Assembly: GCA_900317745.1 (NCBI GenBank)
Contig: ONHW01000008.1
Coordinates: 62,001 to 126,000, forward strand
Reading direction: 5' to 3'
Source of the DNA: an uncultured Bacteroidales bacterium
GTDB lineage: Bacteria > Bacteroidota > Bacteroidia > Bacteroidales > Paludibacteraceae
DNA: 64,000 nucleotides
Shown here piece by piece: positions 1-64,000 of the stretch. Every line of letters begins with the position of its first letter. Position 1 is the first letter of the stretch. The notes under the pieces are model-generated. The model worked only from the letters and a program-made list of their open reading frames with translations. It was not told where the DNA came from and searched no databases. The position numbers and the translations under genes are program-made.

Positions 1-292
1 GATCCTGCGGAATCAACTTAAGGAAATTACCTTTTTTGCTATCCCAGTTCGTGTAACCGAAATATCCTCCGGTATAACTTGGCATGTGGCACACGAAATA
101 CTCCTGCCCGTTCACCATCGTGGACAACAATATACGTTGACCCGGCTTCAGGTTAACCACCAGACCACCATCGGTCGGAGTGAAATCATAAACTGCACCG
201 AACATACGCGGCGCAGTAAACAACGCCATGCTAACTGTAAGAATCCGAATAATGGATGAATGCTTGAAAAATAACCTACTCATATATTTCAT
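1..292 (-). CDS. Secreted protein of unknown function, 3' part outside the window
   Basis: Reading leftwards from an ATG at 292, the frame stays open to the window edge (97 codons). The N-terminus has basic residues followed by a hydrophobic stretch ending near FGAVYDF, which looks like a signal peptide. The mature start is rich in Gly, Tyr and Asp and includes a segment around TYGGYFGYTNWD-like composition, consistent with a large surface or exported protein. I do not recognise a family from this fragment. A -33/-7 promoter lies at 561-591 and the leader contains a tandem 27-bp repeat (331-388). Confidence 0.6.
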   Translation of the reverse strand, partial: MKYMSRLFFKHSSIIRILTVSMALFTAPRMFGAVYDFTPTDGGLVVNLKPGQRILLSTMVNGQEYFVCHMPSYTGGYFGYTNWDSKKGNFLKLIPQD

Positions 293-330
293 ACCTCATT
301 TTGATTTTACGAACAATAATACCTTTCTTT

Positions 331-388
331 TGCCCTGTAGCTTAGGCGGGGACTTTTCTCTTGCCCTGTAGTTTAGGCGGGGACTTTT
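331..388. repeat. Tandem 27-bp direct repeat in the leader of the first gene
   Basis: Two near-identical copies (331-357 and 362-388) begin with TGCCCTGTAG and continue through a TTAGGCGGGGACTTTT core, with one mismatch and a 31-bp period. They lie between the start codon at 292 and the promoter near 560, so they would be transcribed as the complement in the untranslated leader. Confidence 0.75.
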
Positions 389-560
389 TTCTATATGTAA
401 TTTATTACATAAAGCATGCAAAGTTACTAAAAATTGCTATAAATAACAAGTTTTTTCTTAACAATTGCACCAAAACTGCTGCAAAAGTAACTAAATGTCA
501 CGTGCAGTTGACTATACTGCGCAAAACATTGTCATTTCGCTGCACTTCACAATTAGCGTG

Positions 561-591
561 CAAAGGTACAAATAATTCTCCATATATGCAA
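561..591 (-). promoter_or_regulatory. Bacteroidales -33/-7 promoter for the first gene
   Basis: On the minus strand TTGCATA (591-585) and TACCTTTG (568-561) are separated by 16 bp, matching the TTG/TAnnTTTG signal. Further TTTG-type -7 boxes lie nearer the gene (about 418-427 and 480-490), so there may be several starts. Confidence 0.6.
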
Positions 592-598
592 TACGCGC

Positions 599-653
599 AT
601 GCAAAAATTTACGCAGAATGACCAAAATCATGCAAAAATTTACGCAGAATGAC
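599..653. repeat. 24-bp direct repeat with a distant related copy near ssb
   Basis: Two identical copies of a 24-bp sequence ending in TTTACGCAGAATGAC are separated by 7 bp (599-622 and 630-653). The 17-bp core ACGCAGAATGACCAAAA recurs on the minus strand around 45756-45775, just upstream of the ssb promoter. Function unknown. Confidence 0.7.
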
Positions 654-699
654 ATAACTCACCTCTTTGCTGCACAAAAATATATTCTATTTTAGTGTG

Positions 700-1115
700 T
701 TTCCTGTTCGCTCTCCTTCTGTCCGAAATGTGTGTTCCGTGTAGTTTCTCTTTTATTGTCCTGTACGGATACTACGGATACTACGGATATTTTTGCTCGA
801 ACACGGATTTTCACGGAGTGTCACGGAATCTCTGTTCATCTGCCTCTGTGTAGTTCCGTGTAGTTCCGTGTTCGTTTTATTGTCCTGTACGGATTTAACG
901 GATAATACGGATATTTTTGCTCGAACACGGATTTTCACGGAATTTCACGGAATTTTATTCATCAGTATCCGTGTTTTTCCGTGTGATCCGTGTAGTTTGT
1001 TTTATTCGAACACGGATTTTCACGGATTTTCACGGAATTTTATTCATCTGCATCCGTTTAATCTGTGTAATCCGTGGGGTGTTTTGTTCTGTACTGATTC
1101 TACGGATTACACGGA
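700..1115 (+). repeat. TCCGTG/CACGGA repeat array, left copy
   Basis: This stretch has no credible gene. It consists of reiterated units built from ACGGAT, TCCGTGTA and CACGGAATTT blocks, e.g. CGAACACGGATTTTCACGG at about 800, 920 and 1008, each followed by TTATTCATCTGCATCCG-like sequence. Short open frames across it are by-products of the repeat. A second array in the opposite orientation lies at 1915-2225. Confidence 0.8.
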
Positions 1116-1286
1116 AAAAGAATTGTTGACAATGGTTGATAATGGTTGACGAAATATAAAACATGTAAAGGACAGAGCATTTGAGGTGAAGGAAGACATA
1201 GAGAGCGGTTGTTTGCAAAGCGGAAATAGCAAAGCGTGCATAAAAACAAGCAAAATTGGGTGTAAAAAGGCGGAATATTTGGAATT

Positions 1287-1320
1287 TTGAAAAATTTGTT
1301 GTACTTTTGCATCCGCTTTT
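1287..1320 (+). promoter_or_regulatory. Promoter of the tRNA cluster
   Basis: TTGAAAA (1287-1293) and TACTTTTG (1312-1319) form a -33/-7 pair, here with an 18-bp rather than the usual 16-bp gap. It lies about 55 bp before the first tRNA. Confidence 0.5.
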
Positions 1321-1375
1321 GGGCTGAAGTTTGACAGAAGTCCGAAAGGCGTTCTAACAAATGGTTTAGTAGTTT

Positions 1376-1448
<73 letters not shown>

Positions 1449-1492
1449 CAGAAAAAGAGCAGAACGTTTGTTCTGCTATATTTTTCTAAAAT

Positions 1493-1574
1493 GCCCAGGT
1501 GGCGGAATTGGTAGACGCGTACGTTTCAGGTGCGTATGTCGCGAGGCGTGCAGGTTCGAGTCCTGTTCTGGGCA
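1493..1574 (+). tRNA. tRNA-Leu (anticodon CAG)
   Basis: A class II tRNA with long variable arm. The acceptor GCCCAGG pairs with TCTGGGC including one G-U pair; the anticodon loop reads TTTCAGG; the T-arm has GGTTCGAGTCC. CCA is not encoded. It decodes CUG. It lies 44 bp downstream of tRNA-Gly. Confidence 0.95.
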
Positions 1575-1580
1575 CTCACC

Positions 1581-1664
1581 GCGCAGGTGGTGAAATTGGT
1601 ATACACGCTACTTTGAGGGGGTAGTGGTCGCAAGATCGTGTGAGTTCGAGTCTCATCCTGCGCA
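1581..1664 (+). tRNA. tRNA-Leu (anticodon GAG)
   Basis: A class II tRNA only 6 bp after tRNA-Leu(CAG). The acceptor GCGCAGG pairs perfectly with CCTGCGC (1657-1663), the discriminator is A, and the anticodon loop TTTGAGG gives GAG, reading CUU/CUC. It ends just before a rho-independent terminator. Confidence 0.95.
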
Positions 1665-1676
1665 CACTTGCTTTAC

Positions 1677-1711
1677 GGAGAAAAATCGGAAACGGTTTTT
1701 CTCCTTTTTTT
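1677..1711 (+). terminator. Rho-independent terminator of the tRNA cluster
   Basis: GGAGAAAAA (1677-1685) pairs with TTTTTCTCC (1696-1704). Inner pairs close a GAAA-type tetraloop, and a T-run follows. Confidence 0.9.
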
Positions 1712-1820
1712 GTGTGGATTTTTATGAGGCTGTAGTCAGGAACTATACGCTTGCAGTGGAGAAAAATGTGTACTGCCACAAAAAAATCGAATGAGAACGG
1801 TAGGAGGACGGTATAGTGAC

Positions 1821-1908
1821 GTAACGAGGTAGTTGCGTTTTTATTGGATTAATCATATACTAATCACCTACTGATTACCTACTGATCACCTACTAATCAC
1901 CTACTAAA
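1821..1908 (+). repeat. Dispersed element with CTACTAATCAC iterons, copy 1
   Basis: It starts GTAACGAGGTAGTTGCGTTT, then ATTGGATTAATCAT, then about five imperfect copies of a 10-11-bp unit (CACCTACTAAT, ACCTACTGAT). A second copy in opposite orientation lies at 23875-23960 with the same order of parts, so this is a defined dispersed element and not random AT-rich sequence. Confidence 0.8.
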
Positions 1909-1914
1909 TGTACG

Positions 1915-2225
1915 AAAAAATCTGTACGGATTGCACGGATTAGACGGATGCAGATGAACGGAGAGAACTGTACGGATCACACGGATTACACGGATGCAGA
2001 TGAATAAACTCCGTGAAATTCCGTGAAAATCCGTGTTCGAATAAAACAAACTACACTGAACACACGGAAACACACGGAGGCAGATGAGTAAAAATATCCG
2101 TAAAATCCGTAAGATCCGTACAGAACAAAACAGCCTACGGATCACACGGATTACACGGATGCAGATGAATAAAATTCCGTGAAGTTCCGTGAGACTCCGT
2201 GTTCGCGTAAAAAAACCGGATCGCA
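1915..2225 (-). repeat. TCCGTG/CACGGA repeat array, right copy (inverted)
   Basis: Read on the minus strand it contains the same blocks as 700-1115: CGAACACGGA, CACGGAATTTTATTCATC, GCATCCGTGTAATCCGTG. The two arrays therefore face each other around the tRNA genes. No credible gene is present between 1712 and 2353. Confidence 0.8.
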
Positions 2226-2277
2226 CGTCTAAAATGAAGCAAATTTACTGAAATTTGCAGAAATTTTCACCGAACAC

Positions 2278-2308
2278 TTGCAAATGTCATAATTTTTTTG
2301 TACCTTTG
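2278..2308 (+). promoter_or_regulatory. -33/-7 promoter of malQ
   Basis: TTGCAAA (2278-2284), 16 bp, TACCTTTG (2301-2308). The leader to the start codon at 2354 is about 40 nt. Confidence 0.85.
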
Positions 2309-2353
2309 TAGTGAAATTTCTTAACCGAACATAAATCTATCATCTATATACCT

Positions 2354-4972
2354 ATGAATCTGACATTTCAAATCAATTACCGCACGGTGTACGGACAAGA
2401 GTTGTGCATCGTGGAGACCGGTTCCCAAGTAGCCGGCTGGACGGAAGCCAACCCGCTGGTGCTGGACTGCCAGGGTGAGGACTTCTGGACAACAACCGTC
2501 GAACTTGCCGCCAAAGGAACAATCGTGTACAAGTACGCTATCCGTCTGCAGGAAGGCGGCTACATCTACGAGGCGGGACTCGACCGCAAACTCACCATCC
2601 GAGCTACCGACAAGCAGGTTGTGATGCGCGACTTCTGGCAGACTGTCGATTACGAGAAAGCATTCTACTCCACCGCTTTCCTCAAGTCGCTGTTCAAACG
2701 TTCTGCTGCGCCCGAAATCGCAAAGAAGCCGAAAGCCAAGACAGGCAACGTAACCTTCACCATCGATCTGCCGCAGATACTGCCCTCGCAGGGCGTGGCT
2801 ATAGTAGGCGGTATAAAGCAACTCGGCGACTGGAACGTGGATAAGAAACTGCCCATGAGCGATGCAGATTTCCCCATATGGAAAGCCGACATAGAGGTCA
2901 GCGGCGTGGAGGCGTTCGAGTACAAATATGTGATCTACGATCTGGCTACCGGCAACGTGTGCGACATGGAGTGGGGTGAGAACCGCCACGCCTGGGGACT
3001 GCCCGAGAAAGGTTCGCGTCTGCGCGTGAACGACCGCTCCTTCCGCCGCACAATGCCACGTTTCCGCGGTGCAGGTGTAGCCGTGCCGGTGTTCAGCCTG
3101 CGTACGGAGGACGGATTCGGTATAGGCGAGTTCCAGGATCTGAAGAAACTGGCGGATTGGGCGGCACTGACCGGGCAGAAGATGATCCAGACCCTGCCGA
3201 TCAACGACACCACACTCACCCACACCAACCGCGACTCCTATCCCTACAACGCCGTTTCGGTGTTTGCGTTGCACCCCATATACATCAATATCGAAAAGAT
3301 GGGTCGCCTCTCACCCGCTATGAAGAAGAAGTACGAGGCTACCAAAAAGAAGTTCAACGCCAAGACGATAGCCGACTACCAGTGCGTATATGACGAGAAG
3401 ATGATCTACTTCGAGGCGCTCTATCAGTCCGACTGCGACGTCTGTTTCGCCAGTGCCGAGTACAAGGCGTTCTTCGAGAAGAACAAAGGCTGGCTGGAGC
3501 CGTACGCCGCCTTCCTCGCCAAGCGCGACAAAAAGCAGAAAGGCTTGTACTACTTCCTGCAATTCCATGCCGACAAGCAACTCAGCGACGCTGTAGCCTA
3601 CGCACACTCGATAGGCGTGGCGATGAAGGGCGATATACCTATCGGCATCAGTCCCGACTCGGTGGACGCAGCCGTTGAGCCCAACCTGTTCAACCTCGAC
3701 GCATCTGCCGGTGCACCGCCCGATGACTTCAGCATCAGCGGTCAGAACTGGGGATTCCCGACCTATAACTGGGACGAGATGGCTAAGGACGGTTACGACT
3801 GGTGGCGCCGCCGCTTCACGAAGATGCAGGATTACTTCGACGCCTACCGTATCGACCATATACTCGGCTTCTTCCGCATCTGGCAGATGCGCAAGACCGA
3901 TGTGTGGGGACTGTGCGGACACTTCTCGCCCGCACTGCCGTACTCGCCGCAAGACCTGTGGAACATGGGCGTTTGTCTGGATATCGACCGAATGACCAAA
4001 CCCTATATCCGCTCGAACTTCCTTGGCGACGTGTTCGGCTACGATACAGAAACAGCCAAACAGCGCTTCTTGAACACGAATGACGGATACATCTTCTGGT
4101 TCAAAGACGAGTTTGACACCCAGATGAAAGTGCAGGACTACTTCGATGCCGTACTGGGGAGTGACGACAAGTTGCACGAAGCAGGCTTCATGAACAAAGA
4201 CCAGGCTATCAACCTGCGCGAGGGACTGCTCTATTTGCATTGCGAAGTGCTGTTCGTACGCGACCAGAAGAACCCCGAGATGCTTCACCCGCGTATCAGC
4301 ATCTATCAGTCGCACTCCTACAACGAGCTCTACGACGACCAGAAGCGCATCCTGATGAACATCTACAACGATTATTTCTACCGCCGCCACACCGAGTTCT
4401 GGCGCCAGAGCGCTATGCGCAAACTGCCTACACTCATCTCATCGACAGGAATGCTCTGCTGCGGTGAAGACTTAGGCATGGTGCCCGACTGCGTTCCGCA
4501 AGTAATGCACGAACTGCAGATCCTCAGCCTGGAGATCCAGCGTATGCCGAAAGATCCGAAGCGCACGTTTGCACACCCCGCCGACGCACCGTACCTGAGC
4601 GTATGCACCACCGGCACACACGACACCAACCCGCTGCGCGCATGGTGGGAAGAGGACCGTGAGGTGACGCAGAAGTTCTACAACGACCAGATGGGCTGGT
4701 GGGGTGACGCGCCGCAAGTCATGACACCCGAGATTGCCGACTTTATCGTCAAGCAGCACATGTACAGCCCGGCAATGTGGGTCATTCTGCCCCTGCAGGA
4801 TTGGCTGGCTGTGGACGGCGAGGTTCGTTTGCCCGACGCACACGCCGAGCGAATCAATGTGCCCGCTAACCCCCGACACTTCTGGAACTACCGTATGCAT
4901 ATCACGATTGAGGATCTGCTCAAGAAGGACGCCTTCAACGAGCATATCCGCCGCCTGACAAGCGTGCGCTAA
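2354..4972 (+). CDS. malQ: 4-alpha-glucanotransferase (amylomaltase), GH77 with two CBM20 domains
   Basis: An 872-residue cytoplasmic enzyme that transfers alpha-1,4-glucan segments between maltooligosaccharides, used in starch and glycogen metabolism. Residues about 1-110 and 125-230 resemble two successive CBM20 starch-binding domains (e.g. VAIVGGIKQLGDWN). The rest is the GH77 barrel: nucleophile D501 in YRIDHILGF, acid/base E705 in GEDLGMVPD, and D757 in TGTHDTN. The two-CBM layout is typical of Bacteroidetes and plant DPE2-like enzymes. It has its own promoter, and a strong hairpin follows the stop codon. No signal peptide is seen. Confidence 0.95.
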   Translation: MNLTFQINYRTVYGQELCIVETGSQVAGWTEANPLVLDCQGEDFWTTTVELAAKGTIVYKYAIRLQEGGYIYEAGLDRKLTIRATDKQVVMRDFWQTVDYEKAFYSTAFLKSLFKRSAAPEIAKKPKAKTGNVTFTIDLPQILPSQGVAIVGGIKQLGDWNVDKKLPMSDADFPIWKADIEVSGVEAFEYKYVIYDLATGNVCDMEWGENRHAWGLPEKGSRLRVNDRSFRRTMPRFRGAGVAVPVFSLRTEDGFGIGEFQDLKKLADWAALTGQKMIQTLPINDTTLTHTNRDSYPYNAVSVFALHPIYINIEKMGRLSPAMKKKYEATKKKFNAKTIADYQCVYDEKMIYFEALYQSDCDVCFASAEYKAFFEKNKGWLEPYAAFLAKRDKKQKGLYYFLQFHADKQLSDAVAYAHSIGVAMKGDIPIGISPDSVDAAVEPNLFNLDASAGAPPDDFSISGQNWGFPTYNWDEMAKDGYDWWRRRFTKMQDYFDAYRIDHILGFFRIWQMRKTDVWGLCGHFSPALPYSPQDLWNMGVCLDIDRMTKPYIRSNFLGDVFGYDTETAKQRFLNTNDGYIFWFKDEFDTQMKVQDYFDAVLGSDDKLHEAGFMNKDQAINLREGLLYLHCEVLFVRDQKNPEMLHPRISIYQSHSYNELYDDQKRILMNIYNDYFYRRHTEFWRQSAMRKLPTLISSTGMLCCGEDLGMVPDCVPQVMHELQILSLEIQRMPKDPKRTFAHPADAPYLSVCTTGTHDTNPLRAWWEEDREVTQKFYNDQMGWWGDAPQVMTPEIADFIVKQHMYSPAMWVILPLQDWLAVDGEVRLPDAHAERINVPANPRHFWNYRMHITIEDLLKKDAFNEHIRRLTSVR

Positions 4973-4985
4973 ACGCTAACAAACA

Positions 4986-5015
4986 AATAGCCACCCGATT
5001 GCGGGTGGCTATTTT
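4986..5015. terminator. Bidirectional terminator between malQ and truA
   Basis: A 12-bp perfect stem, AATAGCCACCCG (4986-4997) with CGGGTGGCTATT (5002-5013), has a 4-nt loop and flanking A and T residues. It serves the convergent genes malQ (+) and truA (-). Confidence 0.9.
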
Positions 5016-5020
5016 GTTGC

Positions 5021-5737
5021 CTAATATCGTACGTGTGTGAGAAACAGTCCCTCTGAAGGAGCCGACTGCCCTGCCGCCTGACGTGATTGGGAAAGGATTA
5101 TCGCCTCAAACTCTTGGGGCGATAGTTTTTGTCTGCCTACATCGAGCAGCGTGCCTACCACGGCGCGCACCATGTTCCGCAGAAAACGGTTGGCAGTGAT
5201 CGTGAACACTGCTCCCTCGGCATCTGCCCGCCAATAGGCTTCCGTAACGGAGCAGATCGTGGTTTTGCTGTCAGTATGCGCCTTGCAGAACGAGGCAAAA
5301 TCGTGTGTGCCGAGCAGATACTCCGCCGCGGCGTTCATTGCGTCGAAGTCCAATGCATTAGTAATGTACGTGCGCGTGTCGCGCGTAAACGGCGATTTGT
5401 GGGTATTGATGCGGTACTCGTATGTGCGGCTGGTGGCAGAGAACCGCGCGTGCTTATCCGCCTCTACGGGAAAGATACGGTACACGGCTATATCCGTAGG
5501 CAGCAGTCTGTTCAGGCGTTCGGGTGTAGGCGGCGTGACATCCAGATCAAAGTGCGCAAACATCTGCATGGCATGTACGCCGGCATCTGTCCGTCCGGCA
5601 AAAACCAACCCGACATGTTGCCGAAGGATGGTAAGAAAAGCATCCTCCATTACCCCTTGTACAGTAACACCGTTGGGCTGAAACTGCGAACCGTGGTAAT
5701 ACGTTCCCTTATAGGCGAATTCGATGAAATAGCGCAT
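5021..5737 (-). CDS. truA: tRNA pseudouridine(38-40) synthase
   Basis: A 238-residue enzyme that isomerises uridines 38-40 in the tRNA anticodon arm. The N-terminus IEFAYKGTYYHGSQFQPN and the catalytic motif GRTDAGVHA (D51) identify the family, and the length is normal. The start overlaps the end of the upstream flippase by 29 bp, so both belong to one leftward transcript. Confidence 0.95.
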   Translation of the reverse strand: MRYFIEFAYKGTYYHGSQFQPNGVTVQGVMEDAFLTILRQHVGLVFAGRTDAGVHAMQMFAHFDLDVTPPTPERLNRLLPTDIAVYRIFPVEADKHARFSATSRTYEYRINTHKSPFTRDTRTYITNALDFDAMNAAAEYLLGTHDFASFCKAHTDSKTTICSVTEAYWRADAEGAVFTITANRFLRNMVRAVVGTLLDVGRQKLSPQEFEAIILSQSRQAAGQSAPSEGLFLTHVRY

Positions 5738-7223
5738 GGATATATTCGTTGATTTCAGGACTGATACGCCACTGATATGCCAAAGCGGCTACTGCTACCA
5801 CCAATAGCGTGCGCAGCAGGCTGCTCAGCCAGATAGTGCCGACAGGTATATACCTCAGGCAGAGCGCGTTGGCGGCAAACAGCAGCACCAGCAGCAAGAT
5901 AGTGAGCAGGTGCCGGCGTGTGAAGATTCGACTGCCCAGTGCCAGCCGGACCGTAATGAGAGCTATCAGGTAGTACGACACCTGTGCTGTCAGCGTGGCG
6001 AGGGCTGCTCCGTCAATGCCCCAGCGGGGAATAAACAGATTATTAAGCAGCAGGGCTAAAACGGTCAGCACCAGCGAGAACAGCAGCGTGAACGGGTAGT
6101 AACGCGAGTAGCTCAGCGCCGTGACCGTGAACTGGAACGTAGCCACGCACAACTGACCTATACCTAACAGCAGCACCGTGCGCCGTGCTACGGCATACGT
6201 TGCGCCATTGGGCAGGATAGCAAAGATAAGGTCGATGTTCACCCACATCAGGGCAAGAATCAGTCCGCCAATGAGCAGCAGGTTGCCGCTAACCTGCGTC
6301 AGTTGGTGGCTGATCTGTTCGCGATCGTCGTGTTTGATGGCAAGCGACAGTTGCGGTGCCGCTATAGCCGTAAGCGAACGGTACGGGATACTGACCATCA
6401 TGGCCATGTACGTGGCAATAGCAAAGATTCCCGTGTAACTGAGTCCCATCTGTGCCGTGATAAAGAACGACGAGAGCGTAGGCGCCAGCACCGACACCAC
6501 GGCGGACAGCACCAGAAAAGCTGTATATAGCAGGTACTTGCGCACAATGCCCGGGTTCTGCCTCAGGTAGGCGAAATCCGGCTTGAGGCTCACTCCGCCC
6601 AGCGAGAACAGATATACTGTGTTGCACAACGCCGCTACGGCATATACGCCCACCAGCGACCATACAAAACCGTCGGTAGTCACTACGTCGAAGGCGTAGA
6701 GCAGATATACCGCCAGCAGCCCCACACGCGTCAGCAGTTCGCGTACAGCACGCGGAAAAACGATGCGCATGCGAACATTGGCGTTCGTCTCAAACACCGT
6801 TTGGTAGAGCATGAAGAACGCCAGCGGCAGAACCAGATAGTAGTAGTTGACGAACTGCGGACTTTTCTCGCCGAACCACTCGCTGAGCGGTGCGTAACAA
6901 ACCATGAACAGCAGTGCCACCAGCAGGAAACCTACCATCGGCACAACTATGGTCCAAAAGAAGAATCCGTGTTCTTCCGGTTTCTGACCTCTGACTTCGG
7001 ATGGCTCAGCAAAATACGGGTAGAAACGCATTATAGAAGCACTCGTGCCGAGTTGCGCCAAGCCGATGAACAGCGTAGCGGCATCGATCATCACGCGCGC
7101 CAAGCCGATATCCTCTGCCGACAGAAATCGCGTGATAACAAAGAACGTCGTAACAAAGCCTACCGCCACGCCAAGATACGTGACGATAGTGCCTTTGATA
7201 CTTTGTTTTGCTATGATGCCCAT
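5709..7223 (-). CDS. Oligosaccharide flippase (Wzx/polysaccharide biosynthesis family), inner membrane
   Basis: 504 residues, almost entirely hydrophobic, with about 14 predicted membrane segments. The N-terminus (IIAKQSIKGTIVTYLG) is like that of MOP-superfamily polysaccharide exporters, and the likely role is moving lipid-linked glycans across the inner membrane; the substrate cannot be told. A short Glu/Lys-rich insert (residues about 74-83, DNA 6976-7009) has the reiterated GTCAGAGGTCAGAAAC pattern of the micro-repeats found elsewhere. A second flippase lies at 9853. Confidence 0.85.
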   Translation of the reverse strand: MGIIAKQSIKGTIVTYLGVAVGFVTTFFVITRFLSAEDIGLARVMIDAATLFIGLAQLGTSASIMRFYPYFAEPSEVRGQKPEEHGFFFWTIVVPMVGFLLVALLFMVCYAPLSEWFGEKSPQFVNYYYLVLPLAFFMLYQTVFETNANVRMRIVFPRAVRELLTRVGLLAVYLLYAFDVVTTDGFVWSLVGVYAVAALCNTVYLFSLGGVSLKPDFAYLRQNPGIVRKYLLYTAFLVLSAVVSVLAPTLSSFFITAQMGLSYTGIFAIATYMAMMVSIPYRSLTAIAAPQLSLAIKHDDREQISHQLTQVSGNLLLIGGLILALMWVNIDLIFAILPNGATYAVARRTVLLLGIGQLCVATFQFTVTALSYSRYYPFTLLFSLVLTVLALLLNNLFIPRWGIDGAALATLTAQVSYYLIALITVRLALGSRIFTRRHLLTILLLVLLFAANALCLRYIPVGTIWLSSLLRTLLVVAVAALAYQWRISPEINEYIHALFHRIRL

Positions 7224-7262
7224 AGTTAGACCGCTATGCTGACAGACCGCTATGCTGACAGA
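7224..7262. repeat. AGACCGCTATGCTGACAG micro-repeat spacer
   Basis: Two tandem copies of AGACCGCTATGCTGAC fill the junction between the FKBP lipoprotein gene and the flippase. The same family makes up the spacers at 11983-12059 and 28645-28840 and is coding at 47289-47371. Confidence 0.8.
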
Positions 7263-8513
7263 TTATTTCTCGATACCGAGCAGTTCAACCTCGAAGATCA
7301 GGGTTGAGTACGGAGGAATACTGCCTGCAGCACGCTCGCCGTAGCCGAGATTCTGCGGGATATAGAAGCGGAACTTCGAGCCGACAGGCATCAGTTGTAC
7401 ACCCTCGGTCCAACCGGCAATAACCTGGTTCAGTCCGAATACGATAGGCTCACCGCGATCTACGCTGCTGTCGAATACCGTACCATCGATCAGCGTACCG
7501 TGGTAGTGCACTTTGACACGATCGGTAGCAGCAGGTTTCTTACCCTTACCCATCTTCAGTACCTCGTACTGCAGACCGCTCTCGGTAACAATCACACCCT
7601 CCTTGAGTTTGTTCTCAGCCAGGAACTTCTCGCCCTGCTCCTTCGTATCACCGTACTTGATATGATTGAGTGTCGCCTGGATATACTCGCCTGCCGACTT
7701 TCCGTCAAACTGGCTTTCGTCACCCATCATGCCATTGATAAAGCCCTGCTTGATCAGTGCGAAGTCAGTAACCAGCGAAGGCTCGCCAATCAGGCCGTTG
7801 GCTTCCTGCTCCTTGATGTTCTTGCCGATCTGCTCACCCATGTTCTTGAGTTGCGGGTTACGAACGTTTTCTTTCAGACCTTTGTTAATATGCTTGATCA
7901 GGTTGGACTTCTTCGCACCCAGCGTGTCGTCCAGCAGAACGTACAGAGAAATATCGTTGCCGTTCATCAGTCCGAACGCGTAGTTCAGCGAGTCGTTCAG
8001 TGTCTTGAGGGTAACCGTTTTTACCTTGCTCGGGCAAGTGCCTTTGATAGGTTTACCGGCTTTCTCGGTCGAGCCCTGCGAAGCAGCGTACTGGTTCTGG
8101 AAGAACTGACGTGCAGCGGCTGCGTCCATCACGGTGGTGTCGTGAGCTATGCCGTTCACCAATCCCTGGAAGAACAGTTTCTCGTTGAGTGTCCAGGCAG
8201 GATTGTCAGCCAGGCCGTTCTTCTCGCTCTGTGCAATGCTTGAGCCGATATTCTTGCCGATACGTGCTTCTTCGCTCAGTTCGGGTACCGAACCGTCGTA
8301 ACCCGCCTGCAGAGCGTCGATAAACTCAGCGATCGTCTCTGCCGAACTGTCGTTGCGCAGATAGTAAGACTTGATTTGTGTTCCGTTAGCGATACCTAAT
8401 GCAAAGTTGATAGAGTCGTTCATGCTTGCCAACTCTGCCTTTTGTGCGGTGTACGTGTTGCCGCACGATACCATTGCCATAGCGGCAAGGATAATAAAAG
8501 ATAATTTTTTCAT
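7263..8513 (-). CDS. FKBP-type peptidyl-prolyl isomerase lipoprotein with duplicated N-terminal domain
   Basis: 416 residues. The signal peptide ends in lipobox MVSC (Cys17), so the product is probably membrane-anchored. Two copies of an FKBP_N-like dimerisation segment are visible (DSINFALGIANG near residue 33 and DSLNYAFGLMNG near 174). The C-terminal 100 residues are a complete FKBP fold with VHYHGTLIDGTVFDSS, FGLNQVIAGWTEG and FEVELLGI. The likely role is folding of exported proteins. A cytoplasmic-looking paralogue follows upstream at 8577. Confidence 0.9.
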   Translation of the reverse strand: MKKLSFIILAAMAMVSCGNTYTAQKAELASMNDSINFALGIANGTQIKSYYLRNDSSAETIAEFIDALQAGYDGSVPELSEEARIGKNIGSSIAQSEKNGLADNPAWTLNEKLFFQGLVNGIAHDTTVMDAAAARQFFQNQYAASQGSTEKAGKPIKGTCPSKVKTVTLKTLNDSLNYAFGLMNGNDISLYVLLDDTLGAKKSNLIKHINKGLKENVRNPQLKNMGEQIGKNIKEQEANGLIGEPSLVTDFALIKQGFINGMMGDESQFDGKSAGEYIQATLNHIKYGDTKEQGEKFLAENKLKEGVIVTESGLQYEVLKMGKGKKPAATDRVKVHYHGTLIDGTVFDSSVDRGEPIVFGLNQVIAGWTEGVQLMPVGSKFRFYIPQNLGYGERAAGSIPPYSTLIFEVELLGIEK

Positions 8514-8540
8514 TATTGTTGATTGTTAATCGTTAAATTT

Positions 8541-8558
8541 CGATATTTCGAAATATCG
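8541..8558. repeat. Perfect 18-bp palindrome in an AT-rich junction
   Basis: CGATATTTCGAAATATCG is self-complementary. It is followed by two ATCGATAA units, and it lies in the 63-bp gap between the two FKBP genes. It may be another micro-repeat spacer or a protein-binding site. Confidence 0.5.
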
Positions 8559-8576
8559 ATAAATCGATAAATCGAG

Positions 8577-9164
8577 TTATTCAATACCTAAGAGTTCGAC
8601 CGTGAATACCAGTGCGGAGTACGGCGGGATAGAAGCCCCTGCGCCGCGCTCGCCGTAGCCGAGGTGATAGGGTATATACAGTTTGTACTTCGAGCCCACA
8701 GACATCAGTTGCAAACCTTCTGTCCATCCGGCTATAACGCCGTTCAGCGGGAACGAGATAGGCTCACCGCGTTTGTAACTGCTGTCGAACACTGTTCCAT
8801 CGGGCAATGTGCCTTCATAATGTACGCGAACGGTGTCGGTTGCCTTGGGTTTCTGGCCGATAGTGGCGTCCAGTACCTCATACTGCAAGCCTGAAGCCGT
8901 TACTTTCACTCCCGGACGTTTGGCATTTTCTGCCAGGAACGCTTCGCCTGCGGCCTTCGCGGCTACGGAGGCTTTTTCCTCCAGTTCGGCGAAGAACTTG
9001 TTGATAGCCTGCTGGGCTTCCTGGAAACTTACTTTGGGTTGGTTGCCTTCCAGCATATCCTGTATGCCGGCTGCCAGTTCGGCGTAAGCAAGTTCTTTTA
9101 CGCCGCTTGACTTCAATTGCTGACCTAACGAGAGGCCTAATCCATAAGAAATTTTGTCTAACAT
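8577..9164 (-). CDS. FKBP-type peptidyl-prolyl isomerase, FklB/FKBP22-like
   Basis: 195 residues without a signal peptide. An N-terminal helical FKBP_N dimerisation region (ISYGLGLSLGQQL) is followed by a catalytic FKBP domain with VHYEGTLPDGTVFDSS and FPLNGVIAGWTEGLQ. The C-terminal domain closely resembles that of the neighbouring lipoprotein, suggesting tandem duplication with the paralogue retargeted to the envelope. Confidence 0.9.
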   Translation of the reverse strand: MLDKISYGLGLSLGQQLKSSGVKELAYAELAAGIQDMLEGNQPKVSFQEAQQAINKFFAELEEKASVAAKAAGEAFLAENAKRPGVKVTASGLQYEVLDATIGQKPKATDTVRVHYEGTLPDGTVFDSSYKRGEPISFPLNGVIAGWTEGLQLMSVGSKYKLYIPYHLGYGERGAGASIPPYSALVFTVELLGIE

Positions 9165-9195
9165 ATCCTATAATTGTTTTTGTTTCTTTCAATTT

Positions 9196-9819
9196 TCAGT
9201 TTTCACCTTTTAATTCGAGGTAGCGGGAGAGATATTTGCCGATGATATCGAACTCGATGTTTACCTCCGTACCCGGTTCGATGAACTTGAAGTTTGTGTT
9301 CTCGTAGGTGTACGGAATAATACAAACCGACACGTATCCGGTATCGCCCTGTACGTCGGGCTCGCATACGGTGAGGCTCACGCCGTTGATCGTCACTGAT
9401 CCTTTGTCCACACAGAAGTATCCGCGCTTGATCATCTCCGGCGTGGAGTGATAAGCAAAGCGGAAGTACCACGAGCCATCCGTCTCGCGCCGTTCCACGC
9501 AGGTGGCTTTCTGATCCACGTGCCCTTGTACGATATGTCCGTCCAGAGCCTTGTCCAAGGTCATGGCGCGCTCCAGATTGACAAAATCGCCTACCTTCAA
9601 TGCGTCAAGGTTAGTCAGACGCAGTGTCTCCTGCATAGCGGTGACGGTATAGGTGTCTTTGTCTGAAGACACAACAGTCAGACATACACCGTTATGGGCG
9701 ATCGACTGATCGATGCTGAACGCGTCACCGAACGGGTTGCGAAGTGTGAAATGTTTGTTGGTTTGCTCCTGGTCGATACGAACGACCTGAGCCATTGCTT
9801 CTACTATTCCGGAAAACAT
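9196..9819 (-). CDS. ribE: Riboflavin synthase, alpha subunit
   Basis: 207 residues forming two lumazine-binding repeats. It opens with the diagnostic MFSGIVE; the second half begins about residue 97 with GHIVQGHVDQ. The enzyme dismutates 6,7-dimethyl-8-ribityllumazine to riboflavin. Conserved NGVCLTV and NGVSLTV occur once in each half. ribD lies about 19 kb away at 28846, so the pathway is not clustered. No FMN riboswitch is seen upstream. Confidence 0.96.
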   Translation of the reverse strand: MFSGIVEAMAQVVRIDQEQTNKHFTLRNPFGDAFSIDQSIAHNGVCLTVVSSDKDTYTVTAMQETLRLTNLDALKVGDFVNLERAMTLDKALDGHIVQGHVDQKATCVERRETDGSWYFRFAYHSTPEMIKRGYFCVDKGSVTINGVSLTVCEPDVQGDTGYVSVCIIPYTYENTNFKFIEPGTEVNIEFDIIGKYLSRYLELKGEN

Positions 9820-9852
9820 AAAATTATTTACGATTTGTGATTTGTGATTTGT
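9820..9852. repeat. Micro-repeat spacer of ATTTGTG units
   Basis: TTTACGATTTGTGATTTGTGATT fills the gap between ribE and the second flippase. Related ATTTACG units recur at 48676-48719. Confidence 0.7.
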
Positions 9853-11301
9853 CTATTTTTTGAAGTATTTGCCTATCACGGGCAGGCCGCTGAGCGGAAA
9901 ATCCTTACGCACCAGTACAACCAGATAGAACACAAGCAGCAGTGTGCCTACACCCATCATAAGCCACATATTATGGATATAATACAGCCGCAGGGCGTAA
10001 TACACTGCCAGCAGACCGATAGTCAGCATTGTGTACAGACCTATACTCTTCAGGTCGTACGGGATAGGTGCTTTCTTTTGTCCGATAAAGAACGAGAGCT
10101 GCATGATCACAAAGTAACAAACGAGACTGCTGCCACAACTTGCCCAGTACCCGATAACCGGCACAAACACTACCTGCAGCACCAGCGTGATCACCAAGCC
10201 TATCAGCGAGAAGTAGGCACCCCACTTGGTTTCATCCGTCAGTTTGTACCAGAACGACAGGTTGAAATAGATACCTTGGAACACATACGTCCAAAGCACA
10301 ACGGGCACGATCTTCAGTCCCTCCCAGTAAGCACTGGACACGATATAGCGGAAGATATCCAGATAGAAGATCACACCCAACAGGATCAGGTACGAGAATA
10401 TGATGTAATACTTCATTGCATCGGCGTATGCCTCGACCGATTGTCTGTCCTTATGCTTGCTGAACACGAACGGCTCGTAGGCATAGCGGAACGCCTGGGT
10501 GAATATCATCATTACCATAGCCACCTTGAAGCACGCACCGTAGATGCCGAGTTGCGCCTGCGCATCTGCGCCGGTATAGAGGTAGGGGAAGAGTATCCGG
10601 TCGAGCGTTTGGTTCATTATTCCCGCTACGCCCAATACAAGCAGCGGCAAGGAGTATCTAAGCATCTGCCTGAGCACACTGCCGTCGAACCGACCGCCCT
10701 TGGGCAGCGTGAACGGCAGTAACACGAGTGTCTGAATGGTGGTGGCAAGTATGTTGCTCAGAAAGACGTAGAACACGTCGTTCTTACCCAGCACCACCAG
10801 AAACAGCAGGTTGAACGCTATGTTCAGCAGCACGAACAGCAGTTTGAGTCCGGCGAACAGCAGCGAGCGTTTCTGTTGCCTCAGATACGCAAACGGGATA
10901 CATGCAAACGCATCAATAGCCACCGTGACAAACATCATTGCCACGAACTCTGCATGGTCGGCGTAGCCCAACAATCCGGCTATAGGCTGCCTTAGCAGCA
11001 CCACCAGTGCCACAAACACTGCGCTGGAGGTCAGCAGGCAGAGAAAAGCCGTCTTATACACCGTAGGTGCATCCTGATCCTCGCGGTTGGCAAAGCGGAA
11101 GAAGCCTGTCTCCATGCCATACGTAAGAATCACCAGCAGCAGGGCTGTCCAGGCATAGAGGTTCGTTACTATACCATAATCAGCAGTCTGCTTGAGTACG
11201 TAAGTATAGAGCGGCACAAGCAGGTAGTTCAGAAACTTACCTACTATACTGCTTATTCCGTATATGGCGGTGTCCTTCGCCAAGGATTTCATCTCACTCA
11301 T
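9853..11301 (-). CDS. Polysaccharide flippase / MOP-family exporter
   Basis: About 482 residues with 12-14 hydrophobic segments. The N-terminus (SLAKDTAIYGISSIVGKFLNY) and the TYGMETGFFRF region are typical of Bacteroidetes lipopolysaccharide or capsule flippases. I chose the ATG at 11301, which overlaps the rsmI stop by 8 bp. A longer start at 11331 would add ten residues (KVESRKSKD) encoded by a micro-repeat inside the rsmI 3' end. The glycan substrate is unknown. Confidence 0.85.
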   Translation of the reverse strand: MSEMKSLAKDTAIYGISSIVGKFLNYLLVPLYTYVLKQTADYGIVTNLYAWTALLLVILTYGMETGFFRFANREDQDAPTVYKTAFLCLLTSSAVFVALVVLLRQPIAGLLGYADHAEFVAMMFVTVAIDAFACIPFAYLRQQKRSLLFAGLKLLFVLLNIAFNLLFLVVLGKNDVFYVFLSNILATTIQTLVLLPFTLPKGGRFDGSVLRQMLRYSLPLLVLGVAGIMNQTLDRILFPYLYTGADAQAQLGIYGACFKVAMVMMIFTQAFRYAYEPFVFSKHKDRQSVEAYADAMKYYIIFSYLILLGVIFYLDIFRYIVSSAYWEGLKIVPVVLWTYVFQGIYFNLSFWYKLTDETKWGAYFSLIGLVITLVLQVVFVPVIGYWASCGSSLVCYFVIMQLSFFIGQKKAPIPYDLKSIGLYTMLTIGLLAVYYALRLYYIHNMWLMMGVGTLLLVFYLVVLVRKDFPLSGLPVIGKYFKK

Positions 11302-11980
11302 ATCTTTCGACTTTCGACTTTCGACCTTCAACTATAATAACTATCTCTCCTTTGGGCGGTTGTTGCTTGAAGTGTTCGGCAAGTTCGGCGAGTGTGCCTC
11401 GCACGGTTTGCTCGAACATCTTGCTTATCTCGCGGCTGACGGATGCCTGGCGCTCGGCGCCTAACACTTCAGCCAGTTGCTCCAGCGTTTTCACGAGGCG
11501 GAAAGGTGACTCATAGATGATCATTGTATGATCCTGCTCCGCCAGCAGTTGCAGGCGTGTCTGCCTACCTTTCTTCTGCGGCAGGAACCCCTCGAAATAG
11601 AACCGTTCGCACGGCAGGCCCGAATCCACCAGTGCCGGCACGAACGCCGTAGCACCCGGCAGGCATTGCACCTCCACGCCTCGTGCCACACACGCTCTGA
11701 CAAGCATGAATCCCGGGTCGCTTATTCCCGGCGTACCTGCATCGCTGACCAGTGCCGCCTGTTCGCCGGCAGCAATCTGATCGGCTATACGTTCGCAGGT
11801 CTCGTGCTCGTTGAACTTGTGGTGCGCACGCAGCGGCGTATGGATATCGTAGTGCTTGAGCAGCACGGAGGTAGTACGCGTATCTTCCGCGTAGATCACA
11901 CTCACCTCACGCAACACCCGCAGGGCGCGCATGGTAATATCCTCCATATTTCCGACCGGTGTCGGTACTACATACAGCAT
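11294..11980 (-). CDS. rsmI: 16S rRNA (cytidine1402-2'-O)-methyltransferase
   Basis: 228 residues. TPVGNMEDIT, EDTRTT, SDAGTPGISDPG and LPGATAFV identify the SAM-dependent tetrapyrrole-methylase fold of RsmI. The last ten residues (GRKSKVERYE) are encoded by the CGAAAGT micro-repeat (11300-11330) and extend past the conserved end IVIIVE, so the stop codon appears to lie in repeat-derived DNA. Confidence 0.93.
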   Translation of the reverse strand: MLYVVPTPVGNMEDITMRALRVLREVSVIYAEDTRTTSVLLKHYDIHTPLRAHHKFNEHETCERIADQIAAGEQAALVSDAGTPGISDPGFMLVRACVARGVEVQCLPGATAFVPALVDSGLPCERFYFEGFLPQKKGRQTRLQLLAEQDHTMIIYESPFRLVKTLEQLAEVLGAERQASVSREISKMFEQTVRGTLAELAEHFKQQPPKGEIVIIVEGRKSKVERYE

Positions 11981-11982
11981 AT

Positions 11983-12059
11983 CTTCTATCTTCTATCAGC
12001 GTTAGCGGTCTGTCTTCTGTCAGCGAAGCGGTCTGTGCTCTGTCAGCGTTAGCGGTCTA
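11983..12059. repeat. Micro-repeat spacer (TCTGTCAGCGTTAGCGGTC family)
   Basis: Three tandem units of about 24 bp fill the junction between the 12061 gene and rsmI. They are members of the AGACCGCT/CTGTCAGCG family. Confidence 0.8.
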
Positions 12060-12060
12060 A

Positions 12061-12792
12061 TCACTGGAATCTGCGGCGCAGCACGTTCAGGAACAACTCG
12101 TAGGTAGGCGACTGCTTATCCCAGCCGAACTTGTCAACCAGTGCTACCGCCTCATCAAGGGAGTGCAGGTTGTTGAGTTCGGTGAGTGTCTGCTGCAGTT
12201 TCTCTGCATTGCCTCCGAACAGTTCGCGCTGGAACAGGAACCTGTCGCCTATGGATACCGCCTGACGGATGTCCGTCACGGGTGTGCCAAACAGCGAGGT
12301 CTGCAGCGGTGCATGCGGTGCTTCGGGTTTGGGTTGCTCTGCCACAGGCTGTTCAACCTTGGGCTGCTCTGCAGCAGGTTCGGGCTGTGGCTGCTCAACC
12401 ACCGGTTCGGGAGCAGGTTGTTCTACTACTTGCTCGGGCTGCGGCTCGGGTTCGGCAACAGGCTCCGGCTGTGGTGCCGGTTCGGGCTCTGCGGCAGGTG
12501 TCTCCTGCGGCAGTTCAACCGTTGCTTCTTCATCCTCGGGATAAACGAGTTCTACCTCCACATCCGGTTCGGCTGTAACTTGTACACCTTCTTTCAGCAT
12601 CTGTTTGATCGATTCTATGTTCTCGCTCAGTGCAGGCAGAACCTGCAGTACGGAGTTAAGATTATCGTTCATGTCAGCCAGACGCTGGTCTTTTTCAGCC
12701 AAGCGTTGCTCCAAGGCTGCGATCTTTGCGTCCTGGGCAGCCAGACGTGCCTCCAGGGCTTGGAAATATTGAATCAGTTCGTTCATAATCAT
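12061..12792 (-). CDS. Conserved Bacteroidetes-type protein: coiled coil, Pro/Glu linker, C-terminal helical domain
   Basis: 243 residues with no assigned function. Residues 5-65 are heptad-like (LEARLAAQDAKIAALEQRLA). Residues about 70-165 are a low-complexity linker of PEP, PQPE and EQP repeats. The C-terminal 75 residues (DIRQAVSIGDRFLFQRELFGG onwards) resemble a small domain I associate with uncharacterised Bacteroidetes proteins. No signal peptide is seen. A start at the third codon (12786) is equally possible. It lies between the peptide transporter and rsmI. Confidence 0.8.
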   Translation of the reverse strand: MIMNELIQYFQALEARLAAQDAKIAALEQRLAEKDQRLADMNDNLNSVLQVLPALSENIESIKQMLKEGVQVTAEPDVEVELVYPEDEEATVELPQETPAAEPEPAPQPEPVAEPEPQPEQVVEQPAPEPVVEQPQPEPAAEQPKVEQPVAEQPKPEAPHAPLQTSLFGTPVTDIRQAVSIGDRFLFQRELFGGNAEKLQQTLTELNNLHSLDEAVALVDKFGWDKQSPTYELFLNVLRRRFQ

Positions 12793-12824
12793 TAAACTCT
12801 AAACACTAAACTCTCAACACTCAA

Positions 12825-14363
12825 CTACTTCGTTGCTTCTTCCAGTTTGCGCATCATAGCAAACATGAACAGTGCCGACACGGCGCATACGCCGATGAAT
12901 ACCGACCACGTGCCCCAGAGCGGCAACTTCTCCCAAAGTGACGAACCAACCGATACGAGGAAGTTACCCACGGCTGTAGCCACAAACCAGAAGCCCATCA
13001 GCATACCTTTGTACTGCGGCGGTGCAACCTTGCTGACGAACGATATACCCATCGGGCTGAGCAGCAGTTCGGCAAAGGTAAGAATCAGATAGGTGAAGAT
13101 CAGCACGTTCGGGTTGACGAGTGTGCGCTCGTCCAAACCGAGCGTAGCCTGTACGGCAGGTGAGTTGAGGTTGAGCGAGCAGGCGGCGATGAATACGTAC
13201 GCCAGTGCTGCCACCACCATGCCGTAAGCAATCTTACGCGGAGCGCTGGGCTCTTTGCCTTTGGCTGCCAGTGCGCCGAACACTGCCATAGAGATAGGTG
13301 TCAGTGCTACCACATAGAACGGGTTGAACTGCTGGAAGATAGGAGCGGATATACCGATCTCTGCAGGGTGGTGGAAGTACTTGTATGCCAGTGCACCGAT
13401 CACGGCTACGCCTACGCAACCCCAGATCGTCTTGGCTTTTTGGGTGTTCTTGCCGAACACGCCGAACAGAGCATATACCAGAATAGCTACGAGCACCAGA
13501 TTGATGATATCGAATGCCATGGTCTGTACGCCGGTTACGGTCGGGGTGACGAACTCATTGGCAAAATATGTGAGCGTTAAGCCGTTCTGGTGGAAAGCCA
13601 TCCAGAAGAAGATCACCACGGCAAACACCATGAACAGCGCGATCATACGTTTCTTTGTCTGCTCGGGGCTGAGCGGCTCCACCTGTGCACCGCCGGCAGC
13701 AGCCTGCTGCTTGGCAGTGTTCTCCACGTGCTTGAACCACGGGCGGCAAGCGTAGTAGATGATTATACTCAGTACCAGCGAGGCGCAAGCCACCATGAAT
13801 GCGAAGTGATAACTGTCGTTCACGCTGTACCCCAGCGACTGTTGTGCCCACGCCATGATCTTCACGGCTGCTGTCGGGGCGAACATTGCACCGATGTTGA
13901 TTGCCATATAGAACAGCGAGAATGCTGCATCGCGGCGGTCGGCGTACTTCGGATCGTCGTACAGGTTGCCTACCATCACTTGCAGGTTGCCTTTGAACAG
14001 ACCTGTGCCCAGCGAGATGAACAGCAACGCTGCCAGCATAGCGGTCATGGCTACGCCCACATTGCCGCTCTCCACGCCACCGAGAGGTATAGCTAACAGT
14101 ACGTAGCCGAGGAACATGATCAGAATACCGATCGTCACGCACTTGCCGTAGCCGATCTTGTCAGCCACTATACCGCCAATCAGCGGCAGGAAATACACGA
14201 ACGCCAGAAAGCCGGAGTAGATGTATCCGGCAGCTTCTGCCGACAGACCGAAGTTAGCACGCAGGAAGAGTGCAAATACTGCGAGCATGGTGTAGTAACC
14301 GAACCGCTCGCCTGTGTTGGCTAATGCCAGGGCAAAGAGCCCTTTGGGTTGATTGTCAAACAT
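12825..14363 (-). CDS. Proton-dependent oligopeptide transporter (POT/PTR2 family)
   Basis: 512 residues with about 14 membrane segments. The family motif NTGERFGYYTM is at residues 16-26 and GxxxADKIGYGK follows. This inner-membrane protein imports di- and tripeptides with protons. A large hydrophilic loop around residue 215 (KQQAAAGGAQVEPLSPEQ) separates the two halves. The 140-bp upstream region has AT-rich spacer sequence and no clear -7 box. Confidence 0.93.
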   Translation of the reverse strand: MFDNQPKGLFALALANTGERFGYYTMLAVFALFLRANFGLSAEAAGYIYSGFLAFVYFLPLIGGIVADKIGYGKCVTIGILIMFLGYVLLAIPLGGVESGNVGVAMTAMLAALLFISLGTGLFKGNLQVMVGNLYDDPKYADRRDAAFSLFYMAINIGAMFAPTAAVKIMAWAQQSLGYSVNDSYHFAFMVACASLVLSIIIYYACRPWFKHVENTAKQQAAAGGAQVEPLSPEQTKKRMIALFMVFAVVIFFWMAFHQNGLTLTYFANEFVTPTVTGVQTMAFDIINLVLVAILVYALFGVFGKNTQKAKTIWGCVGVAVIGALAYKYFHHPAEIGISAPIFQQFNPFYVVALTPISMAVFGALAAKGKEPSAPRKIAYGMVVAALAYVFIAACSLNLNSPAVQATLGLDERTLVNPNVLIFTYLILTFAELLLSPMGISFVSKVAPPQYKGMLMGFWFVATAVGNFLVSVGSSLWEKLPLWGTWSVFIGVCAVSALFMFAMMRKLEEATK

Positions 14364-14503
14364 ACTATGTAATTTTTAATTTTATTTTTCTTACCCATTT
14401 TATCTTGATTTACTGATTTGTCTTGAGCAGATTTGTGTTTTCTTATGAGGGAGTTATGTGGTTCATAATGACCGAACGAAAAACGCAAAGATGCCAAGAG
14501 AAA

Positions 14504-15517
14504 TCATAAATCTACATAATGCCGCCAATGGTGTATATCCGGCACGCGTGCATATTGCACGTCGCGGATGGCTTGGTAGAGCCGCTCGCAAACCGGTCCG
14601 GCTTGTTCACCGTACTCGTATATCTTGCCGCTATCCGGGTCGATGATCCGTGAGATAGGCGATATAGCCGCGCCTGTACCGCAGGAGGCGGCTTCCTTAA
14701 ACTCGCCGAGTTCTTCCACCGGTATCTTTCTGCGCTCAACCTGTATGCCCAGGTCGCCGCACAGGATCATCAGGCTGTCGTTGATGATACTCGGCAGGAT
14801 AGACCGTGAGGCGGGCGTGACGTATGTGTTGTTCTTCACAAGGAAGATATTCGCTCCGCCGCACTCGTCGAGGTACTTGTGCTCCTCGCTGTCGAGGAAT
14901 AGCACGCCCATGCCTTGCTCGTGCGCAGGTTCGGTGGCGCGGAAGGAAGAAGCGTAGTTGCCGCCTACTTTCCACTGACCTGTACCTAACGGTGCAGCAC
15001 GATCGACATGCCGGTTGATGATAAACGGCGTTGTGCCGAATCCTGCGGGGAAGTACGGTCCTATAGGCGTCACCACCACGCAGAACTCAAACTCGTGCGC
15101 AGGGCTCACTCCTACCTTAGGTGTTGTGCCGAACAGGATAGGGCGGATGTAGAGTGTCGCGCCGGTCTCGTACGGTGGCAGATAGTCGATGTTCTTACGC
15201 ACTGCGAGTTCGCAGGCTTCGATGAACAGTTCGGTCGGCACGGGTGCCATGTACATTGCTTCCGCCGACTGCTGCATGCGGTGTGCGTTCATCTCCGGAC
15301 GGAAAATACTCACCTTGCCGTCCACGGTGCGATACGCTTTCAGTCCCTCAAACGCCTGTTGGGCGTACTGCAACGCTGCTGCGGCTGCGTGCAAAGGGAT
15401 AGTGGGGTCAGTTGTCGCGTAGGGTTTGCTCCAACTGCCGTTTGCATAATGACTTCTGACAATATAATCCGTAGGCGTGTACGAAAATGTCAGGTGTGTC
15501 CAATCAATATCTTTCAT
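14504..15517 (-). CDS. ilvE: Branched-chain amino acid aminotransferase
   Basis: 337 residues, fold-type IV PLP enzyme. K183 in GTGQWKVGGNYAS is the expected Schiff-base lysine; FEGLKAYRT and ASCGTGAAISPI line the active site. It makes Leu, Ile and Val from their 2-oxo acids with glutamate. The downstream 140 bp to the transporter gene holds no gene. Confidence 0.95.
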   Translation of the reverse strand: MKDIDWTHLTFSYTPTDYIVRSHYANGSWSKPYATTDPTIPLHAAAAALQYAQQAFEGLKAYRTVDGKVSIFRPEMNAHRMQQSAEAMYMAPVPTELFIEACELAVRKNIDYLPPYETGATLYIRPILFGTTPKVGVSPAHEFEFCVVVTPIGPYFPAGFGTTPFIINRHVDRAAPLGTGQWKVGGNYASSFRATEPAHEQGMGVLFLDSEEHKYLDECGGANIFLVKNNTYVTPASRSILPSIINDSLMILCGDLGIQVERRKIPVEELGEFKEAASCGTGAAISPISRIIDPDSGKIYEYGEQAGPVCERLYQAIRDVQYARVPDIHHWRHYVDL

Positions 15518-15518
15518 A

Positions 15519-15579
15519 TCAAGACCCTTCCCCAGCCCTCCCCTCGCAGGGGAGGGAGTGAATGGTGTTATGTTAAGTG
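15519..15579. repeat. GC-rich palindromic element plus TTATGTTAAGTG spacer
   Basis: CCCTCCCCTCGCAGGGGAGGG (about 15537-15557) is an interrupted palindrome of the same family as 27227-27272 and the inserts in the WbqC-family gene, dapB, prmC and the NfnSL gene. It fills the junction between the WbqC-family gene and ilvE. Confidence 0.75.
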
Positions 15580-16149
15580 TTATATATTATATGTTTCCGG
15601 TCCGCGATCCATGAGCGCGTCCAGAATGCTTGTTCCGTTGCCCCAGTATGGCTCCAAGTCTGCCTGCATAAACTGCTCCGTGTATCCGATTCCTTGTTCC
15701 GAACCCTCTCCTCTGAGAGGGGAGTCGGAGGGGTGTCCTTGGGGTCTCTTGTTCTCCAGCAGGCTGACTATCACCTCGTGCAATCCGTCGTTGAGATCGA
15801 TGAGCCATTTTGTTTCCCGTTCATAGAACGGTGCGAAATAGTCAGCGTAGTAGTCCCAGTACGGTGACTTGCCGTAGGCACTCTTCAGTGCCATCCAGTG
15901 TTGGTGCTGCCAGTGTTGCTGATAACTGATCTGCACGTCACGTGTCAACTGCTTGTGTTCCACCTTCAATACAGGTACAGTGAGTATCACCTCGTGCCCT
16001 TGTGCGTCGTGAATGAGACACCTGTTTCTGTACGTCTGCTTGACAAACGACTCCTGCACCTCAATCAGCACCTGTTCGTTGGCGCGCCTGGCAGCGAAGA
16101 ATGCTTCGTACCACGCCTCAGGAGCCATATATGCTGTAGGAAGAATCAA
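15580..16149 (-). CDS. WbqC-family protein
   Basis: 189 residues resembling the WbqC family, often found in polysaccharide or lepB neighbourhoods, function not established. Conserved features seen include the N-terminal PTAYMAP, KQTYRNRCLI, and HWMALKSAYGKSPYWDYY. Residues 134-152 (GHPSDSPLRGEGSEQG) interrupt the fold and are encoded by a GC-rich palindromic repeat at 15693-15752. The gene lies just downstream of lepB. Confidence 0.8.
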   Translation of the reverse strand: MILPTAYMAPEAWYEAFFAARRANEQVLIEVQESFVKQTYRNRCLIHDAQGHEVILTVPVLKVEHKQLTRDVQISYQQHWQHQHWMALKSAYGKSPYWDYYADYFAPFYERETKWLIDLNDGLHEVIVSLLENKRPQGHPSDSPLRGEGSEQGIGYTEQFMQADLEPYWGNGTSILDALMDRGPETYNI

Positions 16150-16183
16150 TGTTTGATGTTTGATTTTTAATTTTTAATTCATT

Positions 16184-17608
16184 CTACCGCATATCGTGCT
16201 TTCCAAGGCGGGAAAAGCGGATAGAATGCGTATCTTTATCTATACTGAGCCACACGAAGATCGGCTGGCCGACAATATGATCTTCGGGCACAAATCCCCA
16301 GTAGCGGCTATCGGCGCTGTTATGGCGGTTGTCGCCCTGCATCCAATAGTAATCCATTTTGAACGTATATTCCTCGCCTATACGTATGGGCTGGAACTCG
16401 TAGGCGTCGGCTATGCGCTTGTATATCCAGTAGTTCTGCTCGGTGATCATCACCCGGTCGCCCTTGCGCGGGATATAGATCGGTCCGTAGTTGTCGCGTG
16501 TCCACTCGTTATGCCCGAGCGGATAGACTGCACCGCCGTTCTGCGAAGGTTCAAGAATGATTTCGGTTACGTGCGGGTTCTTCTCCAGTTGCTCTTTCAT
16601 CGCTTTGGTCAGCGGAAAATGATAGATACCTGCTTCGACCATGATACGGTCGTCCATACTGATGCCCACCTTGTCGAGATAGGATTTGGTGAGCACGTGT
16701 CCGTCGGTCCGAACGAAATAGTTGAGTTGCGCAAACTCATGTGTCGGCTCCTGTATCCACCCGCTACTTTTCACTTCTGAACGCTCTGTTTCTCTCAACT
16801 CTAAACTCTCAGCGCTCAACTTCGTATAAATCACGTTATCCACGATCTTCAGGCTGTCGCCGGGTGTGCCTACGCAGCGCTTGACATAGTTCTCGCGGCG
16901 GTCAACGGGACGCACAACTATATCGCCGAATATATCCTTGCGGTTGTGCACAACGTTTCTTCCCTGATAGTAGCATAGCGTGTAATAGTCGGGGTTCTGG
17001 ATCTTCGTGCAGACGGTATCGCCGGCGGGGAAGTTGAACACGACTATATCGCCTTTCTGGGGTGTTTTCCATCCGGCGAGACGTTTGTATTCCCAATGCG
17101 GGTTATCGAAGTAACTCTTGCCACCACCGAGCCACTGGGGGAACGTATGTTGCACGAGGGGCATTGAGAGAGGAGTCTGCGGCACGCGTGCACCGTAGCC
17201 CATCTTGGAGACATAGAGGAAGTCGCCCACGCGGAGCGTTTTTTCGAGCGAGGAGGACGGAATCTGGTAGTTCTGGAAGATATAGATGTTGATAAAATAC
17301 ACCGCCACCAGTGCAAACACGATAGCATCTATCCACGAGAAGATAGTGTACAGCAATGCGTTCCCGGCTTTCGACTTTCGACTATCGTCTTTCGACTCCT
17401 CCGGTTTGTACTTCTTCCACCAGCTCCAGGGGATATATTTGGTGGTGAACATATCGGCTATCAGCGGCAGCAGTAGCAGCCACCACAGACTTTTCCAGTC
17501 GCCCCATGCTACCCAAATGACAAATGCTATATACAGCGTGCACCATATACCTGCACGCACCCATCCTCCGGTTGTTACTTCACGTATTCGTTCGTTAAAT
17601 GATTTCAT
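16184..17608 (-). CDS. lepB: Signal peptidase I, large Bacteroidetes form
   Basis: 474 residues. Two to three N-terminal membrane segments precede the periplasmic catalytic domain. Probable nucleophile S120 lies in IPSSSLEKTLRVGDFL and general base K243 in NYVKRCVGTPGD; the C-terminal box is GDNRHNSADSRYWG. It removes signal peptides from exported proteins. Two segments look inserted: residues 70-80 (ESKDDSRKSK, DNA 17367-17397) and 264-282 (DNA about 16770-16821), both encoded by micro-repeat families also found between genes. Confidence 0.93.
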   Translation of the reverse strand: MKSFNERIREVTTGGWVRAGIWCTLYIAFVIWVAWGDWKSLWWLLLLPLIADMFTTKYIPWSWWKKYKPEESKDDSRKSKAGNALLYTIFSWIDAIVFALVAVYFINIYIFQNYQIPSSSLEKTLRVGDFLYVSKMGYGARVPQTPLSMPLVQHTFPQWLGGGKSYFDNPHWEYKRLAGWKTPQKGDIVVFNFPAGDTVCTKIQNPDYYTLCYYQGRNVVHNRKDIFGDIVVRPVDRRENYVKRCVGTPGDSLKIVDNVIYTKLSAESLELRETERSEVKSSGWIQEPTHEFAQLNYFVRTDGHVLTKSYLDKVGISMDDRIMVEAGIYHFPLTKAMKEQLEKNPHVTEIILEPSQNGGAVYPLGHNEWTRDNYGPIYIPRKGDRVMITEQNYWIYKRIADAYEFQPIRIGEEYTFKMDYYWMQGDNRHNSADSRYWGFVPEDHIVGQPIFVWLSIDKDTHSIRFSRLGKHDMR

Positions 17609-17657
17609 TCTGTTTTTTTAGTTTAGCGTTGAGTGTTTAGTGTTTAGTGTTGAACTC
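17609..17657. repeat. GTTTAGTGTTGAG micro-repeat spacer
   Basis: TTTAGCGTTGAGTGTTTAGT and following units fill the dapB-lepB junction. The same GTTGAG/GTTTAG family appears at 12793-12824, 18535-18590, 27201-27229 and 32138-32200, and inside dapB and lepB. Confidence 0.85.
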
Positions 17658-18407
17658 TCAAACTTTCAAACCTTCCAACCCGAGCACCTCATTCATGCTG
17701 TGCCAGCCTGTTTTGCCGCGTAGCCACTCGGCAGCGAGCACTGCGCCGAGCGCGAATCCCTGTCGTGATTTGGCTTCGTGGCGCAGGGTGAGTATATCCG
17801 CCTCGCTCTCCCATCGCACCTCATGTATGCCGGGCACTTCGCCTTCACGTATTGACGTGATGGGTACATTTCCCACACACTCCCCGTTGAGACGGGTATT
17901 GTCTCCCTCTTTTGAGAAGAGGGTCGGGGAGATGTTTTCCGCCAAAGTCTTGGCTGTGCCCGAGGGCGCGTCGAGTTTGTGGATATGATGCACCTCGGTG
18001 ATAGAGGGTTGGTACCCACCTGTGTTATGCAATAACTGTGCCAGATACTTGTTGACGGCAAATAATATGTTCACGCCAATGCTGTAGTTGCTGCTCCAGA
18101 TCACGCCGGGGAGCTCGTTGAGTGTTGAGCGTTGAGTGTTGAGTGTTGCTTTCAATCCTTCGACATCCCAGCCGGTAGTGCCGCTGACGACCGGCACGCC
18201 TTGTGCGAGGGCAGCACGGACGTTCTGTTCGGCAGCCTCGGGGCGAGTGAACTCGATCGCCACATCCGCGCTGCGGAATGCGGGGCTGTCAAAAGTTTGC
18301 GGGGAGGTCAACGGATCAATGACGCAAACGATCTCGTGCCCGCGCGAGAGGGCGACGGATTCGATCATCCGTCCCATTTTGCCATATCCGATAAGAGCTA
18401 TTTTCAT
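17658..18407 (-). CDS. dapB: 4-hydroxy-tetrahydrodipicolinate reductase
   Basis: 249 residues from the ATG at 18407; upstream codons are excluded because the promoter lies at 18464-18494. The Rossmann start MKIALIGYGKMGRMIE binds NAD(P)H; EVHHIHKLDAPSGTA (H140/H141, K144) is the catalytic motif. It acts in lysine/diaminopimelate synthesis. Two in-frame inserts are visible: residues 87-97 (ATLNTQRSTLN, DNA 18116-18149) and 159-173 (DNA about 17880-17935), from two different repeat families. Confidence 0.94.
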   Translation of the reverse strand: MKIALIGYGKMGRMIESVALSRGHEIVCVIDPLTSPQTFDSPAFRSADVAIEFTRPEAAEQNVRAALAQGVPVVSGTTGWDVEGLKATLNTQRSTLNELPGVIWSSNYSIGVNILFAVNKYLAQLLHNTGGYQPSITEVHHIHKLDAPSGTAKTLAENISPTLFSKEGDNTRLNGECVGNVPITSIREGEVPGIHEVRWESEADILTLRHEAKSRQGFALGAVLAAEWLRGKTGWHSMNEVLGLEGLKV

Positions 18408-18463
18408 TATGCAAATGCGTTGTACGAGCGTGCGCGAACACCTGTGCGCACACAAAAAGCCTA

Positions 18464-18494
18464 CAAAGGTAATAAAAAAAATGCACATTTGCAA
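18464..18494 (-). promoter_or_regulatory. -33/-7 promoter of dapB
   Basis: Minus strand TTGCAAA (18494-18488), 16 bp, TACCTTTG (18471-18464). It fixes the dapB start at 18407 and implies a dapB-lepB-WbqC-ilvE transcript. Confidence 0.85.
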
Positions 18495-18534
18495 ACTTTT
18501 CCGCAGAAAAATTACAAAGATGTGCATTTTTTTA

Positions 18535-18586
18535 TGTTGAGTGTTTAGAGTTGAGTGTTTAGAGTTTAGCGTTTAGCGTTTAACGT
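18535..18586. repeat. GTTGAGTGTTTAGAG micro-repeat tract after sulP
   Basis: Seven or eight imperfect units (GTTTAGAG, GTTGAGTG, GTTTAGCG) run from just after the SulP stop codon towards the dapB promoter. Confidence 0.85.
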
Positions 18587-20320
18587 TTAGCGTTGCGTGT
18601 TCTCGAGTAGCATGCGTGCGCGCTTGAGTGCCACGTGGATGTTCGGGCAGATGTTCTCGGGATTCATCTCCTGCTCGATGCCATAGGTCTGCAGTTGGTG
18701 CAGCACGTGTGTCTTGACACCGGAGAGGATGATCGTCATACCCTCGCGGTGCGAGCGTTCGATGAGAATAGAGAGGTTATGCATGGCGGTTGAGTCCACG
18801 AACGGCACTTTGCGCATACGGATGATACGTATGGGGCACTTCTCGCCGGACACGTGGCTCATGATATCGTCAAAGCGGTTGGCTATGCCGAAGAAGTACG
18901 GTCCGTCGATCTCATATACCTCCACGCCATCGGGGATAGTCAGGTGCTCGAGGTTAAGCTGGATATCTGTATCTTCGTTGGGGTCGATCTCCTTGTTGAA
19001 CGTGCGGATATGTGTCTGCTCGTTCGTACGCATAAGGAAGAGCACCAGTGCGAGCAATATACCCACCTCGATAGCAACGGTCAGGTCGAAGATCACGGTC
19101 AGGAAGAACGTGATAAGCAGCACCCAGAGGTCGCGTGTGGGGTGTTTGATCAGTCCGGCAATCGTTTTCCATCCGGACATCGAGTAGGCGACCATAATCA
19201 GCACGGCAGCGAGGCAGGACATGGGTATGAGTCCGACGAACTGCCCGAGAAAAAGCAGCACGAGCAGCAGCACTACGGCGTGGATGATACCTGCTACGGG
19301 CGTGCGTCCGCCGTTGTTGATGTTCGTCATTGTACGTGCAATGGCACCTGTAGCGGGTATGCCTCCGAAGAACGGCACAACGATGTTCGCCACGCCCTGG
19401 GCGATGAGTTCGGTGTTGGAGTTATGTTTGTCGCCAATCACGCCATCGGCAACCATCGCGGAGAGCAGCGACTCAATAGCGCCTAACATCGCAATGGTGA
19501 ACGCGGAGGGAAACAGCTTCTGGATGAGCGTAAAGACCGACTCACCTTCCGCCAACTGTAGTGTAGGCATGTGCGGTGCGGGTATGCCGTGCGGCAGTTC
19601 GTACAGATTGCTGATCGTCAGCAGACTGCCAACGCCCCATGACTCGGGTGCGAACCGCTTGAGCAGCCATACGGCGAGTGTAGCGAGGATGATTGCCGCC
19701 AGGCTGCCGGGTACACGTTTGGTGAGCAGCGGCATACCGATGCACACGGCGAGCGAGAACAATCCTATGCCCAGTGTCCACCAGTTGACGTTGAAGTGCT
19801 GCGCATAGAAGATCCACTTGTCCACGAAGTTAGCGGGCACGTCCTGCAGTCCGAGTCCGAAGAAATCGTTCATCTGCGTGGAGAAGATCGTCAGGGCTAT
19901 ACCTGCCGTGAATCCTACGATCACGGGATAGGGCACGAACTTAATGACCGAGCCCAGATGTGCGACGCCCATGAGCACGAGCAGTATGCCTGCCATGATT
20001 GTGGCGATCATCAGTCCTGTCAATCCGTATTGCTGGATTATGCCGTAGATGATCACGATGAACGCGCCTGTCGGTCCGCCTATCTGCACTTTGCTGCCGC
20101 CGAACACGGATATGAGCAATCCGGCAATGATAGCCGTAACGAGTCCTTCCGTCGGCCCAACGCCCGAGGATATGCCGAAAGCGATAGCCAGCGGAATAGC
20201 CACTATGCCTACAATGATACCTGCTAGTGCATCTTGTCCGAATTGCGCCCGGCTATAGTGGCGCAGGGTATGAAACAGTTTAGGTTGGAAAACGTCCTTA
20301 GCCGAAAAATGGATATTCAT
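18587..20320 (-). CDS. SulP-family inorganic anion transporter with STAS domain
   Basis: 577 residues. About 11 membrane segments are followed by a cytosolic STAS domain (from about residue 450). The N-terminal DALAGIIVGIVAIPLAIAFG is the SulP signature. Substrates in this family include sulfate, bicarbonate and dicarboxylates; the sequence does not decide. It has its own promoter at 20375-20405. Confidence 0.92.
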   Translation of the reverse strand: MNIHFSAKDVFQPKLFHTLRHYSRAQFGQDALAGIIVGIVAIPLAIAFGISSGVGPTEGLVTAIIAGLLISVFGGSKVQIGGPTGAFIVIIYGIIQQYGLTGLMIATIMAGILLVLMGVAHLGSVIKFVPYPVIVGFTAGIALTIFSTQMNDFFGLGLQDVPANFVDKWIFYAQHFNVNWWTLGIGLFSLAVCIGMPLLTKRVPGSLAAIILATLAVWLLKRFAPESWGVGSLLTISNLYELPHGIPAPHMPTLQLAEGESVFTLIQKLFPSAFTIAMLGAIESLLSAMVADGVIGDKHNSNTELIAQGVANIVVPFFGGIPATGAIARTMTNINNGGRTPVAGIIHAVVLLLVLLFLGQFVGLIPMSCLAAVLIMVAYSMSGWKTIAGLIKHPTRDLWVLLITFFLTVIFDLTVAIEVGILLALVLFLMRTNEQTHIRTFNKEIDPNEDTDIQLNLEHLTIPDGVEVYEIDGPYFFGIANRFDDIMSHVSGEKCPIRIIRMRKVPFVDSTAMHNLSILIERSHREGMTIILSGVKTHVLHQLQTYGIEQEMNPENICPNIHVALKRARMLLENTQR

Positions 20321-20374
20321 TCTGATATTTGTCTGTTTAAGTCTGAGTTTTATTCAGTTACGATTATTTCGGTG

Positions 20375-20405
20375 CAAAATTACTAAAAACTTTTGAATTA
20401 TGCAA
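20375..20405 (-). promoter_or_regulatory. -33/-7 promoter of the SulP gene
   Basis: Minus strand TTGCATA (20405-20399), 16 bp, TAATTTTG (20382-20375), about 55 bp before the start codon. Confidence 0.8.
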
Positions 20406-20580
20406 ATTATAGCTGAATAATACCTCATATATTCTCAAATTGTCTTTTCTCATTTGCATTTTTGCTTTTTCCGTCTCTTACCTGTCTCTCTTTCTTTTCG
20501 TCTTCCCGGTTCCTGTCTTTCTATCCTTATCTTCGTTCATTTCGCTTATTGTCGTTCATTTCGCTTATCTTCGTTCATTT

Positions 20581-20903
20581 CGCCCGAATTGTATTCGGGC
20601 ATCGGCTCTTCTGAGCCGCCATATATCGACCAAGCTTGGTCGATCCCCCGTCTCTCTCTTTCTTCGTTCATTTCGCCCGAATTATATTCGGGCATCGGCT
20701 CTTCTGAGCCGCCATATATCGACCATCTTCTGAGCCGCCATATATCGACCAAGCTTGGTCGATCTCCCGTCTCTCCCTTTCTTCTTTCCTTTCGCCCGAA
20801 TTGTATTCGGGCATCGGCTCTTCTGAGCCGCCATATATCGACCAAGCTTGGTCGATCTCCCGTCTCTCCCTTTCTTCTTTCCTTTCGCCCGAATGACATT
20901 CGG
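20581..20903. repeat. Array of 93-bp units, each with three inverted repeats
   Basis: Units start at 20581, 20674, 20793 and (partial, diverged) 20886. Each holds GCCCGAAT-3 nt-ATTCGGGC, then CGGCTC-TTCT-GAGCCG, then the perfect 20-bp palindrome ATCGACCAAGCTTGGTCGAT, then about 28 bp of pyrimidine-rich spacer (CCCGTCTCTCTCTTTCTTC). Unit 2 is 119 bp because a 26-bp segment is duplicated inside it. Degenerate CGTTCATTTCGCTTA units precede the array (20533-20580). It lies between two divergent promoters and is not explained by a gene. Confidence 0.9.
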
Positions 20904-20969
20904 CTACACCGCCACCGCAGCAAAACTGCATTTTTCTCTCCCCTTATCGTAAAAAAAATCGCAACTCTC

Positions 20970-21001
20970 TTGCAAATATCATTATTTTTGTGTACCTTTG
21001 C
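20970..21001 (+). promoter_or_regulatory. -33/-7 promoter of the truncated RhuM-like gene
   Basis: TTGCAAA (20970-20976), 16 bp, TACCTTTG (20993-21000). A small inverted repeat (GTCACTCACTGAC) lies in the leader at about 21027-21039. Confidence 0.8.
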
Positions 21002-21079
21002 ACCCACAAAGGTTTAGGACCTCTCCGTCACTCACTGACGTTAAACAGATGAAGATATAATAAAAGACGTTTATTGACG

Positions 21080-21379
21080 ATGAAAGATGAGAGAGTACTA
21101 TATAGACCTAATGAGCAGGTTCAGCTGGAAGTTCAACTGAAAGATGAGACTGTTTGGCTCAATGTAAACCAGATAGCCTTGCTGTTTGACCGTGATAGAA
21201 CGGTTATTTCGAGGCATATACGCAACATATATAAGGAGGGCGAATTGGATGAAAATATCACATGTGCAAAATTTGCACACATGGGTATGGACGCCGACCA
21301 AGTATATGAAACCACATATTACAACTCAAGTACGGTTTATGCACGCTCACGTAGTAGCGTGAGTTTTCCGTGCATTTAG
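21080..21379 (+). pseudogene. Truncated RhuM-family protein
   Basis: 99 codons from the ATG at 21080. Residues 1-85 match the N-terminal portion of RhuM-family proteins (VWLNVNQIALLFDRDRTVISRHI, EGELDE, CAKFAH, TYYN), a helix-turn-helix-like region of a family usually over 300 residues. After TYYN the frame runs into unrelated sequence and stops. A CTCACG-TAGTAG-CGTGAG hairpin with a T-run sits at the break. It is probably a deletion remnant, although the promoter is intact and a short product could still be made. Confidence 0.7.
21346..21367 (+). terminator. Small hairpin at the end of the truncated RhuM-like gene
   Basis: CTCACG (21346-21351) pairs with CGTGAG (21358-21363) and TTTT follows. 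The stem is short, so this is only a possible terminator. Confidence 0.4.
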
Positions 21380-21478
21380 TTGAATAGATATAGGTAGTCG
21401 AGAACCTCAGAAAATCAAATGAAGCGAACGAAAGCGCACGCTTTTTGTGTATTTATGGTAAAAAAATGTTATAAACTA

Positions 21479-21509
21479 TTGCATATTTCATGAAAAAGCA
21501 TTAATTTTG
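21479..21509 (+). promoter_or_regulatory. -33/-7 promoter of the 21540 gene
   Basis: TTGCATA (21479-21485), 16 bp, TAATTTTG (21502-21509). It overlaps a possible TTG start at 21507 and therefore rules it out. Confidence 0.8.
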
Positions 21510-21539
21510 CAGCGAATTGTTAATAAAACGTTCAAATTT

Positions 21540-22313
21540 ATGAAAAAAAGATTTCTTCTTGTTCTGGCAGCAGTCTTTGCCAGCGTAGCGCTTCACGCGC
21601 AGTTTATTGCACAAATGACTTTGCTTACGCCTCATTATTACCCGGGTGAAGTGTATTTCGTGGACGGACATTCCGAAGAATACGCGGAGGTGGAGTTACC
21701 GCGAGTCGGCAAAGGCAAGCTGGGGGTCAAAAAGAATGCGGGTGACAAAGGTCATACGGATATAGATGCGGCGAATATCGTTGGTATCAAGATCTGGCAT
21801 AAGGATTTCCTGGATAAGAAGCACGTGTTGTACTACGTCCACGCCCGCAAATCGATGATGCATAATGAGCATCAATGGGGTAATCCGGTGATGGGAAGTG
21901 CATGGGGGGTGATTTTCCGATGCGAGATGTACTACAAGATAGACAAGAAGACAGGCGACCTGTATTTCGTGAAGTTTACAGGTGGAAACGGACCGAACAC
22001 GCCTACGCTCTATTATCTGGTTCGCCCGGAGTTGGAACTGGCTGAATTGGCAATGGTGAATGGCAGTTTTATGGCGATGAAGAAAGAGGCAGCAAAACTG
22101 TTTGCTGAGAATGAAGAGATCGCTACGGCTATCAAGAAAGGCAAACTCAAAAGCTCCGATATGCAGTATATCTTGGACGAAATGGCGGGGGACAAGAAAG
22201 CGGAAATGCCGCTAAAAGTGATTCCTGAAGACAACACCATGCCGGAAGAAAAAGCTGTTCCGGAGACGAAGACGGACTCAGTTTCGAATGGTGTAGTGGG
22301 TGACGACGAATAA
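21540..22313 (+). CDS. Secreted protein of unknown function, paired with a protease gene
   Basis: 257 residues. The signal peptide (MKKRFLLVLAAVFASVALHA) ends before QFIAQ. The mature part has no family I recognise; it contains a predicted beta-rich region (YYPGEVYFVDGHSEEY, DLYFVKFTGG) and an acidic, Pro-rich tail (KVIPEDNTMPEEKAVPETK). The next gene, a secreted trypsin-like protease, starts 11 bp later, so the two are probably co-transcribed and may work together, for example as substrate, partner or inhibitor. Confidence 0.75.
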   Translation: MKKRFLLVLAAVFASVALHAQFIAQMTLLTPHYYPGEVYFVDGHSEEYAEVELPRVGKGKLGVKKNAGDKGHTDIDAANIVGIKIWHKDFLDKKHVLYYVHARKSMMHNEHQWGNPVMGSAWGVIFRCEMYYKIDKKTGDLYFVKFTGGNGPNTPTLYYLVRPELELAELAMVNGSFMAMKKEAAKLFAENEEIATAIKKGKLKSSDMQYILDEMAGDKKAEMPLKVIPEDNTMPEEKAVPETKTDSVSNGVVGDDE

Positions 22314-22324
22314 TTTTTTCTGAT

Positions 22325-23776
22325 ATGAAACGTATTTTCTATTTGGCAGCTATGCTGCTGTGTGTGCTGCTGCCGGCTTCTGCGCAAGGCTTGCGGCATA
22401 GTGTTTGTGTCGTTGAACCGGAGTATTCCGATGCGGACAAATTGCTCATGGGCGACTACGCCCTCTATACGGCGAGAGCCGGAATGAGAAGTGCTTCGCG
22501 GGCGTTAACCGCCTATAAAAGCGAAGGCACTTTCGGTTCGGGTGTCGTAGTGGAGCAAGGTGGTAAGAAATATGTGCTCACCAACCTCCATGTCATCGGC
22601 TATGCCGGAAAAGCAACCCTCACCTTCCAGCTCCACGAGAAAACGCTCCGTTACGAGCATTGCGAAGTGACGAATATCGGCGAAGCGGACTTGGCGGCGA
22701 TAGCTCTTCCTTCGGAATGTGAGATGATTGCCCTGCCGCTTTATGCCGGTGAGATAGAGGAAGATCTCTCTATTGCGGCAGCAGGTTTTCCCGAGTTGGC
22801 AAATAAACCATCCTGGCAACTCACGCGCGGAAGCATCTCCAACGCACGCGTGGATGTCGATAGTCACGAGCGCGCCTCGCGTATCATCCAACATACGGCT
22901 TCTATTGATCCCGGTAGTAGCGGCGGACCGCTCTTGCTCAAAAACGCCGAAGGCAAGTACGAGATCTTGGGTATCAACACCTGGAAGGCTTTCTACCGAG
23001 AAGGAGTGGGATTGGCAATCGGGAAAGAAGATGTGCAAGCGTTTATCGCCACATTAGGAGCATCTAAAACAGATGCAAGCAATGAGATGGAGCCTCTACG
23101 TGCTCTCTCCGGCGAAGATTGGTTGTATGTGTTCCGCCAGTTGCCGGATTCGGTTCAGAAAGATATACGGGACATGGACTGGCACCTGCCGCTCGATCCT
23201 GCTTTGCGCACGCTGGCTGTGCGCGACAGTCTGGTAACGAACAAAGGAAAAGGCGCCAAGAAATTCGAGCGCTCCGCTACACATATCGTGACGGATATGG
23301 ATCATATAAACTATGTGCGGTTGGTCTATGACAATTATCTGGGAATGAACCAGCAGGTGGGGCTGCAAGTAGGGCATGATTGGTTGGGTTATATCGCTAC
23401 CGGCGTGCAGATAACCGCGCTTATCGAAGAAGCCATGACCGAGGACGAGATTTTCGCTACCAAGTTAGGTTATAAACCCATTCAGGTGGGAAAATACATG
23501 CTTGTTCCGCGTATTACCCAGAGTGCCGAAGCCGGACCGATGAAAACGGGAAATATATATGGCGGTTTTGCCCTTCTCACGGATACGCGTATAGGGCTCG
23601 ATTGGCGTATCCCGTTCAACTCCGTGGACTTGGTCCTGGGACTTCATTACGCGATGGATTGGCAGTGGACTAAGAATGACCTGAAGATTCCGGCGTTCAA
23701 GCCCAAAAGCAATAACGAAGCCTTCAACCAATATCTCCAGCACGGCCTTGGCATCACCCTCGGCCTCGCATGGTAA
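22325..23776 (+). CDS. Secreted trypsin-like serine protease with C-terminal beta-rich domain
   Basis: 483 residues. A signal peptide (to about residue 20, PASAQ) is followed by a chymotrypsin-fold domain with an apparent complete triad: H89 in TNLHVIG, D122 in EADLAAIAL and S199 in DPGSSGGPL. No PDZ domain follows, unlike DegP/HtrA. The last 150 residues alternate hydrophobic and polar positions and end in LGITLGLAW with a terminal aromatic residue, suggesting beta strands that could pack at the outer membrane. Substrate unknown. Confidence 0.8.
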   Translation: MKRIFYLAAMLLCVLLPASAQGLRHSVCVVEPEYSDADKLLMGDYALYTARAGMRSASRALTAYKSEGTFGSGVVVEQGGKKYVLTNLHVIGYAGKATLTFQLHEKTLRYEHCEVTNIGEADLAAIALPSECEMIALPLYAGEIEEDLSIAAAGFPELANKPSWQLTRGSISNARVDVDSHERASRIIQHTASIDPGSSGGPLLLKNAEGKYEILGINTWKAFYREGVGLAIGKEDVQAFIATLGASKTDASNEMEPLRALSGEDWLYVFRQLPDSVQKDIRDMDWHLPLDPALRTLAVRDSLVTNKGKGAKKFERSATHIVTDMDHINYVRLVYDNYLGMNQQVGLQVGHDWLGYIATGVQITALIEEAMTEDEIFATKLGYKPIQVGKYMLVPRITQSAEAGPMKTGNIYGGFALLTDTRIGLDWRIPFNSVDLVLGLHYAMDWQWTKNDLKIPAFKPKSNNEAFNQYLQHGLGITLGLAW

Positions 23777-23874
23777 AATTGGCAGTCGCGCTCACTACCG
23801 CTTGCTGATGGAGTATCGTTATGCTTTTCCGGCACAATTTTTGTTGTGTCTTTTATAAAACCGTTTCGGTATTT

Positions 23875-23960
23875 TAGTAGGTGATTAGTAGGTGAATAGT
23901 AGATGATCAGTAGGTTATTAGTAGATGATTAACCCAATCAAAACGCAACCACCTCGTAAC
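23875..23960 (-). repeat. Dispersed element with CTACTAATCAC iterons, copy 2
   Basis: Read on the minus strand it has GTTACGAGGTGGTTGCGTTT, ATTGGGTTAATCAT and then CTACTAATAAC/CTACTGATCAT/CACCTACTAAT units, the same order as 1821-1908. The 230-bp gap it occupies (23777-24006) has no gene. Confidence 0.8.
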
Positions 23961-24006
23961 CTCGCAATAACATCTGTATCACGATATAAATCAAAACTTT
24001 ACCCGT

Positions 24007-24447
24007 ATGGCAAAAATCCTTTACGAAATCCCTGTTGATAACATGACAGGCGCGCTTGACAGCAACCACAGGTTCATTCAGCGCCAGAAACACTTGCACG
24101 ACACCTCCGGCATTGAGGTCCACACATGTCCTACCGAGGCATATATCGTTGCTAATCCCCGCGACTACAAACGCAACCCGCCTACAGGAGCCGAACTGGC
24201 TCATTTGCAGCACTTTGGCGAGGCAGCCAAACGCGCTACTGCTTTACTTGCCACACTCAAATCCGACACCGAACCTACCGACGAACAGCTCGCACGACTC
24301 GACGATTACCGCCAACGTTTTCAGGCGCAGTTGCACAAGCATACCGACCCGCAAGCTCCACTTGAGCGCAACGGCAAGCGCAAACGCTACTACCGCTTTG
24401 ACAACTTTGTCCGCGCTATGATTTATCAGGAAATGAAAAACGAATGA
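24007..24447 (+). CDS. Hypothetical protein
   Basis: 146 residues, cytoplasmic by composition, with a charged helical centre (HFGEAAKRATALLATLKSD) and a basic Arg/Lys/Tyr-rich C-terminal stretch (NGKRKRYYRFDNFVRAM) that could contact nucleic acid. I do not recognise the family. It is isolated on the plus strand, convergent with 24465, and sits beside a dispersed repeat, so it may be accessory. Confidence 0.65.
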   Translation: MAKILYEIPVDNMTGALDSNHRFIQRQKHLHDTSGIEVHTCPTEAYIVANPRDYKRNPPTGAELAHLQHFGEAAKRATALLATLKSDTEPTDEQLARLDDYRQRFQAQLHKHTDPQAPLERNGKRKRYYRFDNFVRAMIYQEMKNE

Positions 24448-24464
24448 CCGCCACCCGACCGGCT

Positions 24465-24893
24465 CTAATACTCCTCCGGCACGTAGATATACTCCATCAG
24501 TGGTCGCACAAACAGGCGGCTGCTGATCTCATACTCCCGGCTGCTGTACCATTGCCTGTCATCGCCTAAGGCATATAGTGTATCCGTCTCATAGTTGAAA
24601 ATATAAAACTCCGCATCCGGAAACCGCCGTTGCAACTGCTCGCACTTCCGTACATCGTAGCGGATATACTTCCGGCGCGTGATCTCCATGCTGAATACCA
24701 GCCGTTTATGCTCGTCTTTGATAATAATATCGGGATAATTGTCGTTGGGATCTTCCGTCACCAATGCTTCCGGCAGTATATCCCAACCATGATGCTCCTC
24801 CACTTCGGGTATCATGTTAACAATAGTCTTTAAAATAATCTTCTGATGCAAGTCCCATGCTCGGGGACTGCCGATTGCTTTTGCATCGATCAT
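24465..24893 (-). CDS. Hypothetical protein, possible PD-(D/E)XK-like fold
   Basis: 142 residues from the ATG at 24893, 20 bp after the upstream gene. The segment NYPDIIIKDEHKRLVFSMEI followed by TRRKYIRYDVRKCEQL has the spacing of a nuclease-like PD...E(x)T/K core (as in Uma2 or other restriction-like folds), but the lysine of the motif is not clear. A Tyr- and acid-rich end follows. No restriction or mobile partner is adjacent. The nuclease idea is weak. Confidence 0.6.
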   Translation of the reverse strand: MIDAKAIGSPRAWDLHQKIILKTIVNMIPEVEEHHGWDILPEALVTEDPNDNYPDIIIKDEHKRLVFSMEITRRKYIRYDVRKCEQLQRRFPDAEFYIFNYETDTLYALGDDRQWYSSREYEISSRLFVRPLMEYIYVPEEY

Positions 24894-24912
24894 AATTCTC
24901 GCTGTTAATTCG

Positions 24913-25851
24913 TTAGAATGCAATCGCCAATCCCACTCCGTTGGGCGCAACCTGCCACTTGAGTTGCACTGCTGCATGGTCGTACTTGGAGTTGTAGATG
25001 TCGATAGCCTTGTTGTACTGCGCGTTTGCGCCCAGGCAAAGCCCCAATCCTATACCTAACGGTGCCAGCGCAACACAATTCAGCGCAACGCAAGGAGTAA
25101 CATCTCCCGATGCCAGCGATACCAGTCCGCCGACAACCAAACCGCCGCCTATTCCTACACAAACAGCACCGCCAATCACCATTCCGTCACCCGCCTTCCA
25201 GCGTTTGTACGCGGCTTTGTCCTCCTGCTCCAAGATTCGCGCTACCTCTTTGGCAGAAATATATTTGTCGTTGTGCATATATTCCTTATTATCCCGATAG
25301 ATCCGTCCGGACGTACGCGGCGCCGATGGAGTAGCAGCGGCTGAACTCTTTGTCTTTCGGGCTATCAGCGGTTCTTGCGTATTGTACGCCTTCACTTGTC
25401 CGTTATGGAACGTCACGCGGTTGATTTGCGATGCCTGCAAGGTCTGTACCTCCTCGCCGACAACATACGTGACATGGTCGCTCTTCAGTTCTGTCACGCG
25501 TGCCGTTATGCTCTGCCCGGACAGTAGCAGAATATCCGCCAGGCTCTCGTCGGCAACAACCTTGGCGGGCTCTTCCTCCGGCTGCGGCTCGGATGGTACA
25601 GCTGCCTGATTATATAGCACCACCTTGCCGTTCGCATAGATGATACTGCTTATCTCATCTGTACTGATTACGAACGTCGGTCCGTCAAGATAATTTTTCT
25701 CCTTGTAGCGGACTTCGGATTTGGTGACTTCGGTAATCTTCGCCTCAATCTTCTGTGCCGCAGTTGTTACGATTATGTCCTGCGCCGAAGCGCTCGCCGC
25801 CAGTAGCAGCGTAGCAATACCGATGATTGATCTGAGTAATGTGTGTCGCAT
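24913..25851 (-). CDS. Secreted or membrane-associated protein with two KxxxV(T/K)E-type repeats
   Basis: 312 residues from the ATG at 25851; the promoter at 25873-25903 excludes earlier starts. A signal peptide (to about ASASAQ) is followed by two related segments (KIEAKITEVTKSEVRYKEKN with ISSIIYANGKVVLYN, and SITARVTELKSDHVTYVV with INRVTFHNGQVKAYN), a pattern I associate with Bacteroidetes exported proteins. Near residue 230 a Gly-rich hydrophobic stretch could be one or two membrane segments. Function unknown. Confidence 0.75.
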   Translation of the reverse strand: MRHTLLRSIIGIATLLLAASASAQDIIVTTAAQKIEAKITEVTKSEVRYKEKNYLDGPTFVISTDEISSIIYANGKVVLYNQAAVPSEPQPEEEPAKVVADESLADILLLSGQSITARVTELKSDHVTYVVGEEVQTLQASQINRVTFHNGQVKAYNTQEPLIARKTKSSAAATPSAPRTSGRIYRDNKEYMHNDKYISAKEVARILEQEDKAAYKRWKAGDGMVIGGAVCVGIGGGLVVGGLVSLASGDVTPCVALNCVALAPLGIGLGLCLGANAQYNKAIDIYNSKYDHAAVQLKWQVAPNGVGLAIAF

Positions 25852-25872
25852 AGTTGTGTAAGATTTTGGGCA

Positions 25873-25903
25873 CAAAGATACGACTTTCAGACGAATTGTC
25901 CAA
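25873..25903 (-). promoter_or_regulatory. -33/-7 promoter of the 24913-25851 gene
   Basis: Minus strand TTGGACA (25903-25897), 16 bp, TATCTTTG (25880-25873). Confidence 0.8.
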
Positions 25904-25933
25904 AAGTTCGATGCGATTGTCGAACAAATCGAA

Positions 25934-26530
25934 TTATCGGAGAAGATGTTCTATATCCTCGCGCGCCTTGGCTACCTTTGATTCGGTTGTGCTTGCCAGC
26001 GCTTCGTTGAAATGGTTGTAGTCGGGAGTCCGCTTGCCTGTAACTTGCTCCACCCATGCTTGCAGGGCATACACATTGTTCAGGTTGGCTTTGCCCAACT
26101 CCTTCAGTGCAGTCAGGTAGTTAGCAATATAGGACATGTAGATATAATCCGTCTTTCGCGGGTTAGCCGGCAGTTCGTGCAGTCGCTGCTTGACTTTTGC
26201 CTCCTGAAGCGGTGTCAGATTGCATAGGGGCGAATACTCTTGCGCATTGCGTAGCACTTCTGCATGGTTTTTGTTCAGCAAATACTCCAGTTTCTCCTCC
26301 ATCTCCTCTTCCTCGTCGCTCTTCACGAACGGATAGAAGCACAACCGGCACACGATCAGTAGTAGCCACACTGCTCCCACGGCAAAGAACGCCCATACAA
26401 AAATCTGCTTCCACGGCGTATTCACAGCCGCCAACAGCAGCAGCACAAACACCGGAACAGTTACTGCTCTCACTATCCCGCGTATCGTGCGGTCGGCAGC
26501 GAATAATCTCTTTTGAGTAGATGGTTTCAC
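25934..26530 (-). CDS. Hypothetical inner-membrane protein
   Basis: 198 residues. Two hydrophobic segments (about residues 22-40 and 46-66) are followed by an acidic run (SDEEEEMEEK) and a helical cytosolic domain ending in REDIEHLLR. I do not recognise the family. It lies 61 bp after recO on the same strand and may be co-transcribed with it. Confidence 0.7.
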   Translation of the reverse strand: MKPSTQKRLFAADRTIRGIVRAVTVPVFVLLLLAAVNTPWKQIFVWAFFAVGAVWLLLIVCRLCFYPFVKSDEEEEMEEKLEYLLNKNHAEVLRNAQEYSPLCNLTPLQEAKVKQRLHELPANPRKTDYIYMSYIANYLTALKELGKANLNNVYALQAWVEQVTGKRTPDYNHFNEALASTTESKVAKAREDIEHLLR

Positions 26531-26591
26531 AATTGATTTCGGTATATATATTGTAAAAATGGCTAATCTTCAGCAAGGACTCCGGTATTGC

Positions 26592-27203
26592 TCAGTTGAA
26601 CACTTCGGTGAGGATATCGAGGGATTTGGGCATGTGGAACGACTCGATATGCGTGAGGTAGTAGTTGCAGAGTTGGTGGAGTATATCCTGTCTGGCGTGG
26701 CGCGAGAGGGCAACCGATGAAAAGTTGTCGATTATGCCGTCAGCGAACGGTGTATCCGTCAGTTCGGGAGTGCCTATACCGAGCAGTTCGGCAAGTCGGA
26801 TCATGAAAGATATATGCAAATTTTCGGGTGCAGGATTGTCGTTGAGTTCGTGGACGAAGTCAACGATAAAATCGTACATCTGCTCGTCCTGCATCGGATG
26901 TGTGAGTGTGAGCAGTAACATCTCCGTCGAAAAGAGCGCGATAGTCTGCCGGCGTATATCCGTATAGACGTTATCGGGCAGGTAGAGAGGGTCGATGCTG
27001 ACGAGCGTAGGGATCTGCCGTGTGGGCTGTGTGGAGCAGGTGAGTTCGACGATAGAGAGCGGCTGATAGGCAGCGCGTACCTTGTGTTTGCTATGTGCGC
27101 CATAGACCTGCAGCAGCAGCCGTCCTTCGGAACGGGTATAGACGTGCAGCAGCGACATCTTGTCAGAGTGGCGGCGGAGTCCGAGTACTATGGATTGTTT
27201 AAT
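26592..27203 (-). CDS. recO: DNA repair protein RecO, apparent non-ATG start
   Basis: Recombination mediator that helps load RecA with RecR. From an in-frame ATT at 27203 it has 203 residues and begins IKQSIVLGLRRHSDKMSLL, which fits the first strands of the RecO OB fold; the end ESFHMPKSLDILTEVF fits Bacteroidetes RecO. The only in-frame ATG is at 27158, which would remove the first beta strand, leaving 188 residues. A TAG lies upstream at 27282-27284. The candidate ATT directly abuts a GTTGAG micro-repeat. Zinc-finger cysteines are absent. Confidence 0.75.
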   Translation of the reverse strand: MKQSIVLGLRRHSDKMSLLHVYTRSEGRLLLQVYGAHSKHKVRAAYQPLSIVELTCSTQPTRQIPTLVSIDPLYLPDNVYTDIRRQTIALFSTEMLLLTLTHPMQDEQMYDFIVDFVHELNDNPAPENLHISFMIRLAELLGIGTPELTDTPFADGIIDNFSSVALSRHARQDILHQLCNYYLTHIESFHMPKSLDILTEVFN

Positions 27204-27277
27204 GTTGAGCGTTGAGAGTTGAGAGTTTGAGAAGCCTACCCCCTGCCCCTCCCTGAAGGGAAGGGAGTGTTGAGGGT
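27204..27277. repeat. Composite micro-repeat spacer between recX and recO
   Basis: The whole junction is repeat: GTTGAG units, a GC-rich palindromic element (CCCTGCCCCTCCCTGAAGGG), then more GTTGAGGGTTT. The stretch 27227-27272 is identical over 46 bp to 28235-28280 inside the prmC coding sequence. Confidence 0.92.
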
Positions 27278-27745
27278 TTAACTATTTAACGTTTGTGTAA
27301 CAAACTGCAGATCATCGTAGGTGTATCCACGCTGGAGCATGAAACGCAGTTGCTTCTGTCGGTCCTGTCCGCGCTTGGACAGGAGAAGCTTGCGTATATT
27401 GGCGTTGTAGGTATCGGTGTCGATATTACCGATAGCGTCGTTGATGAGTTCGTCGGGCAGGTGTTTGGCACGCAGACCCATGATAATCTTCATGCGTCCC
27501 CACGCCTGAAAAGCCACTTTATCGTGGACGAACGCCCGGCAGTAGCGTGCATCGTTGATATAGGACTGCTGCTGCAGTTTGTCGATGATTGCGTCGGTTT
27601 GTTCGCAGGTAGCGCCTAAGCGGGAGAGCAGTTGTTGCACATCCGCTGTGCATCGTTCGGCGGTGGCACAGTAACGTTGTGCTCGCGAGAGGAGCGCATC
27701 GGTGTCAACGGGAAAATCGGGCATGAATGAATCGTTGTTTGCCAT
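27278..27745 (-). CDS. recX: RecX-family regulatory protein
   Basis: 155 residues, mostly helical. SYINDARYCRAFVHDKVAF and AWGRMKIIMGLRAK match the RecX three-helix repeats; members bind RecA and modulate filaments. The start overlaps prmC by 41 bp; an ATG at 27724 is an alternative giving 148 residues. recA is not in the window. Confidence 0.85.
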   Translation of the reverse strand: MANNDSFMPDFPVDTDALLSRAQRYCATAERCTADVQQLLSRLGATCEQTDAIIDKLQQQSYINDARYCRAFVHDKVAFQAWGRMKIIMGLRAKHLPDELINDAIGNIDTDTYNANIRKLLLSKRGQDRQKQLRFMLQRGYTYDDLQFVTQTLNS

Positions 27746-28583
27746 AGCTGTCTGTGAGGCATTGTGCCTCGTAACCTGATTGTTGCATGAGTGTGATCAT
27801 CTCGTTGCCGAGATGTTCGTTGATCTCGAACCACAGCTCGTCGGCGGCATGCAGTTCGGCAATCCGCCGGTAGAAGATCAGCGGGTCGTTCTCGGGCACG
27901 AACAGAGCTTGTGCGGGTTCGTGCAGGAGGGTGTTGGCGGTCATTGAGTCTTGCTCCGACGGACGTATATATGGCGGATTGCTGACGATAAGGTCGTAGT
28001 GTCCGATATCGTCGGTGAGTATATCCGCATAGAAGAAGTGTACATCGAGATTGTTGCGCGTGGCATTGGTGCGTGCTATGCTGAGTGCCTCGCGACTGTT
28101 GTCGAGTCCGGCAACCTGCCACTCGGGGTGCCGCTGCTTGAGCGCCAGGGCTATGCAGCCGGAGCCGGTGCCGAGGTCTAATATGTTGAGGGACATCCCC
28201 CGACCCCTTCTCAGAAGGGGAGAAGAGTTGAGGGTTGAGAAGCCTACCCCCTGCCCCTCCCTGAAGGGAAGGGAGTGTTGGTTGCAGATGAGGGTGACGA
28301 GTTCGGCGGTTTCGGGACGGGGAATGAGCGTGGCGGGAGTGACCTTCAGATCCAAACCAAGCCACTCAGTATGACCGAAAATATACTGCACAGGGACGTA
28401 CTCGGATAATTTTTTTAAAATTATTTCTAATTCTGGTATATTTTTTGTACCTTTGTGCATGCTGACGTCAAAACGGTTCATTCCGGTTGTTTCCTCGATG
28501 ATCCAGAACGCCAGTTCGCGTGCCTCTTGAGGCCCGTATAACGGGGTAAGCCGGGTGACAATATGTTCGAGAATCGCTTTCAC
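27705..28583 (-). CDS. prmC: Peptide chain release factor N5-glutamine methyltransferase
   Basis: 292 residues from GTG at 28583. The enzyme methylates the GGQ glutamine of release factors. LIPRPETAELV, DLGTGSGCIAL and SNPPYIRP (about 201-208) are diagnostic. Residues about 101-132, between LVTLIC and ILDLGTGSG, are an in-frame insert from a GC-rich repeat (DNA 28186-28285). The promoter -7 box ends at 28588, so a GTG start at 28583 would be nearly leaderless; an upstream TTG at 28598 lies in the promoter itself. Confidence 0.9.
   Translation of the reverse strand: MKAILEHIVTRLTPLYGPQEARELAFWIIEETTGMNRFDVSMHKGTKNIPELEIILKKLSEYVPVQYIFGHTEWLGLDLKVTPATLIPRPETAELVTLICNQHSLPFREGQGVGFSTLNSSPLLRRGRGMSLNILDLGTGSGCIALALKQRHPEWQVAGLDNSREALSIARTNATRNNLDVHFFYADILTDDIGHYDLIVSNPPYIRPSEQDSMTANTLLHEPAQALFVPENDPLIFYRRIAELHAADELWFEINEHLGNEMITLMQQSGYEAQCLTDSYGKQRFIHARFSR
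28186..28285. repeat. Repeat inserted in frame in prmC
   Basis: Two palindromic parts, CCCCTTCTCAGAAGGGG and CCCTGCCCCTCCCTGAAGGG, are joined by GTTGAGGGTTGAG. The second part belongs to the 46-bp identity with the recX-recO spacer. It encodes about 32 residues and keeps the frame open. Confidence 0.9.
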
Positions 28584-28587
28584 GCTG

Positions 28588-28618
28588 CAAAGATACAAAA
28601 AAAAGTTGAGATTTGCAA
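28588..28618 (-). promoter_or_regulatory. -33/-7 promoter of prmC
   Basis: Minus strand TTGCAAA (28618-28612), 16 bp, TATCTTTG (28595-28588). The GTG start begins 5 nt downstream. Confidence 0.8.
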
Positions 28619-28639
28619 ATATTTTTGAAAAAAGAAGAT

Positions 28640-28842
28640 AGACCGGCTGCGCCTGACAGAAGACAGACCGCTACGCTGACAGAAGACAGACTGCTACGCT
28701 GACAGAAGACAGACCGCTCGCGTAGCTCGCTGAGAGAATATAGACAGAATAAGTCTATCAGTGAAACGGTCTGTCAGTGAAGCGGTCTGTCAGTGAAACG
28801 ATCTGTCAGCGAAGCGGTCTATCAGTGAAACGGTCTAACAAA
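28640..28842. repeat. Inverted pair of AGACCGCTACGCTGACAG repeat arrays upstream of ribD
   Basis: The left half has tandem AGACCGCTACGCTGACAGA units; the right half has CTGTCAGTGAAGCGGTCT units, their near reverse complement. The transcript could fold into a long imperfect hairpin ending just before the ribD ATG. No FMN riboswitch motif is present. Confidence 0.85.
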
Positions 28843-28845
28843 AGT

Positions 28846-29877
28846 ATGACAGATTCTGATTATATATTACGTTGTCTGGAGTTGGCTGCCAACGGGGAGT
28901 ATTACGTTGCGCCTAATCCTATGGTAGGTGCGTTGCTGGTTGATCCGGCAACCGACCGAGTTGTAGCCGAAGGCTGGCACCGGCAGTACGGCGGTCCGCA
29001 TGCCGAGGTAGAGTGTTTTCGTGCGGCAGACGCGCGTATGGCAGGTCTGACCGAGGCAGAGAAAGCCGCCCGGTACAGCAGCCTGACATTGTATGTGTCG
29101 CTTGAGCCGTGTTCGCACTACGGCAAGACACCGCCTTGCGCCGACCTGATTGTGAAAAAAGGTGTGCGTCGTGTAGTGGTGGGCATATTGGATCCTAATC
29201 CGCAAGTGTCGGGCAAAGGTGTTCAGAAGTTACGCGACGCGGGCATAGAGGTGACGGTTGGTGTGGAGCAGGCGGCGTGCCGGAGGCTGAACAAGCGGTT
29301 CCTGTGTCTGCACGAGAAGCACCGCCCGTACGTGATACTGAAGTGGGCACAGACGGCAGACGGGTTTGTGGATAGCAGAGAGTCGAAAGCCGAAAGTCAG
29401 CCGCTGGTGATATCCACGCCGGTGACGAAACAGATCGTGCACCAGATGCGTGCCGAGAACATGGCTATCATGGTAGGAACGCGTACCGCACTGCTGGACA
29501 ACCCGTCGCTGCTGACCACCCGTTGGCCCGGGCGCAACCCCGTGCGTGTGGTGTTGGACAGACACCACCGCATACCAAAAGATGCCAAGATCTTCTCGGG
29601 CGATGCACCGACGATCGTCTATAGCGAGCGCACGGACTGGGAGTACGTACTCGGCGACCTGGCGCAGCGCGGCATACACTCGGTGCTGGTGGAGGGCGGA
29701 CCGACACTGCTGCGGCATATACTGCAGACGGGTATATGGGACGAGATGCACGTTGAGGTAGGTGCTATGACGATCGGCAGCGGTGTGCTGGCACCCGAGG
29801 TTGAACTGCCGGATACGTACGAGCAGGTAGGGGAGGCTAAACTATACACGATTGACAATTTGCACGAATACGAATAA
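28846..29877 (+). CDS. ribD: Bifunctional riboflavin deaminase/reductase
   Basis: 343 residues from ATG 28846; upstream codons are repeat-derived. The N-terminal deaminase has zinc ligands H52 (with E54, PHAEVE), C89 and C98 (EPCSHYGKTPPC). The C-terminal reductase begins near PYVILKWAQTADGF and includes MVGTRTALLDNPSLLTTR and LVEGGPTLL. It catalyses the second and third riboflavin steps. Residues 177-185 (SRESKAESQ) are an insert encoded by an AGTCGAAAG micro-repeat. Confidence 0.94.
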   Translation: MTDSDYILRCLELAANGEYYVAPNPMVGALLVDPATDRVVAEGWHRQYGGPHAEVECFRAADARMAGLTEAEKAARYSSLTLYVSLEPCSHYGKTPPCADLIVKKGVRRVVVGILDPNPQVSGKGVQKLRDAGIEVTVGVEQAACRRLNKRFLCLHEKHRPYVILKWAQTADGFVDSRESKAESQPLVISTPVTKQIVHQMRAENMAIMVGTRTALLDNPSLLTTRWPGRNPVRVVLDRHHRIPKDAKIFSGDAPTIVYSERTDWEYVLGDLAQRGIHSVLVEGGPTLLRHILQTGIWDEMHVEVGAMTIGSGVLAPEVELPDTYEQVGEAKLYTIDNLHEYE

Positions 29878-29892
29878 AAAATCCGAATAAAT

Positions 29893-29923
29893 TTGCATTT
29901 ATGCAAAAAAATGCGTATCTTTG
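29893..29923 (+). promoter_or_regulatory. -33/-7 promoter of the envelope biogenesis run
   Basis: TTGCATT (29893-29899), 16 bp, TATCTTTG (29916-29923). It rules out the upstream ATG at 29901. Confidence 0.8.
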
Positions 29924-29942
29924 CAGGAAAATCACGATGCTA

Positions 29943-30797
29943 ATGAAACGAACACGAAGAGTATATATCATTCTTGCCGGTTGTGCGCTGATAGGTTTGA
30001 GCGGTTGCAACCTGCTGCAGCGCGATGCGAAAGAGGGTGCTGTGGTGCAGGTGGGCAACAACTACCTGTACGCGGAGGATCTGGCAGCCGTGACGCAGCG
30101 TGCTACCACGCCGGAGGACAGTGCGCGTTACGCGGAGGCGTTCATCCGCCGCTGGGCAACGGATATATTGCAATACCAGGAGGGCAAGAGCCATAGCACG
30201 CCGGAGATAGAGGCGCTGGTGGAGGATTATCGCCGGAGTCTGTATGTGGCGGAGTATGAGCGTTACGTGGTGGACAAACGTATGCCCAAGACGGTGAGCG
30301 ATGCGGAGGCGGACACGTTCTATGTGCACAACACCGACCGGTTCATCCTGCAGGAGAACATCTTACGCGGTGCGCTGCTGGTTATTCCCCGAGATGCGCC
30401 ATTGCAGCCCGAACTGAAGAAAAGACTGACCGATCTGACAGACGAAGAGAACCTGGAGTATATAGAGAAGTATGCCTACCAGTATGCGTCGGGTTACGAG
30501 TTGTTCACTGAGCAGTGGCGCACGGGCAACCAGATACTGATTCGTATGCCAACGAACAACTGGCAGAAGACCTTGGCAGCGGGCAAGCAGTATGCGGAGC
30601 AGGACTCGACCTCGCTGTACCTGCTGCAGGTGACGGACTGCCGGTTGGCGGGTGAGCCTATGCCGGTGGATTATGCGCGCGAGGCGATAGACAAGATCAT
30701 CCTGTCGCAGCGGCGGGTAGCGTTCTTGCAACAGCAGCGCAAGCAACTATACGATGAGGCAGTGAAATTCGGAAAAGTAAAATTTGATATTGAATGA
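29943..30797 (+). CDS. Lipoprotein preceding the SurA-like gene
   Basis: 284 residues with lipobox LSGC after a basic, hydrophobic signal. The body is helical, with VVQVGNNYLYAEDL near the N-terminus as in SurA/PpiD-type chaperone segments, but no parvulin domain is evident. It overlaps the next gene by 4 bp (ATGA), so the two products are probably translated together and may both assist outer-membrane protein folding. An ATG at 29937 is an alternative start. Confidence 0.8.
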   Translation: MKRTRRVYIILAGCALIGLSGCNLLQRDAKEGAVVQVGNNYLYAEDLAAVTQRATTPEDSARYAEAFIRRWATDILQYQEGKSHSTPEIEALVEDYRRSLYVAEYERYVVDKRMPKTVSDAEADTFYVHNTDRFILQENILRGALLVIPRDAPLQPELKKRLTDLTDEENLEYIEKYAYQYASGYELFTEQWRTGNQILIRMPTNNWQKTLAAGKQYAEQDSTSLYLLQVTDCRLAGEPMPVDYAREAIDKIILSQRRVAFLQQQRKQLYDEAVKFGKVKFDIE

Positions 30798-32137
30798 AGA
30801 AGATACTGTATATATGTATGCTGATGTTCGCCGTGTCGTGCATGGCTGACGAGAACATCATTGACGAAGTGATCTGGATCGTAGGTGACGAAGCTATCCT
30901 GCGATCGGAGGTGGAGGAGGAACGGCTGCGTGCGCAGTACGAGGGTCAGGCTATCCCCGGTGACCCGTATTGCGTTATACCCGAGCAGTTGGCTGTGCAG
31001 AAGCTGTTTTTGCACCAGGCGGAGCTGGACTCGGTAGAGGTGTCGGAATCCACGGTGAGCCATCAGGTGGATATGCGTATGAACTATTACATCTCGCAGA
31101 TCGGTTCGAAGGAGAAGATGGAGGAGTACTTCCGCAAGACGAGTTCGGAGATCCGTGAGGAAATGATGAAGAACGTCCGTAACCAGATGGTTATCCAGCA
31201 GATGCAGCAGAAGCTGACGGCAAACATCAAACCTACGCCCGCCGAGATACGCCGTTATTACAACAGTCTGCCGATAGACTCTATCCCCATGATGCCAGCG
31301 GAGGTAGAGGTGCAGATACTGAGTTTCGTTCCACCCGTGCCGGTAGAAGAGACGGAGCGTATCAAGTCTCGTCTGCGCGAGTTCACGGAGCGTGTGATGA
31401 ACGGTTCGGCAGACTTCTCGATGTTAGCGCGGTTCTACTCGGAGGACACCGAGAGCGCGAAGCATGGCGGTGAGTTGGGGTTTGTAGGTCGCGGACAGTT
31501 GGTGCCGGAGTTTGCGGATGTGGCGTTCAGCCTGAACGACCCGAAGAAAGTGAGCCGCATTGTGGAGTCGGAGTACGGCTACCATATCATCCAGCTGATA
31601 GAGAAGCACGGCGAGCGAATCAACTGCCGGCATATACTGCTCAAGCCGCGCGTGTCGGCTACCGACAAGATCAATGCTATCCATCGGCTGGACAGTATAG
31701 CCCAAGCCATACGTGCAGACAGTCTGACGTTTGAGCAGGCGATCATCCTATATTCGCAGGACAAGAACACCGCCATGAACGCGGGACTGATGACCAACCC
31801 GAACACCGGCGCATCGAAGTTCGAGTACCAGGATCTGCCAGCCGAGGTAGCCAAGCAGATCTACGGGATGAAGGAGGGAGACATATCCGAGCCGTTCGTA
31901 ATGATGGATCCGACGAAGAACAAAGAGGTGTGCGCGATTGTCAAGCTCAAGCACAAGACGGATGTGCACCGCGCCAACCTGACGGACGATTTTCAGGCAG
32001 TCAAGTCGATGCTGATACAGAAGCAGTCGGCGGAGTTCATCCATAACTGGATCATCAAAAAGCAGAAAGAGACGTACATACAGATCGACCCTCGCTGGGC
32101 AGGGTGTGATTTTCAGTTTCCGAATTGGGTGCATTAA
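30794..32137 (+). CDS. SurA-like periplasmic peptidyl-prolyl isomerase (two parvulin domains)
   Basis: 447 residues with a signal sequence. N-terminal SurA-like helices (DEVIWIVGDEAILRSEVEEE) are followed by a parvulin domain (about 170-275: ARFYSEDTESAKHGGELGF) and a second more degenerate one (about 278-385: CRHILLKPRVS). The likely role is a chaperone for outer-membrane beta-barrel proteins. The Cys at AVSC could also be a lipobox. Followed by the OstA-like gene in the same run. Confidence 0.9.
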   Translation: MKKILYICMLMFAVSCMADENIIDEVIWIVGDEAILRSEVEEERLRAQYEGQAIPGDPYCVIPEQLAVQKLFLHQAELDSVEVSESTVSHQVDMRMNYYISQIGSKEKMEEYFRKTSSEIREEMMKNVRNQMVIQQMQQKLTANIKPTPAEIRRYYNSLPIDSIPMMPAEVEVQILSFVPPVPVEETERIKSRLREFTERVMNGSADFSMLARFYSEDTESAKHGGELGFVGRGQLVPEFADVAFSLNDPKKVSRIVESEYGYHIIQLIEKHGERINCRHILLKPRVSATDKINAIHRLDSIAQAIRADSLTFEQAIILYSQDKNTAMNAGLMTNPNTGASKFEYQDLPAEVAKQIYGMKEGDISEPFVMMDPTKNKEVCAIVKLKHKTDVHRANLTDDFQAVKSMLIQKQSAEFIHNWIIKKQKETYIQIDPRWAGCDFQFPNWVH

Positions 32138-32265
32138 GGTTGAGTGTTGAGTGTTGAGTGTTTAGTGTTGAGCGTTTAGAGTTGAGTGTTTAGAGTTGAA
32201 AAGTTAATAGTGTTGCTGGTAGTCGGCTTGTTGTCAGTTGTCAATTGTCAATTGTCAATGAGTCA
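32138..32265. repeat. Micro-repeat tract entering the OstA-like signal peptide
   Basis: GTTGAGTGTTTAG units (32138-32200) are followed by TTGTCAGTTGTCAATTGTCA units (32230-32257). The first contains the likely GTG start at 32186 and the second encodes the end of the signal peptide. Confidence 0.8.
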
Positions 32266-33868
32266 GACGTTGGTGTATCTGGAGCGGGCGGATAATCTGC
32301 TGTTTGATCAGGAGAAGCTGCCGGATGCACGGATCGTGGTGGGTAACGTGTTGTTTCGCCACGATGAGGCGCTGATGTACTGCGATAGTGCGAACTTCTA
32401 CGAAGGCAGCAACTCGCTGGAGGCTTTCGGGCACGTGAAGATGGTACAGGGTGATACGCTGACCGGTTATGGCGACAAACTGCTGTACAGCGGCAATACG
32501 AAGATAGCGCGGCTACGGCAGAACGTGCGGCTCATCCACCACGAGGCGGTGCTGACCACCGACAGTCTGAACTACGACAGGACGAACGATATAGCGTATT
32601 ACTTCTCCGGCGGAAAGATCGTGGATGATCTGAACATCCTGACCTCTCGCTGGGGACAATACACGCCGTACAACAAACATGCAGCGTTCCGCGACAGCGT
32701 GCATCTGGTCAATCCGCGGTTCACGATGGATACCGATACGCTGCTGTACAACACCGAGACGCACGTGGCGCAGCTGGTGAGTCCGACCAAGGTGTTGTAT
32801 GAGCAAGAGACAACGATCTACTCCTCCAACGGCCTGTACAACACCAAGACCGAGGAGTCGCAGTTGTTTGACCGCTCGCAGGTGATACATACCGACGGGA
32901 TGTACCTGACGGGTGACACGATCTATTACGACAAGAAGTTGTCCTACGGCCGGCTGTACGGCAATATAGAGGTTGTTGACTCGGCGGAGCAGGTTACGCT
33001 GCGCGGCCATTACGGCGAGATGTACGAGAGCGGTTCTTCTGCCACGGCTCGTCCCGATTGGGGTTCGCACGGGTTTGCCACCAATGAGGCACTGCTGGAG
33101 CACTGGGGCGACAGTCTGCACACGTATATGCATGCGGACACGTTGTTTACGGAGGAAATAGCCTTGGCAGACACCTTGCCCGAGGACAGCACCTACCGCC
33201 GTGTGCGTGCGCATCATAACGTACGAATCTACCGCGAAGATATGCAGGGCGTGTGTGACTCGGCAGTGTATTTAGGCAACGATTCCATCGGCAAGATGTA
33301 CGGTGCGCCCGTATGCTGGAACGAGAACAACCAGGTGTCGGCGGACAGCATATATGTATATTTCCGCAATGATGAGATCGATTATGCCCACGGGATGGGT
33401 TCGGCTATCTGCATCCAGCAGCACGACCTGCTGCACTACAACCAGATGAGCGGTAAGGAGATCATTGCCCATGTGCGTGACGGTGACGTGTATCAGGTGG
33501 ATGTGAACGGCAATGCGGAGACCGTGTTCTTCCCAGTGGATAAGGCGGACAACACCTTGAGCGGCTGTAACCGGACGCAAAGCAGTTTTGTGAAAGTGTT
33601 TATGGAGAACCGCGAGGTTCACCACGTGCTGTTCACGACCGCGACCACGGGTACGATGTATCCGATGGATCAGGTGAGTGACGCAGTGATGCATCTGGGT
33701 GTGTTCTTCTGGGCGGAGGATGAGCGTCCGCGTGTGCCGGCAGATGTGCTGCTCAGTGTGCCGCGTACGCCCAGGGGCGAAAAGAAAGCTGTGAGTGCCG
33801 CCAGCGAAGAAGAGCCGGAGCAGAACAAACAGTCCTCACCGGCGAACGGCAGCCTGAAGGTCAAATAG
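32186..33868 (+). CDS. OstA/LptA-like LPS transport protein
   Basis: 560 residues. After a signal peptide (LIVLLVVGLLSVVN) the protein shows repeated short beta-strand units with D-x-L-x-Y and NV-x-L-x-H patterns (GDTLTGYGDKLLYSG, AVLTTDSLNYDRTN), as in OstA/LptA beta-jellyrolls. It probably bridges LPS across the periplasm or helps assembly. The start is uncertain: GTG 32186 gives a basic n-region; both it and the cleavage region derive from micro-repeats. The C-terminal tail is Ser/Glu-rich. Confidence 0.85.
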   Translation: MFRVEKLIVLLVVGLLSVVNCQLSMSQTLVYLERADNLLFDQEKLPDARIVVGNVLFRHDEALMYCDSANFYEGSNSLEAFGHVKMVQGDTLTGYGDKLLYSGNTKIARLRQNVRLIHHEAVLTTDSLNYDRTNDIAYYFSGGKIVDDLNILTSRWGQYTPYNKHAAFRDSVHLVNPRFTMDTDTLLYNTETHVAQLVSPTKVLYEQETTIYSSNGLYNTKTEESQLFDRSQVIHTDGMYLTGDTIYYDKKLSYGRLYGNIEVVDSAEQVTLRGHYGEMYESGSSATARPDWGSHGFATNEALLEHWGDSLHTYMHADTLFTEEIALADTLPEDSTYRRVRAHHNVRIYREDMQGVCDSAVYLGNDSIGKMYGAPVCWNENNQVSADSIYVYFRNDEIDYAHGMGSAICIQQHDLLHYNQMSGKEIIAHVRDGDVYQVDVNGNAETVFFPVDKADNTLSGCNRTQSSFVKVFMENREVHHVLFTTATTGTMYPMDQVSDAVMHLGVFFWAEDERPRVPADVLLSVPRTPRGEKKAVSAASEEEPEQNKQSSPANGSLKVK

Positions 33869-33915
33869 ACCCAAGACGGCATAACGAACATAATGAAAAT
33901 ATAATCACAACAATA

Positions 33916-34629
33916 ATGAAGAAACTATCAACAATCCTCTTAGCCCTGCTGCTGGCAGTCAGTCTGTCGGCACAGGAAGAAATGGGCGGTCTGGGCTTCC
34001 ATATCGGTTTTGCCGCGCCTACGCTGCGCGTGAACAGTCCGACCACGAAAACGCTGGAAACCATCCCTATGAACGGTGTGAAAGTCGGTTTAAGTTACGA
34101 TGCCACGATCATCAAAGGTTTTGGTACGACACTGGGCTTGAACTACACGTTCGGCACGTATCACTCCAAGTGGTCGAGCGTGAGCGAAGGCGGTTACTCC
34201 ACCGCTCAAACCAGTTACCGTGACACGTATCAGGGTTTGGAGATCTTCTGCGACTGGCAGTACAAGTTCGAGATAGCGGGTGACACGTACGTAATGCTCT
34301 ACACGGGTCCGACGATCCAGGTACACCTCTCGCTCAAGGAGCAGCAGTATCTTCGTTCGGGTGATGAAACAACGCGCCAGACACGCTACGGCTACGAGTA
34401 CCGCGACAACGAGGCGTTTGAGGACTACAAACGCGTGAATGTGACCTGGGGCGTGGGAGCAGGATTCCAGTACAGGCAGTTCTTCCTGCGTGGCGGGTAC
34501 GACTTCGGTTTGTTCAATCCGTTCCGCTACGACACGTTCCGTGCCATGGGTGTGGATTCCGACTTATACACCCGCGGTCGCTTCGACCAGTGGCAGATCA
34601 AACTCGGCTTGTATCTCTTGCAGTTCTAA
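33916..34629 (+). CDS. Small outer-membrane beta-barrel protein
   Basis: 237 residues. The signal peptide ends at LSAQ. The rest alternates aromatic and polar residues (GTTLGLNYTFGTYHSKW, FQYRQFFLRGGYDFGLF) and ends in GLYLLQF, a C-terminal Phe typical of barrels sent to the BAM complex. Its cargo or binding partner is unknown. It lies 47 bp after the OstA-like gene in an envelope cluster. Confidence 0.8.
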   Translation: MKKLSTILLALLLAVSLSAQEEMGGLGFHIGFAAPTLRVNSPTTKTLETIPMNGVKVGLSYDATIIKGFGTTLGLNYTFGTYHSKWSSVSEGGYSTAQTSYRDTYQGLEIFCDWQYKFEIAGDTYVMLYTGPTIQVHLSLKEQQYLRSGDETTRQTRYGYEYRDNEAFEDYKRVNVTWGVGAGFQYRQFFLRGGYDFGLFNPFRYDTFRAMGVDSDLYTRGRFDQWQIKLGLYLLQF

Positions 34630-34765
34630 AGACCCACCCCCTGCCCCTCCCTCAAATTCACCCCACTTCCGTTGGTCGCAGGGACCCCGATAGGGAGGGG
34701 AGTGAATAGCCATAGCAAGAACAAGGCAGACTATCGACTTTTGACTATCGACTATCGACTAAAAA
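34630..34765. repeat. GC-rich element and CGACTATCGACT spacer before dnaG
   Basis: CCCCTGCCCCTCCCT and GATAGGGAGGGGAGTG flank a central segment (34637-34705). TATCGACTTTTGACTATCGAC units (34731-34762) then run to the dnaG start. Confidence 0.8.
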
Positions 34766-36817
34766 ATGATTCCTCCGCAGACCATAGAAAAGATCTTCAG
34801 TGCCGCCAAGATAGAGGAGGTGGTGCAGGATTATGTGCCGCTGAAGCGGCGCGGTGCCAACCTGATCGGGCTTTGTCCGTTCCACTCGGAGCGAACGGGT
34901 TCGTTCACCGTGTCGCCGAGCAAAGGTATATTCAAGTGCTTCGGTTGCGGCGAGAGCGGCAATGCCGTGGGGTTTGTGATGAAGATTGACAACTGCTCGT
35001 ACGCCGATGCATTGCGCACCTTGGCAAAGAAGTACCACATTGAGATTGAGGAGCGCGAACTGACACCCGAGGAGCAGCAGCACCAAGACAATCGTGAGGC
35101 AATGTTTGCCGTCAACGAGTGGGCGAACAAGTGGTTTCAGGATCAGTTGTGGAACACAGCGGAGGGACAGGCTATCGGACTGAAGTATTTCCGCGAGCGC
35201 GGATTACAGGATGCGACCATCAAGGATTTCCAACTCGGCTACTCGCCTGACAAGCACAAGGCGTTCACCGATGCAGCGCACCAGGCGGGGTATATCGACA
35301 AGTACCTGACCAACGACCCGGATACAGGTATCGGCACAGGCGTGTGCGGCAAGAATGACAAAGGTGAGGTGTATGACCGCTTTCGTGACAGGGTGATGTT
35401 TCCGATCTTCACTTCATCGGGCAAGACGGTTGCTTTTGCCGGACGCATACTGCGCAAGAAGTACGACAAGAACGGCAACGAGATCCCAACCGGCAAGTAT
35501 GTCAACTCGCCCGGCTCGACAATCTACTCCAAGACGAACGAGTTGTACGGACTGTATCAAGCCAAGCAGCAGATCGCTCGCCAGAACCTGTGTTACCTGG
35601 TTGAGGGACAGATGGATGTGCTGTCGATGCACCAGGCGGGTATATGTAACGTGGTGGCCTCCGGCGGCACGGCGCTCACCAAGGAGCAGGTGCGGCTTAT
35701 CAAGCGCTTCACCACGAACATCACCGTGCTCTACGACGGAGATGCGGCAGGCATACATGCGGCGATAAGGGGTATAGACATGTTTCTGACCGAAGGATTC
35801 TTTGTGAAAGTAGTGTTGCTGCCTGACGGCGAAGACCCGGACTCCTACGCGCGTACGCATGACGCGTCCGAGTTTATGGAATATATACGCGCGCACCAGC
35901 AGGATTTTATCCGATTCAAGGCTCAGTTCAGTTGGGAGCAGGCTAAGAACGATCCGTCGCAGCGCTCCGAGTTGACACACGACCTGGTGCGTTCGATAGC
36001 TGTTATACCTGACGAGATCACCCGCCACGAGTATATCCGCGATTGTGCCCAACTGCTGCAGACTGCACCCGAACTGCTCACGCGTGCTGTTGATCAGCAG
36101 CGTATTGAGGCGAGCAACAAAGCTACGGAGGAGTACCGTGCCCAGCGTAGGATGCAAGAACAGAACGGTATATTGTCGTCGCGTAGTTCGTCGGCACCTG
36201 CTGCCGACAGTGCTGCACCGGCTGAGCCGACGGAAACAGTTGCGTCCCGCCCGCGTATGACCAAGACCGAGCAGAACCTGCGCAACCTGACCGAACTGCT
36301 TGTGCGCTACGGTGACAAAGCTTTGTATTCCTTCCCCAATGGCACAAATATCACCGTGGGAGGCTATATACTTCAGCAAATCGAAACAGACGGAGTGAAT
36401 ATAACTTTGCCGACGGACAAACGGATCTTTGAGGAGTTCAAGGCGCACCAGAACGATGAAGGGTTCGTGGCGGAGAAGTTCTTCACGTTCCACCCCGACC
36501 AGCAGATCAACTCGCTGGCGTGCGACCTGATAGCTGACCGCTACCAGTTGTCGAGTATATTCTCGAAAGTGGCGATATCCGAAAACGTTGTTCTGGATGT
36601 TGAGCAACGCTCGGAGCATGACCTGCTGGTGGAATTGGTGCCGCAACTGTTGTGCGAACTCAGACTCAGTCTGGTGAACGACCGTATAGATGCAGTGCAG
36701 CAGCAGATGAAAGCAGACCCCGACGGCGAGCAATCCCTGCAACTGCTGGGTCAACTGAACAGCCTGAACGCCGTGAAACGCGAGATATGCAAGTATCTGG
36801 GCAACCGCATGCGGTAA
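34766..36817 (+). CDS. dnaG: DNA primase
   Basis: 683 residues. The N-terminal zinc finger uses C37, H40, C58 and C61 (CPFHSERTG...FKCFGCG). The catalytic core includes the TOPRIM domain with E280 in LVEGQMDVLSMH and metal-binding YDGDAAG. The C-terminal part is a divergent DnaB-interacting region after a Ser/Ala-rich linker near residue 475. It makes RNA primers for replication. Length is normal. Confidence 0.95.
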   Translation: MIPPQTIEKIFSAAKIEEVVQDYVPLKRRGANLIGLCPFHSERTGSFTVSPSKGIFKCFGCGESGNAVGFVMKIDNCSYADALRTLAKKYHIEIEERELTPEEQQHQDNREAMFAVNEWANKWFQDQLWNTAEGQAIGLKYFRERGLQDATIKDFQLGYSPDKHKAFTDAAHQAGYIDKYLTNDPDTGIGTGVCGKNDKGEVYDRFRDRVMFPIFTSSGKTVAFAGRILRKKYDKNGNEIPTGKYVNSPGSTIYSKTNELYGLYQAKQQIARQNLCYLVEGQMDVLSMHQAGICNVVASGGTALTKEQVRLIKRFTTNITVLYDGDAAGIHAAIRGIDMFLTEGFFVKVVLLPDGEDPDSYARTHDASEFMEYIRAHQQDFIRFKAQFSWEQAKNDPSQRSELTHDLVRSIAVIPDEITRHEYIRDCAQLLQTAPELLTRAVDQQRIEASNKATEEYRAQRRMQEQNGILSSRSSSAPAADSAAPAEPTETVASRPRMTKTEQNLRNLTELLVRYGDKALYSFPNGTNITVGGYILQQIETDGVNITLPTDKRIFEEFKAHQNDEGFVAEKFFTFHPDQQINSLACDLIADRYQLSSIFSKVAISENVVLDVEQRSEHDLLVELVPQLLCELRLSLVNDRIDAVQQQMKADPDGEQSLQLLGQLNSLNAVKREICKYLGNRMR

Positions 36818-36883
36818 AATTACGCTTTGTCGGTTGAAAATCGGTAAAATATGCCGTATTTTTTACTTTTTTCAGTAAAATAC

Positions 36884-36914
36884 TTGCAAATTCGAAAAAT
36901 TTTTAGTAACTTTG
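36884..36914 (+). promoter_or_regulatory. -33/-7 promoter of hypB
   Basis: TTGCAAA (36884-36890), 16 bp, TAACTTTG (36907-36914). It excludes an ATG at 36925 as too close to the transcription start. Confidence 0.8.
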
Positions 36915-36981
36915 TATCGCGTTCGTGCCATGCATGTGCATCAGCACTGCGTATAAATACCATAAAACACAAGTCATCATA

Positions 36982-37653
36982 ATGGATGAAGTAAGAATTA
37001 TTGAGATTAAGAAGAGTGTCTTCGAAGATAATGACCGAGCCGCAGATGCGATGCGCGGCGAGTTGAAAAAGAAAGGTGTATTTCTGCTCAACCTTATGTC
37101 CTCTCCGGGCAGCGGTAAGACCACCACTCTCATTCAGACCATCAATCGTCTGAAACACAAAATCCGAATAGCCGTAATGGAGGCCGACATCGATAGCGAT
37201 GTCGATGCCGTCAAGATCAAGGACGCCACGGGTGTGGAGTCCATTCAGTTGCATACGGGCGGTATGTGCCACTTGGATGCAGAGATGACCGGGCAGGGGC
37301 TGGCAGCGATAGGCGACCAACCGGATCTGGTCATCTTGGAGAATGTCGGTAACTTGGTATGCCCGGCAGAGTTTGACACGGGCGCTGTAAAGAATGCAAT
37401 GATTCTGTCCGTGCCTGAAGGCCACGACAAACCGCTGAAGTATCCGCTGATGTTCTCGATCTGCGATGTGGTGGTAATCAATAAGATAGACGTTCTCCCG
37501 TACTTTGATTTCGATCTCGACAAGTGCCGGCAGTACATTCACATGCGCAATCCGAAAGCCACCATCATCCCCATCTGTGCGAAGACGGGTGAGGGAGTGG
37601 ACGCATTTGCCGATTGGCTGCTCAGCGAGGTTAATCAATGGAAAGAAGCATAA
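36982..37653 (+). CDS. hypB: Hydrogenase/urease-type nickel incorporation GTPase HypB
   Basis: 223 residues from ATG 36982. P-loop SSPGSGKTT (about 41-48) and the NLVCPAEFDTG and VINKIDVLPYF motifs identify the SIMIBI GTPase HypB, which delivers nickel to [NiFe]-hydrogenase with HypA. There is no N-terminal His-rich stretch. The next genes are a large Fe-S flavoprotein and hypA; no hydrogenase subunits are in the window. Confidence 0.93.
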   Translation: MDEVRIIEIKKSVFEDNDRAADAMRGELKKKGVFLLNLMSSPGSGKTTTLIQTINRLKHKIRIAVMEADIDSDVDAVKIKDATGVESIQLHTGGMCHLDAEMTGQGLAAIGDQPDLVILENVGNLVCPAEFDTGAVKNAMILSVPEGHDKPLKYPLMFSICDVVVINKIDVLPYFDFDLDKCRQYIHMRNPKATIIPICAKTGEGVDAFADWLLSEVNQWKEA

Positions 37654-37725
37654 TCGTCATTACGCCATCATCACGTCATGTCGTCATCACGAAATAATAA
37701 CAAACAATAATCTATAAATAGTCTT
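37654..37725. repeat. CGTCATCACG micro-repeat spacer
   Basis: TCGTCATTACGCCATCATCACGTCATGTCG and further CATCACG units lie between hypB and the flavoprotein gene. Similar GTGATNNCG units occur at 41422-41455 and 50350-50432. Confidence 0.7.
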
Positions 37726-40581
37726 ATGCCGCAAATGTCAGATAAGTTTGTTCCCAAGCACAAGGGGGACAAAAATCCGAATCCGAAACTGCTGAAATTC
37801 GTTCGTCATGTCACGGATCGTATCCCCGGAAAGATCAAGATGACCACCGATGCCCCTGAGTATTGGGGCTTGGCATGCATCTTTGAGGACGAGATGGATG
37901 CCGTGACGCGTGAGGCATCGTTGGATCTGTTGCTGGATATGCTGCCCGGCAACTTCTTCAAGGTGCGCAAGCACCATACCTACGCGCAACTGCACGCCAT
38001 GAACGCCAAGAAGCACTACACGCCCGACGACAAGTCGTTCGATGACCTGCTCGACAAACTCGCGTACTTCGGCATGCTTGAATATGATTATGGTGACCAT
38101 TATACCAATGGGCAGGGGCCGGATAAAGGTACAACGTTCAACCGCGAAGACCGTGTCTACTGGGTGCCGATGTTCGTGCCCGGTAGTGCAGAATATACGA
38201 ACATGAACACCGACCTGATGGATCGTCATCCGGAATTGGCGATGTTCTTTGAGCGCATGACATTCTTGCCGTTGGAGAAGATAACCCCCATGGTGCCGAT
38301 GGGCGGTAGCGGTATAGGTATGCACGTCATACCCGTCGAGAAAGCTATCTCCATGGAAAACCAATCGGTCGATATTGAGCATATTAGTTACTGGCTCAAG
38401 AAATATGAAGGACACATAGGCGTGGGCATCTGCTCGTGCCGTTACGGACGTAAGAAACTCGACGAGGGCTGTGCCGACGACTACCGCGACTGGTGTATCG
38501 GTGTAGGCGATATGGCGGATTATCTGCGTGAGACGGGGCGTGGTCATGACATTACCTACGATGAGGCGATGGCTATCCTCAAGAAAGCCGAGGACCATGG
38601 CTTCGTTCATCAGGTAACGAACATCGACGGCGAGGGTAAGATATTCGCCATTTGCAACTGCAACGTTAAGATATGTAATGCCTTGCGTACCTCGCAACTG
38701 TTCAACACTCCGAACATGAGCCGTAGCGCATACGTGGCAAAGGTGGAGCCGAAGAACTGTGTGGCTTGCGGCCGATGCGTGGAGTATTGCCCTGCCGGTG
38801 CAGTTAAACTCGGGCAGAAACTCTGCACCAAGCATGGGCAGCAGACCTATCCGAAGCAAGAGCTGCCTGATGCAACGAAGTGGGGTGAAGGCAAGTGGAC
38901 AGAAGATTACCGCGATAAGAACCGCATTAACTGCTATCCTACAGGTACTGCACCTTGTAAGACCGCCTGCCCGGCACATATAGCCGTGCAAGGCTACCTA
39001 AAGAAAGCCGCCGAAGGCAAATATACCGAGGCGCTGGAACTCATCAAGCGTGAGAACCCGCTACCTGCTGTGTGCGGGCGTATATGCAATCGCAGGTGCG
39101 AGGACGCGTGCACGCGCGGTACAATAGATAGAGCTATTGCCATTGATGCAGTCAAGAAGTTTATTGCCGAACAAGACTTGCATGCCGAGACGCGATTCGT
39201 GCCCGAAGTGAATATCTGCTCCAATGTGCAGGATCGCTGGGAGGAGAAGGTTGCCATCATCGGTGCCGGTCCGGCAGGATTAAGCTGTGCATATTACCTC
39301 GCCACGATGGGATACAAACCTACCGTGTTTGAGCGTAACGAAGAGCCAGGAGGAATGTTGCGCTATGGTATTCCGTCCTACAAGTTGGATAAGGATGTCA
39401 TCAAAGCCGAGATAGATATCATGCGCGAGATAGGCGTGGATATCAAGTGCGGTGTTGAGGTCGGCAAAGATGTGACGATTGCGCAACTGCGCGAGCAGGG
39501 GTACAAGGGCTTCTATGTAGCCATCGGTTGCCAAGGTGGTCGCTTGCCGGGTATCCCGGGTGACACGTTGGAGGGTACAACCACGGCGATTGACTTCCTG
39601 CACAACGCCAATTGCGGTCAATTAGTCGAAACTCAAAAGGCTGCTTTGCTCAAAGATAAAAGAGTAGTAGTCGTAGGCGGTGGCAACGTGGCTATCGATG
39701 CAGCACGCGTAGCCAAACGAAGCGGGGCAGCCGGGGTGACAATGCTCTCGCTGGAAACGGAAGATATAATGCCCGCATCGCTTGAGGAGCGCATTGAGGC
39801 GCGCGAAGACGGCGTGGTTATCAACCCCGGGTGGGGACCAATGGAAGTGAATGGTGAAGGTGGAAAGGTGAAAGGAATCACTTTCAAGAAGTGCCTGTCG
39901 GTGTTCGACAAGGATCATAAGTTCACGCCTACGTTCGATGAGAACGAGACAATCACGCTCGATGCCGATTTGGTGATCTTTGCCATTGGGCAAACCGTTG
40001 TACTGAAGGATCTGCTCAAGGATACAAAGGTAGAGTTCTTCCGCGGCGTATATCCTGTAGCCGACAAACTGACCTATCAGACTGCCGAGCCGGATATCTT
40101 TGTGGGCGGTGATGTGTTTACCGGTCCTAAGTTTGCCATCGATGCCATCGCTGCGGGTAAGGAGGCGGCTGAGAGTCTGCATCGCTACGTGCAGCACGGC
40201 CATATGACGATCGGTCGTAACCGCCGAGACTTTATCGAACTCAACAAACAGGATATTTTGGTTGAGCAGTACGACAACGGCAGTCGTCAAGAGCCGGGTG
40301 TCGTTCCGACAAAGACGAAGTTTGAGGAGTACCACGGTACGCTCACCGAGGAGCAGGTTAAGAAGGAAACAGCCCGTTGCCTCAGTTGCGGCGCATCGGT
40401 AGTGGATGAGAATAGGTGTATCGGCTGCGGTATATGTACCACCAAATGCGCTTTCGATGCTATCCATCTGCATCGTGAACACCCCGAAGCCAGTGTGATG
40501 CGCACATCGGAGAATAAGTTCGACGGCATCCTGCCATACATGATCAAACGTGCCGGAAAGATTATGTTTAAGAAAGGTTAA
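37726..40581 (+). CDS. Large Fe-S flavoprotein: GltD/NfnL-like oxidoreductase with extra N-terminal domain
   Basis: 951 residues. Residues 1-340 form a Cys-containing domain I cannot name, with CSC near 236-238 and CNC...C at about 310-317. A ferredoxin motif follows (C345, C348, C351, C355), then a GltD/NfnL-like module: Fe-S region (CKTACPAHIAVQ, CGRICNRRCEDAC), FAD site VAIIGAGPAGLSCAY near 509, and NAD(P) site VVVVGGGNVAIDAARVAKR. The C-terminus carries another ferredoxin (RCIGCGICTTKC). It probably moves electrons between NAD(P)H and ferredoxin. It sits between hypB and hypA, suggesting a link to hydrogen metabolism. Confidence 0.85.
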   Translation: MPQMSDKFVPKHKGDKNPNPKLLKFVRHVTDRIPGKIKMTTDAPEYWGLACIFEDEMDAVTREASLDLLLDMLPGNFFKVRKHHTYAQLHAMNAKKHYTPDDKSFDDLLDKLAYFGMLEYDYGDHYTNGQGPDKGTTFNREDRVYWVPMFVPGSAEYTNMNTDLMDRHPELAMFFERMTFLPLEKITPMVPMGGSGIGMHVIPVEKAISMENQSVDIEHISYWLKKYEGHIGVGICSCRYGRKKLDEGCADDYRDWCIGVGDMADYLRETGRGHDITYDEAMAILKKAEDHGFVHQVTNIDGEGKIFAICNCNVKICNALRTSQLFNTPNMSRSAYVAKVEPKNCVACGRCVEYCPAGAVKLGQKLCTKHGQQTYPKQELPDATKWGEGKWTEDYRDKNRINCYPTGTAPCKTACPAHIAVQGYLKKAAEGKYTEALELIKRENPLPAVCGRICNRRCEDACTRGTIDRAIAIDAVKKFIAEQDLHAETRFVPEVNICSNVQDRWEEKVAIIGAGPAGLSCAYYLATMGYKPTVFERNEEPGGMLRYGIPSYKLDKDVIKAEIDIMREIGVDIKCGVEVGKDVTIAQLREQGYKGFYVAIGCQGGRLPGIPGDTLEGTTTAIDFLHNANCGQLVETQKAALLKDKRVVVVGGGNVAIDAARVAKRSGAAGVTMLSLETEDIMPASLEERIEAREDGVVINPGWGPMEVNGEGGKVKGITFKKCLSVFDKDHKFTPTFDENETITLDADLVIFAIGQTVVLKDLLKDTKVEFFRGVYPVADKLTYQTAEPDIFVGGDVFTGPKFAIDAIAAGKEAAESLHRYVQHGHMTIGRNRRDFIELNKQDILVEQYDNGSRQEPGVVPTKTKFEEYHGTLTEEQVKKETARCLSCGASVVDENRCIGCGICTTKCAFDAIHLHREHPEASVMRTSENKFDGILPYMIKRAGKIMFKKG

Positions 40582-40618
40582 TTTTTTAATTCATAATTTT
40601 TAATTTTTAATTTCTCTC

Positions 40619-40975
40619 GTGCACGAACTGGGAATAGTTTTCTATATCATCCGTGATGTCAAGGCGGCAGCGGAGCAGAACAGCGTCAAGAAGGTGGCTC
40701 AGGTGGTGATGAACATCGGCGAGGTGAGCACCATCATCCCCGACTACCTGACGGACTGCTGGCGATGGGCTGCTGACAAGGAGGATATCCTACGCGGCTG
40801 CGAACTGAAGATTGAACCCATCCCGGCCATTACGCATTGCGATGGCTGCGGCAAGGACTATCCTACCGTGGCGCATGGCAAGATATGCCCGCATTGCGGC
40901 AGCCCGAACACGTGGCTCAAGCAGGGCAACGAGGTGGAGATAAAAGAGATCGTTGTGCCACAAGAGAACCCGTAA
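40619..40975 (+). CDS. hypA: Hydrogenase maturation nickel metallochaperone HypA
   Basis: 118 residues from a GTG start, giving the required N-terminal Met-His-Glu (H2 binds nickel). Two CxxC pairs (CDGC and CPHC) form the zinc site. HypA passes nickel to HypB. The start directly follows a TAATTTTTAATTTT micro-repeat spacer (40580-40615), which leaves no Shine-Dalgarno. Confidence 0.92.
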   Translation: MHELGIVFYIIRDVKAAAEQNSVKKVAQVVMNIGEVSTIIPDYLTDCWRWAADKEDILRGCELKIEPIPAITHCDGCGKDYPTVAHGKICPHCGSPNTWLKQGNEVEIKEIVVPQENP

Positions 40976-41058
40976 TTATTAATTTTGAATTCATAATTTT
41001 GAATTCTTAATTTTGAATTGTAATTTTTAATTTATAATTTTTAATTTTTAATTCACTA
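40976..41058. repeat. AATTTTGAATTC / TAATTTTTAA micro-repeat spacer
   Basis: About nine AT-rich units (TTAATTTTGAATTCATAA, ATTTTTAATTTA) fill the 83 bp between hypA and the next gene. The same family occurs at 40580-40615, 14368-14390 and 16150-16180. Confidence 0.85.
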
Positions 41059-41412
41059 ATGGCTTGTTTTATTGTACCATTGACTCAAGCGATAGCCACA
41101 ACGGCATATCGCAAATCGGTAGAGAAAAAGCAATCGTTGACTAACAGCGATAGCTGCCTTTCACCTTTCACCTCTCATCTCTCATCGTTGGAGAAGATGC
41201 TGTGGGGCGGATCGCTGATGCTGGTTGTGGACCATATCATCAACGGAGAAGTGACATGGATGTACCCGTTCTTCACGGCGTTGGAGACGGAGGGTGGCTG
41301 GCAAACGATGCTCAGCGAAATGTTGACCGTAGGCGTGCCGATGAGTGTGATTGTGACTGCAGTATGGGCGGTATATTGCTATGCAGTGGAAAAAAAAGCC
41401 GTCAAGGCATAA
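41059..41412 (+). CDS. Small inner-membrane protein in the hyp cluster
   Basis: 117 residues with two hydrophobic segments in the second half (about 49-60 and 88-108) and a hydrophobic N-terminus. No family recognised. Residues about 26-43 (LTNSDSCLSPFTSHLSS) are encoded by a TTTCACCTCTCATC micro-repeat (41138-41188), so the original protein was probably about 100 residues. It precedes the DUF5692 gene by 75 bp. Confidence 0.7.
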   Translation: MACFIVPLTQAIATTAYRKSVEKKQSLTNSDSCLSPFTSHLSSLEKMLWGGSLMLVVDHIINGEVTWMYPFFTALETEGGWQTMLSEMLTVGVPMSVIVTAVWAVYCYAVEKKAVKA

Positions 41413-41487
41413 ACAAAAATCGTGATCCCGTGATCTCATGATCTCGTGACTCCGATCCATAAAAATCAATATTTAAAATCACAAATT

Positions 41488-42591
41488 ATGTTTTTTCAAG
41501 TTTATGGGCCTGAGGCCCTTGCTCAATGGGGAATGCTGTTGGTAGTCCTCGTTGGCTTAATCTTGTTCAATGAGTTTGCCCGTCGTACGAAGTTGGGCGG
41601 TGCAATCACATTCTTTGCTATACCGTTGGCTCTGACGGTATACTTCGTAGCCATTGCCATTGGAGCCCGTATGGGTGCAGAATGGGCGGTTAACAACCAA
41701 ACGCACGTGTATATGAACGGCTGGTTCCATTACGCCAAACTCTATGCTGCGCTCACCGGCTGTATCGGCTTTATGATGATCAAGTACGAGTGGGGTATAG
41801 GTGCCAAGCATTGGTTCAAACCTTTCCCGTTCATCATTGTGGCTATCAATATTCTGATTGCCGTTGCTTCTGACTTTGAGTCAGCCATCATGGGTTGGAA
41901 CAAGTGGTGGCTGTCAAGTGAAGGTGTGTGGTTGTATGGCGGCTGGCACAACGTGTTCAACGGTGTAGCCGGTTTGTTCAACATCTTCTGTATGACTGCT
42001 TGGTGGAACGTGTTCCCGTCGAAGGACCGCAAGGATATGATCTGGGCGGATATGACCTGGGTGTATATCCTCGTATATGACATCTGGAACTTTGCATACA
42101 CCTACAACTGTCTGCCTACACACAGCTGGTACTGCGGTATCGCTCTGCTGTTGGCTCCGACCGTAGCAGCCTTGTTGTGGAACCGTGGTGGCTGGATTCA
42201 GAACCGCGCCAATACTTTGGCAATCTGGTGTATGTTCGCGCAGGTGTTCCCGTTGTTCCAAGAGACGTTCTTCAACGGTAAGCAGTTCTACTCATGGGCT
42301 GTGTTGCCTACGCAGTACGTTAATGGTATCGAAACGATCAACGCTATCTACGCTGCATCAGGTCTGGGTGACGAGGTTGTTGCTCACACCACAGTCGTTG
42401 CCGAGGGTGCTACTGCTGCCAACCCGACAGCTATGTTGGTAATCAGTGCTCTGGCTCTGGTTACGAACATCGTAGCCTTCACCTATATCATGGTTCAAGC
42501 CAAGAAACGCAGTATCAACCCGTACAAGGAAGACGTATTCGTCGACCAGAAGTACTACAAGGATGCTATCGCACGCGCTGAGATCAACTAA
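41488..42591 (+). CDS. DUF5692-family polytopic membrane protein
   Basis: 367 residues from ATG 41488. About ten membrane segments, many Trp and Tyr near the interfaces (WNKWWLSSEGVWLYGGWHN). I place it in DUF5692 from memory of Bacteroides homologues; no function is established. It ends the hypB-flavoprotein-hypA run, and a strong bidirectional terminator follows. Conserved histidines (GGWHN, PTHSWYCG) could bind metal or cofactor, but that is speculation. Confidence 0.75.
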   Translation: MFFQVYGPEALAQWGMLLVVLVGLILFNEFARRTKLGGAITFFAIPLALTVYFVAIAIGARMGAEWAVNNQTHVYMNGWFHYAKLYAALTGCIGFMMIKYEWGIGAKHWFKPFPFIIVAINILIAVASDFESAIMGWNKWWLSSEGVWLYGGWHNVFNGVAGLFNIFCMTAWWNVFPSKDRKDMIWADMTWVYILVYDIWNFAYTYNCLPTHSWYCGIALLLAPTVAALLWNRGGWIQNRANTLAIWCMFAQVFPLFQETFFNGKQFYSWAVLPTQYVNGIETINAIYAASGLGDEVVAHTTVVAEGATAANPTAMLVISALALVTNIVAFTYIMVQAKKRSINPYKEDVFVDQKYYKDAIARAEIN

Positions 42592-42615
42592 TCAGCTCAT
42601 ACCCTCCTATCACAG

Positions 42616-42643
42616 AAAAGCGTCCCGAGCGGGACGCTTTTCT
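42616..42643. terminator. Bidirectional terminator after the DUF5692 gene
   Basis: AAAAGCGTCCC (42616-42626) and GGGACGCTTTT (42631-42641) form an 11-bp stem with a GAGC loop. A second hairpin, GTCAATCGCC/GGCGATTGAC (42670-42693), directly follows the rubrerythrin stop on the other strand. Confidence 0.9.
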
Positions 42644-42695
42644 TATTCACCGGTTGGTCGTTACTGCGTGTCAATCGCCGTTAGGCGATTGACTA

Positions 42696-43247
42696 CTATT
42701 TCTTAAAGTAACGGTTGTACAGGCCTTGGAAGCCGGCTCCGTGGCGTGCTTCATCGCGAGCCATCTCGTGAACGGTGTCGTGGATGGGATCGAGGTTCAG
42801 TTCCTTGGCACGTTTGGCGATAGCGAGTTTGTCTTCGCAAGCGCCAGCCTCGGCGAGCATACGTTTCTCGAGGTTGGTCTTGGTGTCCCAAACAACCTCA
42901 CCGAGCAGTTCGGCGAACTTCGAAGCGTGCTCAGCCTCCTCGTAAGCATACTGGCGGAACGCAGCAGCGATCTCGGGATAGCCCTCGCGGTCAGCCTGAC
43001 GCGCCATTGCCAGATACTGTCCCACCTCGGTGCACTCGCCCATGAAGTGCGCGCGCAGACCGTCGCGGATGATAGGATCCTGCTCGTTCTTGGCAACGCC
43101 CAGCACGTGCTCGCATGCCCAGGTCAGGGCCTTGCTCTCGTCGGCAACTTTCCACTCAACGATTTGTTTACACTGCGGGCAACGCTCGGGTGCCTCGGTG
43201 CCCTCGTGAACATATCCACAGATAGGGCAGATAAATTTCTTGTTCAT
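42696..43247 (-). CDS. Reverse rubrerythrin (rubredoxin domain N-terminal)
   Basis: 183 residues. An N-terminal rubredoxin-like zinc/iron site (C7, C10, C23, C26) is followed by a ferritin-like four-helix di-iron domain with EC...[11 protein letters not shown] and DEARHG ligands. This domain order is the reverse of classical rubrerythrin. It reduces hydrogen peroxide, and in some species oxygen, protecting strict anaerobes. It is cytoplasmic and lies alone between terminators and panB. Confidence 0.92.
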
Positions 43248-43296
43248 TGGTTTGATATTTTAGGGTTAATTAATATTATTCTATTGTCAATTATTT

Positions 43297-44112
43297 TCAA
43301 TAGCTCTCTTCAGCGGACGGGAAGGACGAATCTTTGACGGCCGTTATGTAGTCGCCTACGGCTGATTGGATATTTTCGGCGAGGTGTGCGAACTGACGCA
43401 GGAATTTCGGCTTGAATCCTTGGTTGAGTCCGAGCATATCGTGCAGGACGAGCACTTGTCCGTCAGTACCTGCACCAGCACCTATGCCAATAGTCGGGCA
43501 GCTGACGGCAGCTGTGACGCGCGCAGCGAGTGCGGCAGGTATCTTCTCGAGCACGATACAGAAGCAGCCGGCTTCATCCAGCAGCCGTGCGTCAGAGAGC
43601 AGTTTGTCAGCCTCTGTCTCCTCCTTGGCACGCAGACCATATCCGCCGAACTGGTTGACGCTTTGCGGCGTTAGTCCCAGGTGGCCGCAGACCGGCACAC
43701 CGGCTTTTACCATGCGGCGTATGGCGTCGGCTATCTCCTGTCCGCCCTCGAGTTTCACTGCATCGGCACCGCTCTCCTTGAGCATGCGGATAGCGTTGGC
43801 TACTGCCATATCGTCGTTCACCTGGTAGGAGCCGAACGGCATATCTGCGACCACCAGTGCGTGTTGCGCAGCGCGCACGACGCCTTTGGTGAGGAAAATC
43901 ATCTCGTCAAGCGTGATAGGCAGTGTATATTGGTTGCCGCACACAATGTTGGATGCACTGTCGCCAACAAGGAGCATATCCACTCCGGCTTCGTCCACCA
44001 GCCGGGCGAGGGTATAATCGTAGGAGGTGAGCATTGTGATTTTCTCACCTTGTTGTTTCATCTGGCGAATCTTTGTTGTCGTCAGACGGGTATTTTGCGT
44101 ATGAACAGACAT
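43297..44112 (-). CDS. panB: 3-methyl-2-oxobutanoate hydroxymethyltransferase
   Basis: 271 residues. MLTSYDYTLARLVDEAGVD, VGDSASNIVCG, DMPFGSYQV and GHLGLTPQS are family motifs. It makes ketopantoate in pantothenate synthesis with methylene-tetrahydrofolate. It has its own promoter at 44174-44204; no other pan genes are close. Confidence 0.95.
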   Translation of the reverse strand: MSVHTQNTRLTTTKIRQMKQQGEKITMLTSYDYTLARLVDEAGVDMLLVGDSASNIVCGNQYTLPITLDEMIFLTKGVVRAAQHALVVADMPFGSYQVNDDMAVANAIRMLKESGADAVKLEGGQEIADAIRRMVKAGVPVCGHLGLTPQSVNQFGGYGLRAKEETEADKLLSDARLLDEAGCFCIVLEKIPAALAARVTAAVSCPTIGIGAGAGTDGQVLVLHDMLGLNQGFKPKFLRQFAHLAENIQSAVGDYITAVKDSSFPSAEESY

Positions 44113-44173
44113 TTTTGTTGTTTTTTTAGGTTGCAGTGCGGCAGCGGTGAGTACCGTTAGCCGAATGCGTGTG

Positions 44174-44204
44174 CAAAGTTACGACTTTTTTTTGACATTT
44201 GCAA
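44174..44204 (-). promoter_or_regulatory. -33/-7 promoter of panB
   Basis: Minus strand TTGCAAA (44204-44198), 16 bp, TAACTTTG (44181-44174). The 321-bp divergent region to the AraC gene otherwise holds AT-rich sequence with no gene. Confidence 0.85.
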
Positions 44205-44379
44205 ATAAAAAGTGTTTTTGATAGAAGATTGTGTGAAATTTGTCGGCACAACATTCAAAAGAGTGTATGTTTTGTGCGTTTGTGTCAGTTTTTGTGTACG
44301 AATTGTTCCTTAAGCCTGCCAAAATTGTAAACTGCAGGCGACTTTTGGGTAAGTATAGAACAAAAAGTGCAAAAATATC

Positions 44380-44410
44380 TTGCAAATATCAAATATTTTT
44401 TGTAACTTTG
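44380..44410 (+). promoter_or_regulatory. -33/-7 promoter of the AraC-family gene
   Basis: TTGCAAA (44380-44386), 16 bp, TAACTTTG (44403-44410). Confidence 0.85.
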
Positions 44411-44433
44411 CATTGAAGTTTTCATTAGAAGTG

Positions 44434-45696
44434 ATGAATACTATATCGAAACAGATTCGCCAACTTTATTACGATTACCGGTCTGAACTTGTGTTCGGCC
44501 TGGTGCTATGTGTGCTAATGTTAGTCAGTTACTGGCTCGCAACGTTTATCCCTGAGGATATGTACACGTACATGATTGATCCTGCTTTTACGTTGAGCAT
44601 GACAGTCGGTTGCTTCTGGTGCGGTTGGCTTATGCTGCGTCACCTGGACGGGAATGTGCTTCGCCGTTCGTGGGCAGGTGTGTTGTTAGCGTGGGCTGCG
44701 ATAGAGGGGTTGATGCTTGTGCTGCGGATCAACGGAATAACGGCTGTAGGCGGCACGCCGGATGATCCGTTGTTCAATGCGTCGGTTGTGGCAGGCAATT
44801 TTCTGGCGTGGCTACTGTTTGTCTATCCCACGCAGGTGTTACGTCCGGGTTGGCTCAGGTGGTGGGTAGTGATTATACTCCTTTTGCCGCAGATCTTGTT
44901 GGGCTACCTGGATTACAAGTTGGATATCAATCTGCTGCCAATTATTTTGGCGTTCCCGGTTGTACTCTTTTTCCTTGTTTGCCGGCATATACACAAGTAT
45001 CGCCAGTGGTGTGAGAACAACTTCTCGTCGATGGACAGCATAGATGTGCAGTGGATAGTGCGATACCTGGTTATGCTCTTTCTGGCAGGTGTGTCGTTCT
45101 ATTTTATATGCACATGTTTTATCCCCAACCGATTGTTTACGCAGCAGTGGTTCTTGTTCTTTATGCTTATGTACACAACGGAGCAGGTGCTGTTTCGTCC
45201 TGACCCGTGGCAGAAGTTGCAGCGTGGCGATTCGGAGGAGTACGGTGATCCGATGAATTACATCTCAGCCCCGGAAATCATCCAGCCGGATCGTGAAGTT
45301 GGGCAGCGTGAGGATATATCGGCGCAGCGTGCCGCCCTTGAGCAATGGATGGAGCAGGATAAGCCCTACCTGAATCCGAACTTCCAGTTGACAGATATGC
45401 GTAAAGTGCTGCCATTGAACCGCACGTATCTCAGCCAGTTTATCAAAGCGGAGTTCGGCTTCCCGTTCTACCAGTTTGTGAACGGTTATCGCGTCAACGA
45501 AGCAAAGCGGTTGATGTCAGAGAATCCGAATATGAAGATAGTGGATGTGGCGACGCAGGCAGGATTCTCGTCACGTACTGTATTCTCATCGATTTTTACC
45601 AAAGAAACAGGTGTCTCACCCAGCGAGTGGAGCAAGCAGCAGGCGGGAAATATTGATGACACCGACAAATCGTCAATGCCCTCCGACAAATTGTAA
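44434..45696 (+). CDS. Membrane-anchored AraC-family transcriptional regulator
   Basis: 420 residues from ATG 44434. About seven hydrophobic segments in residues 20-250 are followed by a cytosolic linker and an AraC DNA-binding domain at the C-terminus (YLSQFIKAEFGFPFYQFVN, RVNEAKRLM, IVDVATQAGFSSRTVFSSIF). The layout suggests a membrane sensor coupled directly to transcription. The ligand is unknown. Isolated gene with its own promoter. Confidence 0.87.
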   Translation: MNTISKQIRQLYYDYRSELVFGLVLCVLMLVSYWLATFIPEDMYTYMIDPAFTLSMTVGCFWCGWLMLRHLDGNVLRRSWAGVLLAWAAIEGLMLVLRINGITAVGGTPDDPLFNASVVAGNFLAWLLFVYPTQVLRPGWLRWWVVIILLLPQILLGYLDYKLDINLLPIILAFPVVLFFLVCRHIHKYRQWCENNFSSMDSIDVQWIVRYLVMLFLAGVSFYFICTCFIPNRLFTQQWFLFFMLMYTTEQVLFRPDPWQKLQRGDSEEYGDPMNYISAPEIIQPDREVGQREDISAQRAALEQWMEQDKPYLNPNFQLTDMRKVLPLNRTYLSQFIKAEFGFPFYQFVNGYRVNEAKRLMSENPNMKIVDVATQAGFSSRTVFSSIFTKETGVSPSEWSKQQAGNIDDTDKSSMPSDKL

Positions 45697-45791
45697 ACCC
45701 CCAAAGAGTGTTTTTACGAGGCGATTTATGTCATAATACGTAAAAATATTGCGTTTTTTGGTCATTCTGCGTCAAAATATGCTTTCCCCTA

Positions 45792-45822
45792 TTGCGAAAG
45801 TGCAGATTTTTTTGTATCTTTG
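45792..45822 (+). promoter_or_regulatory. -33/-7 promoter of ssb
   Basis: TTGCGAA (45792-45798), 16 bp, TATCTTTG (45815-45822). An ACGCAGAATGACC repeat core on the minus strand lies just upstream. Confidence 0.85.
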
Positions 45823-45854
45823 CATTGACAATTATTAAAAATACTATTCTTACT

Positions 45855-46238
45855 ATGACTTCAGTCAATAAAGTTATCCTTGTTGGAAACGTGGGTTCTG
45901 ATCCTGATGTACGCACCTTGGAGCGTGGCGGGATTATTGTATCACTCAACCTTGCAACCACTGAGCGCGGGTACACGATGCAGAACGGCATTCAGGTGCC
46001 CGATCGCACCGAGTGGCATTCTATTGTGCTGCGCAACAATCTTGCCGATTGGGCAGAGCGCAGTATCAGAAAAGGGATGAAGTTGTACGTTGAGGGCAAA
46101 CTGCAGACGCGCAGTTGGGAGAAAGACGGTCAGCGTCGCAGCAAGACCGAGGTAGTAGCCGAGTCGATACAGATCTTGTATCGTCCCGCAGACAACCGTC
46201 GCCCTGAATCTTTCGACCCAGACGAGGAGAATGAGTAG
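45855..46238 (+). CDS. ssb: Single-stranded DNA-binding protein
   Basis: 127 residues from ATG 45855, the first ATG after the promoter. OB fold start VNKVILVGNVGSDPDVRTL, then TEWHSIVLRNNLADWAE and KGMKLYVEGKLQTRSWE. The C-terminal tail is acidic (FDPDEENE) but lacks the usual terminal Phe. It may be a second or short SSB. Confidence 0.92.
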   Translation: MTSVNKVILVGNVGSDPDVRTLERGGIIVSLNLATTERGYTMQNGIQVPDRTEWHSIVLRNNLADWAERSIRKGMKLYVEGKLQTRSWEKDGQRRSKTEVVAESIQILYRPADNRRPESFDPDEENE

Positions 46239-46271
46239 TGAAGTACGCGAACAGTAACGCTACATCACAAC

Positions 46272-46303
46272 ACAGCAGCCGCACTATGAGGTGCGGCTGC
46301 TGT
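46272..46303. terminator. Bidirectional terminator between ssb and the NfnSL gene
   Basis: ACAGCAGCCGCAC (46272-46284) pairs over 13 bp with GTGCGGCTGCTGT (46291-46303), with a 6-nt loop. Confidence 0.85.
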
Positions 46304-46323
46304 TGTTATCAGGGTGTTGTCCG

Positions 46324-48675
46324 TTACTTGTCAGCGCTGAGTGCGGCGTGCATGGCTGCTGCGGCTTTACGTCCGTCGGACATAGCGAGGATCACCGTAG
46401 CGCCACCGCGGACTATATCGCCGCCGGCATAGAGGACAGGCAGCGAGGAGCGCATGTTGTCGTCCACGACGATCGTGCCTTTGCGTGACACTTCGAGTCC
46501 GGCTACGGACTTCGGTATGATCGGATTGGGCGACACGCCTACTGCTACCACTACCATGTCGGCGGGCATAGTGATCGTCTTGCCTTCAACAGGCACAGGC
46601 GAGCGGCGACCGGATTCATCGGGTTCACCCAAAGTCATGACTTGCAGCACCGCCTCCTTGACACGGCCGCTTTCGTCGGCGTGGTACTCGATAGGGTTAT
46701 GCAAGGTCATGAACTCTATACCTTCGGCTTTGGCGTGCTCCACCTCCTCATGACGTGCAGGCATTTCGTCCTCGCTACGGCGATACACGATGATCGCGTG
46801 TTCTGCGCCCAGACGTTTGGCTGTACGCACCGCATCCATGGCGGTGTTGCCACCGCCTATGACGAGCACGTTCTTGCCATAGAGCACCGGTGTATCGGTG
46901 GCGGCGTTGGTGGCGTCCATAAGGTTCACGCGCGTGAGGTACTCGTTGGAGGACATAACACCGTTGAGGTTCTCACCCGGGATACCCATGAATCGCGGCA
47001 GACCTGCGCCCGAGGCGACAAACACAGCCTTGTAGCCGTCAGCCTGCAGATCATCGACAGTGATCGTCTTGCCAACAATTGTATCGGTGACAAACTCCAC
47101 GCCCAAGGCGCGCAGACCGTCGATCTCCTTATCCACAATCGCGTTAGGCAGACGGTACTCGGGTATACCGTACTTGAGCACACCGCCAATGGCGTGCAGC
47201 GCCTCGAACACTGTGACCCGATAGCCGTATTTAGCCATGTCGCCGGCAAAGGTCAGGCCGGCAGGACCAGATCCGACTACAGCAACCTTTAGACCGCTTT
47301 CGCTGACAGACCGTTCGCTTTGCTCACTGATAGAGTACAGACCGCTCGTTTCACTCGCTGAAAGATTGTCAGCATGGTCGGCAACGAAGCGCTCGAGGTA
47401 ACCGATGGCAACGGGTTTGTGCCCCATTTTCAGATGGATACATTGTGCTTCGCACTGCTTCTCCTGCGGGCATACGCGGCCGCAGACGGCAGGCAGCGAA
47501 CTGGACTCGTGGATGATAGCCGAAGCCTTCTGTATATCGCCGAGTTCGATCTGCTTGATGAACGCCGGTATATCGATGTTCACGGGGCAGCCTTTGACGC
47601 AGCCCGGGTTCTTGCAACTCAGGCAGCGGTGGCTCTCGGTGAGAGCCTGTTCGGGTGTCAGGCCGAGGTTGACCTCTTTGTGGAGCGACTTAATACGCTC
47701 CTCGGGTGCCAGTTCGGGCATAACTACGCGAGGAATGGCGGCGCGCTCTTTCGGAGAAAGACCAAGACCCTTCTCCGGCTCTCCCCTCATAGGGGAGAGA
47801 GTAGTATGACTCGAATCTGAGGGTTGGGGAGTGACGGAGTTGGTTTCTGCGTGTTGACCATTGAGGTAGGCTTCGTAGGCAGCGGCTTCCTCAGGCTTGT
47901 AGGAGCGCAGGCGGGAAAGCATTTCATCGAAATCCACCTGATGCGCATCGAACTCGGGTCCATCGACACAGACGAACTTCGTTTGTCCGCCAACGGTGAC
48001 ACGGCATGCGCCGCACATACCTGTGCCGTCCACCATGATTGTGTTCAGCGAAGCTTCGGTAGGGATATTGTACTTCTTGGTGGTGAGTGCGACGAACTTC
48101 ATCATGATAGCGGGACCGATCGTGATACACTTGTCCACGTGCTCGCGTGCTGCAACCGTCTCTATACCTTGTGTGACCAATCCCTGCGTTCCCATCGAAC
48201 CATCATCTGTCATGACGATCACTTCGTCGGAGGTGGCAGACAGTTCGTCGTGGAGGATGATCAGGTCTTTGTTACGCGCAGCGAGTATAGTGATCACGCG
48301 GTTGCCGGCGCGCTTGAGCGCCTGTGCGATAGGCAACATAGGCGCAGCACCCACGCCACCGCAGGCACAAACGACCGTTCCGTAGTTCTCGATACGCGTA
48401 GCCTGCCCGAGCGGGCCAACAATGTCCGCAAGGCAGTCGCCCGGGTTCAGGGCGCAGAGTTTGGCACTGCTGACACCAATACGCTGTACGACCAGAGTGA
48501 TCGTGCCGGCAGAGGTGTCGGCGTTGGAAATGGTGAGCGGCATACGCTCGGAGTTGTTGTCCACGCGCACTATGACAAAGTGTCCTGCGCGACGACTCTT
48601 GGCAATGAGCGGAGCTTCCACAACGAGCTCCGCTACATTGTCAGAGAAGAAACGCTTAGAAATGATCCGATTCAT
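46324..48675 (-). CDS. NfnS-NfnL fusion: NADH-dependent ferredoxin:NADP+ oxidoreductase-like
   Basis: 783 residues. Residues 1-275 are the FAD/NAD and [2Fe-2S] subunit (VCACGGVGAAPML; cysteines C221, C224, C236 in GMCGAC...FVC). Residues 310-783 are the GltD/NfnL-like [4Fe-4S] flavoprotein (CLSCKNPGCVKGCPVNIDIP, VAVVGSGPAGLTFA, VIGGGNTAMDAVRTAKR). It probably couples NADH, ferredoxin and NADPH pools, or acts as a glutamate synthase small subunit. Two in-frame repeat inserts lie in linkers: residues about 279-306 and 437-461. Confidence 0.88.
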   Translation of the reverse strand: MNRIISKRFFSDNVAELVVEAPLIAKSRRAGHFVIVRVDNNSERMPLTISNADTSAGTITLVVQRIGVSSAKLCALNPGDCLADIVGPLGQATRIENYGTVVCACGGVGAAPMLPIAQALKRAGNRVITILAARNKDLIILHDELSATSDEVIVMTDDGSMGTQGLVTQGIETVAAREHVDKCITIGPAIMMKFVALTTKKYNIPTEASLNTIMVDGTGMCGACRVTVGGQTKFVCVDGPEFDAHQVDFDEMLSRLRSYKPEEAAAYEAYLNGQHAETNSVTPQPSDSSHTTLSPMRGEPEKGLGLSPKERAAIPRVVMPELAPEERIKSLHKEVNLGLTPEQALTESHRCLSCKNPGCVKGCPVNIDIPAFIKQIELGDIQKASAIIHESSSLPAVCGRVCPQEKQCEAQCIHLKMGHKPVAIGYLERFVADHADNLSASETSGLYSISEQSERSVSESGLKVAVVGSGPAGLTFAGDMAKYGYRVTVFEALHAIGGVLKYGIPEYRLPNAIVDKEIDGLRALGVEFVTDTIVGKTITVDDLQADGYKAVFVASGAGLPRFMGIPGENLNGVMSSNEYLTRVNLMDATNAATDTPVLYGKNVLVIGGGNTAMDAVRTAKRLGAEHAIIVYRRSEDEMPARHEEVEHAKAEGIEFMTLHNPIEYHADESGRVKEAVLQVMTLGEPDESGRRSPVPVEGKTITMPADMVVVAVGVSPNPIIPKSVAGLEVSRKGTIVVDDNMRSSLPVLYAGGDIVRGGATVILAMSDGRKAAAAMHAALSADK
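47289..47371. repeat. AGACCGCTTTCGCTGACAG repeat inside the NfnSL gene
   Basis: Three units related to the ribD-upstream and 7224 spacers lie in frame here. They encode a Ser/Glu-rich linker (about residues 437-461) just before the FAD motif. Confidence 0.85.
47767..47838. repeat. GC-rich palindromic element inside the NfnSL gene
   Basis: CTCCCCTCATAGGGGAG and flanks encode SDSSHTTLSPMRGEPEKG, very like the insert in the WbqC-family protein (SDSPLRGEGSEQG). It marks the joint between the NfnS and NfnL parts. Confidence 0.85.
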
Positions 48676-48719
48676 TTACGATTTGGGCATTTACGATTTA
48701 CCAATTGGTAATTTACGAT
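48676..48719. repeat. ATTTACGATTT micro-repeat spacer
   Basis: Three ATTTACGATTT units, with CCAATTGG between two of them, fill the gap between deoC and the NfnSL gene. Confidence 0.75.
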
Positions 48720-49607
48720 TTAGAAGTATTTCTGCTCGCTGCCCATGATGGAGGTGAGCAGGTTGTTAGCCAGACGGCTGGCGCCGAAGCGGAAGAGACG
48801 GTTGTTGAGCCAATCTTTGCCGAGGATTTCCTTCACTAGGGTATAGTGAGCGACAGCCTCGTCGGTGGTGCTGACACCTCCGGCAGGTTTGTAGCCCTTG
48901 ATCTCGCCTGTCTTTTCTTTCCACGCCTTGATAGCCTGGCACATGATGAATGTGGCTTCGGGAGTAGCGTTGACGCTAATCTTGCCGGTAGAAGTCTTGA
49001 TGAAGTCCGCACCGGCAGCCATAGCGAGGATAGATGCTTTCCAGATGTTCTCGGCGGTCTTCAGCGTGCCGGTCTCAAGAATAACCTTGAAGTGTGCGTC
49101 TTTGGCAGCGGCTTTCTGTTCGCGGATTTCGTCGAAGCACTCCTCGTACTTGCCCTCAAGGAACTTGCCTTGCGAAAGAACCATGTCGCACTCGGTAGCA
49201 CCTTCTTTGACAGCCATAGCCGTCTCTGCGACTTTGATCTCGATGAACGTTTGTGCAGCAGGGAAACCGCCTACAACGGAGGTTATGCCAACGCCTTCGG
49301 CTTTGAGGTTAGCCTTAACAACGGGCACGAGAGCCGGATAAACGCAAATGCTGGCTACGTTATAGTCTTTGAGTTCGGGGAAATGTTCCCCGAAATAGTT
49401 GACACAAGCAGCCATTTTCTCCACACGTGCGTCGGTGTCGTCACCCATGAGGGTGGTGAGGTCGATCTGGTGTAGGCACTGTTTCCAAACAGCGGCGTTG
49501 TTGTTCTCGGCAGCGTGCTTGGCGATGATATCTGCGGTCTGAGCCTTAACCTGCTCGTCGGTCAGCGCAAAGGGATATTGCGCAAAAAGTTCTTCAAATT
49601 TGTTCAT
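48720..49607 (-). CDS. deoC: Deoxyribose-phosphate aldolase
   Basis: 295 residues. Schiff-base K204 in ADFIKTSTGK; D141 and VLETG-like segments fit the class I TIM barrel. It splits 2-deoxyribose 5-phosphate into acetaldehyde and glyceraldehyde 3-phosphate. Longer than E. coli DeoC by about 35 residues, mostly at the N-terminus, as common in Bacteroidetes. Confidence 0.94.
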   Translation of the reverse strand: MNKFEELFAQYPFALTDEQVKAQTADIIAKHAAENNNAAVWKQCLHQIDLTTLMGDDTDARVEKMAACVNYFGEHFPELKDYNVASICVYPALVPVVKANLKAEGVGITSVVGGFPAAQTFIEIKVAETAMAVKEGATECDMVLSQGKFLEGKYEECFDEIREQKAAAKDAHFKVILETGTLKTAENIWKASILAMAAGADFIKTSTGKISVNATPEATFIMCQAIKAWKEKTGEIKGYKPAGGVSTTDEAVAHYTLVKEILGKDWLNNRLFRFGASRLANNLLTSIMGSEQKYF

Positions 49608-49651
49608 GGTGATTTATGTATTATGTGTTATGTGTTATGTTTGATGTTTGA
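49608..49651. repeat. TTATGTGTTATGT micro-repeat spacer
   Basis: TATTATGTGTTATGTGTTATG, then GTTTGATGTTTGATCAG, fill the junction of deoC and psd. A similar tract occurs at 15567-15598. Confidence 0.75.
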
Positions 49652-50335
49652 TCAGTGGAGTTTGGCGATGATTGTCTGGTTGCCGCGGACGTTTTCGCCT
49701 ATCTCAACGAACATCTCGGTGTTGAGCGGCAGGTACAGATCGACGCGCGAGCCTAACTTGATGAAACCGAGGTGCGAGTTGCGGTGGCACTCCTTTCCGG
49801 CACGGGCGTAGGTCACTATACGCCGCGCCATAGCACCTGCAATCTGGCGAACGGCGATTATTGCTTTGCTCTTGGTTTGTATAACGACGAGTGAGCGTTC
49901 GTTCTCGGTGGAGGACTTGGGCAGCCATGCGGCTTTGTGGTTACCCGCCTGGTGCTCGGACACCAGAACCGTTCCCTCGCAGGGATACCAGTTGGCGTGG
50001 ACATTGAACGGCGACATGAAGATACTGACCTGCAGGCGCTCCTCGTGGAAATACTCGTTTTCCATGACAGGTTCGATAACTACAACCTTGCCGTCAGCAG
50101 GCGCGACGAGATAGTTCGGGTTATCGATCGTGAACACGCGCACGGGGTCGCGGAAGAAATACACTACAAACACAAGTGCTAAAGCCGACAGAGCCAGCAA
50201 CGTGGCTAAGATCCAGTGCGGCCAGTAGAAGTACGCTGTGATGTTAAGGATAAATACAACAAGACATACGATGAGCAGCATTCTGCGTCCCTCGCGGTGT
50301 AGTCCTGTACGTTTGCGTTGTTTGGTTTTGGTCAT
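49652..50335 (-). CDS. psd: Phosphatidylserine decarboxylase, short form
   Basis: 227 residues. Two N-terminal membrane segments precede the catalytic part with YFFRDPVRV, VAPADGKVV, SIFMSPFNVHANW and the self-cleavage/pyruvoyl region FIKLGSRVDL (Ser of LGSR). It makes phosphatidylethanolamine at the inner membrane. pssA, often adjacent in this phylum, is absent; an SRPBCC gene lies upstream instead. Confidence 0.92.
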   Translation of the reverse strand: MTKTKQRKRTGLHREGRRMLLIVCLVVFILNITAYFYWPHWILATLLALSALALVFVVYFFRDPVRVFTIDNPNYLVAPADGKVVVIEPVMENEYFHEERLQVSIFMSPFNVHANWYPCEGTVLVSEHQAGNHKAAWLPKSSTENERSLVVIQTKSKAIIAVRQIAGAMARRIVTYARAGKECHRNSHLGFIKLGSRVDLYLPLNTEMFVEIGENVRGNQTIIAKLH

Positions 50336-50434
50336 TGTTGTGTTGATTATTTTTTTTCGAGATGTCGAGATGTCGTGATTACGTGATTGCGTGATTGCGA
50401 GATATCGAGATGTCGTGATTTCGAGATGTTGGGG
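50336..50434. repeat. CGAGATGTCGTGATT micro-repeat spacer
   Basis: About nine units alternating TCGAGATG, TCGTGATT and GCGTGATTGC fill the gap between the SRPBCC gene and psd. Confidence 0.85.
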
Positions 50435-50860
50435 TTATGCCCATTGTTCGAAGGGCATTTGTGCCATCATGTCGGCAGCCTGGTCGATACCGTCCTGAAT
50501 CTTTTTGCCAGCCATCATGGCGATCATCATGGGCAGTTCAGCCTTGAGCGTAAGTTTGATTCGGCTGTCGTGCGGAGCGACCTGCTTGATCTGGATCCAG
50601 AAATTTCCTTCGACAGGCAGATTCTCCACGCCGAACTTAACCGTATCGCCGGGAATACGGTCCACGATGCGAAAGACGATCTTCTGTCCGAGTCCGTCCA
50701 CTTTGAGGCGGACAAAATCGGTATCTGTTTCAAACTCTTGCACTTTGTCCTGCGGAATAAGGTCGCGTACACGCTCGAGGTTACGCAGGTCGGAGACAAC
50801 AGCGTAGATGGCTGAGGCGTCAGCAGGAACGGCTGCTATGTGACTTTCGTATGTTTTCAT
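50435..50860 (-). CDS. SRPBCC-superfamily protein
   Basis: 141 residues. The pattern of an N-terminal strand (SHIAAVPADASAIYAVVSD), a beta-rich centre and a long C-terminal helix (AGKKIQDGIDQAADMMAQM) fits the START/Bet v 1-like fold. The ligand, perhaps a lipid or polyketide-like compound, is unknown. The 208-bp upstream region to 51068 has no recognised signal apart from short CCGAAAT repeats. Confidence 0.8.
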   Translation of the reverse strand: MKTYESHIAAVPADASAIYAVVSDLRNLERVRDLIPQDKVQEFETDTDFVRLKVDGLGQKIVFRIVDRIPGDTVKFGVENLPVEGNFWIQIKQVAPHDSRIKLTLKAELPMMIAMMAGKKIQDGIDQAADMMAQMPFEQWA

Positions 50861-51068
50861 TTTCGTTGAAATTTCGTTGTTGCAAAATGCGCTATAAGTC
50901 GTTGATTTGTACTATGTTACAAGCATCCGGTGTCGGATAAGGTCTAGGATTACCCCGATAAGCCTCCGAAATACCTCTGAAAGAGTACCGAAATGCCCCC
51001 GATTATAGTGCACGTTTTGTGTGTTTTGTACTTGTTTTGTTGTCGGTTATTTTGCTTTTTTTAATTGG

Positions 51069-51896
51069 TTATTTTGTTTTTGTTTCAAAGTGTTCAATCC
51101 GCTGCGAGGCGAGTGCGATCTGTTGCTCGAGTTGGTTGATGTCGCGCATGAGCAGTCCGAGGCGGTAAGTCTGGTCGAGCGCCTGTTTCTCGTTGTCGGA
51201 GAGATAATAGATAGCACCGGCTTTGTTTTGTCCTTTGGCAGCGACTCGGATCCGTTCGCCCATGTGCGAAGATATGAAGTTCAGGACTTCGAGAGCCTGC
51301 TCGTCCTCGAGCGTGAGGATTTCGTGCCAACCTTCGACTTCGAAGGCGTGGTTACGTCCCTGCAGTTCGATCTCCTGCTCGCCCGCCTGAAGTGCTACTG
51401 CAGTCTGGTGTAGCGGTTTGGCACCGTAGTAATAACTCTTGAGAAGCGTTTTGCGGTCGTCGGAGACATAGGCTTGCAGGAAACAGCGGTTGGTGTTCCA
51501 GCCGGTTTGGAGTGTGCGATAGACGTAGTTGCCGTGGTCCTCGTAGTTGTCGTTTTTCTCGAAGCGGAACTCCTTGAGCAGTCGGTCCGCCTCGGGGAGC
51601 AAGGGTTTGAGGATCGAATCGCTGTAGTACAGGGTCTGTTGCGCCTGCAGATAGACGATAGAGTCTTTGAGCGCTTTGGCTTGCCGGCGCTGTGCGACCT
51701 GCTTGGGATAGAGCGTGTGTACAGAGTCGATCTGCTGCAACGCCGCCTCGTAGCGGTGCTGCTCGACGAGTTCGGCAGCACGGTCCACATACGCCTGTGC
51801 GGCGCGCTCGGGAGTAAGCCCGGTGCAAGCGCTGAGGCAGAGCATGACAGAAACTGCCGTCAGGCAATATACATATAAATAAGATACGCGTATCAT
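51069..51896 (-). CDS. Lipoprotein with helical, coiled-coil-like body
   Basis: 275 residues from ATG 51896 (an ATG at 51932 lies on the -7 box). Lipobox LSAC around residue 24. The mature part has a TPR-like helix (RAAELVEQHRYEAALQQID), a beta-rich middle (NYVYRTLQTGWNTNRCFLQ), and a C-terminal coiled coil (LLMRDINQLEQQIALASQR). Not recognised. Divergent from the TPR lipoprotein gene at 52163. Upstream, TAACTTTG (51937-51930) is present but the -33 is poor. Confidence 0.75.
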   Translation of the reverse strand: MIRVSYLYVYCLTAVSVMLCLSACTGLTPERAAQAYVDRAAELVEQHRYEAALQQIDSVHTLYPKQVAQRRQAKALKDSIVYLQAQQTLYYSDSILKPLLPEADRLLKEFRFEKNDNYEDHGNYVYRTLQTGWNTNRCFLQAYVSDDRKTLLKSYYYGAKPLHQTAVALQAGEQEIELQGRNHAFEVEGWHEILTLEDEQALEVLNFISSHMGERIRVAAKGQNKAGAIYYLSDNEKQALDQTYRLGLLMRDINQLEQQIALASQRIEHFETKTK

Positions 51897-52027
51897 TGTG
51901 ATGCGATGTGTTGCGAAAAATAACGCGTACAAAGTTACGAAAAAAAAATGAAATATCCTAATTTGTCACAATTTCTACACTAATTTAGGCATAAAAATAT
52001 TATTTTTGCAAAAAAATCGCTAAAAAT

Positions 52028-52058
52028 TTGCATATTTGAGTTTTTTTTTGTACCTTTG
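52028..52058 (+). promoter_or_regulatory. -33/-7 promoter of the 52163 gene
   Basis: TTGCATA (52028-52034), 16 bp, TACCTTTG (52051-52058). The leader is about 100 nt and contains CGCCCGCTGCG and an imperfect inverted GCGTTATAAGG region. Confidence 0.85.
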
Positions 52059-52162
52059 TAGCCGATTTAAAGTGTATAGCGCCCGCTGCGTTCTTATTTG
52101 CGGTGCAGCAAGGCGTTATAAGGGAAAGACCAAACAAAACAATTATACAATAATTCACGAGT

Positions 52163-53854
52163 ATGAAAAAACATTTTCTTATGCTTTCAGTGATTGCATT
52201 GGCAGTCCTGACATCATGTAACAACACCGTGCCCAATCCTGAGCAGGTGAAAGTTAACCCGAGCCCTATGGCCGTAGTGGCTGACAAGGTGAACGTAGAT
52301 ATTACGGGTACGTTCCCCGAGAAGAAGTTTGCCAAGAAAGGCGTATTGACCGTTACTCCGGTACTGAAATCCGGTGATCAAGAGTTGCTTGGCGAGCCTG
52401 TAACCTACGTAGGTGAGAAGGCCAAAGAGAACGGAACGACCGTTAACTACAATGCCGGTGGTACGTATCGTCAGCACGCTGCGTTCAACTACAACGGCGC
52501 AATGGACAAGAACACGAAGCTCTATCTTCGCTTTGATGCCAAGGTTGGTAATAAGGATCTGGAGTTGCCCGACCTGCTGATTGCCGAGGGTCTGAACACG
52601 ACCGCCAAGCACGTAAGCGCCGGTGACAACAAGCCTCAGATCACGGCTGACAAGTTCCAGCGCGTTATCCAACAGATGCAAGAGGCTGACATTTTGTTCC
52701 TTATCCAGCAGGCTAACCTCCGTAACTCGGAGACCACCTCGCAGCAGATGAAAGACCTGCAGGAAGCCATCAAGGAGGCCAACGCCAACGAGCACAAGGC
52801 TATCCACAGTCTGGAGGTTGCCGGTTATGCATCGCCCGATGGTGCTCAGGCTCTGAACGAGAAACTGGCAAAGAACCGTCAGGATGTAGCTCAGAAGTTC
52901 CTGGCTAAGGACCTGAAGAAGAACAAGATCAACAAAGCTATCGAGAGCAACATTACCGCTGAGGACTGGGAAGGCTTCAAGGCCGCTCTGGAGAACAGCA
53001 ACATTCAGGACAAGGAGTTGGTACTGCGCGTGTTGTCGATGTACAGCGATCCTGAGGAGCGCGAGAAACAGATCAAGAACATTGCAGCTGCTTACAAGAA
53101 CATTGCAGACGAGATTCTGCCTGCATTGCGTCGCAGCCGTCTGATTCTGACCACCGATCTTATCGGCAAGTCGGACGACGAGATTCGCAACCTGGCTAAG
53201 AACGATCCTGCTGCTCTGAACGTAGAGGAGTTGTTGTATGCTGCTACTCTGACGAACGACAAGGCAGAGAAGATTGCTATCTACAAGAAGGCAACCGAGC
53301 AGTTCGCAAACGACTATCGCGGTTTCAACAACCTTGGTATGGTGTATATGGAAGAAGGCAACGTAGCTGAGGCTCGTCGCTGCTTCCAGAATGCTCTTCA
53401 GATTGAGCCGAACAATCCTGACGTAAATTACAACGCCGGTGTAGCTGCCATGGCAGATGGCGACTTGAAGAAAGCCGAGGAGCACCTGGGCAAGGCTGCA
53501 GGAACGCAGGCCAACCTGAGCGCCGCTATGGGTACACTGTACACCATGAAGGGTGACTACAAGTCAGCTCGCGGTGCTTATGGCCAGAGCGCAACGAACA
53601 ACGCCGCCGTTCAGCAGATCCTGGCAGAGGATTATGCAGCAGCCAAGAAGACTCTGGATGCCGTAGCCGAGCCTAACGCCACGACCGCTTATCTGAAAGC
53701 CGTTGTTGCAGCCCGCACGAACGCTCGCGCAGACGTATTGAGCAACCTGAAGAACGCTGTAGCTCAGGACGCAAGCTTGAAGGCTAAGGCAGCCAACGAC
53801 GTTGAGTTCGCGAAGTTTGCTGAGGACGCTGAGTTCCAGGCAATTGTTAAGTAA
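52163..53854 (+). CDS. TPR-containing lipoprotein
   Basis: 563 residues with lipobox LTSC. A beta-rich N-terminal half (residues 40-165) is followed by helical segments, one with a OmpA-like/peptidoglycan-type sequence (LEVAGYASPDGAQALNEKLAKNRQDVAQKF), then TPR repeats (from about 365: GFNNLGMVYMEEGNVAEARRC, NYNAGVAAMADGDLKKAEEH). It is probably periplasmic or outer-membrane facing and may organise envelope complexes. Codon use (many GCT, GTA, GTT) differs from neighbours and suggests high expression. Confidence 0.85.
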   Translation: MKKHFLMLSVIALAVLTSCNNTVPNPEQVKVNPSPMAVVADKVNVDITGTFPEKKFAKKGVLTVTPVLKSGDQELLGEPVTYVGEKAKENGTTVNYNAGGTYRQHAAFNYNGAMDKNTKLYLRFDAKVGNKDLELPDLLIAEGLNTTAKHVSAGDNKPQITADKFQRVIQQMQEADILFLIQQANLRNSETTSQQMKDLQEAIKEANANEHKAIHSLEVAGYASPDGAQALNEKLAKNRQDVAQKFLAKDLKKNKINKAIESNITAEDWEGFKAALENSNIQDKELVLRVLSMYSDPEEREKQIKNIAAAYKNIADEILPALRRSRLILTTDLIGKSDDEIRNLAKNDPAALNVEELLYAATLTNDKAEKIAIYKKATEQFANDYRGFNNLGMVYMEEGNVAEARRCFQNALQIEPNNPDVNYNAGVAAMADGDLKKAEEHLGKAAGTQANLSAAMGTLYTMKGDYKSARGAYGQSATNNAAVQQILAEDYAAAKKTLDAVAEPNATTAYLKAVVAARTNARADVLSNLKNAVAQDASLKAKAANDVEFAKFAEDAEFQAIVK

Positions 53855-54162
53855 TGTCGGTATTATTTCCGAAAGTAAACAAACCCCGTGAGTGGGATTA
53901 TCGTCCCATTTACTACGATGAGGCTAAGGAGGCGCGCAAGCAAAAACTTGCGCGTCTTCGGGCTTTGCGTGAGCAGAGAGAGCAGTCGGAAAACGAGAAC
54001 CCGGACGGCAAGGAGCATGTGACAACATTGCACCGCGGTTCGTTCCGCGAGGCACATGAGGCACAAACGAAGTTGAGAATAGATACGGAGCGTAAGTCGA
54101 AGTTGTCGTTCTGGATTGTGCTGCTGGTGCTGCTGTTTGTGGTGTTCTATTGGTTGTTGTAA
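53854..54162 (+). CDS. Small tail-anchored membrane protein
   Basis: 102 residues. A charged, helical N-terminal part (EAKEARKQKLARLRALREQRE) and one C-terminal membrane segment (LSFWIVLLVLLFVVFYWLL) fit a tail-anchored topology. Its ATG overlaps the previous stop by one base, indicating translational coupling. I associate similar small proteins with mutL neighbourhoods in this phylum. Function unknown. Confidence 0.78.
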   Translation: MSVLFPKVNKPREWDYRPIYYDEAKEARKQKLARLRALREQREQSENENPDGKEHVTTLHRGSFREAHEAQTKLRIDTERKSKLSFWIVLLVLLFVVFYWLL

Positions 54163-54225
54163 AAAAAGCCTACCCCCGCCCCCACCCTGAAAGGAGGGGA
54201 GTGGGGTTGAGAGTTTGAAGGTTTT
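54163..54225. repeat. GC-rich palindromic element spacer before mutL
   Basis: AGCCTACCCCCGCCCCCACCC, TGAAAGGAGGGGAGTGGGG and GTTGAGAGTTTGAAGG correspond part by part to the composite at 27204-27277. Confidence 0.85.
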
Positions 54226-56043
54226 ATGGATATTATTCGTCTGTTACCGGATAGTGTTGCCAATCAGATTGCTGCGGGCGAGGTTATTCAGCGCCCGGCA
54301 TCGTGTCTGAAAGAGTTGGTTGAGAACTCGCTTGATGCGGGTGCTCGCAGTATCCGTGTGCTTGTTCGCGATGCAGGCAAGACGCTTATCCAAGTGACGG
54401 ACGACGGTTCGGGCATGTCGGTATCGGATGCGCGTATGGCGTTTGAACGTCACGCGACCTCGAAGATCAGCAATGCGCAGGACTTGTTTCACTTGCGTAC
54501 GATGGGTTTTCGCGGTGAGGCGTTGCCGAGTATATGCGCGGTGGCACAAGTGAAAATGACCACCCGTCGAGCAAATGACGAGATGGGAACGCAGTTGGAG
54601 ATAGCAGGTTCGCAAGTGCTGAACCAAGAACCTTGTCAGTGTGCAGCGGGCACAACGATCCAGGTGCAGAACCTGTTCTTCAACGTGCCGGCACGGCGCC
54701 GATTCCTGAAGTCCGACCAGACAGAACTGAGAAACCTGATAACGACTTTCCAGCACATTGTGTTAGTTTATCCGGAGGTGGCGTTTACGTTTGCCTCGGA
54801 CGACGAGATTCTATACGACTTGCCGGTTGCTACGCACAAGCAGCGTATAGAGGGTGTGTTCGGCAAGAGCAAGAGCAAACTCTATACAGCGCAGTTGCTG
54901 GAGATAGAGCAACAGACCGAGTTGGTGACGATTCACGGGTTTGTGGGCAAACCCGAATCCGCCTCGAAGCAGGCAGCGCAGTTCTTCTTTGTGAACGGTC
55001 GTTACATGCGTCACCCGTACTTCCATAAAGCTGTTCTTCAGGCATACGCAGGTATGTTGCCGTCGGAGCAGTTGCCGCCGTACTTCATCTATTTCGATAT
55101 AGCGCCGGAGCAGATTGACGTGAATGTTCATCCGACGAAGACAGAGATCAAGTTTGCCGACGAGCAGTCGATTTTCCCAATATTGATGGCTACGGTTCGT
55201 GCTGCGTTGGGTAAGTTCAATGTAGTGCCTTCGATAGATTTTCTGGGCGGAGATGTTGAAATGCCCGTGTCAGACGCAAATATGCGTGCCGGAGCTAAAG
55301 CTCCCGAGTTACATCTGTCGTCGGGTTACAACCCATTTTCCCAGCCGCGAAATGCAGTGCAGCCTAAGGAACGCGTTGCGCCGCATTGGCAGGAGTTGTA
55401 CGAGCCGTTGCGCCGTGAGCAACAGTCAAGCGTTATGCCGGAGCCGGTGCAGGACGAGTTGCCGCAGATACAGACAAAAGAAGCAGTTTTGCATCCGCAA
55501 GCCTTGGCGGGAGGATATATATCCTGTGTTGTGCCTGAAGGTTTGTTGCTCGTACATGCGCGTCGCGCGCACGTTACCATCTTATATCACCAGTTGCTGG
55601 CACAGTTGCAGATTCATCGCGGAGTGAGTCAGCAGTTGCTGTTTGCCGAACCGCTGACGTTGAGTGCCGATGAGCAGCCTGTGCTGGAGGCATTGCTGCC
55701 CGAGCTCAGGTACATAGGGTTTGAACTGGAGAAAGTGAGTGCCGATGCGTATGATATAACGGCAATGCCTTCGGTGTTAGGCAACCAGAGTGCGGAGACC
55801 TCGCTGCGTGCTATTCTGGCGCGTTCGGCAGACAGTCCGTCGGATCTGCAGGCGGATATGCAGCAGCGTATTGCGTTAACATTGGCGCAGAGCGCCGCTA
55901 TCCCGACAGGTAAAAACATGAGTGAGGCAGAGATGAGTGATTTGTTGGAGAAACTGTTTGCACTGCCTTCCTCACGAATAACGCCGGACGGAAAAACCGT
56001 AGCCGTACTCCTTTCGGCAGAAGATATAGCAAGGCGATTTTAG
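54226..56043 (+). CDS. mutL: DNA mismatch repair protein MutL
   Basis: 605 residues. GHKL ATPase motifs ELVENSLDAGA, DDGSGMS and TMGFRGEALPSI are intact. In the C-terminal domain the DQHA-x2-E-x4-E endonuclease motif is not present; the matching place reads VHARRAH (about 443-449). This suggests a non-nicking MutL, as in MutH-type systems or other Bacteroidetes, with strand choice unknown. It follows the TPR lipoprotein run. Confidence 0.95.
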   Translation: MDIIRLLPDSVANQIAAGEVIQRPASCLKELVENSLDAGARSIRVLVRDAGKTLIQVTDDGSGMSVSDARMAFERHATSKISNAQDLFHLRTMGFRGEALPSICAVAQVKMTTRRANDEMGTQLEIAGSQVLNQEPCQCAAGTTIQVQNLFFNVPARRRFLKSDQTELRNLITTFQHIVLVYPEVAFTFASDDEILYDLPVATHKQRIEGVFGKSKSKLYTAQLLEIEQQTELVTIHGFVGKPESASKQAAQFFFVNGRYMRHPYFHKAVLQAYAGMLPSEQLPPYFIYFDIAPEQIDVNVHPTKTEIKFADEQSIFPILMATVRAALGKFNVVPSIDFLGGDVEMPVSDANMRAGAKAPELHLSSGYNPFSQPRNAVQPKERVAPHWQELYEPLRREQQSSVMPEPVQDELPQIQTKEAVLHPQALAGGYISCVVPEGLLLVHARRAHVTILYHQLLAQLQIHRGVSQQLLFAEPLTLSADEQPVLEALLPELRYIGFELEKVSADAYDITAMPSVLGNQSAETSLRAILARSADSPSDLQADMQQRIALTLAQSAAIPTGKNMSEAEMSDLLEKLFALPSSRITPDGKTVAVLLSAEDIARRF

Positions 56044-56104
56044 CGTGTGAATATAGCAAAAAAAAGTTAATCACACAGCAAATAAATGTAAACACGCCAA
56101 ATAT

Positions 56105-56135
56105 TTGCATTTTCGACAAAAAAGCCTTTACTTTG
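56105..56135 (+). promoter_or_regulatory. -33/-7 promoter of acpP-fabF
   Basis: TTGCATT (56105-56111), 16 bp, TTACTTTG (56128-56135). Confidence 0.8.
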
Positions 56136-56188
56136 CATTCGCTTATAGCGAAATTTAGAATAAATTAACCATTTAAACATACAAGATT

Positions 56189-56428
56189 ATGTCTGAAATT
56201 GAATCAAAAGTAATTGACATCATTGTTGAAAAATTAGGTGTCAGCAAATCACAAGTTACCATGGAATCGTCTTACACAGCCGATCTGAACGCAGATTCGC
56301 TGGACGTTGTAGAGCTCGTAATGGAGTTTGAGAAGGAGTTTGGAATCACCATCTCCGACGACGCCACCCAGAAGATCAGCACCGTAGGCGATACAGTAGC
56401 TTATATCACTGAAGCTTTGAACAAGTAA
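56189..56428 (+). CDS. acpP: Acyl carrier protein
   Basis: 79 residues. S37 in [14 protein letters not shown] is the phosphopantetheine site. It carries acyl chains in fatty acid synthesis. fabF starts 18 bp downstream in the same transcript. Confidence 0.97.
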
Positions 56429-56446
56429 TTCAGCGCATAGTCGTCC

Positions 56447-57709
56447 ATGGCATTGAAACGGGTAGTAATAACGGGTTTAGGAACGATCAATCCCCTTGGT
56501 CATGATGTACCGTCCACCTGGGCGGCACTGATGGCCGGAAAGAGCGGAGCAGGTCCTATTACGTTGTTTGATGCAACGTTGTTCCGCAGCCATTTCGCCT
56601 GTGAGGTGAAAGATTTCGACCCGAATGTCTGGTTTGACTTCAAGGAGCAACGCAAGCTGGATCGTTTTACGATGCTGGCTTACGTTGCGGCACTTGAGGC
56701 CTACAAAGATGCGGCACTGCAAGCCGAGCAGGATCCTACCCGCGTTGGTGTGATCATAGGTTCAGGCATGGGCGGTGTGAGCACGTTTGAGCAACAAGTG
56801 ACCGAACATGAGCAGCAGGGAGACGGAGTACCGCACTATTCACCGTTCCTTATTCCGCGAATCATCACGGATATAGCTGCCGGATACATAGCTATCCATC
56901 TGGGTCTGAAAGGCCCTAACTTCTGTACAACAGCCGCGTGCGCATCCTCAGCCATTGCGTTTATGTCAGCAATGAACCATATTCGTCTGGGCAAGGCGGA
57001 TGCAGTGCTGGTAGGCGGCAGTGAAGCAGAGATCTGCCCGATCTCGATAGGCGGATTTAATGCGCTACGAGCCTTGTCCACGCGTAATGATGAGCCAATG
57101 ACGGCCTCTCGTCCGTTCTCGGCGTCGCGTGACGGTTTTGTAGCGGGCGAAGGTGCAGCGTGTGTGATGCTGGAGGAGTATGAGCACGCGGTAGAGCGCG
57201 GAGCACATATCTATGCCGAGTTGGTAGGTTACGGTTCGACAGCGGATGCGTTCCACCTGACCGCTCCTGATCCTGAAGGCGAAGGTGCAGCACGTGTGAT
57301 GCTGGACGCCGTAAAAGATGCCGGCATTCGTGCAGATGAAGTGGATTATATCAATACGCACGGTACATCGACACCGATAGGCGATCTGGCAGAAGCCAAG
57401 GCGATAGTCAAGGCGTTTGGCGAGCATGCGTACGAGATGAATCTGTCGTCCACCAAATCGATGACCGGACATTTGCTGGGCGCGTCGGGCGCGATGGAAG
57501 CACTGATAACAACGTTGGCGTTATACCACCAGGTTGTGCCGCCGACAACCAATCATGCGGAGGGCGACGAAGACCCGAATATTGACCCACGATTGAACTT
57601 CACGTTCAACACCCCGCAGCAGCGCGAGTTGCGCTATGCAATAAGTAACGCGTTCGGCTTTGGCGGTCACAATGCCGCACTGCTGTTCAAGCGTTACAAC
57701 AACGAGTAG
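56447..57709 (+). CDS. fabF: Beta-ketoacyl-ACP synthase II
   Basis: 420 residues. Nucleophile C165 in TTAACASSA, with NTHGTSTPIGD and MTGHLLGASG histidine motifs. It elongates acyl-ACP with malonyl-ACP. The rnc gene that often follows fabF in this phylum is absent. Confidence 0.96.
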   Translation: MALKRVVITGLGTINPLGHDVPSTWAALMAGKSGAGPITLFDATLFRSHFACEVKDFDPNVWFDFKEQRKLDRFTMLAYVAALEAYKDAALQAEQDPTRVGVIIGSGMGGVSTFEQQVTEHEQQGDGVPHYSPFLIPRIITDIAAGYIAIHLGLKGPNFCTTAACASSAIAFMSAMNHIRLGKADAVLVGGSEAEICPISIGGFNALRALSTRNDEPMTASRPFSASRDGFVAGEGAACVMLEEYEHAVERGAHIYAELVGYGSTADAFHLTAPDPEGEGAARVMLDAVKDAGIRADEVDYINTHGTSTPIGDLAEAKAIVKAFGEHAYEMNLSSTKSMTGHLLGASGAMEALITTLALYHQVVPPTTNHAEGDEDPNIDPRLNFTFNTPQQRELRYAISNAFGFGGHNAALLFKRYNNE

Positions 57710-57820
57710 AAAACTATAGGGAGGCTGCTGCCGACTGTGTGTCGGATGCAGATCCTACTATATAGAGTCGAAAAACCGACTATAAACCCTAAACTTCAAG
57801 TATAACAAAACAAAACAATT

Positions 57821-58018
57821 ATGAATGTAGAATTGATTGGCGCAAACGCCGGAAAAATTTGGAATGCATTGCAGAATGGTGCTTTGTCGAGCAAAGCCTT
57901 GAAGAAAGCAACCAAACTCAAAGAGGCTGACCTCAACCTTGCATTAGGCTGGTTGGCACGCGAAGGCAAGTTGGCCTTCTGCGAAGAAGGTGAAGAGACA
58001 ATTATCGCTCTTGCCTAA
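57821..58018 (+). CDS. Winged-helix protein (DUF2582-like)
   Basis: 65 residues. Short winged helix-turn-helix: IGANAGKIWNALQNG, SSKALKKATKLKEADLNLALGWLAREGKLAF, ending in a beta hairpin. It looks like a small DNA-binding protein; its target is unknown. A 105-bp upstream region contains two hairpins (CCGAC-GTCGG near 57735 and AGTCG-CGACT near 57768), and a strong terminator follows. Confidence 0.85.
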   Translation: MNVELIGANAGKIWNALQNGALSSKALKKATKLKEADLNLALGWLAREGKLAFCEEGEETIIALA

Positions 58019-58036
58019 GCAGTAAAAAAGTTAACA

Positions 58037-58077
58037 AACAAGATACCCACCTTAACCCAAGATGGGTATCTTTGTTT
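58037..58077 (+). terminator. Terminator after the winged-helix gene
   Basis: AACAAGATACCCA (about 58037-58049) pairs with TGGGTATCTTTGTTT (58063-58077), with an inner CTT/AAG pair and a T-rich end. Confidence 0.85.
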
Positions 58078-58116
58078 AGAAGACCAAGCAATCAAGGAAA
58101 AACGAATATACCAATC

Positions 58117-59562
58117 ATGAAGAAACTTAATCTGTTATTTGTAGCGTTGGCGGTATGTGCCGCACAGGTGCTGGCCGAGGCGACATTTGATTTCTCAACG
58201 AGTCTGCCGCAAGGCTGGACGGCAACGGTCAGTCCTCGCGGATATGAAGACAGAGGTGCGCAGTTCATAGAGAACAGCGAACTCAGTCTGCCCGGAGTGA
58301 GCGAGGTGAAGCAGGTGACAGTCCTGTGTTCCGCCAACGAAGATAACGTCAACAGCATAGAAGTGACAGTAGGCGGCGTATCGCTCGGCAAGAAACAGTT
58401 GCCAAAAGCCAACGACCAGACGCAGACCTTTGAGAGCAGTACGGCTCTTGAGGGCGAATTGAAGATACTGATCACCCGGACAAAGAAGTCTGTTTGGATC
58501 AAAACCGTGACTATAGACGGGACATTTGACAGCAGTGTTATTCCCGAGGTTGATCCGACAGAAGGTTTGGACGGCGAGTATGTATATGACGAACCGACTA
58601 CGGTTGTGAGCACCGACTCGTTAGGAAGCAAGATTCCGTACACATTCATATACAACAACGTGAAAGTGATTGCATCGATGGGCACCAAGACAGCCAATTA
58701 CTTCGGTGCGAATGCCGGATCGGTAATCACGTTTGTAACAACGCGGAAAATGAAAGCGCTGGTTGTGGACGGATTTTTGCGCAAAGGGTTCAGTGCGGAA
58801 AGTACGGCAGGGAAGATTGTATATAAATACTCGAGTGACGTGGATATCGAGGAAGATGAGGTGTTGGCAGTAACGGATATTGACACGAATATCGTCAGTC
58901 TGACCTGCGACAAGCAGTTGCGCTGTCATGCGTTGCACATCTACTTTGAGGCTAATCCCGAGGTAGATATAGAGCCTGGAGAGGAAGGCCAGTTCTCGTA
59001 CTACTATGAGCCTGAGGAGACAAAGGCGTTTGTGCTGAAGTTTGATTCGCTTACATACGTTGATATGACTGAGAATTTAGGTTATGCTTGCACCAGTCTG
59101 CTTTTCACCAGCGGTGAGGCTGAACTGAGTCTGGCAGTGTTTGCATCCACGATAGATGGTGAGAGCATATTGCCGGTAGGCACGTATCCTATTAATGACA
59201 GTTATGCCGCCAATACCGTTCAGGCTTCGCCCGGCGGTGACAAATATATGGATTATCCGTCGTATCTGGCAACAGATTTTGAGCAAACAGAAGAAGGCGA
59301 GACATACAATCCGTACTATCTGGTCAGCGGAACGGTGGAGGTTCTGCAAGTAGAAGGCGGTGTATATTTCGGCATTGACGCCACGTCCTACAAAGGCTCG
59401 ACCATTAAAGGTGAATACATGTGTGCCAAAGGTGAGCCCATTGTAGAAGATGCAGTGGAACGGGTAAGCGTGTCGGTTAAGGCGCGCAAGGTTCTGCGTG
59501 ACGGACGGCTGATGATAGAGCGTAACGGAACGATATATAACGTAGGCGGGCAGAAGCAGTAA
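58117..59562 (+). CDS. Large secreted protein of unknown function
   Basis: 481 residues from ATG 58117. Signal peptide to about LAEA. The body is beta-rich and acidic, with possible repeats of sandwich domains (TFDFSTSLPQGWTATV; ANYFGANAGSVITFVTTRK). The last 30 residues (ARKVLRDGRLMIERNGTIYN) form a basic, beta-like tail that resembles C-terminal sorting-type tails of exported Bacteroidetes proteins, possibly T9SS-related. Function and substrate are not recognised. Confidence 0.75.
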   Translation: MKKLNLLFVALAVCAAQVLAEATFDFSTSLPQGWTATVSPRGYEDRGAQFIENSELSLPGVSEVKQVTVLCSANEDNVNSIEVTVGGVSLGKKQLPKANDQTQTFESSTALEGELKILITRTKKSVWIKTVTIDGTFDSSVIPEVDPTEGLDGEYVYDEPTTVVSTDSLGSKIPYTFIYNNVKVIASMGTKTANYFGANAGSVITFVTTRKMKALVVDGFLRKGFSAESTAGKIVYKYSSDVDIEEDEVLAVTDIDTNIVSLTCDKQLRCHALHIYFEANPEVDIEPGEEGQFSYYYEPEETKAFVLKFDSLTYVDMTENLGYACTSLLFTSGEAELSLAVFASTIDGESILPVGTYPINDSYAANTVQASPGGDKYMDYPSYLATDFEQTEEGETYNPYYLVSGTVEVLQVEGGVYFGIDATSYKGSTIKGEYMCAKGEPIVEDAVERVSVSVKARKVLRDGRLMIERNGTIYNVGGQKQ

Positions 59563-59565
59563 TAC

Positions 59566-60453
59566 TTAGACCGCTACGAGGGCTTTCAGTCCGCCCTGAA
59601 TGATGCGGATGTGAATGTCTTTGCCGGCATCAACGGGATCACCATCGATATGAAACGGTGCTGCAGATTCGCGCTGGAGAGTAATATCTCCGGCGCGAAG
59701 TGTTTTTATGAGCGGACTTCGGTCAATCGTTCCGGCAAAGAGTCTGACTGCCAGTGGCAAGCAGTCCCACAAGGCGTATGGTGACATAAGAACGATATCC
59801 ATTTTGCCGTCTTGCAGGCTTGCGTGAGGAGCGATACGTGCGGCGTTGCCCCATTGGTTGGCGTTGGCAAACGTGACGAGAAAGGCTTTGCGGGTTTCGT
59901 TGATACCATCGCCGGATATGTGGTAGGTTTGTGCCTTGTACGTGAACACGAGGTGTATGATGTTTTGCAGATACGTCATGAATCCGCGCTGCGCGCTGTG
60001 TGCAAATCGGTCAGCCACTTCGGCGTCCAAGCCTGCTCCGCAGGTGCATACGAAGAGTTGTTCGTTGGCCAATCCGTAGTCGATGTCAATCGTTCGGCAG
60101 TTGTTCAGCAGCGCGATGGCTTTGCGTGTATCCATTGGAATATGCAGATGTCTCGCCAAACCGTTACCGCTGCCCATAGGCAGGATTCCCAGTGCTGTAG
60201 TGGTGTCGCGTAGTCCGCGTGCCACTTCGTTTACAGTGCCGTCACCACCCACTGAAACCACGGTGTCGAAGCCGTCATGAGCGAACTGTCGTGCCAGTTC
60301 GGTAGCATGACCGGCGTGCTCAGTATAAACGAGTGTCGGTTGCCATTGTTCGTGGTCGAGGATCTGATTGACCAGTTCCGGCAGTTGGCGCTTGACCTGC
60401 TGCAGTCTTTTGGCACCGGAGATAGGATTGATGATAAATGCAATATGCTTCAT
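59566..60453 (-). CDS. Diacylglycerol kinase-like lipid kinase (YegS/DagK family)
   Basis: 295 residues from ATG 60453. INPISGAKR, VSVGGDGTVNEVARGL and PMGSGNGLARHL are the nucleotide-binding motifs of the DAGK catalytic domain; the C-terminal beta domain ends HIDGDP...GGLKALVAV. It phosphorylates a lipid such as diacylglycerol, a sphingoid base or undecaprenol. It converges with the 58117 gene, 3 bp apart. Minus-strand TATCTTTG at 60501-60494 is its likely -7 box. Confidence 0.88.
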   Translation of the reverse strand: MKHIAFIINPISGAKRLQQVKRQLPELVNQILDHEQWQPTLVYTEHAGHATELARQFAHDGFDTVVSVGGDGTVNEVARGLRDTTTALGILPMGSGNGLARHLHIPMDTRKAIALLNNCRTIDIDYGLANEQLFVCTCGAGLDAEVADRFAHSAQRGFMTYLQNIIHLVFTYKAQTYHISGDGINETRKAFLVTFANANQWGNAARIAPHASLQDGKMDIVLMSPYALWDCLPLAVRLFAGTIDRSPLIKTLRAGDITLQRESAAPFHIDGDPVDAGKDIHIRIIQGGLKALVAV

Positions 60454-60617
60454 GTACTTTTGGTCACCGATTGGGGAACGTGCAATTTTTATGCAAAGAT
60501 AGTGAAAAAAAATGAAAAAACAAAATGCTTGGGTAAAAAATCTGCTATTTGTGTGTAAGAATTTTAACGGGAAAGCGTTTTTTGCTGTGTGTATCGATAT
60601 GCAGACAGCAGTCACAC

Positions 60618-60648
60618 AAAAAAACAGCCCCGCGCGTTGCGGGGCTGT
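60618..60648 (-). terminator. Terminator of the comEC run
   Basis: ACAGCCCCGC (60624-60633) and GCGGGGCTGT (60639-60648) make a 10-bp stem; seven A residues at 60618-60624 read as a U-run on the minus strand. Confidence 0.9.
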
Positions 60649-60751
60649 AGTTGAGTGGCGCGTGACACGGATCGCTTGGTGCGTGACACGAGTTACTGTA
60701 TAGGTGACTTAGTTAAGTTCAGCACCCATGAGGTTGAAGATTTTACCGTGT

Positions 60752-62437
60752 TTACGGTTGTTGTTCGTCCAAAAGATGTATGTTGCGGTTGCGGCAATAT
60801 TGCTCGAGGGCTTGTTGGCGGCGCGGAGACAGGTAGGGCGCATAGACATAATCGTTGTTGCGGAAGCGGAAGAAGGTGTAACGGGAGTCGGTGGCAAACG
60901 TTTCTGTCGTGCCGCCATGCGAGTAATAGATCGTTCTGCCACGTGTTGCCAGGGTGTGGGTGTTGAGGGTTTGCTTTGCGTCATAGACGTGCAAGACGCA
61001 GAACAAAGCGATAGCCGCTGCTGCCGGAGCGTACCAGGAAAGTCGTTGCCGCTGGATGCGCAGGTAGCAACAGCCGATGGCAATCACCAGACAGGCGAGC
61101 ATAGATGGCGTGGCGGAGATATGTAGCGTAGAATAGGGTAGATGTTCGATCCAGGCGACGAATGTACATACCCAACCGCCTGCGTATTGCAGAGCGAAGG
61201 CAAGCCAGGCGCCAACAGGTGTGTGAGCGAGTACGAGGGTAAGTATGCCTCCAATAACCAAGAAATATGATATAGGCAAAATGACAAGGTTCGTCAAAAT
61301 AAAATACCGAGATACTTGTCTAAAATAAAAGAGCGTAACAGGTAATGTTCCAATTGTGGCAGCAATAGATGTGGACAATATAACTCTTGGCCACCGAATA
61401 AACCAATTCCCTCTTTTCCCCAAAGAAGAACTTATGTACATGGAGAACATCAAAATACTTGCAACGGCAGAAAAAGACAACAGGAAACTCACATTGAATA
61501 AACTTAATGGTTCTACCCACAAACAGATACATGCTGCGGCTGCCAGTGTGTTGAAGGAAATACTTTGCCGCCGGCATATCCAGCCGACTTGTACAATAGT
61601 CAGCATTAGTGCGGCGCGCATGACGGATGGAGACAGACCGGTTATGAACGCGTAAGCCCACATAACTGCAATAATGCAGGAGGAGAGTAATGCGCGCCGG
61701 ATACGTTGTTCGTATAACGGTCGCCACAAGCCGAAGCAGGTGAGCAAGGAAACGACGACTATATAAATGATTCCTGTGTGCAAGCCGCTCACCGCGAGAA
61801 CGTGTGCTGCGCCAGCGGCAGCAAATGACTGCCTGAGGTCGGAGTCCAGCGCGTCCCGTTCGCCCAAGGTGATGGCGGATATCAGCGCCAAGGGCTGATC
61901 GTGCAGGCCTGCGTCAGAATAACGTTGTGCTAATTTTCGCTGAACAGTTGTGGCGTAGGCGCGCAAAGTGCGAACAGGAAGATGCCCGATAGTCTGCCAC
62001 TGCGTTATATGCCCCACACCAACCTTGTGTTGCAAACGTAGAAAGTCACCATAGTTGAATTCTCTTTCCGCTTTAACATGCGGGCGCGTGATACGCGTGC
62101 GCACTAACAATATATCACCTATATCAGGAATGTCGGCAGAATCAGTCCGTAGATACAAGACAGCATTCTGCGAAAGTGCCCGGACTGAATCCTGTTGCAC
62201 GAGCATTCCCAACAAGTTAACCGATAAACGCCAACTGCTGGATTTGCGTACGGGCGGTTCGGTTACATGAACGCGATAGACGGCAAGCGAGTCGAGATAG
62301 TCAGCCTCGGTGTCGTAGCGCAGGTTAAACGGGAAATGCAGATAGTACGCACAGCAGATAAGCAATGCGGTAAACAGAAAGATAAAAACGAAAGGAAAGC
62401 GCCTTGCCACCGGTTGTTCAATCAGAATTTGTCGCAA
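60752..62437 (-). CDS. comEC: ComEC/Rec2-family DNA uptake channel, lacking the metallo-beta-lactamase domain
   Basis: 561 residues. A DUF4131-like N-terminal region and the competence core with HVLAVSGLHTGIIYIVV, followed by about ten membrane segments. It should pass single-stranded DNA through the inner membrane. No C-terminal HxHxDH hydrolase domain is seen; the protein ends shortly after the last membrane segments with a soluble tail. Codon use differs near 61300-61500 (AT-richer), which may be a locally diverged part. Confidence 0.88.
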   Translation of the reverse strand: MRQILIEQPVARRFPFVFIFLFTALLICCAYYLHFPFNLRYDTEADYLDSLAVYRVHVTEPPVRKSSSWRLSVNLLGMLVQQDSVRALSQNAVLYLRTDSADIPDIGDILLVRTRITRPHVKAEREFNYGDFLRLQHKVGVGHITQWQTIGHLPVRTLRAYATTVQRKLAQRYSDAGLHDQPLALISAITLGERDALDSDLRQSFAAAGAAHVLAVSGLHTGIIYIVVVSLLTCFGLWRPLYEQRIRRALLSSCIIAVMWAYAFITGLSPSVMRAALMLTIVQVGWICRRQSISFNTLAAAACICLWVEPLSLFNVSFLLSFSAVASILMFSMYISSSLGKRGNWFIRWPRVILSTSIAATIGTLPVTLFYFRQVSRYFILTNLVILPISYFLVIGGILTLVLAHTPVGAWLAFALQYAGGWVCTFVAWIEHLPYSTLHISATPSMLACLVIAIGCCYLRIQRQRLSWYAPAAAAIALFCVLHVYDAKQTLNTHTLATRGRTIYYSHGGTTETFATDSRYTFFRFRNNDYVYAPYLSPRRQQALEQYCRNRNIHLLDEQQP

Positions 62438-62450
62438 TGGCTTCAGCCGA

Positions 62451-63095
62451 TCATTGTTTCATAATGCGAATAGCCTGTTCGGGATCAGGTGCGCCGAACA
62501 CAGCCGAGCCAGCCACGAGCACGTCAGCACCTGCAGCAAACAGTTCGCTTGCGTTATGAGTGTTCACTCCGCCATCAATCTCGATGAGTGTATTGAGGCC
62601 GCGACGATCGATCTCCTGACGGATGAAACGGATCTTATCCATCGTTTCGGGGATGAACTTTTGCCCGCCGAATCCGGCAAAGACAGACATGAGCAAAACC
62701 ATGTCCACTTTGTCGAGAAATTTTACCAGTCTCTCAACGGCTATGTTTGAATTGATTGTCAAGCAAGTACGTACCCCCTTGGCACGTATAAGGTCTAGGA
62801 TTGGCTCGGGATTGTCCGTAGCCTCCAAGTGAAACCCCACGCTCCACGCCCCAGCATCGCAGAATCGCTCGACATATTTCTCGGGATGAACGATCATCAG
62901 GTGCACGTCCAACGGCTTGGTGCAATACTTGCGCATGGGTTCCATGAGCGGGAAGCCGAAGGAGATGTTCGGCACAAACACGCCATCCATAACATCCACG
63001 TGCAGCCAGTCGGCCTCGGAGCGGTTGATCATCTCAAGGTCTTTGCGCAGTTCGGCAAAGTTAGCAGACAAAACGGAAGGAGCAATGAGTTTCAT
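62451..63095 (-). CDS. rpe: Ribulose-phosphate 3-epimerase
   Basis: 214 residues, TIM barrel. APSVLSANFAEL, HVDVMDGVFVPN, DVHLMI, VFAGFGGQKF and IDGGVN are diagnostic, including the metal-binding His/Asp. It interconverts ribulose- and xylulose-5-phosphate. comEC follows 13 bp downstream. Confidence 0.96.
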   Translation of the reverse strand: MKLIAPSVLSANFAELRKDLEMINRSEADWLHVDVMDGVFVPNISFGFPLMEPMRKYCTKPLDVHLMIVHPEKYVERFCDAGAWSVGFHLEATDNPEPILDLIRAKGVRTCLTINSNIAVERLVKFLDKVDMVLLMSVFAGFGGQKFIPETMDKIRFIRQEIDRRGLNTLIEIDGGVNTHNASELFAAGADVLVAGSAVFGAPDPEQAIRIMKQ

Positions 63096-63138
63096 GGTTT
63101 GAGGGTTTGAATGTTTGAGGGTTTGAAAGTTTGAGAGT
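63096..63138. repeat. GTTTGAGGGTTTGAA micro-repeat spacer
   Basis: About five units GTTTGAGG/GTTTGAAT/GTTTGAGA fill the gap between the metallophosphoesterase gene and rpe. Confidence 0.85.
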
Positions 63139-64000
63139 TTAACGTTTTACCAGTTTGACGGAGTCGATACATGTTCCGTCGAGAAGGCAGCTGCGTATGG
63201 TCAGTTCGTGGCGTGTTATGCTCATCTGTTCGAAGAACGGTCCGCCTGCAGCGATGGTATCCATCCGGCTGCGGTTCTTAGGTGTGCGCGCGCGCGTTGT
63301 GGAACTAATGCCCAGCCATACAGGCTCGTGCGTTACGTCGTAGTCCTGGAACGTACTGCCGCGGCGTGCGTACGTGTGGTCGTGACCGGAGAAGATAACA
63401 TCCGCTCCGCGTAATGCATTGGCGAGCGAGAGCCAGACGGAAGGATTGGCGCGCCCTTTGCGCGAGGAGAATACCGGCCGGTGCATTATCACCACCACCC
63501 AAGGCTGACAAGCCGAACTGATGGCGTTCTTAACCCACGTGTTGAGGCGCGTGAAATCCGACAATATTTGTGAATCCTCGGTGTCGATAGCGATGAACCG
63601 CAGGTTGCGGAAATCGACATAGTACGTTGTGCCCAGTCCGTCTTTTGGTCCGTTCTGCGGCATAGCAAACGAGTCGAACCAAGAGTCGGGCAGTTGCCGG
63701 TTGAGTCCTTTGGTGTACTCATGATTACCCGGGCAAACGAGTACGGGCAGCGAGTCAAACGGAGTGCCCGCCAGTTGGTGCATGAGCAGTTGCTTGTAAT
63801 AGAACTGCTCTCGATCGACCCAGTCGCCGAGTTGTGCGTAGCACTGCATATCCGGACTGAGTGCGGCTATCTGCAGGTAGTCGGTTTGCTCGAGCGTGTT
63901 GTGCACATCGCCAAGCACGACCATCGACAGTGTGTCAGTAAGTTGGCATGCGTAGGTTGTGTCGCTGCGGAACGTGACGAACCGTGTGCTGAGTGTGTCG
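63139..64000 (-). CDS. Calcineurin-like metallophosphoesterase, 5' end outside the window
   Basis: At least 286 codons; the frame is open to the window end, so the ATG at 63924 need not be the start. Metal-ligand motifs are in order: LGDVHN, QLGDWVD, CPGNHEY, VIMHRPVF and SGHDHTYAR. This layout is like purple acid phosphatase or other extracellular phosphoesterases. The C-terminus is beta-rich and the unseen N-terminus may carry a signal peptide. Confidence 0.85.
   Translation of the reverse strand, partial: DTLSTRFVTFRSDTTYACQLTDTLSMVVLGDVHNTLEQTDYLQIAALSPDMQCYAQLGDWVDREQFYYKQLLMHQLAGTPFDSLPVLVCPGNHEYTKGLNRQLPDSWFDSFAMPQNGPKDGLGTTYYVDFRNLRFIAIDTEDSQILSDFTRLNTWVKNAISSACQPWVVVIMHRPVFSSRKGRANPSVWLSLANALRGADVIFSGHDHTYARRGSTFQDYDVTHEPVWLGISSTTRARTPKNRSRMDTIAAGGPFFEQMSITRHELTIRSCLLDGTCIDSVKLVKR

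Follow-up and report, generated by a model that had tools for sequence, protein, structure and literature searches.

Short repeat DNA in frame within conserved genes of a Paludibacteraceae-like gut lineage

Repeat segments within genes of the window

The window, a 64,000-nucleotide stretch of contig ONHW01000008.1 (assembly GCA_900317745.1), derives from a member of a Paludibacteraceae-like genus found in herbivore guts. Eight of its proteins carry segments encoded by repeat DNA, and we take these to be LepB, DapB, PrmC, RibD, an NfnSL fusion, a WbqC-family protein, a flippase, and the 41059 membrane protein, names presumed from the initial annotation and from our own recognition (Table 1). 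All of the in-frame segments listed in that annotation were found at the residues it had assigned to them, and the phenomenon is wider than first described: in this gut lineage, repeat DNA, often exactly 30 bp long, sits in frame inside many ordinary enzymes, whose loops gain ∼10 residues. We found no published account of this for the genus among the listed search results from open-licence PMC papers.

Table 1. Repeat segments and arrays in the window
Feature	Coordinates	Strand	Description
Flippase, residues 74-83	6975..7004	-	Loose period-7 segment; weakest case
9853-11331 transporter, N-terminus	11304..11333	-	AGTCGAA-family array, KVESRKSKD
WbqC-family protein, residues 134-152	15694..15750	-	GC-rich, palindrome-like; absent in L031-L033
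LepB, residues 264-282, segment start	16792..16821	-	30-bp AGTTGAG-family module, LSAESLELR
LepB, residues 70-80	17368..17397	-	30-bp (AGTCGAA)4AG module, encodes SKDDSRKSK
DapB, residues 159-173	17903..17937	-	GC palindrome, ISPTLFSKEG; nhmmer family
DapB, residues 87-97	18117..18148	-	CNCTCAA-family heptamer array, TLNTQRSTLN
Edge array, CTCAAC family, 67 bp	18535..18601	-	Heptamer array
Intergenic copy of PrmC-insert block	27227..27272	+	46-nt identity; 1 kb away
PrmC, residues 101-132	28203..28286	-	Two GC palindromes plus heptamer-like linker
PrmC-insert block, 46 nt, identical to intergenic copy	28235..28280	+	Exact match to 27227-27272
RibD, residues 177-185	29374..29400	+	Short GTCGAAA-type array, SRESKAESQ; absent in closest relative L143
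Intergenic/edge heptamer array, GTTGAG family	32139..32200	+	Same pool as gene inserts
41059 membrane protein, residues 26-43	41157..41186	+	30-bp CTTTCAC/CTCTCAT module
NfnSL fusion, residues 437-461	47293..47367	-	16-bp-repeat family; closest relative has same family here
NfnSL fusion, residues 279-306	47758..47841	-	GC-rich, palindrome-like; absent in closest relative L197

Like the heptamer arrays, GC-rich palindromes (∼36 bp) and a family with a 16-bp repeat sit in genes. The palindrome family was defined with nhmmer, using a final profile that misses its own seeds at 15521-15562 and 34627-34668 at E 0.01 and whose hits include neither the WbqC insert (15694..15750) nor the NfnSL insert at 47758..47841.

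Each site of the initial annotation is without the segment in some orthologues, and most of these sites hold a different repeat family in others. Orthologues of LepB at residues 70-80, for example, have no segment, the same family, or other repeats there, while the residues of the 41059 module occur in 0 of 14 aligned orthologues, 4 of which hold a different, longer segment. The segments might instead be variable loops of ancestral origin, similar to the repeats only by chance through their low complexity, and length does vary at some sites even in orthologues without strong periodicity. However, where an orthologue is without the repeat its residues differ too, the check by which the initial annotation had proposed to expose ancestral segments; near-identical modules recur in unrelated proteins; and the shuffle and same-gene controls given below speak against chance resemblance. 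Ancestral loops are contradicted for most sites and are extremely improbable as a general explanation, with the flippase segment a possible exception. The 7-bp periodicity of that segment is loose, but the closest orthologue lacks it, and the loop is shorter in the closest relative (L203).

In 706 kb of loci from the genus we counted 74 period-7 segments, whereas order-2 Markov shuffles gave 0 and 695 kb of outgroup loci gave 5. The orthologue alignments, LepB and WbqC apart, include the copy of this genome, and row L122 of the PrmC alignment is a mis-extracted paralogue. We also compared lag-7 periodicity at each site with that of same-length segments of the same genes. Strong periodicity was present at the two LepB sites (3/43 versus 0.001 and 9/43 versus 0.003), the two DapB sites (10/38 versus 0.047 and 5/38 versus 0.019), WbqC (9/41 versus 0.008), RibD (4/30 versus 0.003), and PrmC (7/29 versus 0.012), and was weak at the NfnSL sites (1/30 versus 0.004 and 2/30 versus 0.001), the flippase (1/30 versus 0.003), and the 41059 protein (1/15 versus 0.007). 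Structure prediction, suggested in the initial annotation as a check for surface loops, places the inserts of LepB and PrmC, the two proteins with AlphaFold models considered here, in low-confidence, mostly coil regions (pLDDT of ∼52 for PrmC residues 111-130).

AGTCGAA modules and other heptamer arrays

The AGTCGAA family has fixed ends and a length of 7n+2 bp. A search for (AGTCGAA)nAG, allowing up to 2 mismatches and counting overlapping matches, returned 146 matches in this genome, the upper end of a copy number that spans 0 to 146 per genome; matches were present in 27 of 37 genomes of the genus (this one included), whereas the 24 genomes examined from other families of the order had 0, and the reversed-pattern control gave 0 to 2 per genome. 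Arrays lie inside core enzymes, including DNA polymerase I, DNA ligase, and MutS2, as well as SecDF and others, mostly in a hydrophilic SKVESRK reading, and the commonest gene insert has four 7-bp units and 2 further bp, for a length of 30 bp or ten codons. Array places were ranked best-first (100 listed in this genome), so that the arrays of this genome and of G028, G031, and G017 are nonrandom samples. Among the matches listed, 46 of the 56 arrays examined in this genome fell in ORFs of at least 60 amino acids (38 sense, 8 antisense), and four units were found in sense ORFs of at least 150 amino acids in 28/38 cases here, 8/10 in G028, 6/10 in G031, and 6/9 in G017; the corresponding listed counts outside genes were 1/10, 4/5, 0/1, and 0/1.

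Local slippage offers another account of these lengths: an array would start from a 9-nt seed that arose by chance (a 2-bp repeat seven apart) and lengthen on the spot, 7 bp at a time. In genes the frame survives only if 21 or 42 nt are gained, and arrays of 30 and 51 nt would result too. In an earlier survey (PMC4679880), heptanucleotides were the largest class among long simple repeats in most genomes, with polymerase slippage proposed as the source, and the present heptamers differ between arrays and drift along single ones, with unit numbers outside genes in this genome varying among the matches listed (2, 3, 3, 3, 4, 5, 7, 7, 8, and 11). We nonetheless consider slippage unlikely, as one heptamer is dominant in some genomes and absent in others, and 17 of the 72 standalone 30-mers among the matches listed in four genomes are identical to one 30-mer. 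The listed non-genic arrays of G028 also favor four units where frame cannot select, the 46-nt block shared by PrmC and an intergenic site is not periodic, and the LigA site of G001 shows no AGTCGAAAG seed.

The strand of the arrays is biased toward the hydrophilic K/E/S/Q reading (71:13, p 8e-11, among the matches listed). Selection favoring hydrophilic, flexible linkers, and thus retaining any repeat that encodes one, would account for this bias, for the location of inserts in LigA, MutS2, and Pol I, where they separate Pfam domains, and for the frequent residence of listed AGTCGAA arrays in ORFs of this genome. Against such useful peptides, different families at one site share no motif, many species have nothing at the site, and hydrophilicity is also expected from mere tolerance, and we regard this explanation as very improbable. 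For perfect AGTCGAA arrays only, the same heptapeptide is read in all frames because 7 and 3 share no factor.

The heptamers of the wider pool are diverse, with 66 distinct sequences among 119 arrays, a diversity unlike that of one mobile family, and slippage could have made some of them. Heptamers resemble each other more within than between genomes (P(distance≤1) of 0.188 for 512 pairs versus 0.094 for 6509, permutation p 0.0004), an effect that is significant but modest. In the CTCAAC family of the same genome, 6 of 10 gene arrays are exactly 30 nt long. We rejected the idea that heptamers taken together show no avoidance of genes: on recount, 57 of 119 pooled arrays were wholly in ORFs, with the same ORF picker covering ∼95% of the sequence, and pooled heptamers are thus under-represented in genes, as illustrated by the CTCAAC family (10 of 32 wholly in ORFs). 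All nine stop-bearing gene arrays carry a substitution at each would-be stop. In the LepB module at 16792..16821, whose AGTTGAG 30-mer is open in one frame only, the would-be TGA codon of the heptamer reads TTA (by eye), and L036 shows the same change.

A G-quadruplex explanation of four-unit arrays was also rejected, as it does not fit AGTCGAA or CTCAAC, which are without G runs. Quadruplexes cannot be the reason in these two families, and why bacterial simple repeats favor 7 bp and four units is now testable.

Insertion sites and spread of the modules

In LigA, this genome reads AT[30]CGGTGAG where G001 reads ATCGGCAAG (placed by eye). The closest relative thus has an empty site, and the junction is as expected of an insertion that duplicates no target sequence. 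Of 30 LigA sequences, 12 are filled at that codon by several families and 18 are short. Over the aligned stretch the present LigA exceeds that of G001 by only 24, not 30, nt, owing to differences in the codons that follow; an exact 30-nt addition fits by eye in a gene of L035 that we take to be IlvE-like, and in WbqC of L043 residues are replaced rather than 30 nt added. We accordingly rejected the rule that modules always add exactly 30 nt, as LigA fits at the junction and not in net length, and the L043 WbqC gene fails to fit. Even the closest pair of loci in the comparison shares only ∼80% identity, so that no insertion was seen within a species. Cassette transfer of inserts, considered for near-identical blocks around the LepB inserts of L039 and L063, was likewise rejected, since such blocks occur all along the genes; they are a sign of short-tract mosaicism and not of mobile inserts. 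The 72 listed standalone 30-mers are preceded by T in 41 cases and followed by C in 55 (both in 32), a preference and not a rule.

We conclude that, in one Paludibacteraceae-like genus, very small dispersed repeats have probably spread inside genomes and have been kept in genes when cheap. Four observations support this: the in-frame position of the segments in conserved enzymes, their absence or replacement by another family in orthologues, the discrete recurring modules, and copy-number expansion in some species. The initial annotation had suggested that the elements can move or be copied, and that they are tolerated only if neither frame nor fold is broken. Copying is supported by the 46-nt PrmC/intergenic identity, the 146-match heptamer family, and the LigA site. 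The 30-nt modules and the substitutions exactly at would-be stop codons point to a requirement for frame, and the low-confidence coil regions of the two AlphaFold models, the multi-family sites, and the hydrophilic-strand bias are consistent with one for fold.

Under such a mechanism, modules would arrive as ready-made copies of blocks at other sites, through a putative activity, selection would remove those that break the frame, carry a stop, or place a hydrophobic peptide in the fold, and unit number would drift by slippage. A perfect AGTCGAA array, stop-free and with a period coprime to 3, would present the same hydrophilic heptapeptide in every frame and so may be easy for genes to absorb. 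More tentatively, and as a proposal that may well prove wrong, the 30-bp heptamer modules could represent a minimal class of mobile DNA shaped for life in genes, with fixed ends, ten codons, no stops, and a coprime period, inserted by a putative enzyme at T^C-like sites without target duplication, in which new heptamers can replace the sequence while the architecture stays. Scattered repeat DNA can be absorbed by bacterial genes more readily than expected. The sites amount to replicated experiments of nature, which can tell what protein loops will take up an insertion, and they offer a model for selfish DNA becoming compatible with coding sequence.

Comparison with known repeat systems

The GC palindromes are of the size of REP elements, 20 to 40 bp (PMC3733652). 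In contrast to REP/RAYT systems, no Y1 transposase exceeded the cut-off in the present genome (95.6% complete), where PF01797 gave one hit at 21.5 bits, below the cut-off of 23. Miniature elements of the MITE type differ as well: the present 30-mer is without inverted ends (by eye), and the target-site duplication expected of a MITE is not what the one LigA site fits.

Other comparisons are the heptanucleotide repeats of Xanthomonas and Nostoc (GGGNATC type), the TAACTGA repeats of Beggiatoaceae, and the STRR of cyanobacteria. The present elements are likewise tandem 7-bp units dispersed genome-wide, and the four-unit preference is also seen here (AGTCGAA in sense ORFs of at least 150 amino acids, among the matches listed). 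The Xanthomonas and Nostoc repeats are described as G-rich and under-represented in coding regions, whereas here there are many heptamers, most of them not G-rich; AGTCGAA differs in lying mostly inside ORFs (again among the matches listed), while the pooled heptamers share the under-representation. The small dispersed repeats of cyanobacteria, reported by Elhai and colleagues in 2008 as very small and probably mobile, would differ from the present elements in sequence and host, and in that the latter sit in frame in dozens of ORFs.

The Rickettsia palindromic elements, to which the initial annotation had likened the segments, comprise several families of short repeats, intergenic and in frame inside conserved protein genes, and one enzyme tested, Gmk, retained activity but had an altered substrate affinity (PMC2229807, PMC10969869). 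The analogy holds for the effect, in that both kinds of element sit in frame inside conserved genes and are absent from orthologues, but not for the element itself: Rickettsia elements are 105 to 150 bp long and palindromic with terminal inverted repeats, whereas the present heptamer modules are direct repeats (by eye), mostly of 30 bp in genes, and only the GC family, at ∼36 bp, is palindromic. Rickettsia is the best-known case of repeat DNA lying in frame in many conserved enzymes, and here it occurs in a gut lineage of another phylum, with modules down to 30 bp.

Repeat inserts in the eight window proteins

The low-complexity segments that the initial annotation read as in-frame repeat insertions are present in all eight proteins of the window (LepB, DapB, PrmC, RibD, the NfnSL fusion, the WbqC-family protein, the flippase and the 41059 membrane protein). 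We aligned each with its orthologues, own copies counted in (30 loci for LepB, plus 42 named genus loci; 41 for WbqC; 37 for DapB; 30 each for PrmC, RibD, NfnSL and flippase; 15 for the 41059 protein). Every insert site has species with a shorter loop, and at most sites other species carry an unrelated low-complexity segment from a different repeat family; the segment residues are missing from orthologues without the repeat, which argues against their being ancestral. At the PrmC site, two GC palindromes in the window correspond to a heptamer-encoded repeated ISNQQSA in the closest relative and to LSNFKSKISN, VESLKLKVER or a plain short loop in further orthologues. The window's own repeat family recurs at the first LepB site in two loci (L003 and L035) and at the second NfnSL site in the closest relative. 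Strong lag-7 segments at the insert sites exceeded those in same-gene controls, by a weak margin at NfnSL, flippase and the 41059 protein. AlphaFold models of PrmC (mean pLDDT 89.7; insert ∼52) and LepB (83.1; inserts ∼65 and ∼54) place the inserts in coil broken by short helical turns and flanked by better-predicted elements.

Other features of the window and extracted loci are collected in the table. The two ACGGAT clusters, another repeat family of the source genome, have arms that are 86% complementary, and the 11-bp-period family occurs at least three times in our sample of this genome. Many species pairs (up to 25 of 435) have near-identical DNA for the first ∼50 residues of the flippase (loci L202-L231), in genes otherwise 76 to 86% alike.

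Coordinates of repeat features in the window and in extracted loci (L)
Feature	Sequence	Position
Large inverted cluster, 9-10 bp ACGGAT repeats, 119-nt arm	window	997-1115
Large inverted cluster, 9-10 bp ACGGAT repeats, 119-nt arm	window	2097-2215
Tandem repeats, 93-119 bp, containing TCTTCTGAGCCGCCATATATCGACCA	window	20607-20894
11-bp-period family (TAATCACCTAC)	window	1850-1907
11-bp-period family (TAATCACCTAC)	window	23874-23931
11-bp-period family (TAATCACCTAC)	L248	3126-3181
Flippase gene	window	5709-7223
SKVESQK module proteins	L258	7455-11160
SKVESQK module proteins	L324	
23-nt AGTCGAA array, then ACCGCT	L308	2521-2543
23-nt AGTCGAA array, then ACCGCT	L407	1264-1286
23-nt AGTCGAA array, then ACCGCT	L413	995-1017
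23-nt AGTCGAA array, then ACCGCT	L421	999-1021

Heptamer arrays across the genus

The source genome (2.6 Mb, 95.6% complete), whose contig C17 holds the window at positions 62001-126000, was compared with 36 other species of its genus; nearly all titled genomes are metagenome-derived, and the nearest loci share ∼80% DNA identity. Among named records, relatives found through LepB bear the titles of Paludibacteraceae or Bacteroidales bacteria; their sources are samples of rumen, deer, goat, sheep, horse, yak and buffalo. We assigned 42 of 80 loci to the genus by LepB identity and contigs shared with genus genomes, and treated the remainder as outgroup. The 706 kb of genus loci held 74 lag-7 periodic segments (105 per Mb), 10 at lag 8 and 1 at lag 6; the 695 kb of outgroup loci held 5 at lag 7, and order-2 shuffles none. 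Because the pattern is consistent over dozens of independent assemblies, assembly error is an unlikely source of the repeats.

At a lowered threshold, 119 heptamer arrays were found in own and genus loci, 57 wholly within open reading frames (ORFs) of ≥60 aa, 36 at edges and 26 intergenic; since our simple ORF picks span ∼95% of the sequence, pooled heptamers are under-represented in genes. Both flanks of 35 of the 57 are homologous to other loci. Of these 35 confirmed gene arrays 22 are 29 to 33 nt long, compared with 16 of the 62 that lie at edges or outside genes (all heptamer families; p 0.0005). Stop-containing heptamers are rarer in genes than between them: 26 of 35 confirmed gene arrays are free of stops, compared with 17 of 52 intergenic strands (p 0.0002). 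Nine gene arrays consist of stop-bearing heptamers, and in them all 11 expected stops are altered by substitution, though the absence of remaining stops is an ORF requirement in any case; the substitutions in loci L039 and L063 are probably shared by descent.

Hosts of the AGTCGAA family

A 22-nt AGTCGAA pattern (≤2 mismatches, overlapping matches counted) matched 146 times in the source genome, 44 to 88 times in five relatives (G001, G008, G014, G021, G028), not at all in ten genus members and never in 24 genomes from other families; a reversed control gave 0 to 2 matches. As 7 is coprime to 3, a perfect array encodes one heptapeptide, SRKSKVE, in all three frames. Of the two readings only the sense one is hydrophilic, and ORF arrays in four genomes comprise 71 sense versus 13 antisense among the matches listed.

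Pfam was run on 29 of 41 AGTCGAA-bearing ORFs drawn from the best-first list (26 sense, 3 antisense), two of which drew no hit. Among the sense hosts are DNA polymerase I, NAD-dependent DNA ligase (LigA), a MutS2-type protein, SecDF, ribonuclease HII (insert near the C-terminus), 3-dehydroquinate synthase, aromatic amino acid lyase, glycogen synthase, peptidase U32 and a pullulanase-type protein; by coordinates, the LigA, MutS2 and polymerase I inserts fall between domains. In LigA the insert codon is filled in 12 of 30 sequences, by several heptamer families, and short in 18. The source genome reads AT[30 nt]CGGTGAG and its closest relative ATCGGCAAG, a junction that, with the gap placed by hand (BLAST splits it), is compatible with addition without target duplication; codons after the insert differ, which leaves a net difference of 24 nt. 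The genome search flags an in-frame stop within the match for some LigA orthologues (L331, L334, L339, L349). In the lyase, the closest relative and two others (L360, L361, L365) carry GGTGAAC/GGTTATC-type arrays at the AGTCGAA insert site, another shared hot spot. Several proteins have an SKVESQK module just upstream of a C-terminal VLRDGQLLIIR-like segment, which by eye we take to resemble a type IX secretion sorting domain.

Proposed copying and slippage, and known systems

AGTCGAA array ends are mostly fixed as (AGTCGAA)nAG, of length 7n+2; 28 of 55 arrays have this exact form and 10 more add one leading A. The samples of this family are best-first lists, and among the matches listed 46 of 56 own arrays lie in ORFs, 8 are intergenic and 2 at edges. 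In sense ORFs of ≥150 aa, four-unit arrays make up 28 of 38 own arrays (n is 3, 5, 6 or 7 in the other ten), 8/10 in genome G028, 6/10 in G031 and 6/9 in G017, versus 1/10, 4/5, 0/1 and 0/1, respectively, outside genes (among the matches listed). The CTCAAC family of the source genome has the same architecture, with exactly 30 nt in 6 of 10 gene arrays and 22 further arrays outside genes or at edges. Growth by slippage from a 9-nt seed would equally produce 30 and 51 nt and may explain some arrays; as a whole account, however, it appears improbable, given the dominance of a single heptamer in some genomes, the four-unit arrays of G028 outside genes and the letter-identical 30-mers. Standalone 30-mers from the four genomes number 72, of which 17 share one sequence; T precedes 41 and C follows 55 (among the matches listed). 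The PrmC insert likewise counts against slippage, since it shares an exact 46-nt block, a non-periodic GC palindrome, with an intergenic copy at a distance of 1 kb. A GC palindrome profile had 9 hits, 4 of them in ORFs, in 344 kb of own sequence, 23 in genus loci (every one in ORFs) and none in outgroup loci; a GC pattern occurs in 19 of 37 genus genomes versus 2 of 24 others, and matches number 23 to 35 in each of four species and 4 in the source genome.

We consider it most likely that ready-made modules are copied into new places, where selection would sieve them and slippage would shift their unit number. This favors the copying and the frame and fold filter proposed in the initial annotation; in the 95.6% complete source genome, no Y1 transposase scored above the cut-off. 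Four three-unit (23-nt) AGTCGAA arrays are directly followed by ACCGCT, the start of a 16-bp repeat family, which suggests composite modules (23+16=39, a multiple of 3).

Coding avoidance, compared with known heptanucleotide dispersed repeats, is mixed here: seen for pooled heptamers and slight for AGTCGAA. Two papers (PMC2229807, PMC10969869) describe Rickettsia palindromic elements as 105-146 bp, fused in frame within conserved genes, with one enzyme tested and still active. The analogy drawn with them holds for the effect, in-frame repeats within conserved genes, but not for size and palindromic structure, in both of which the heptamer element differs.
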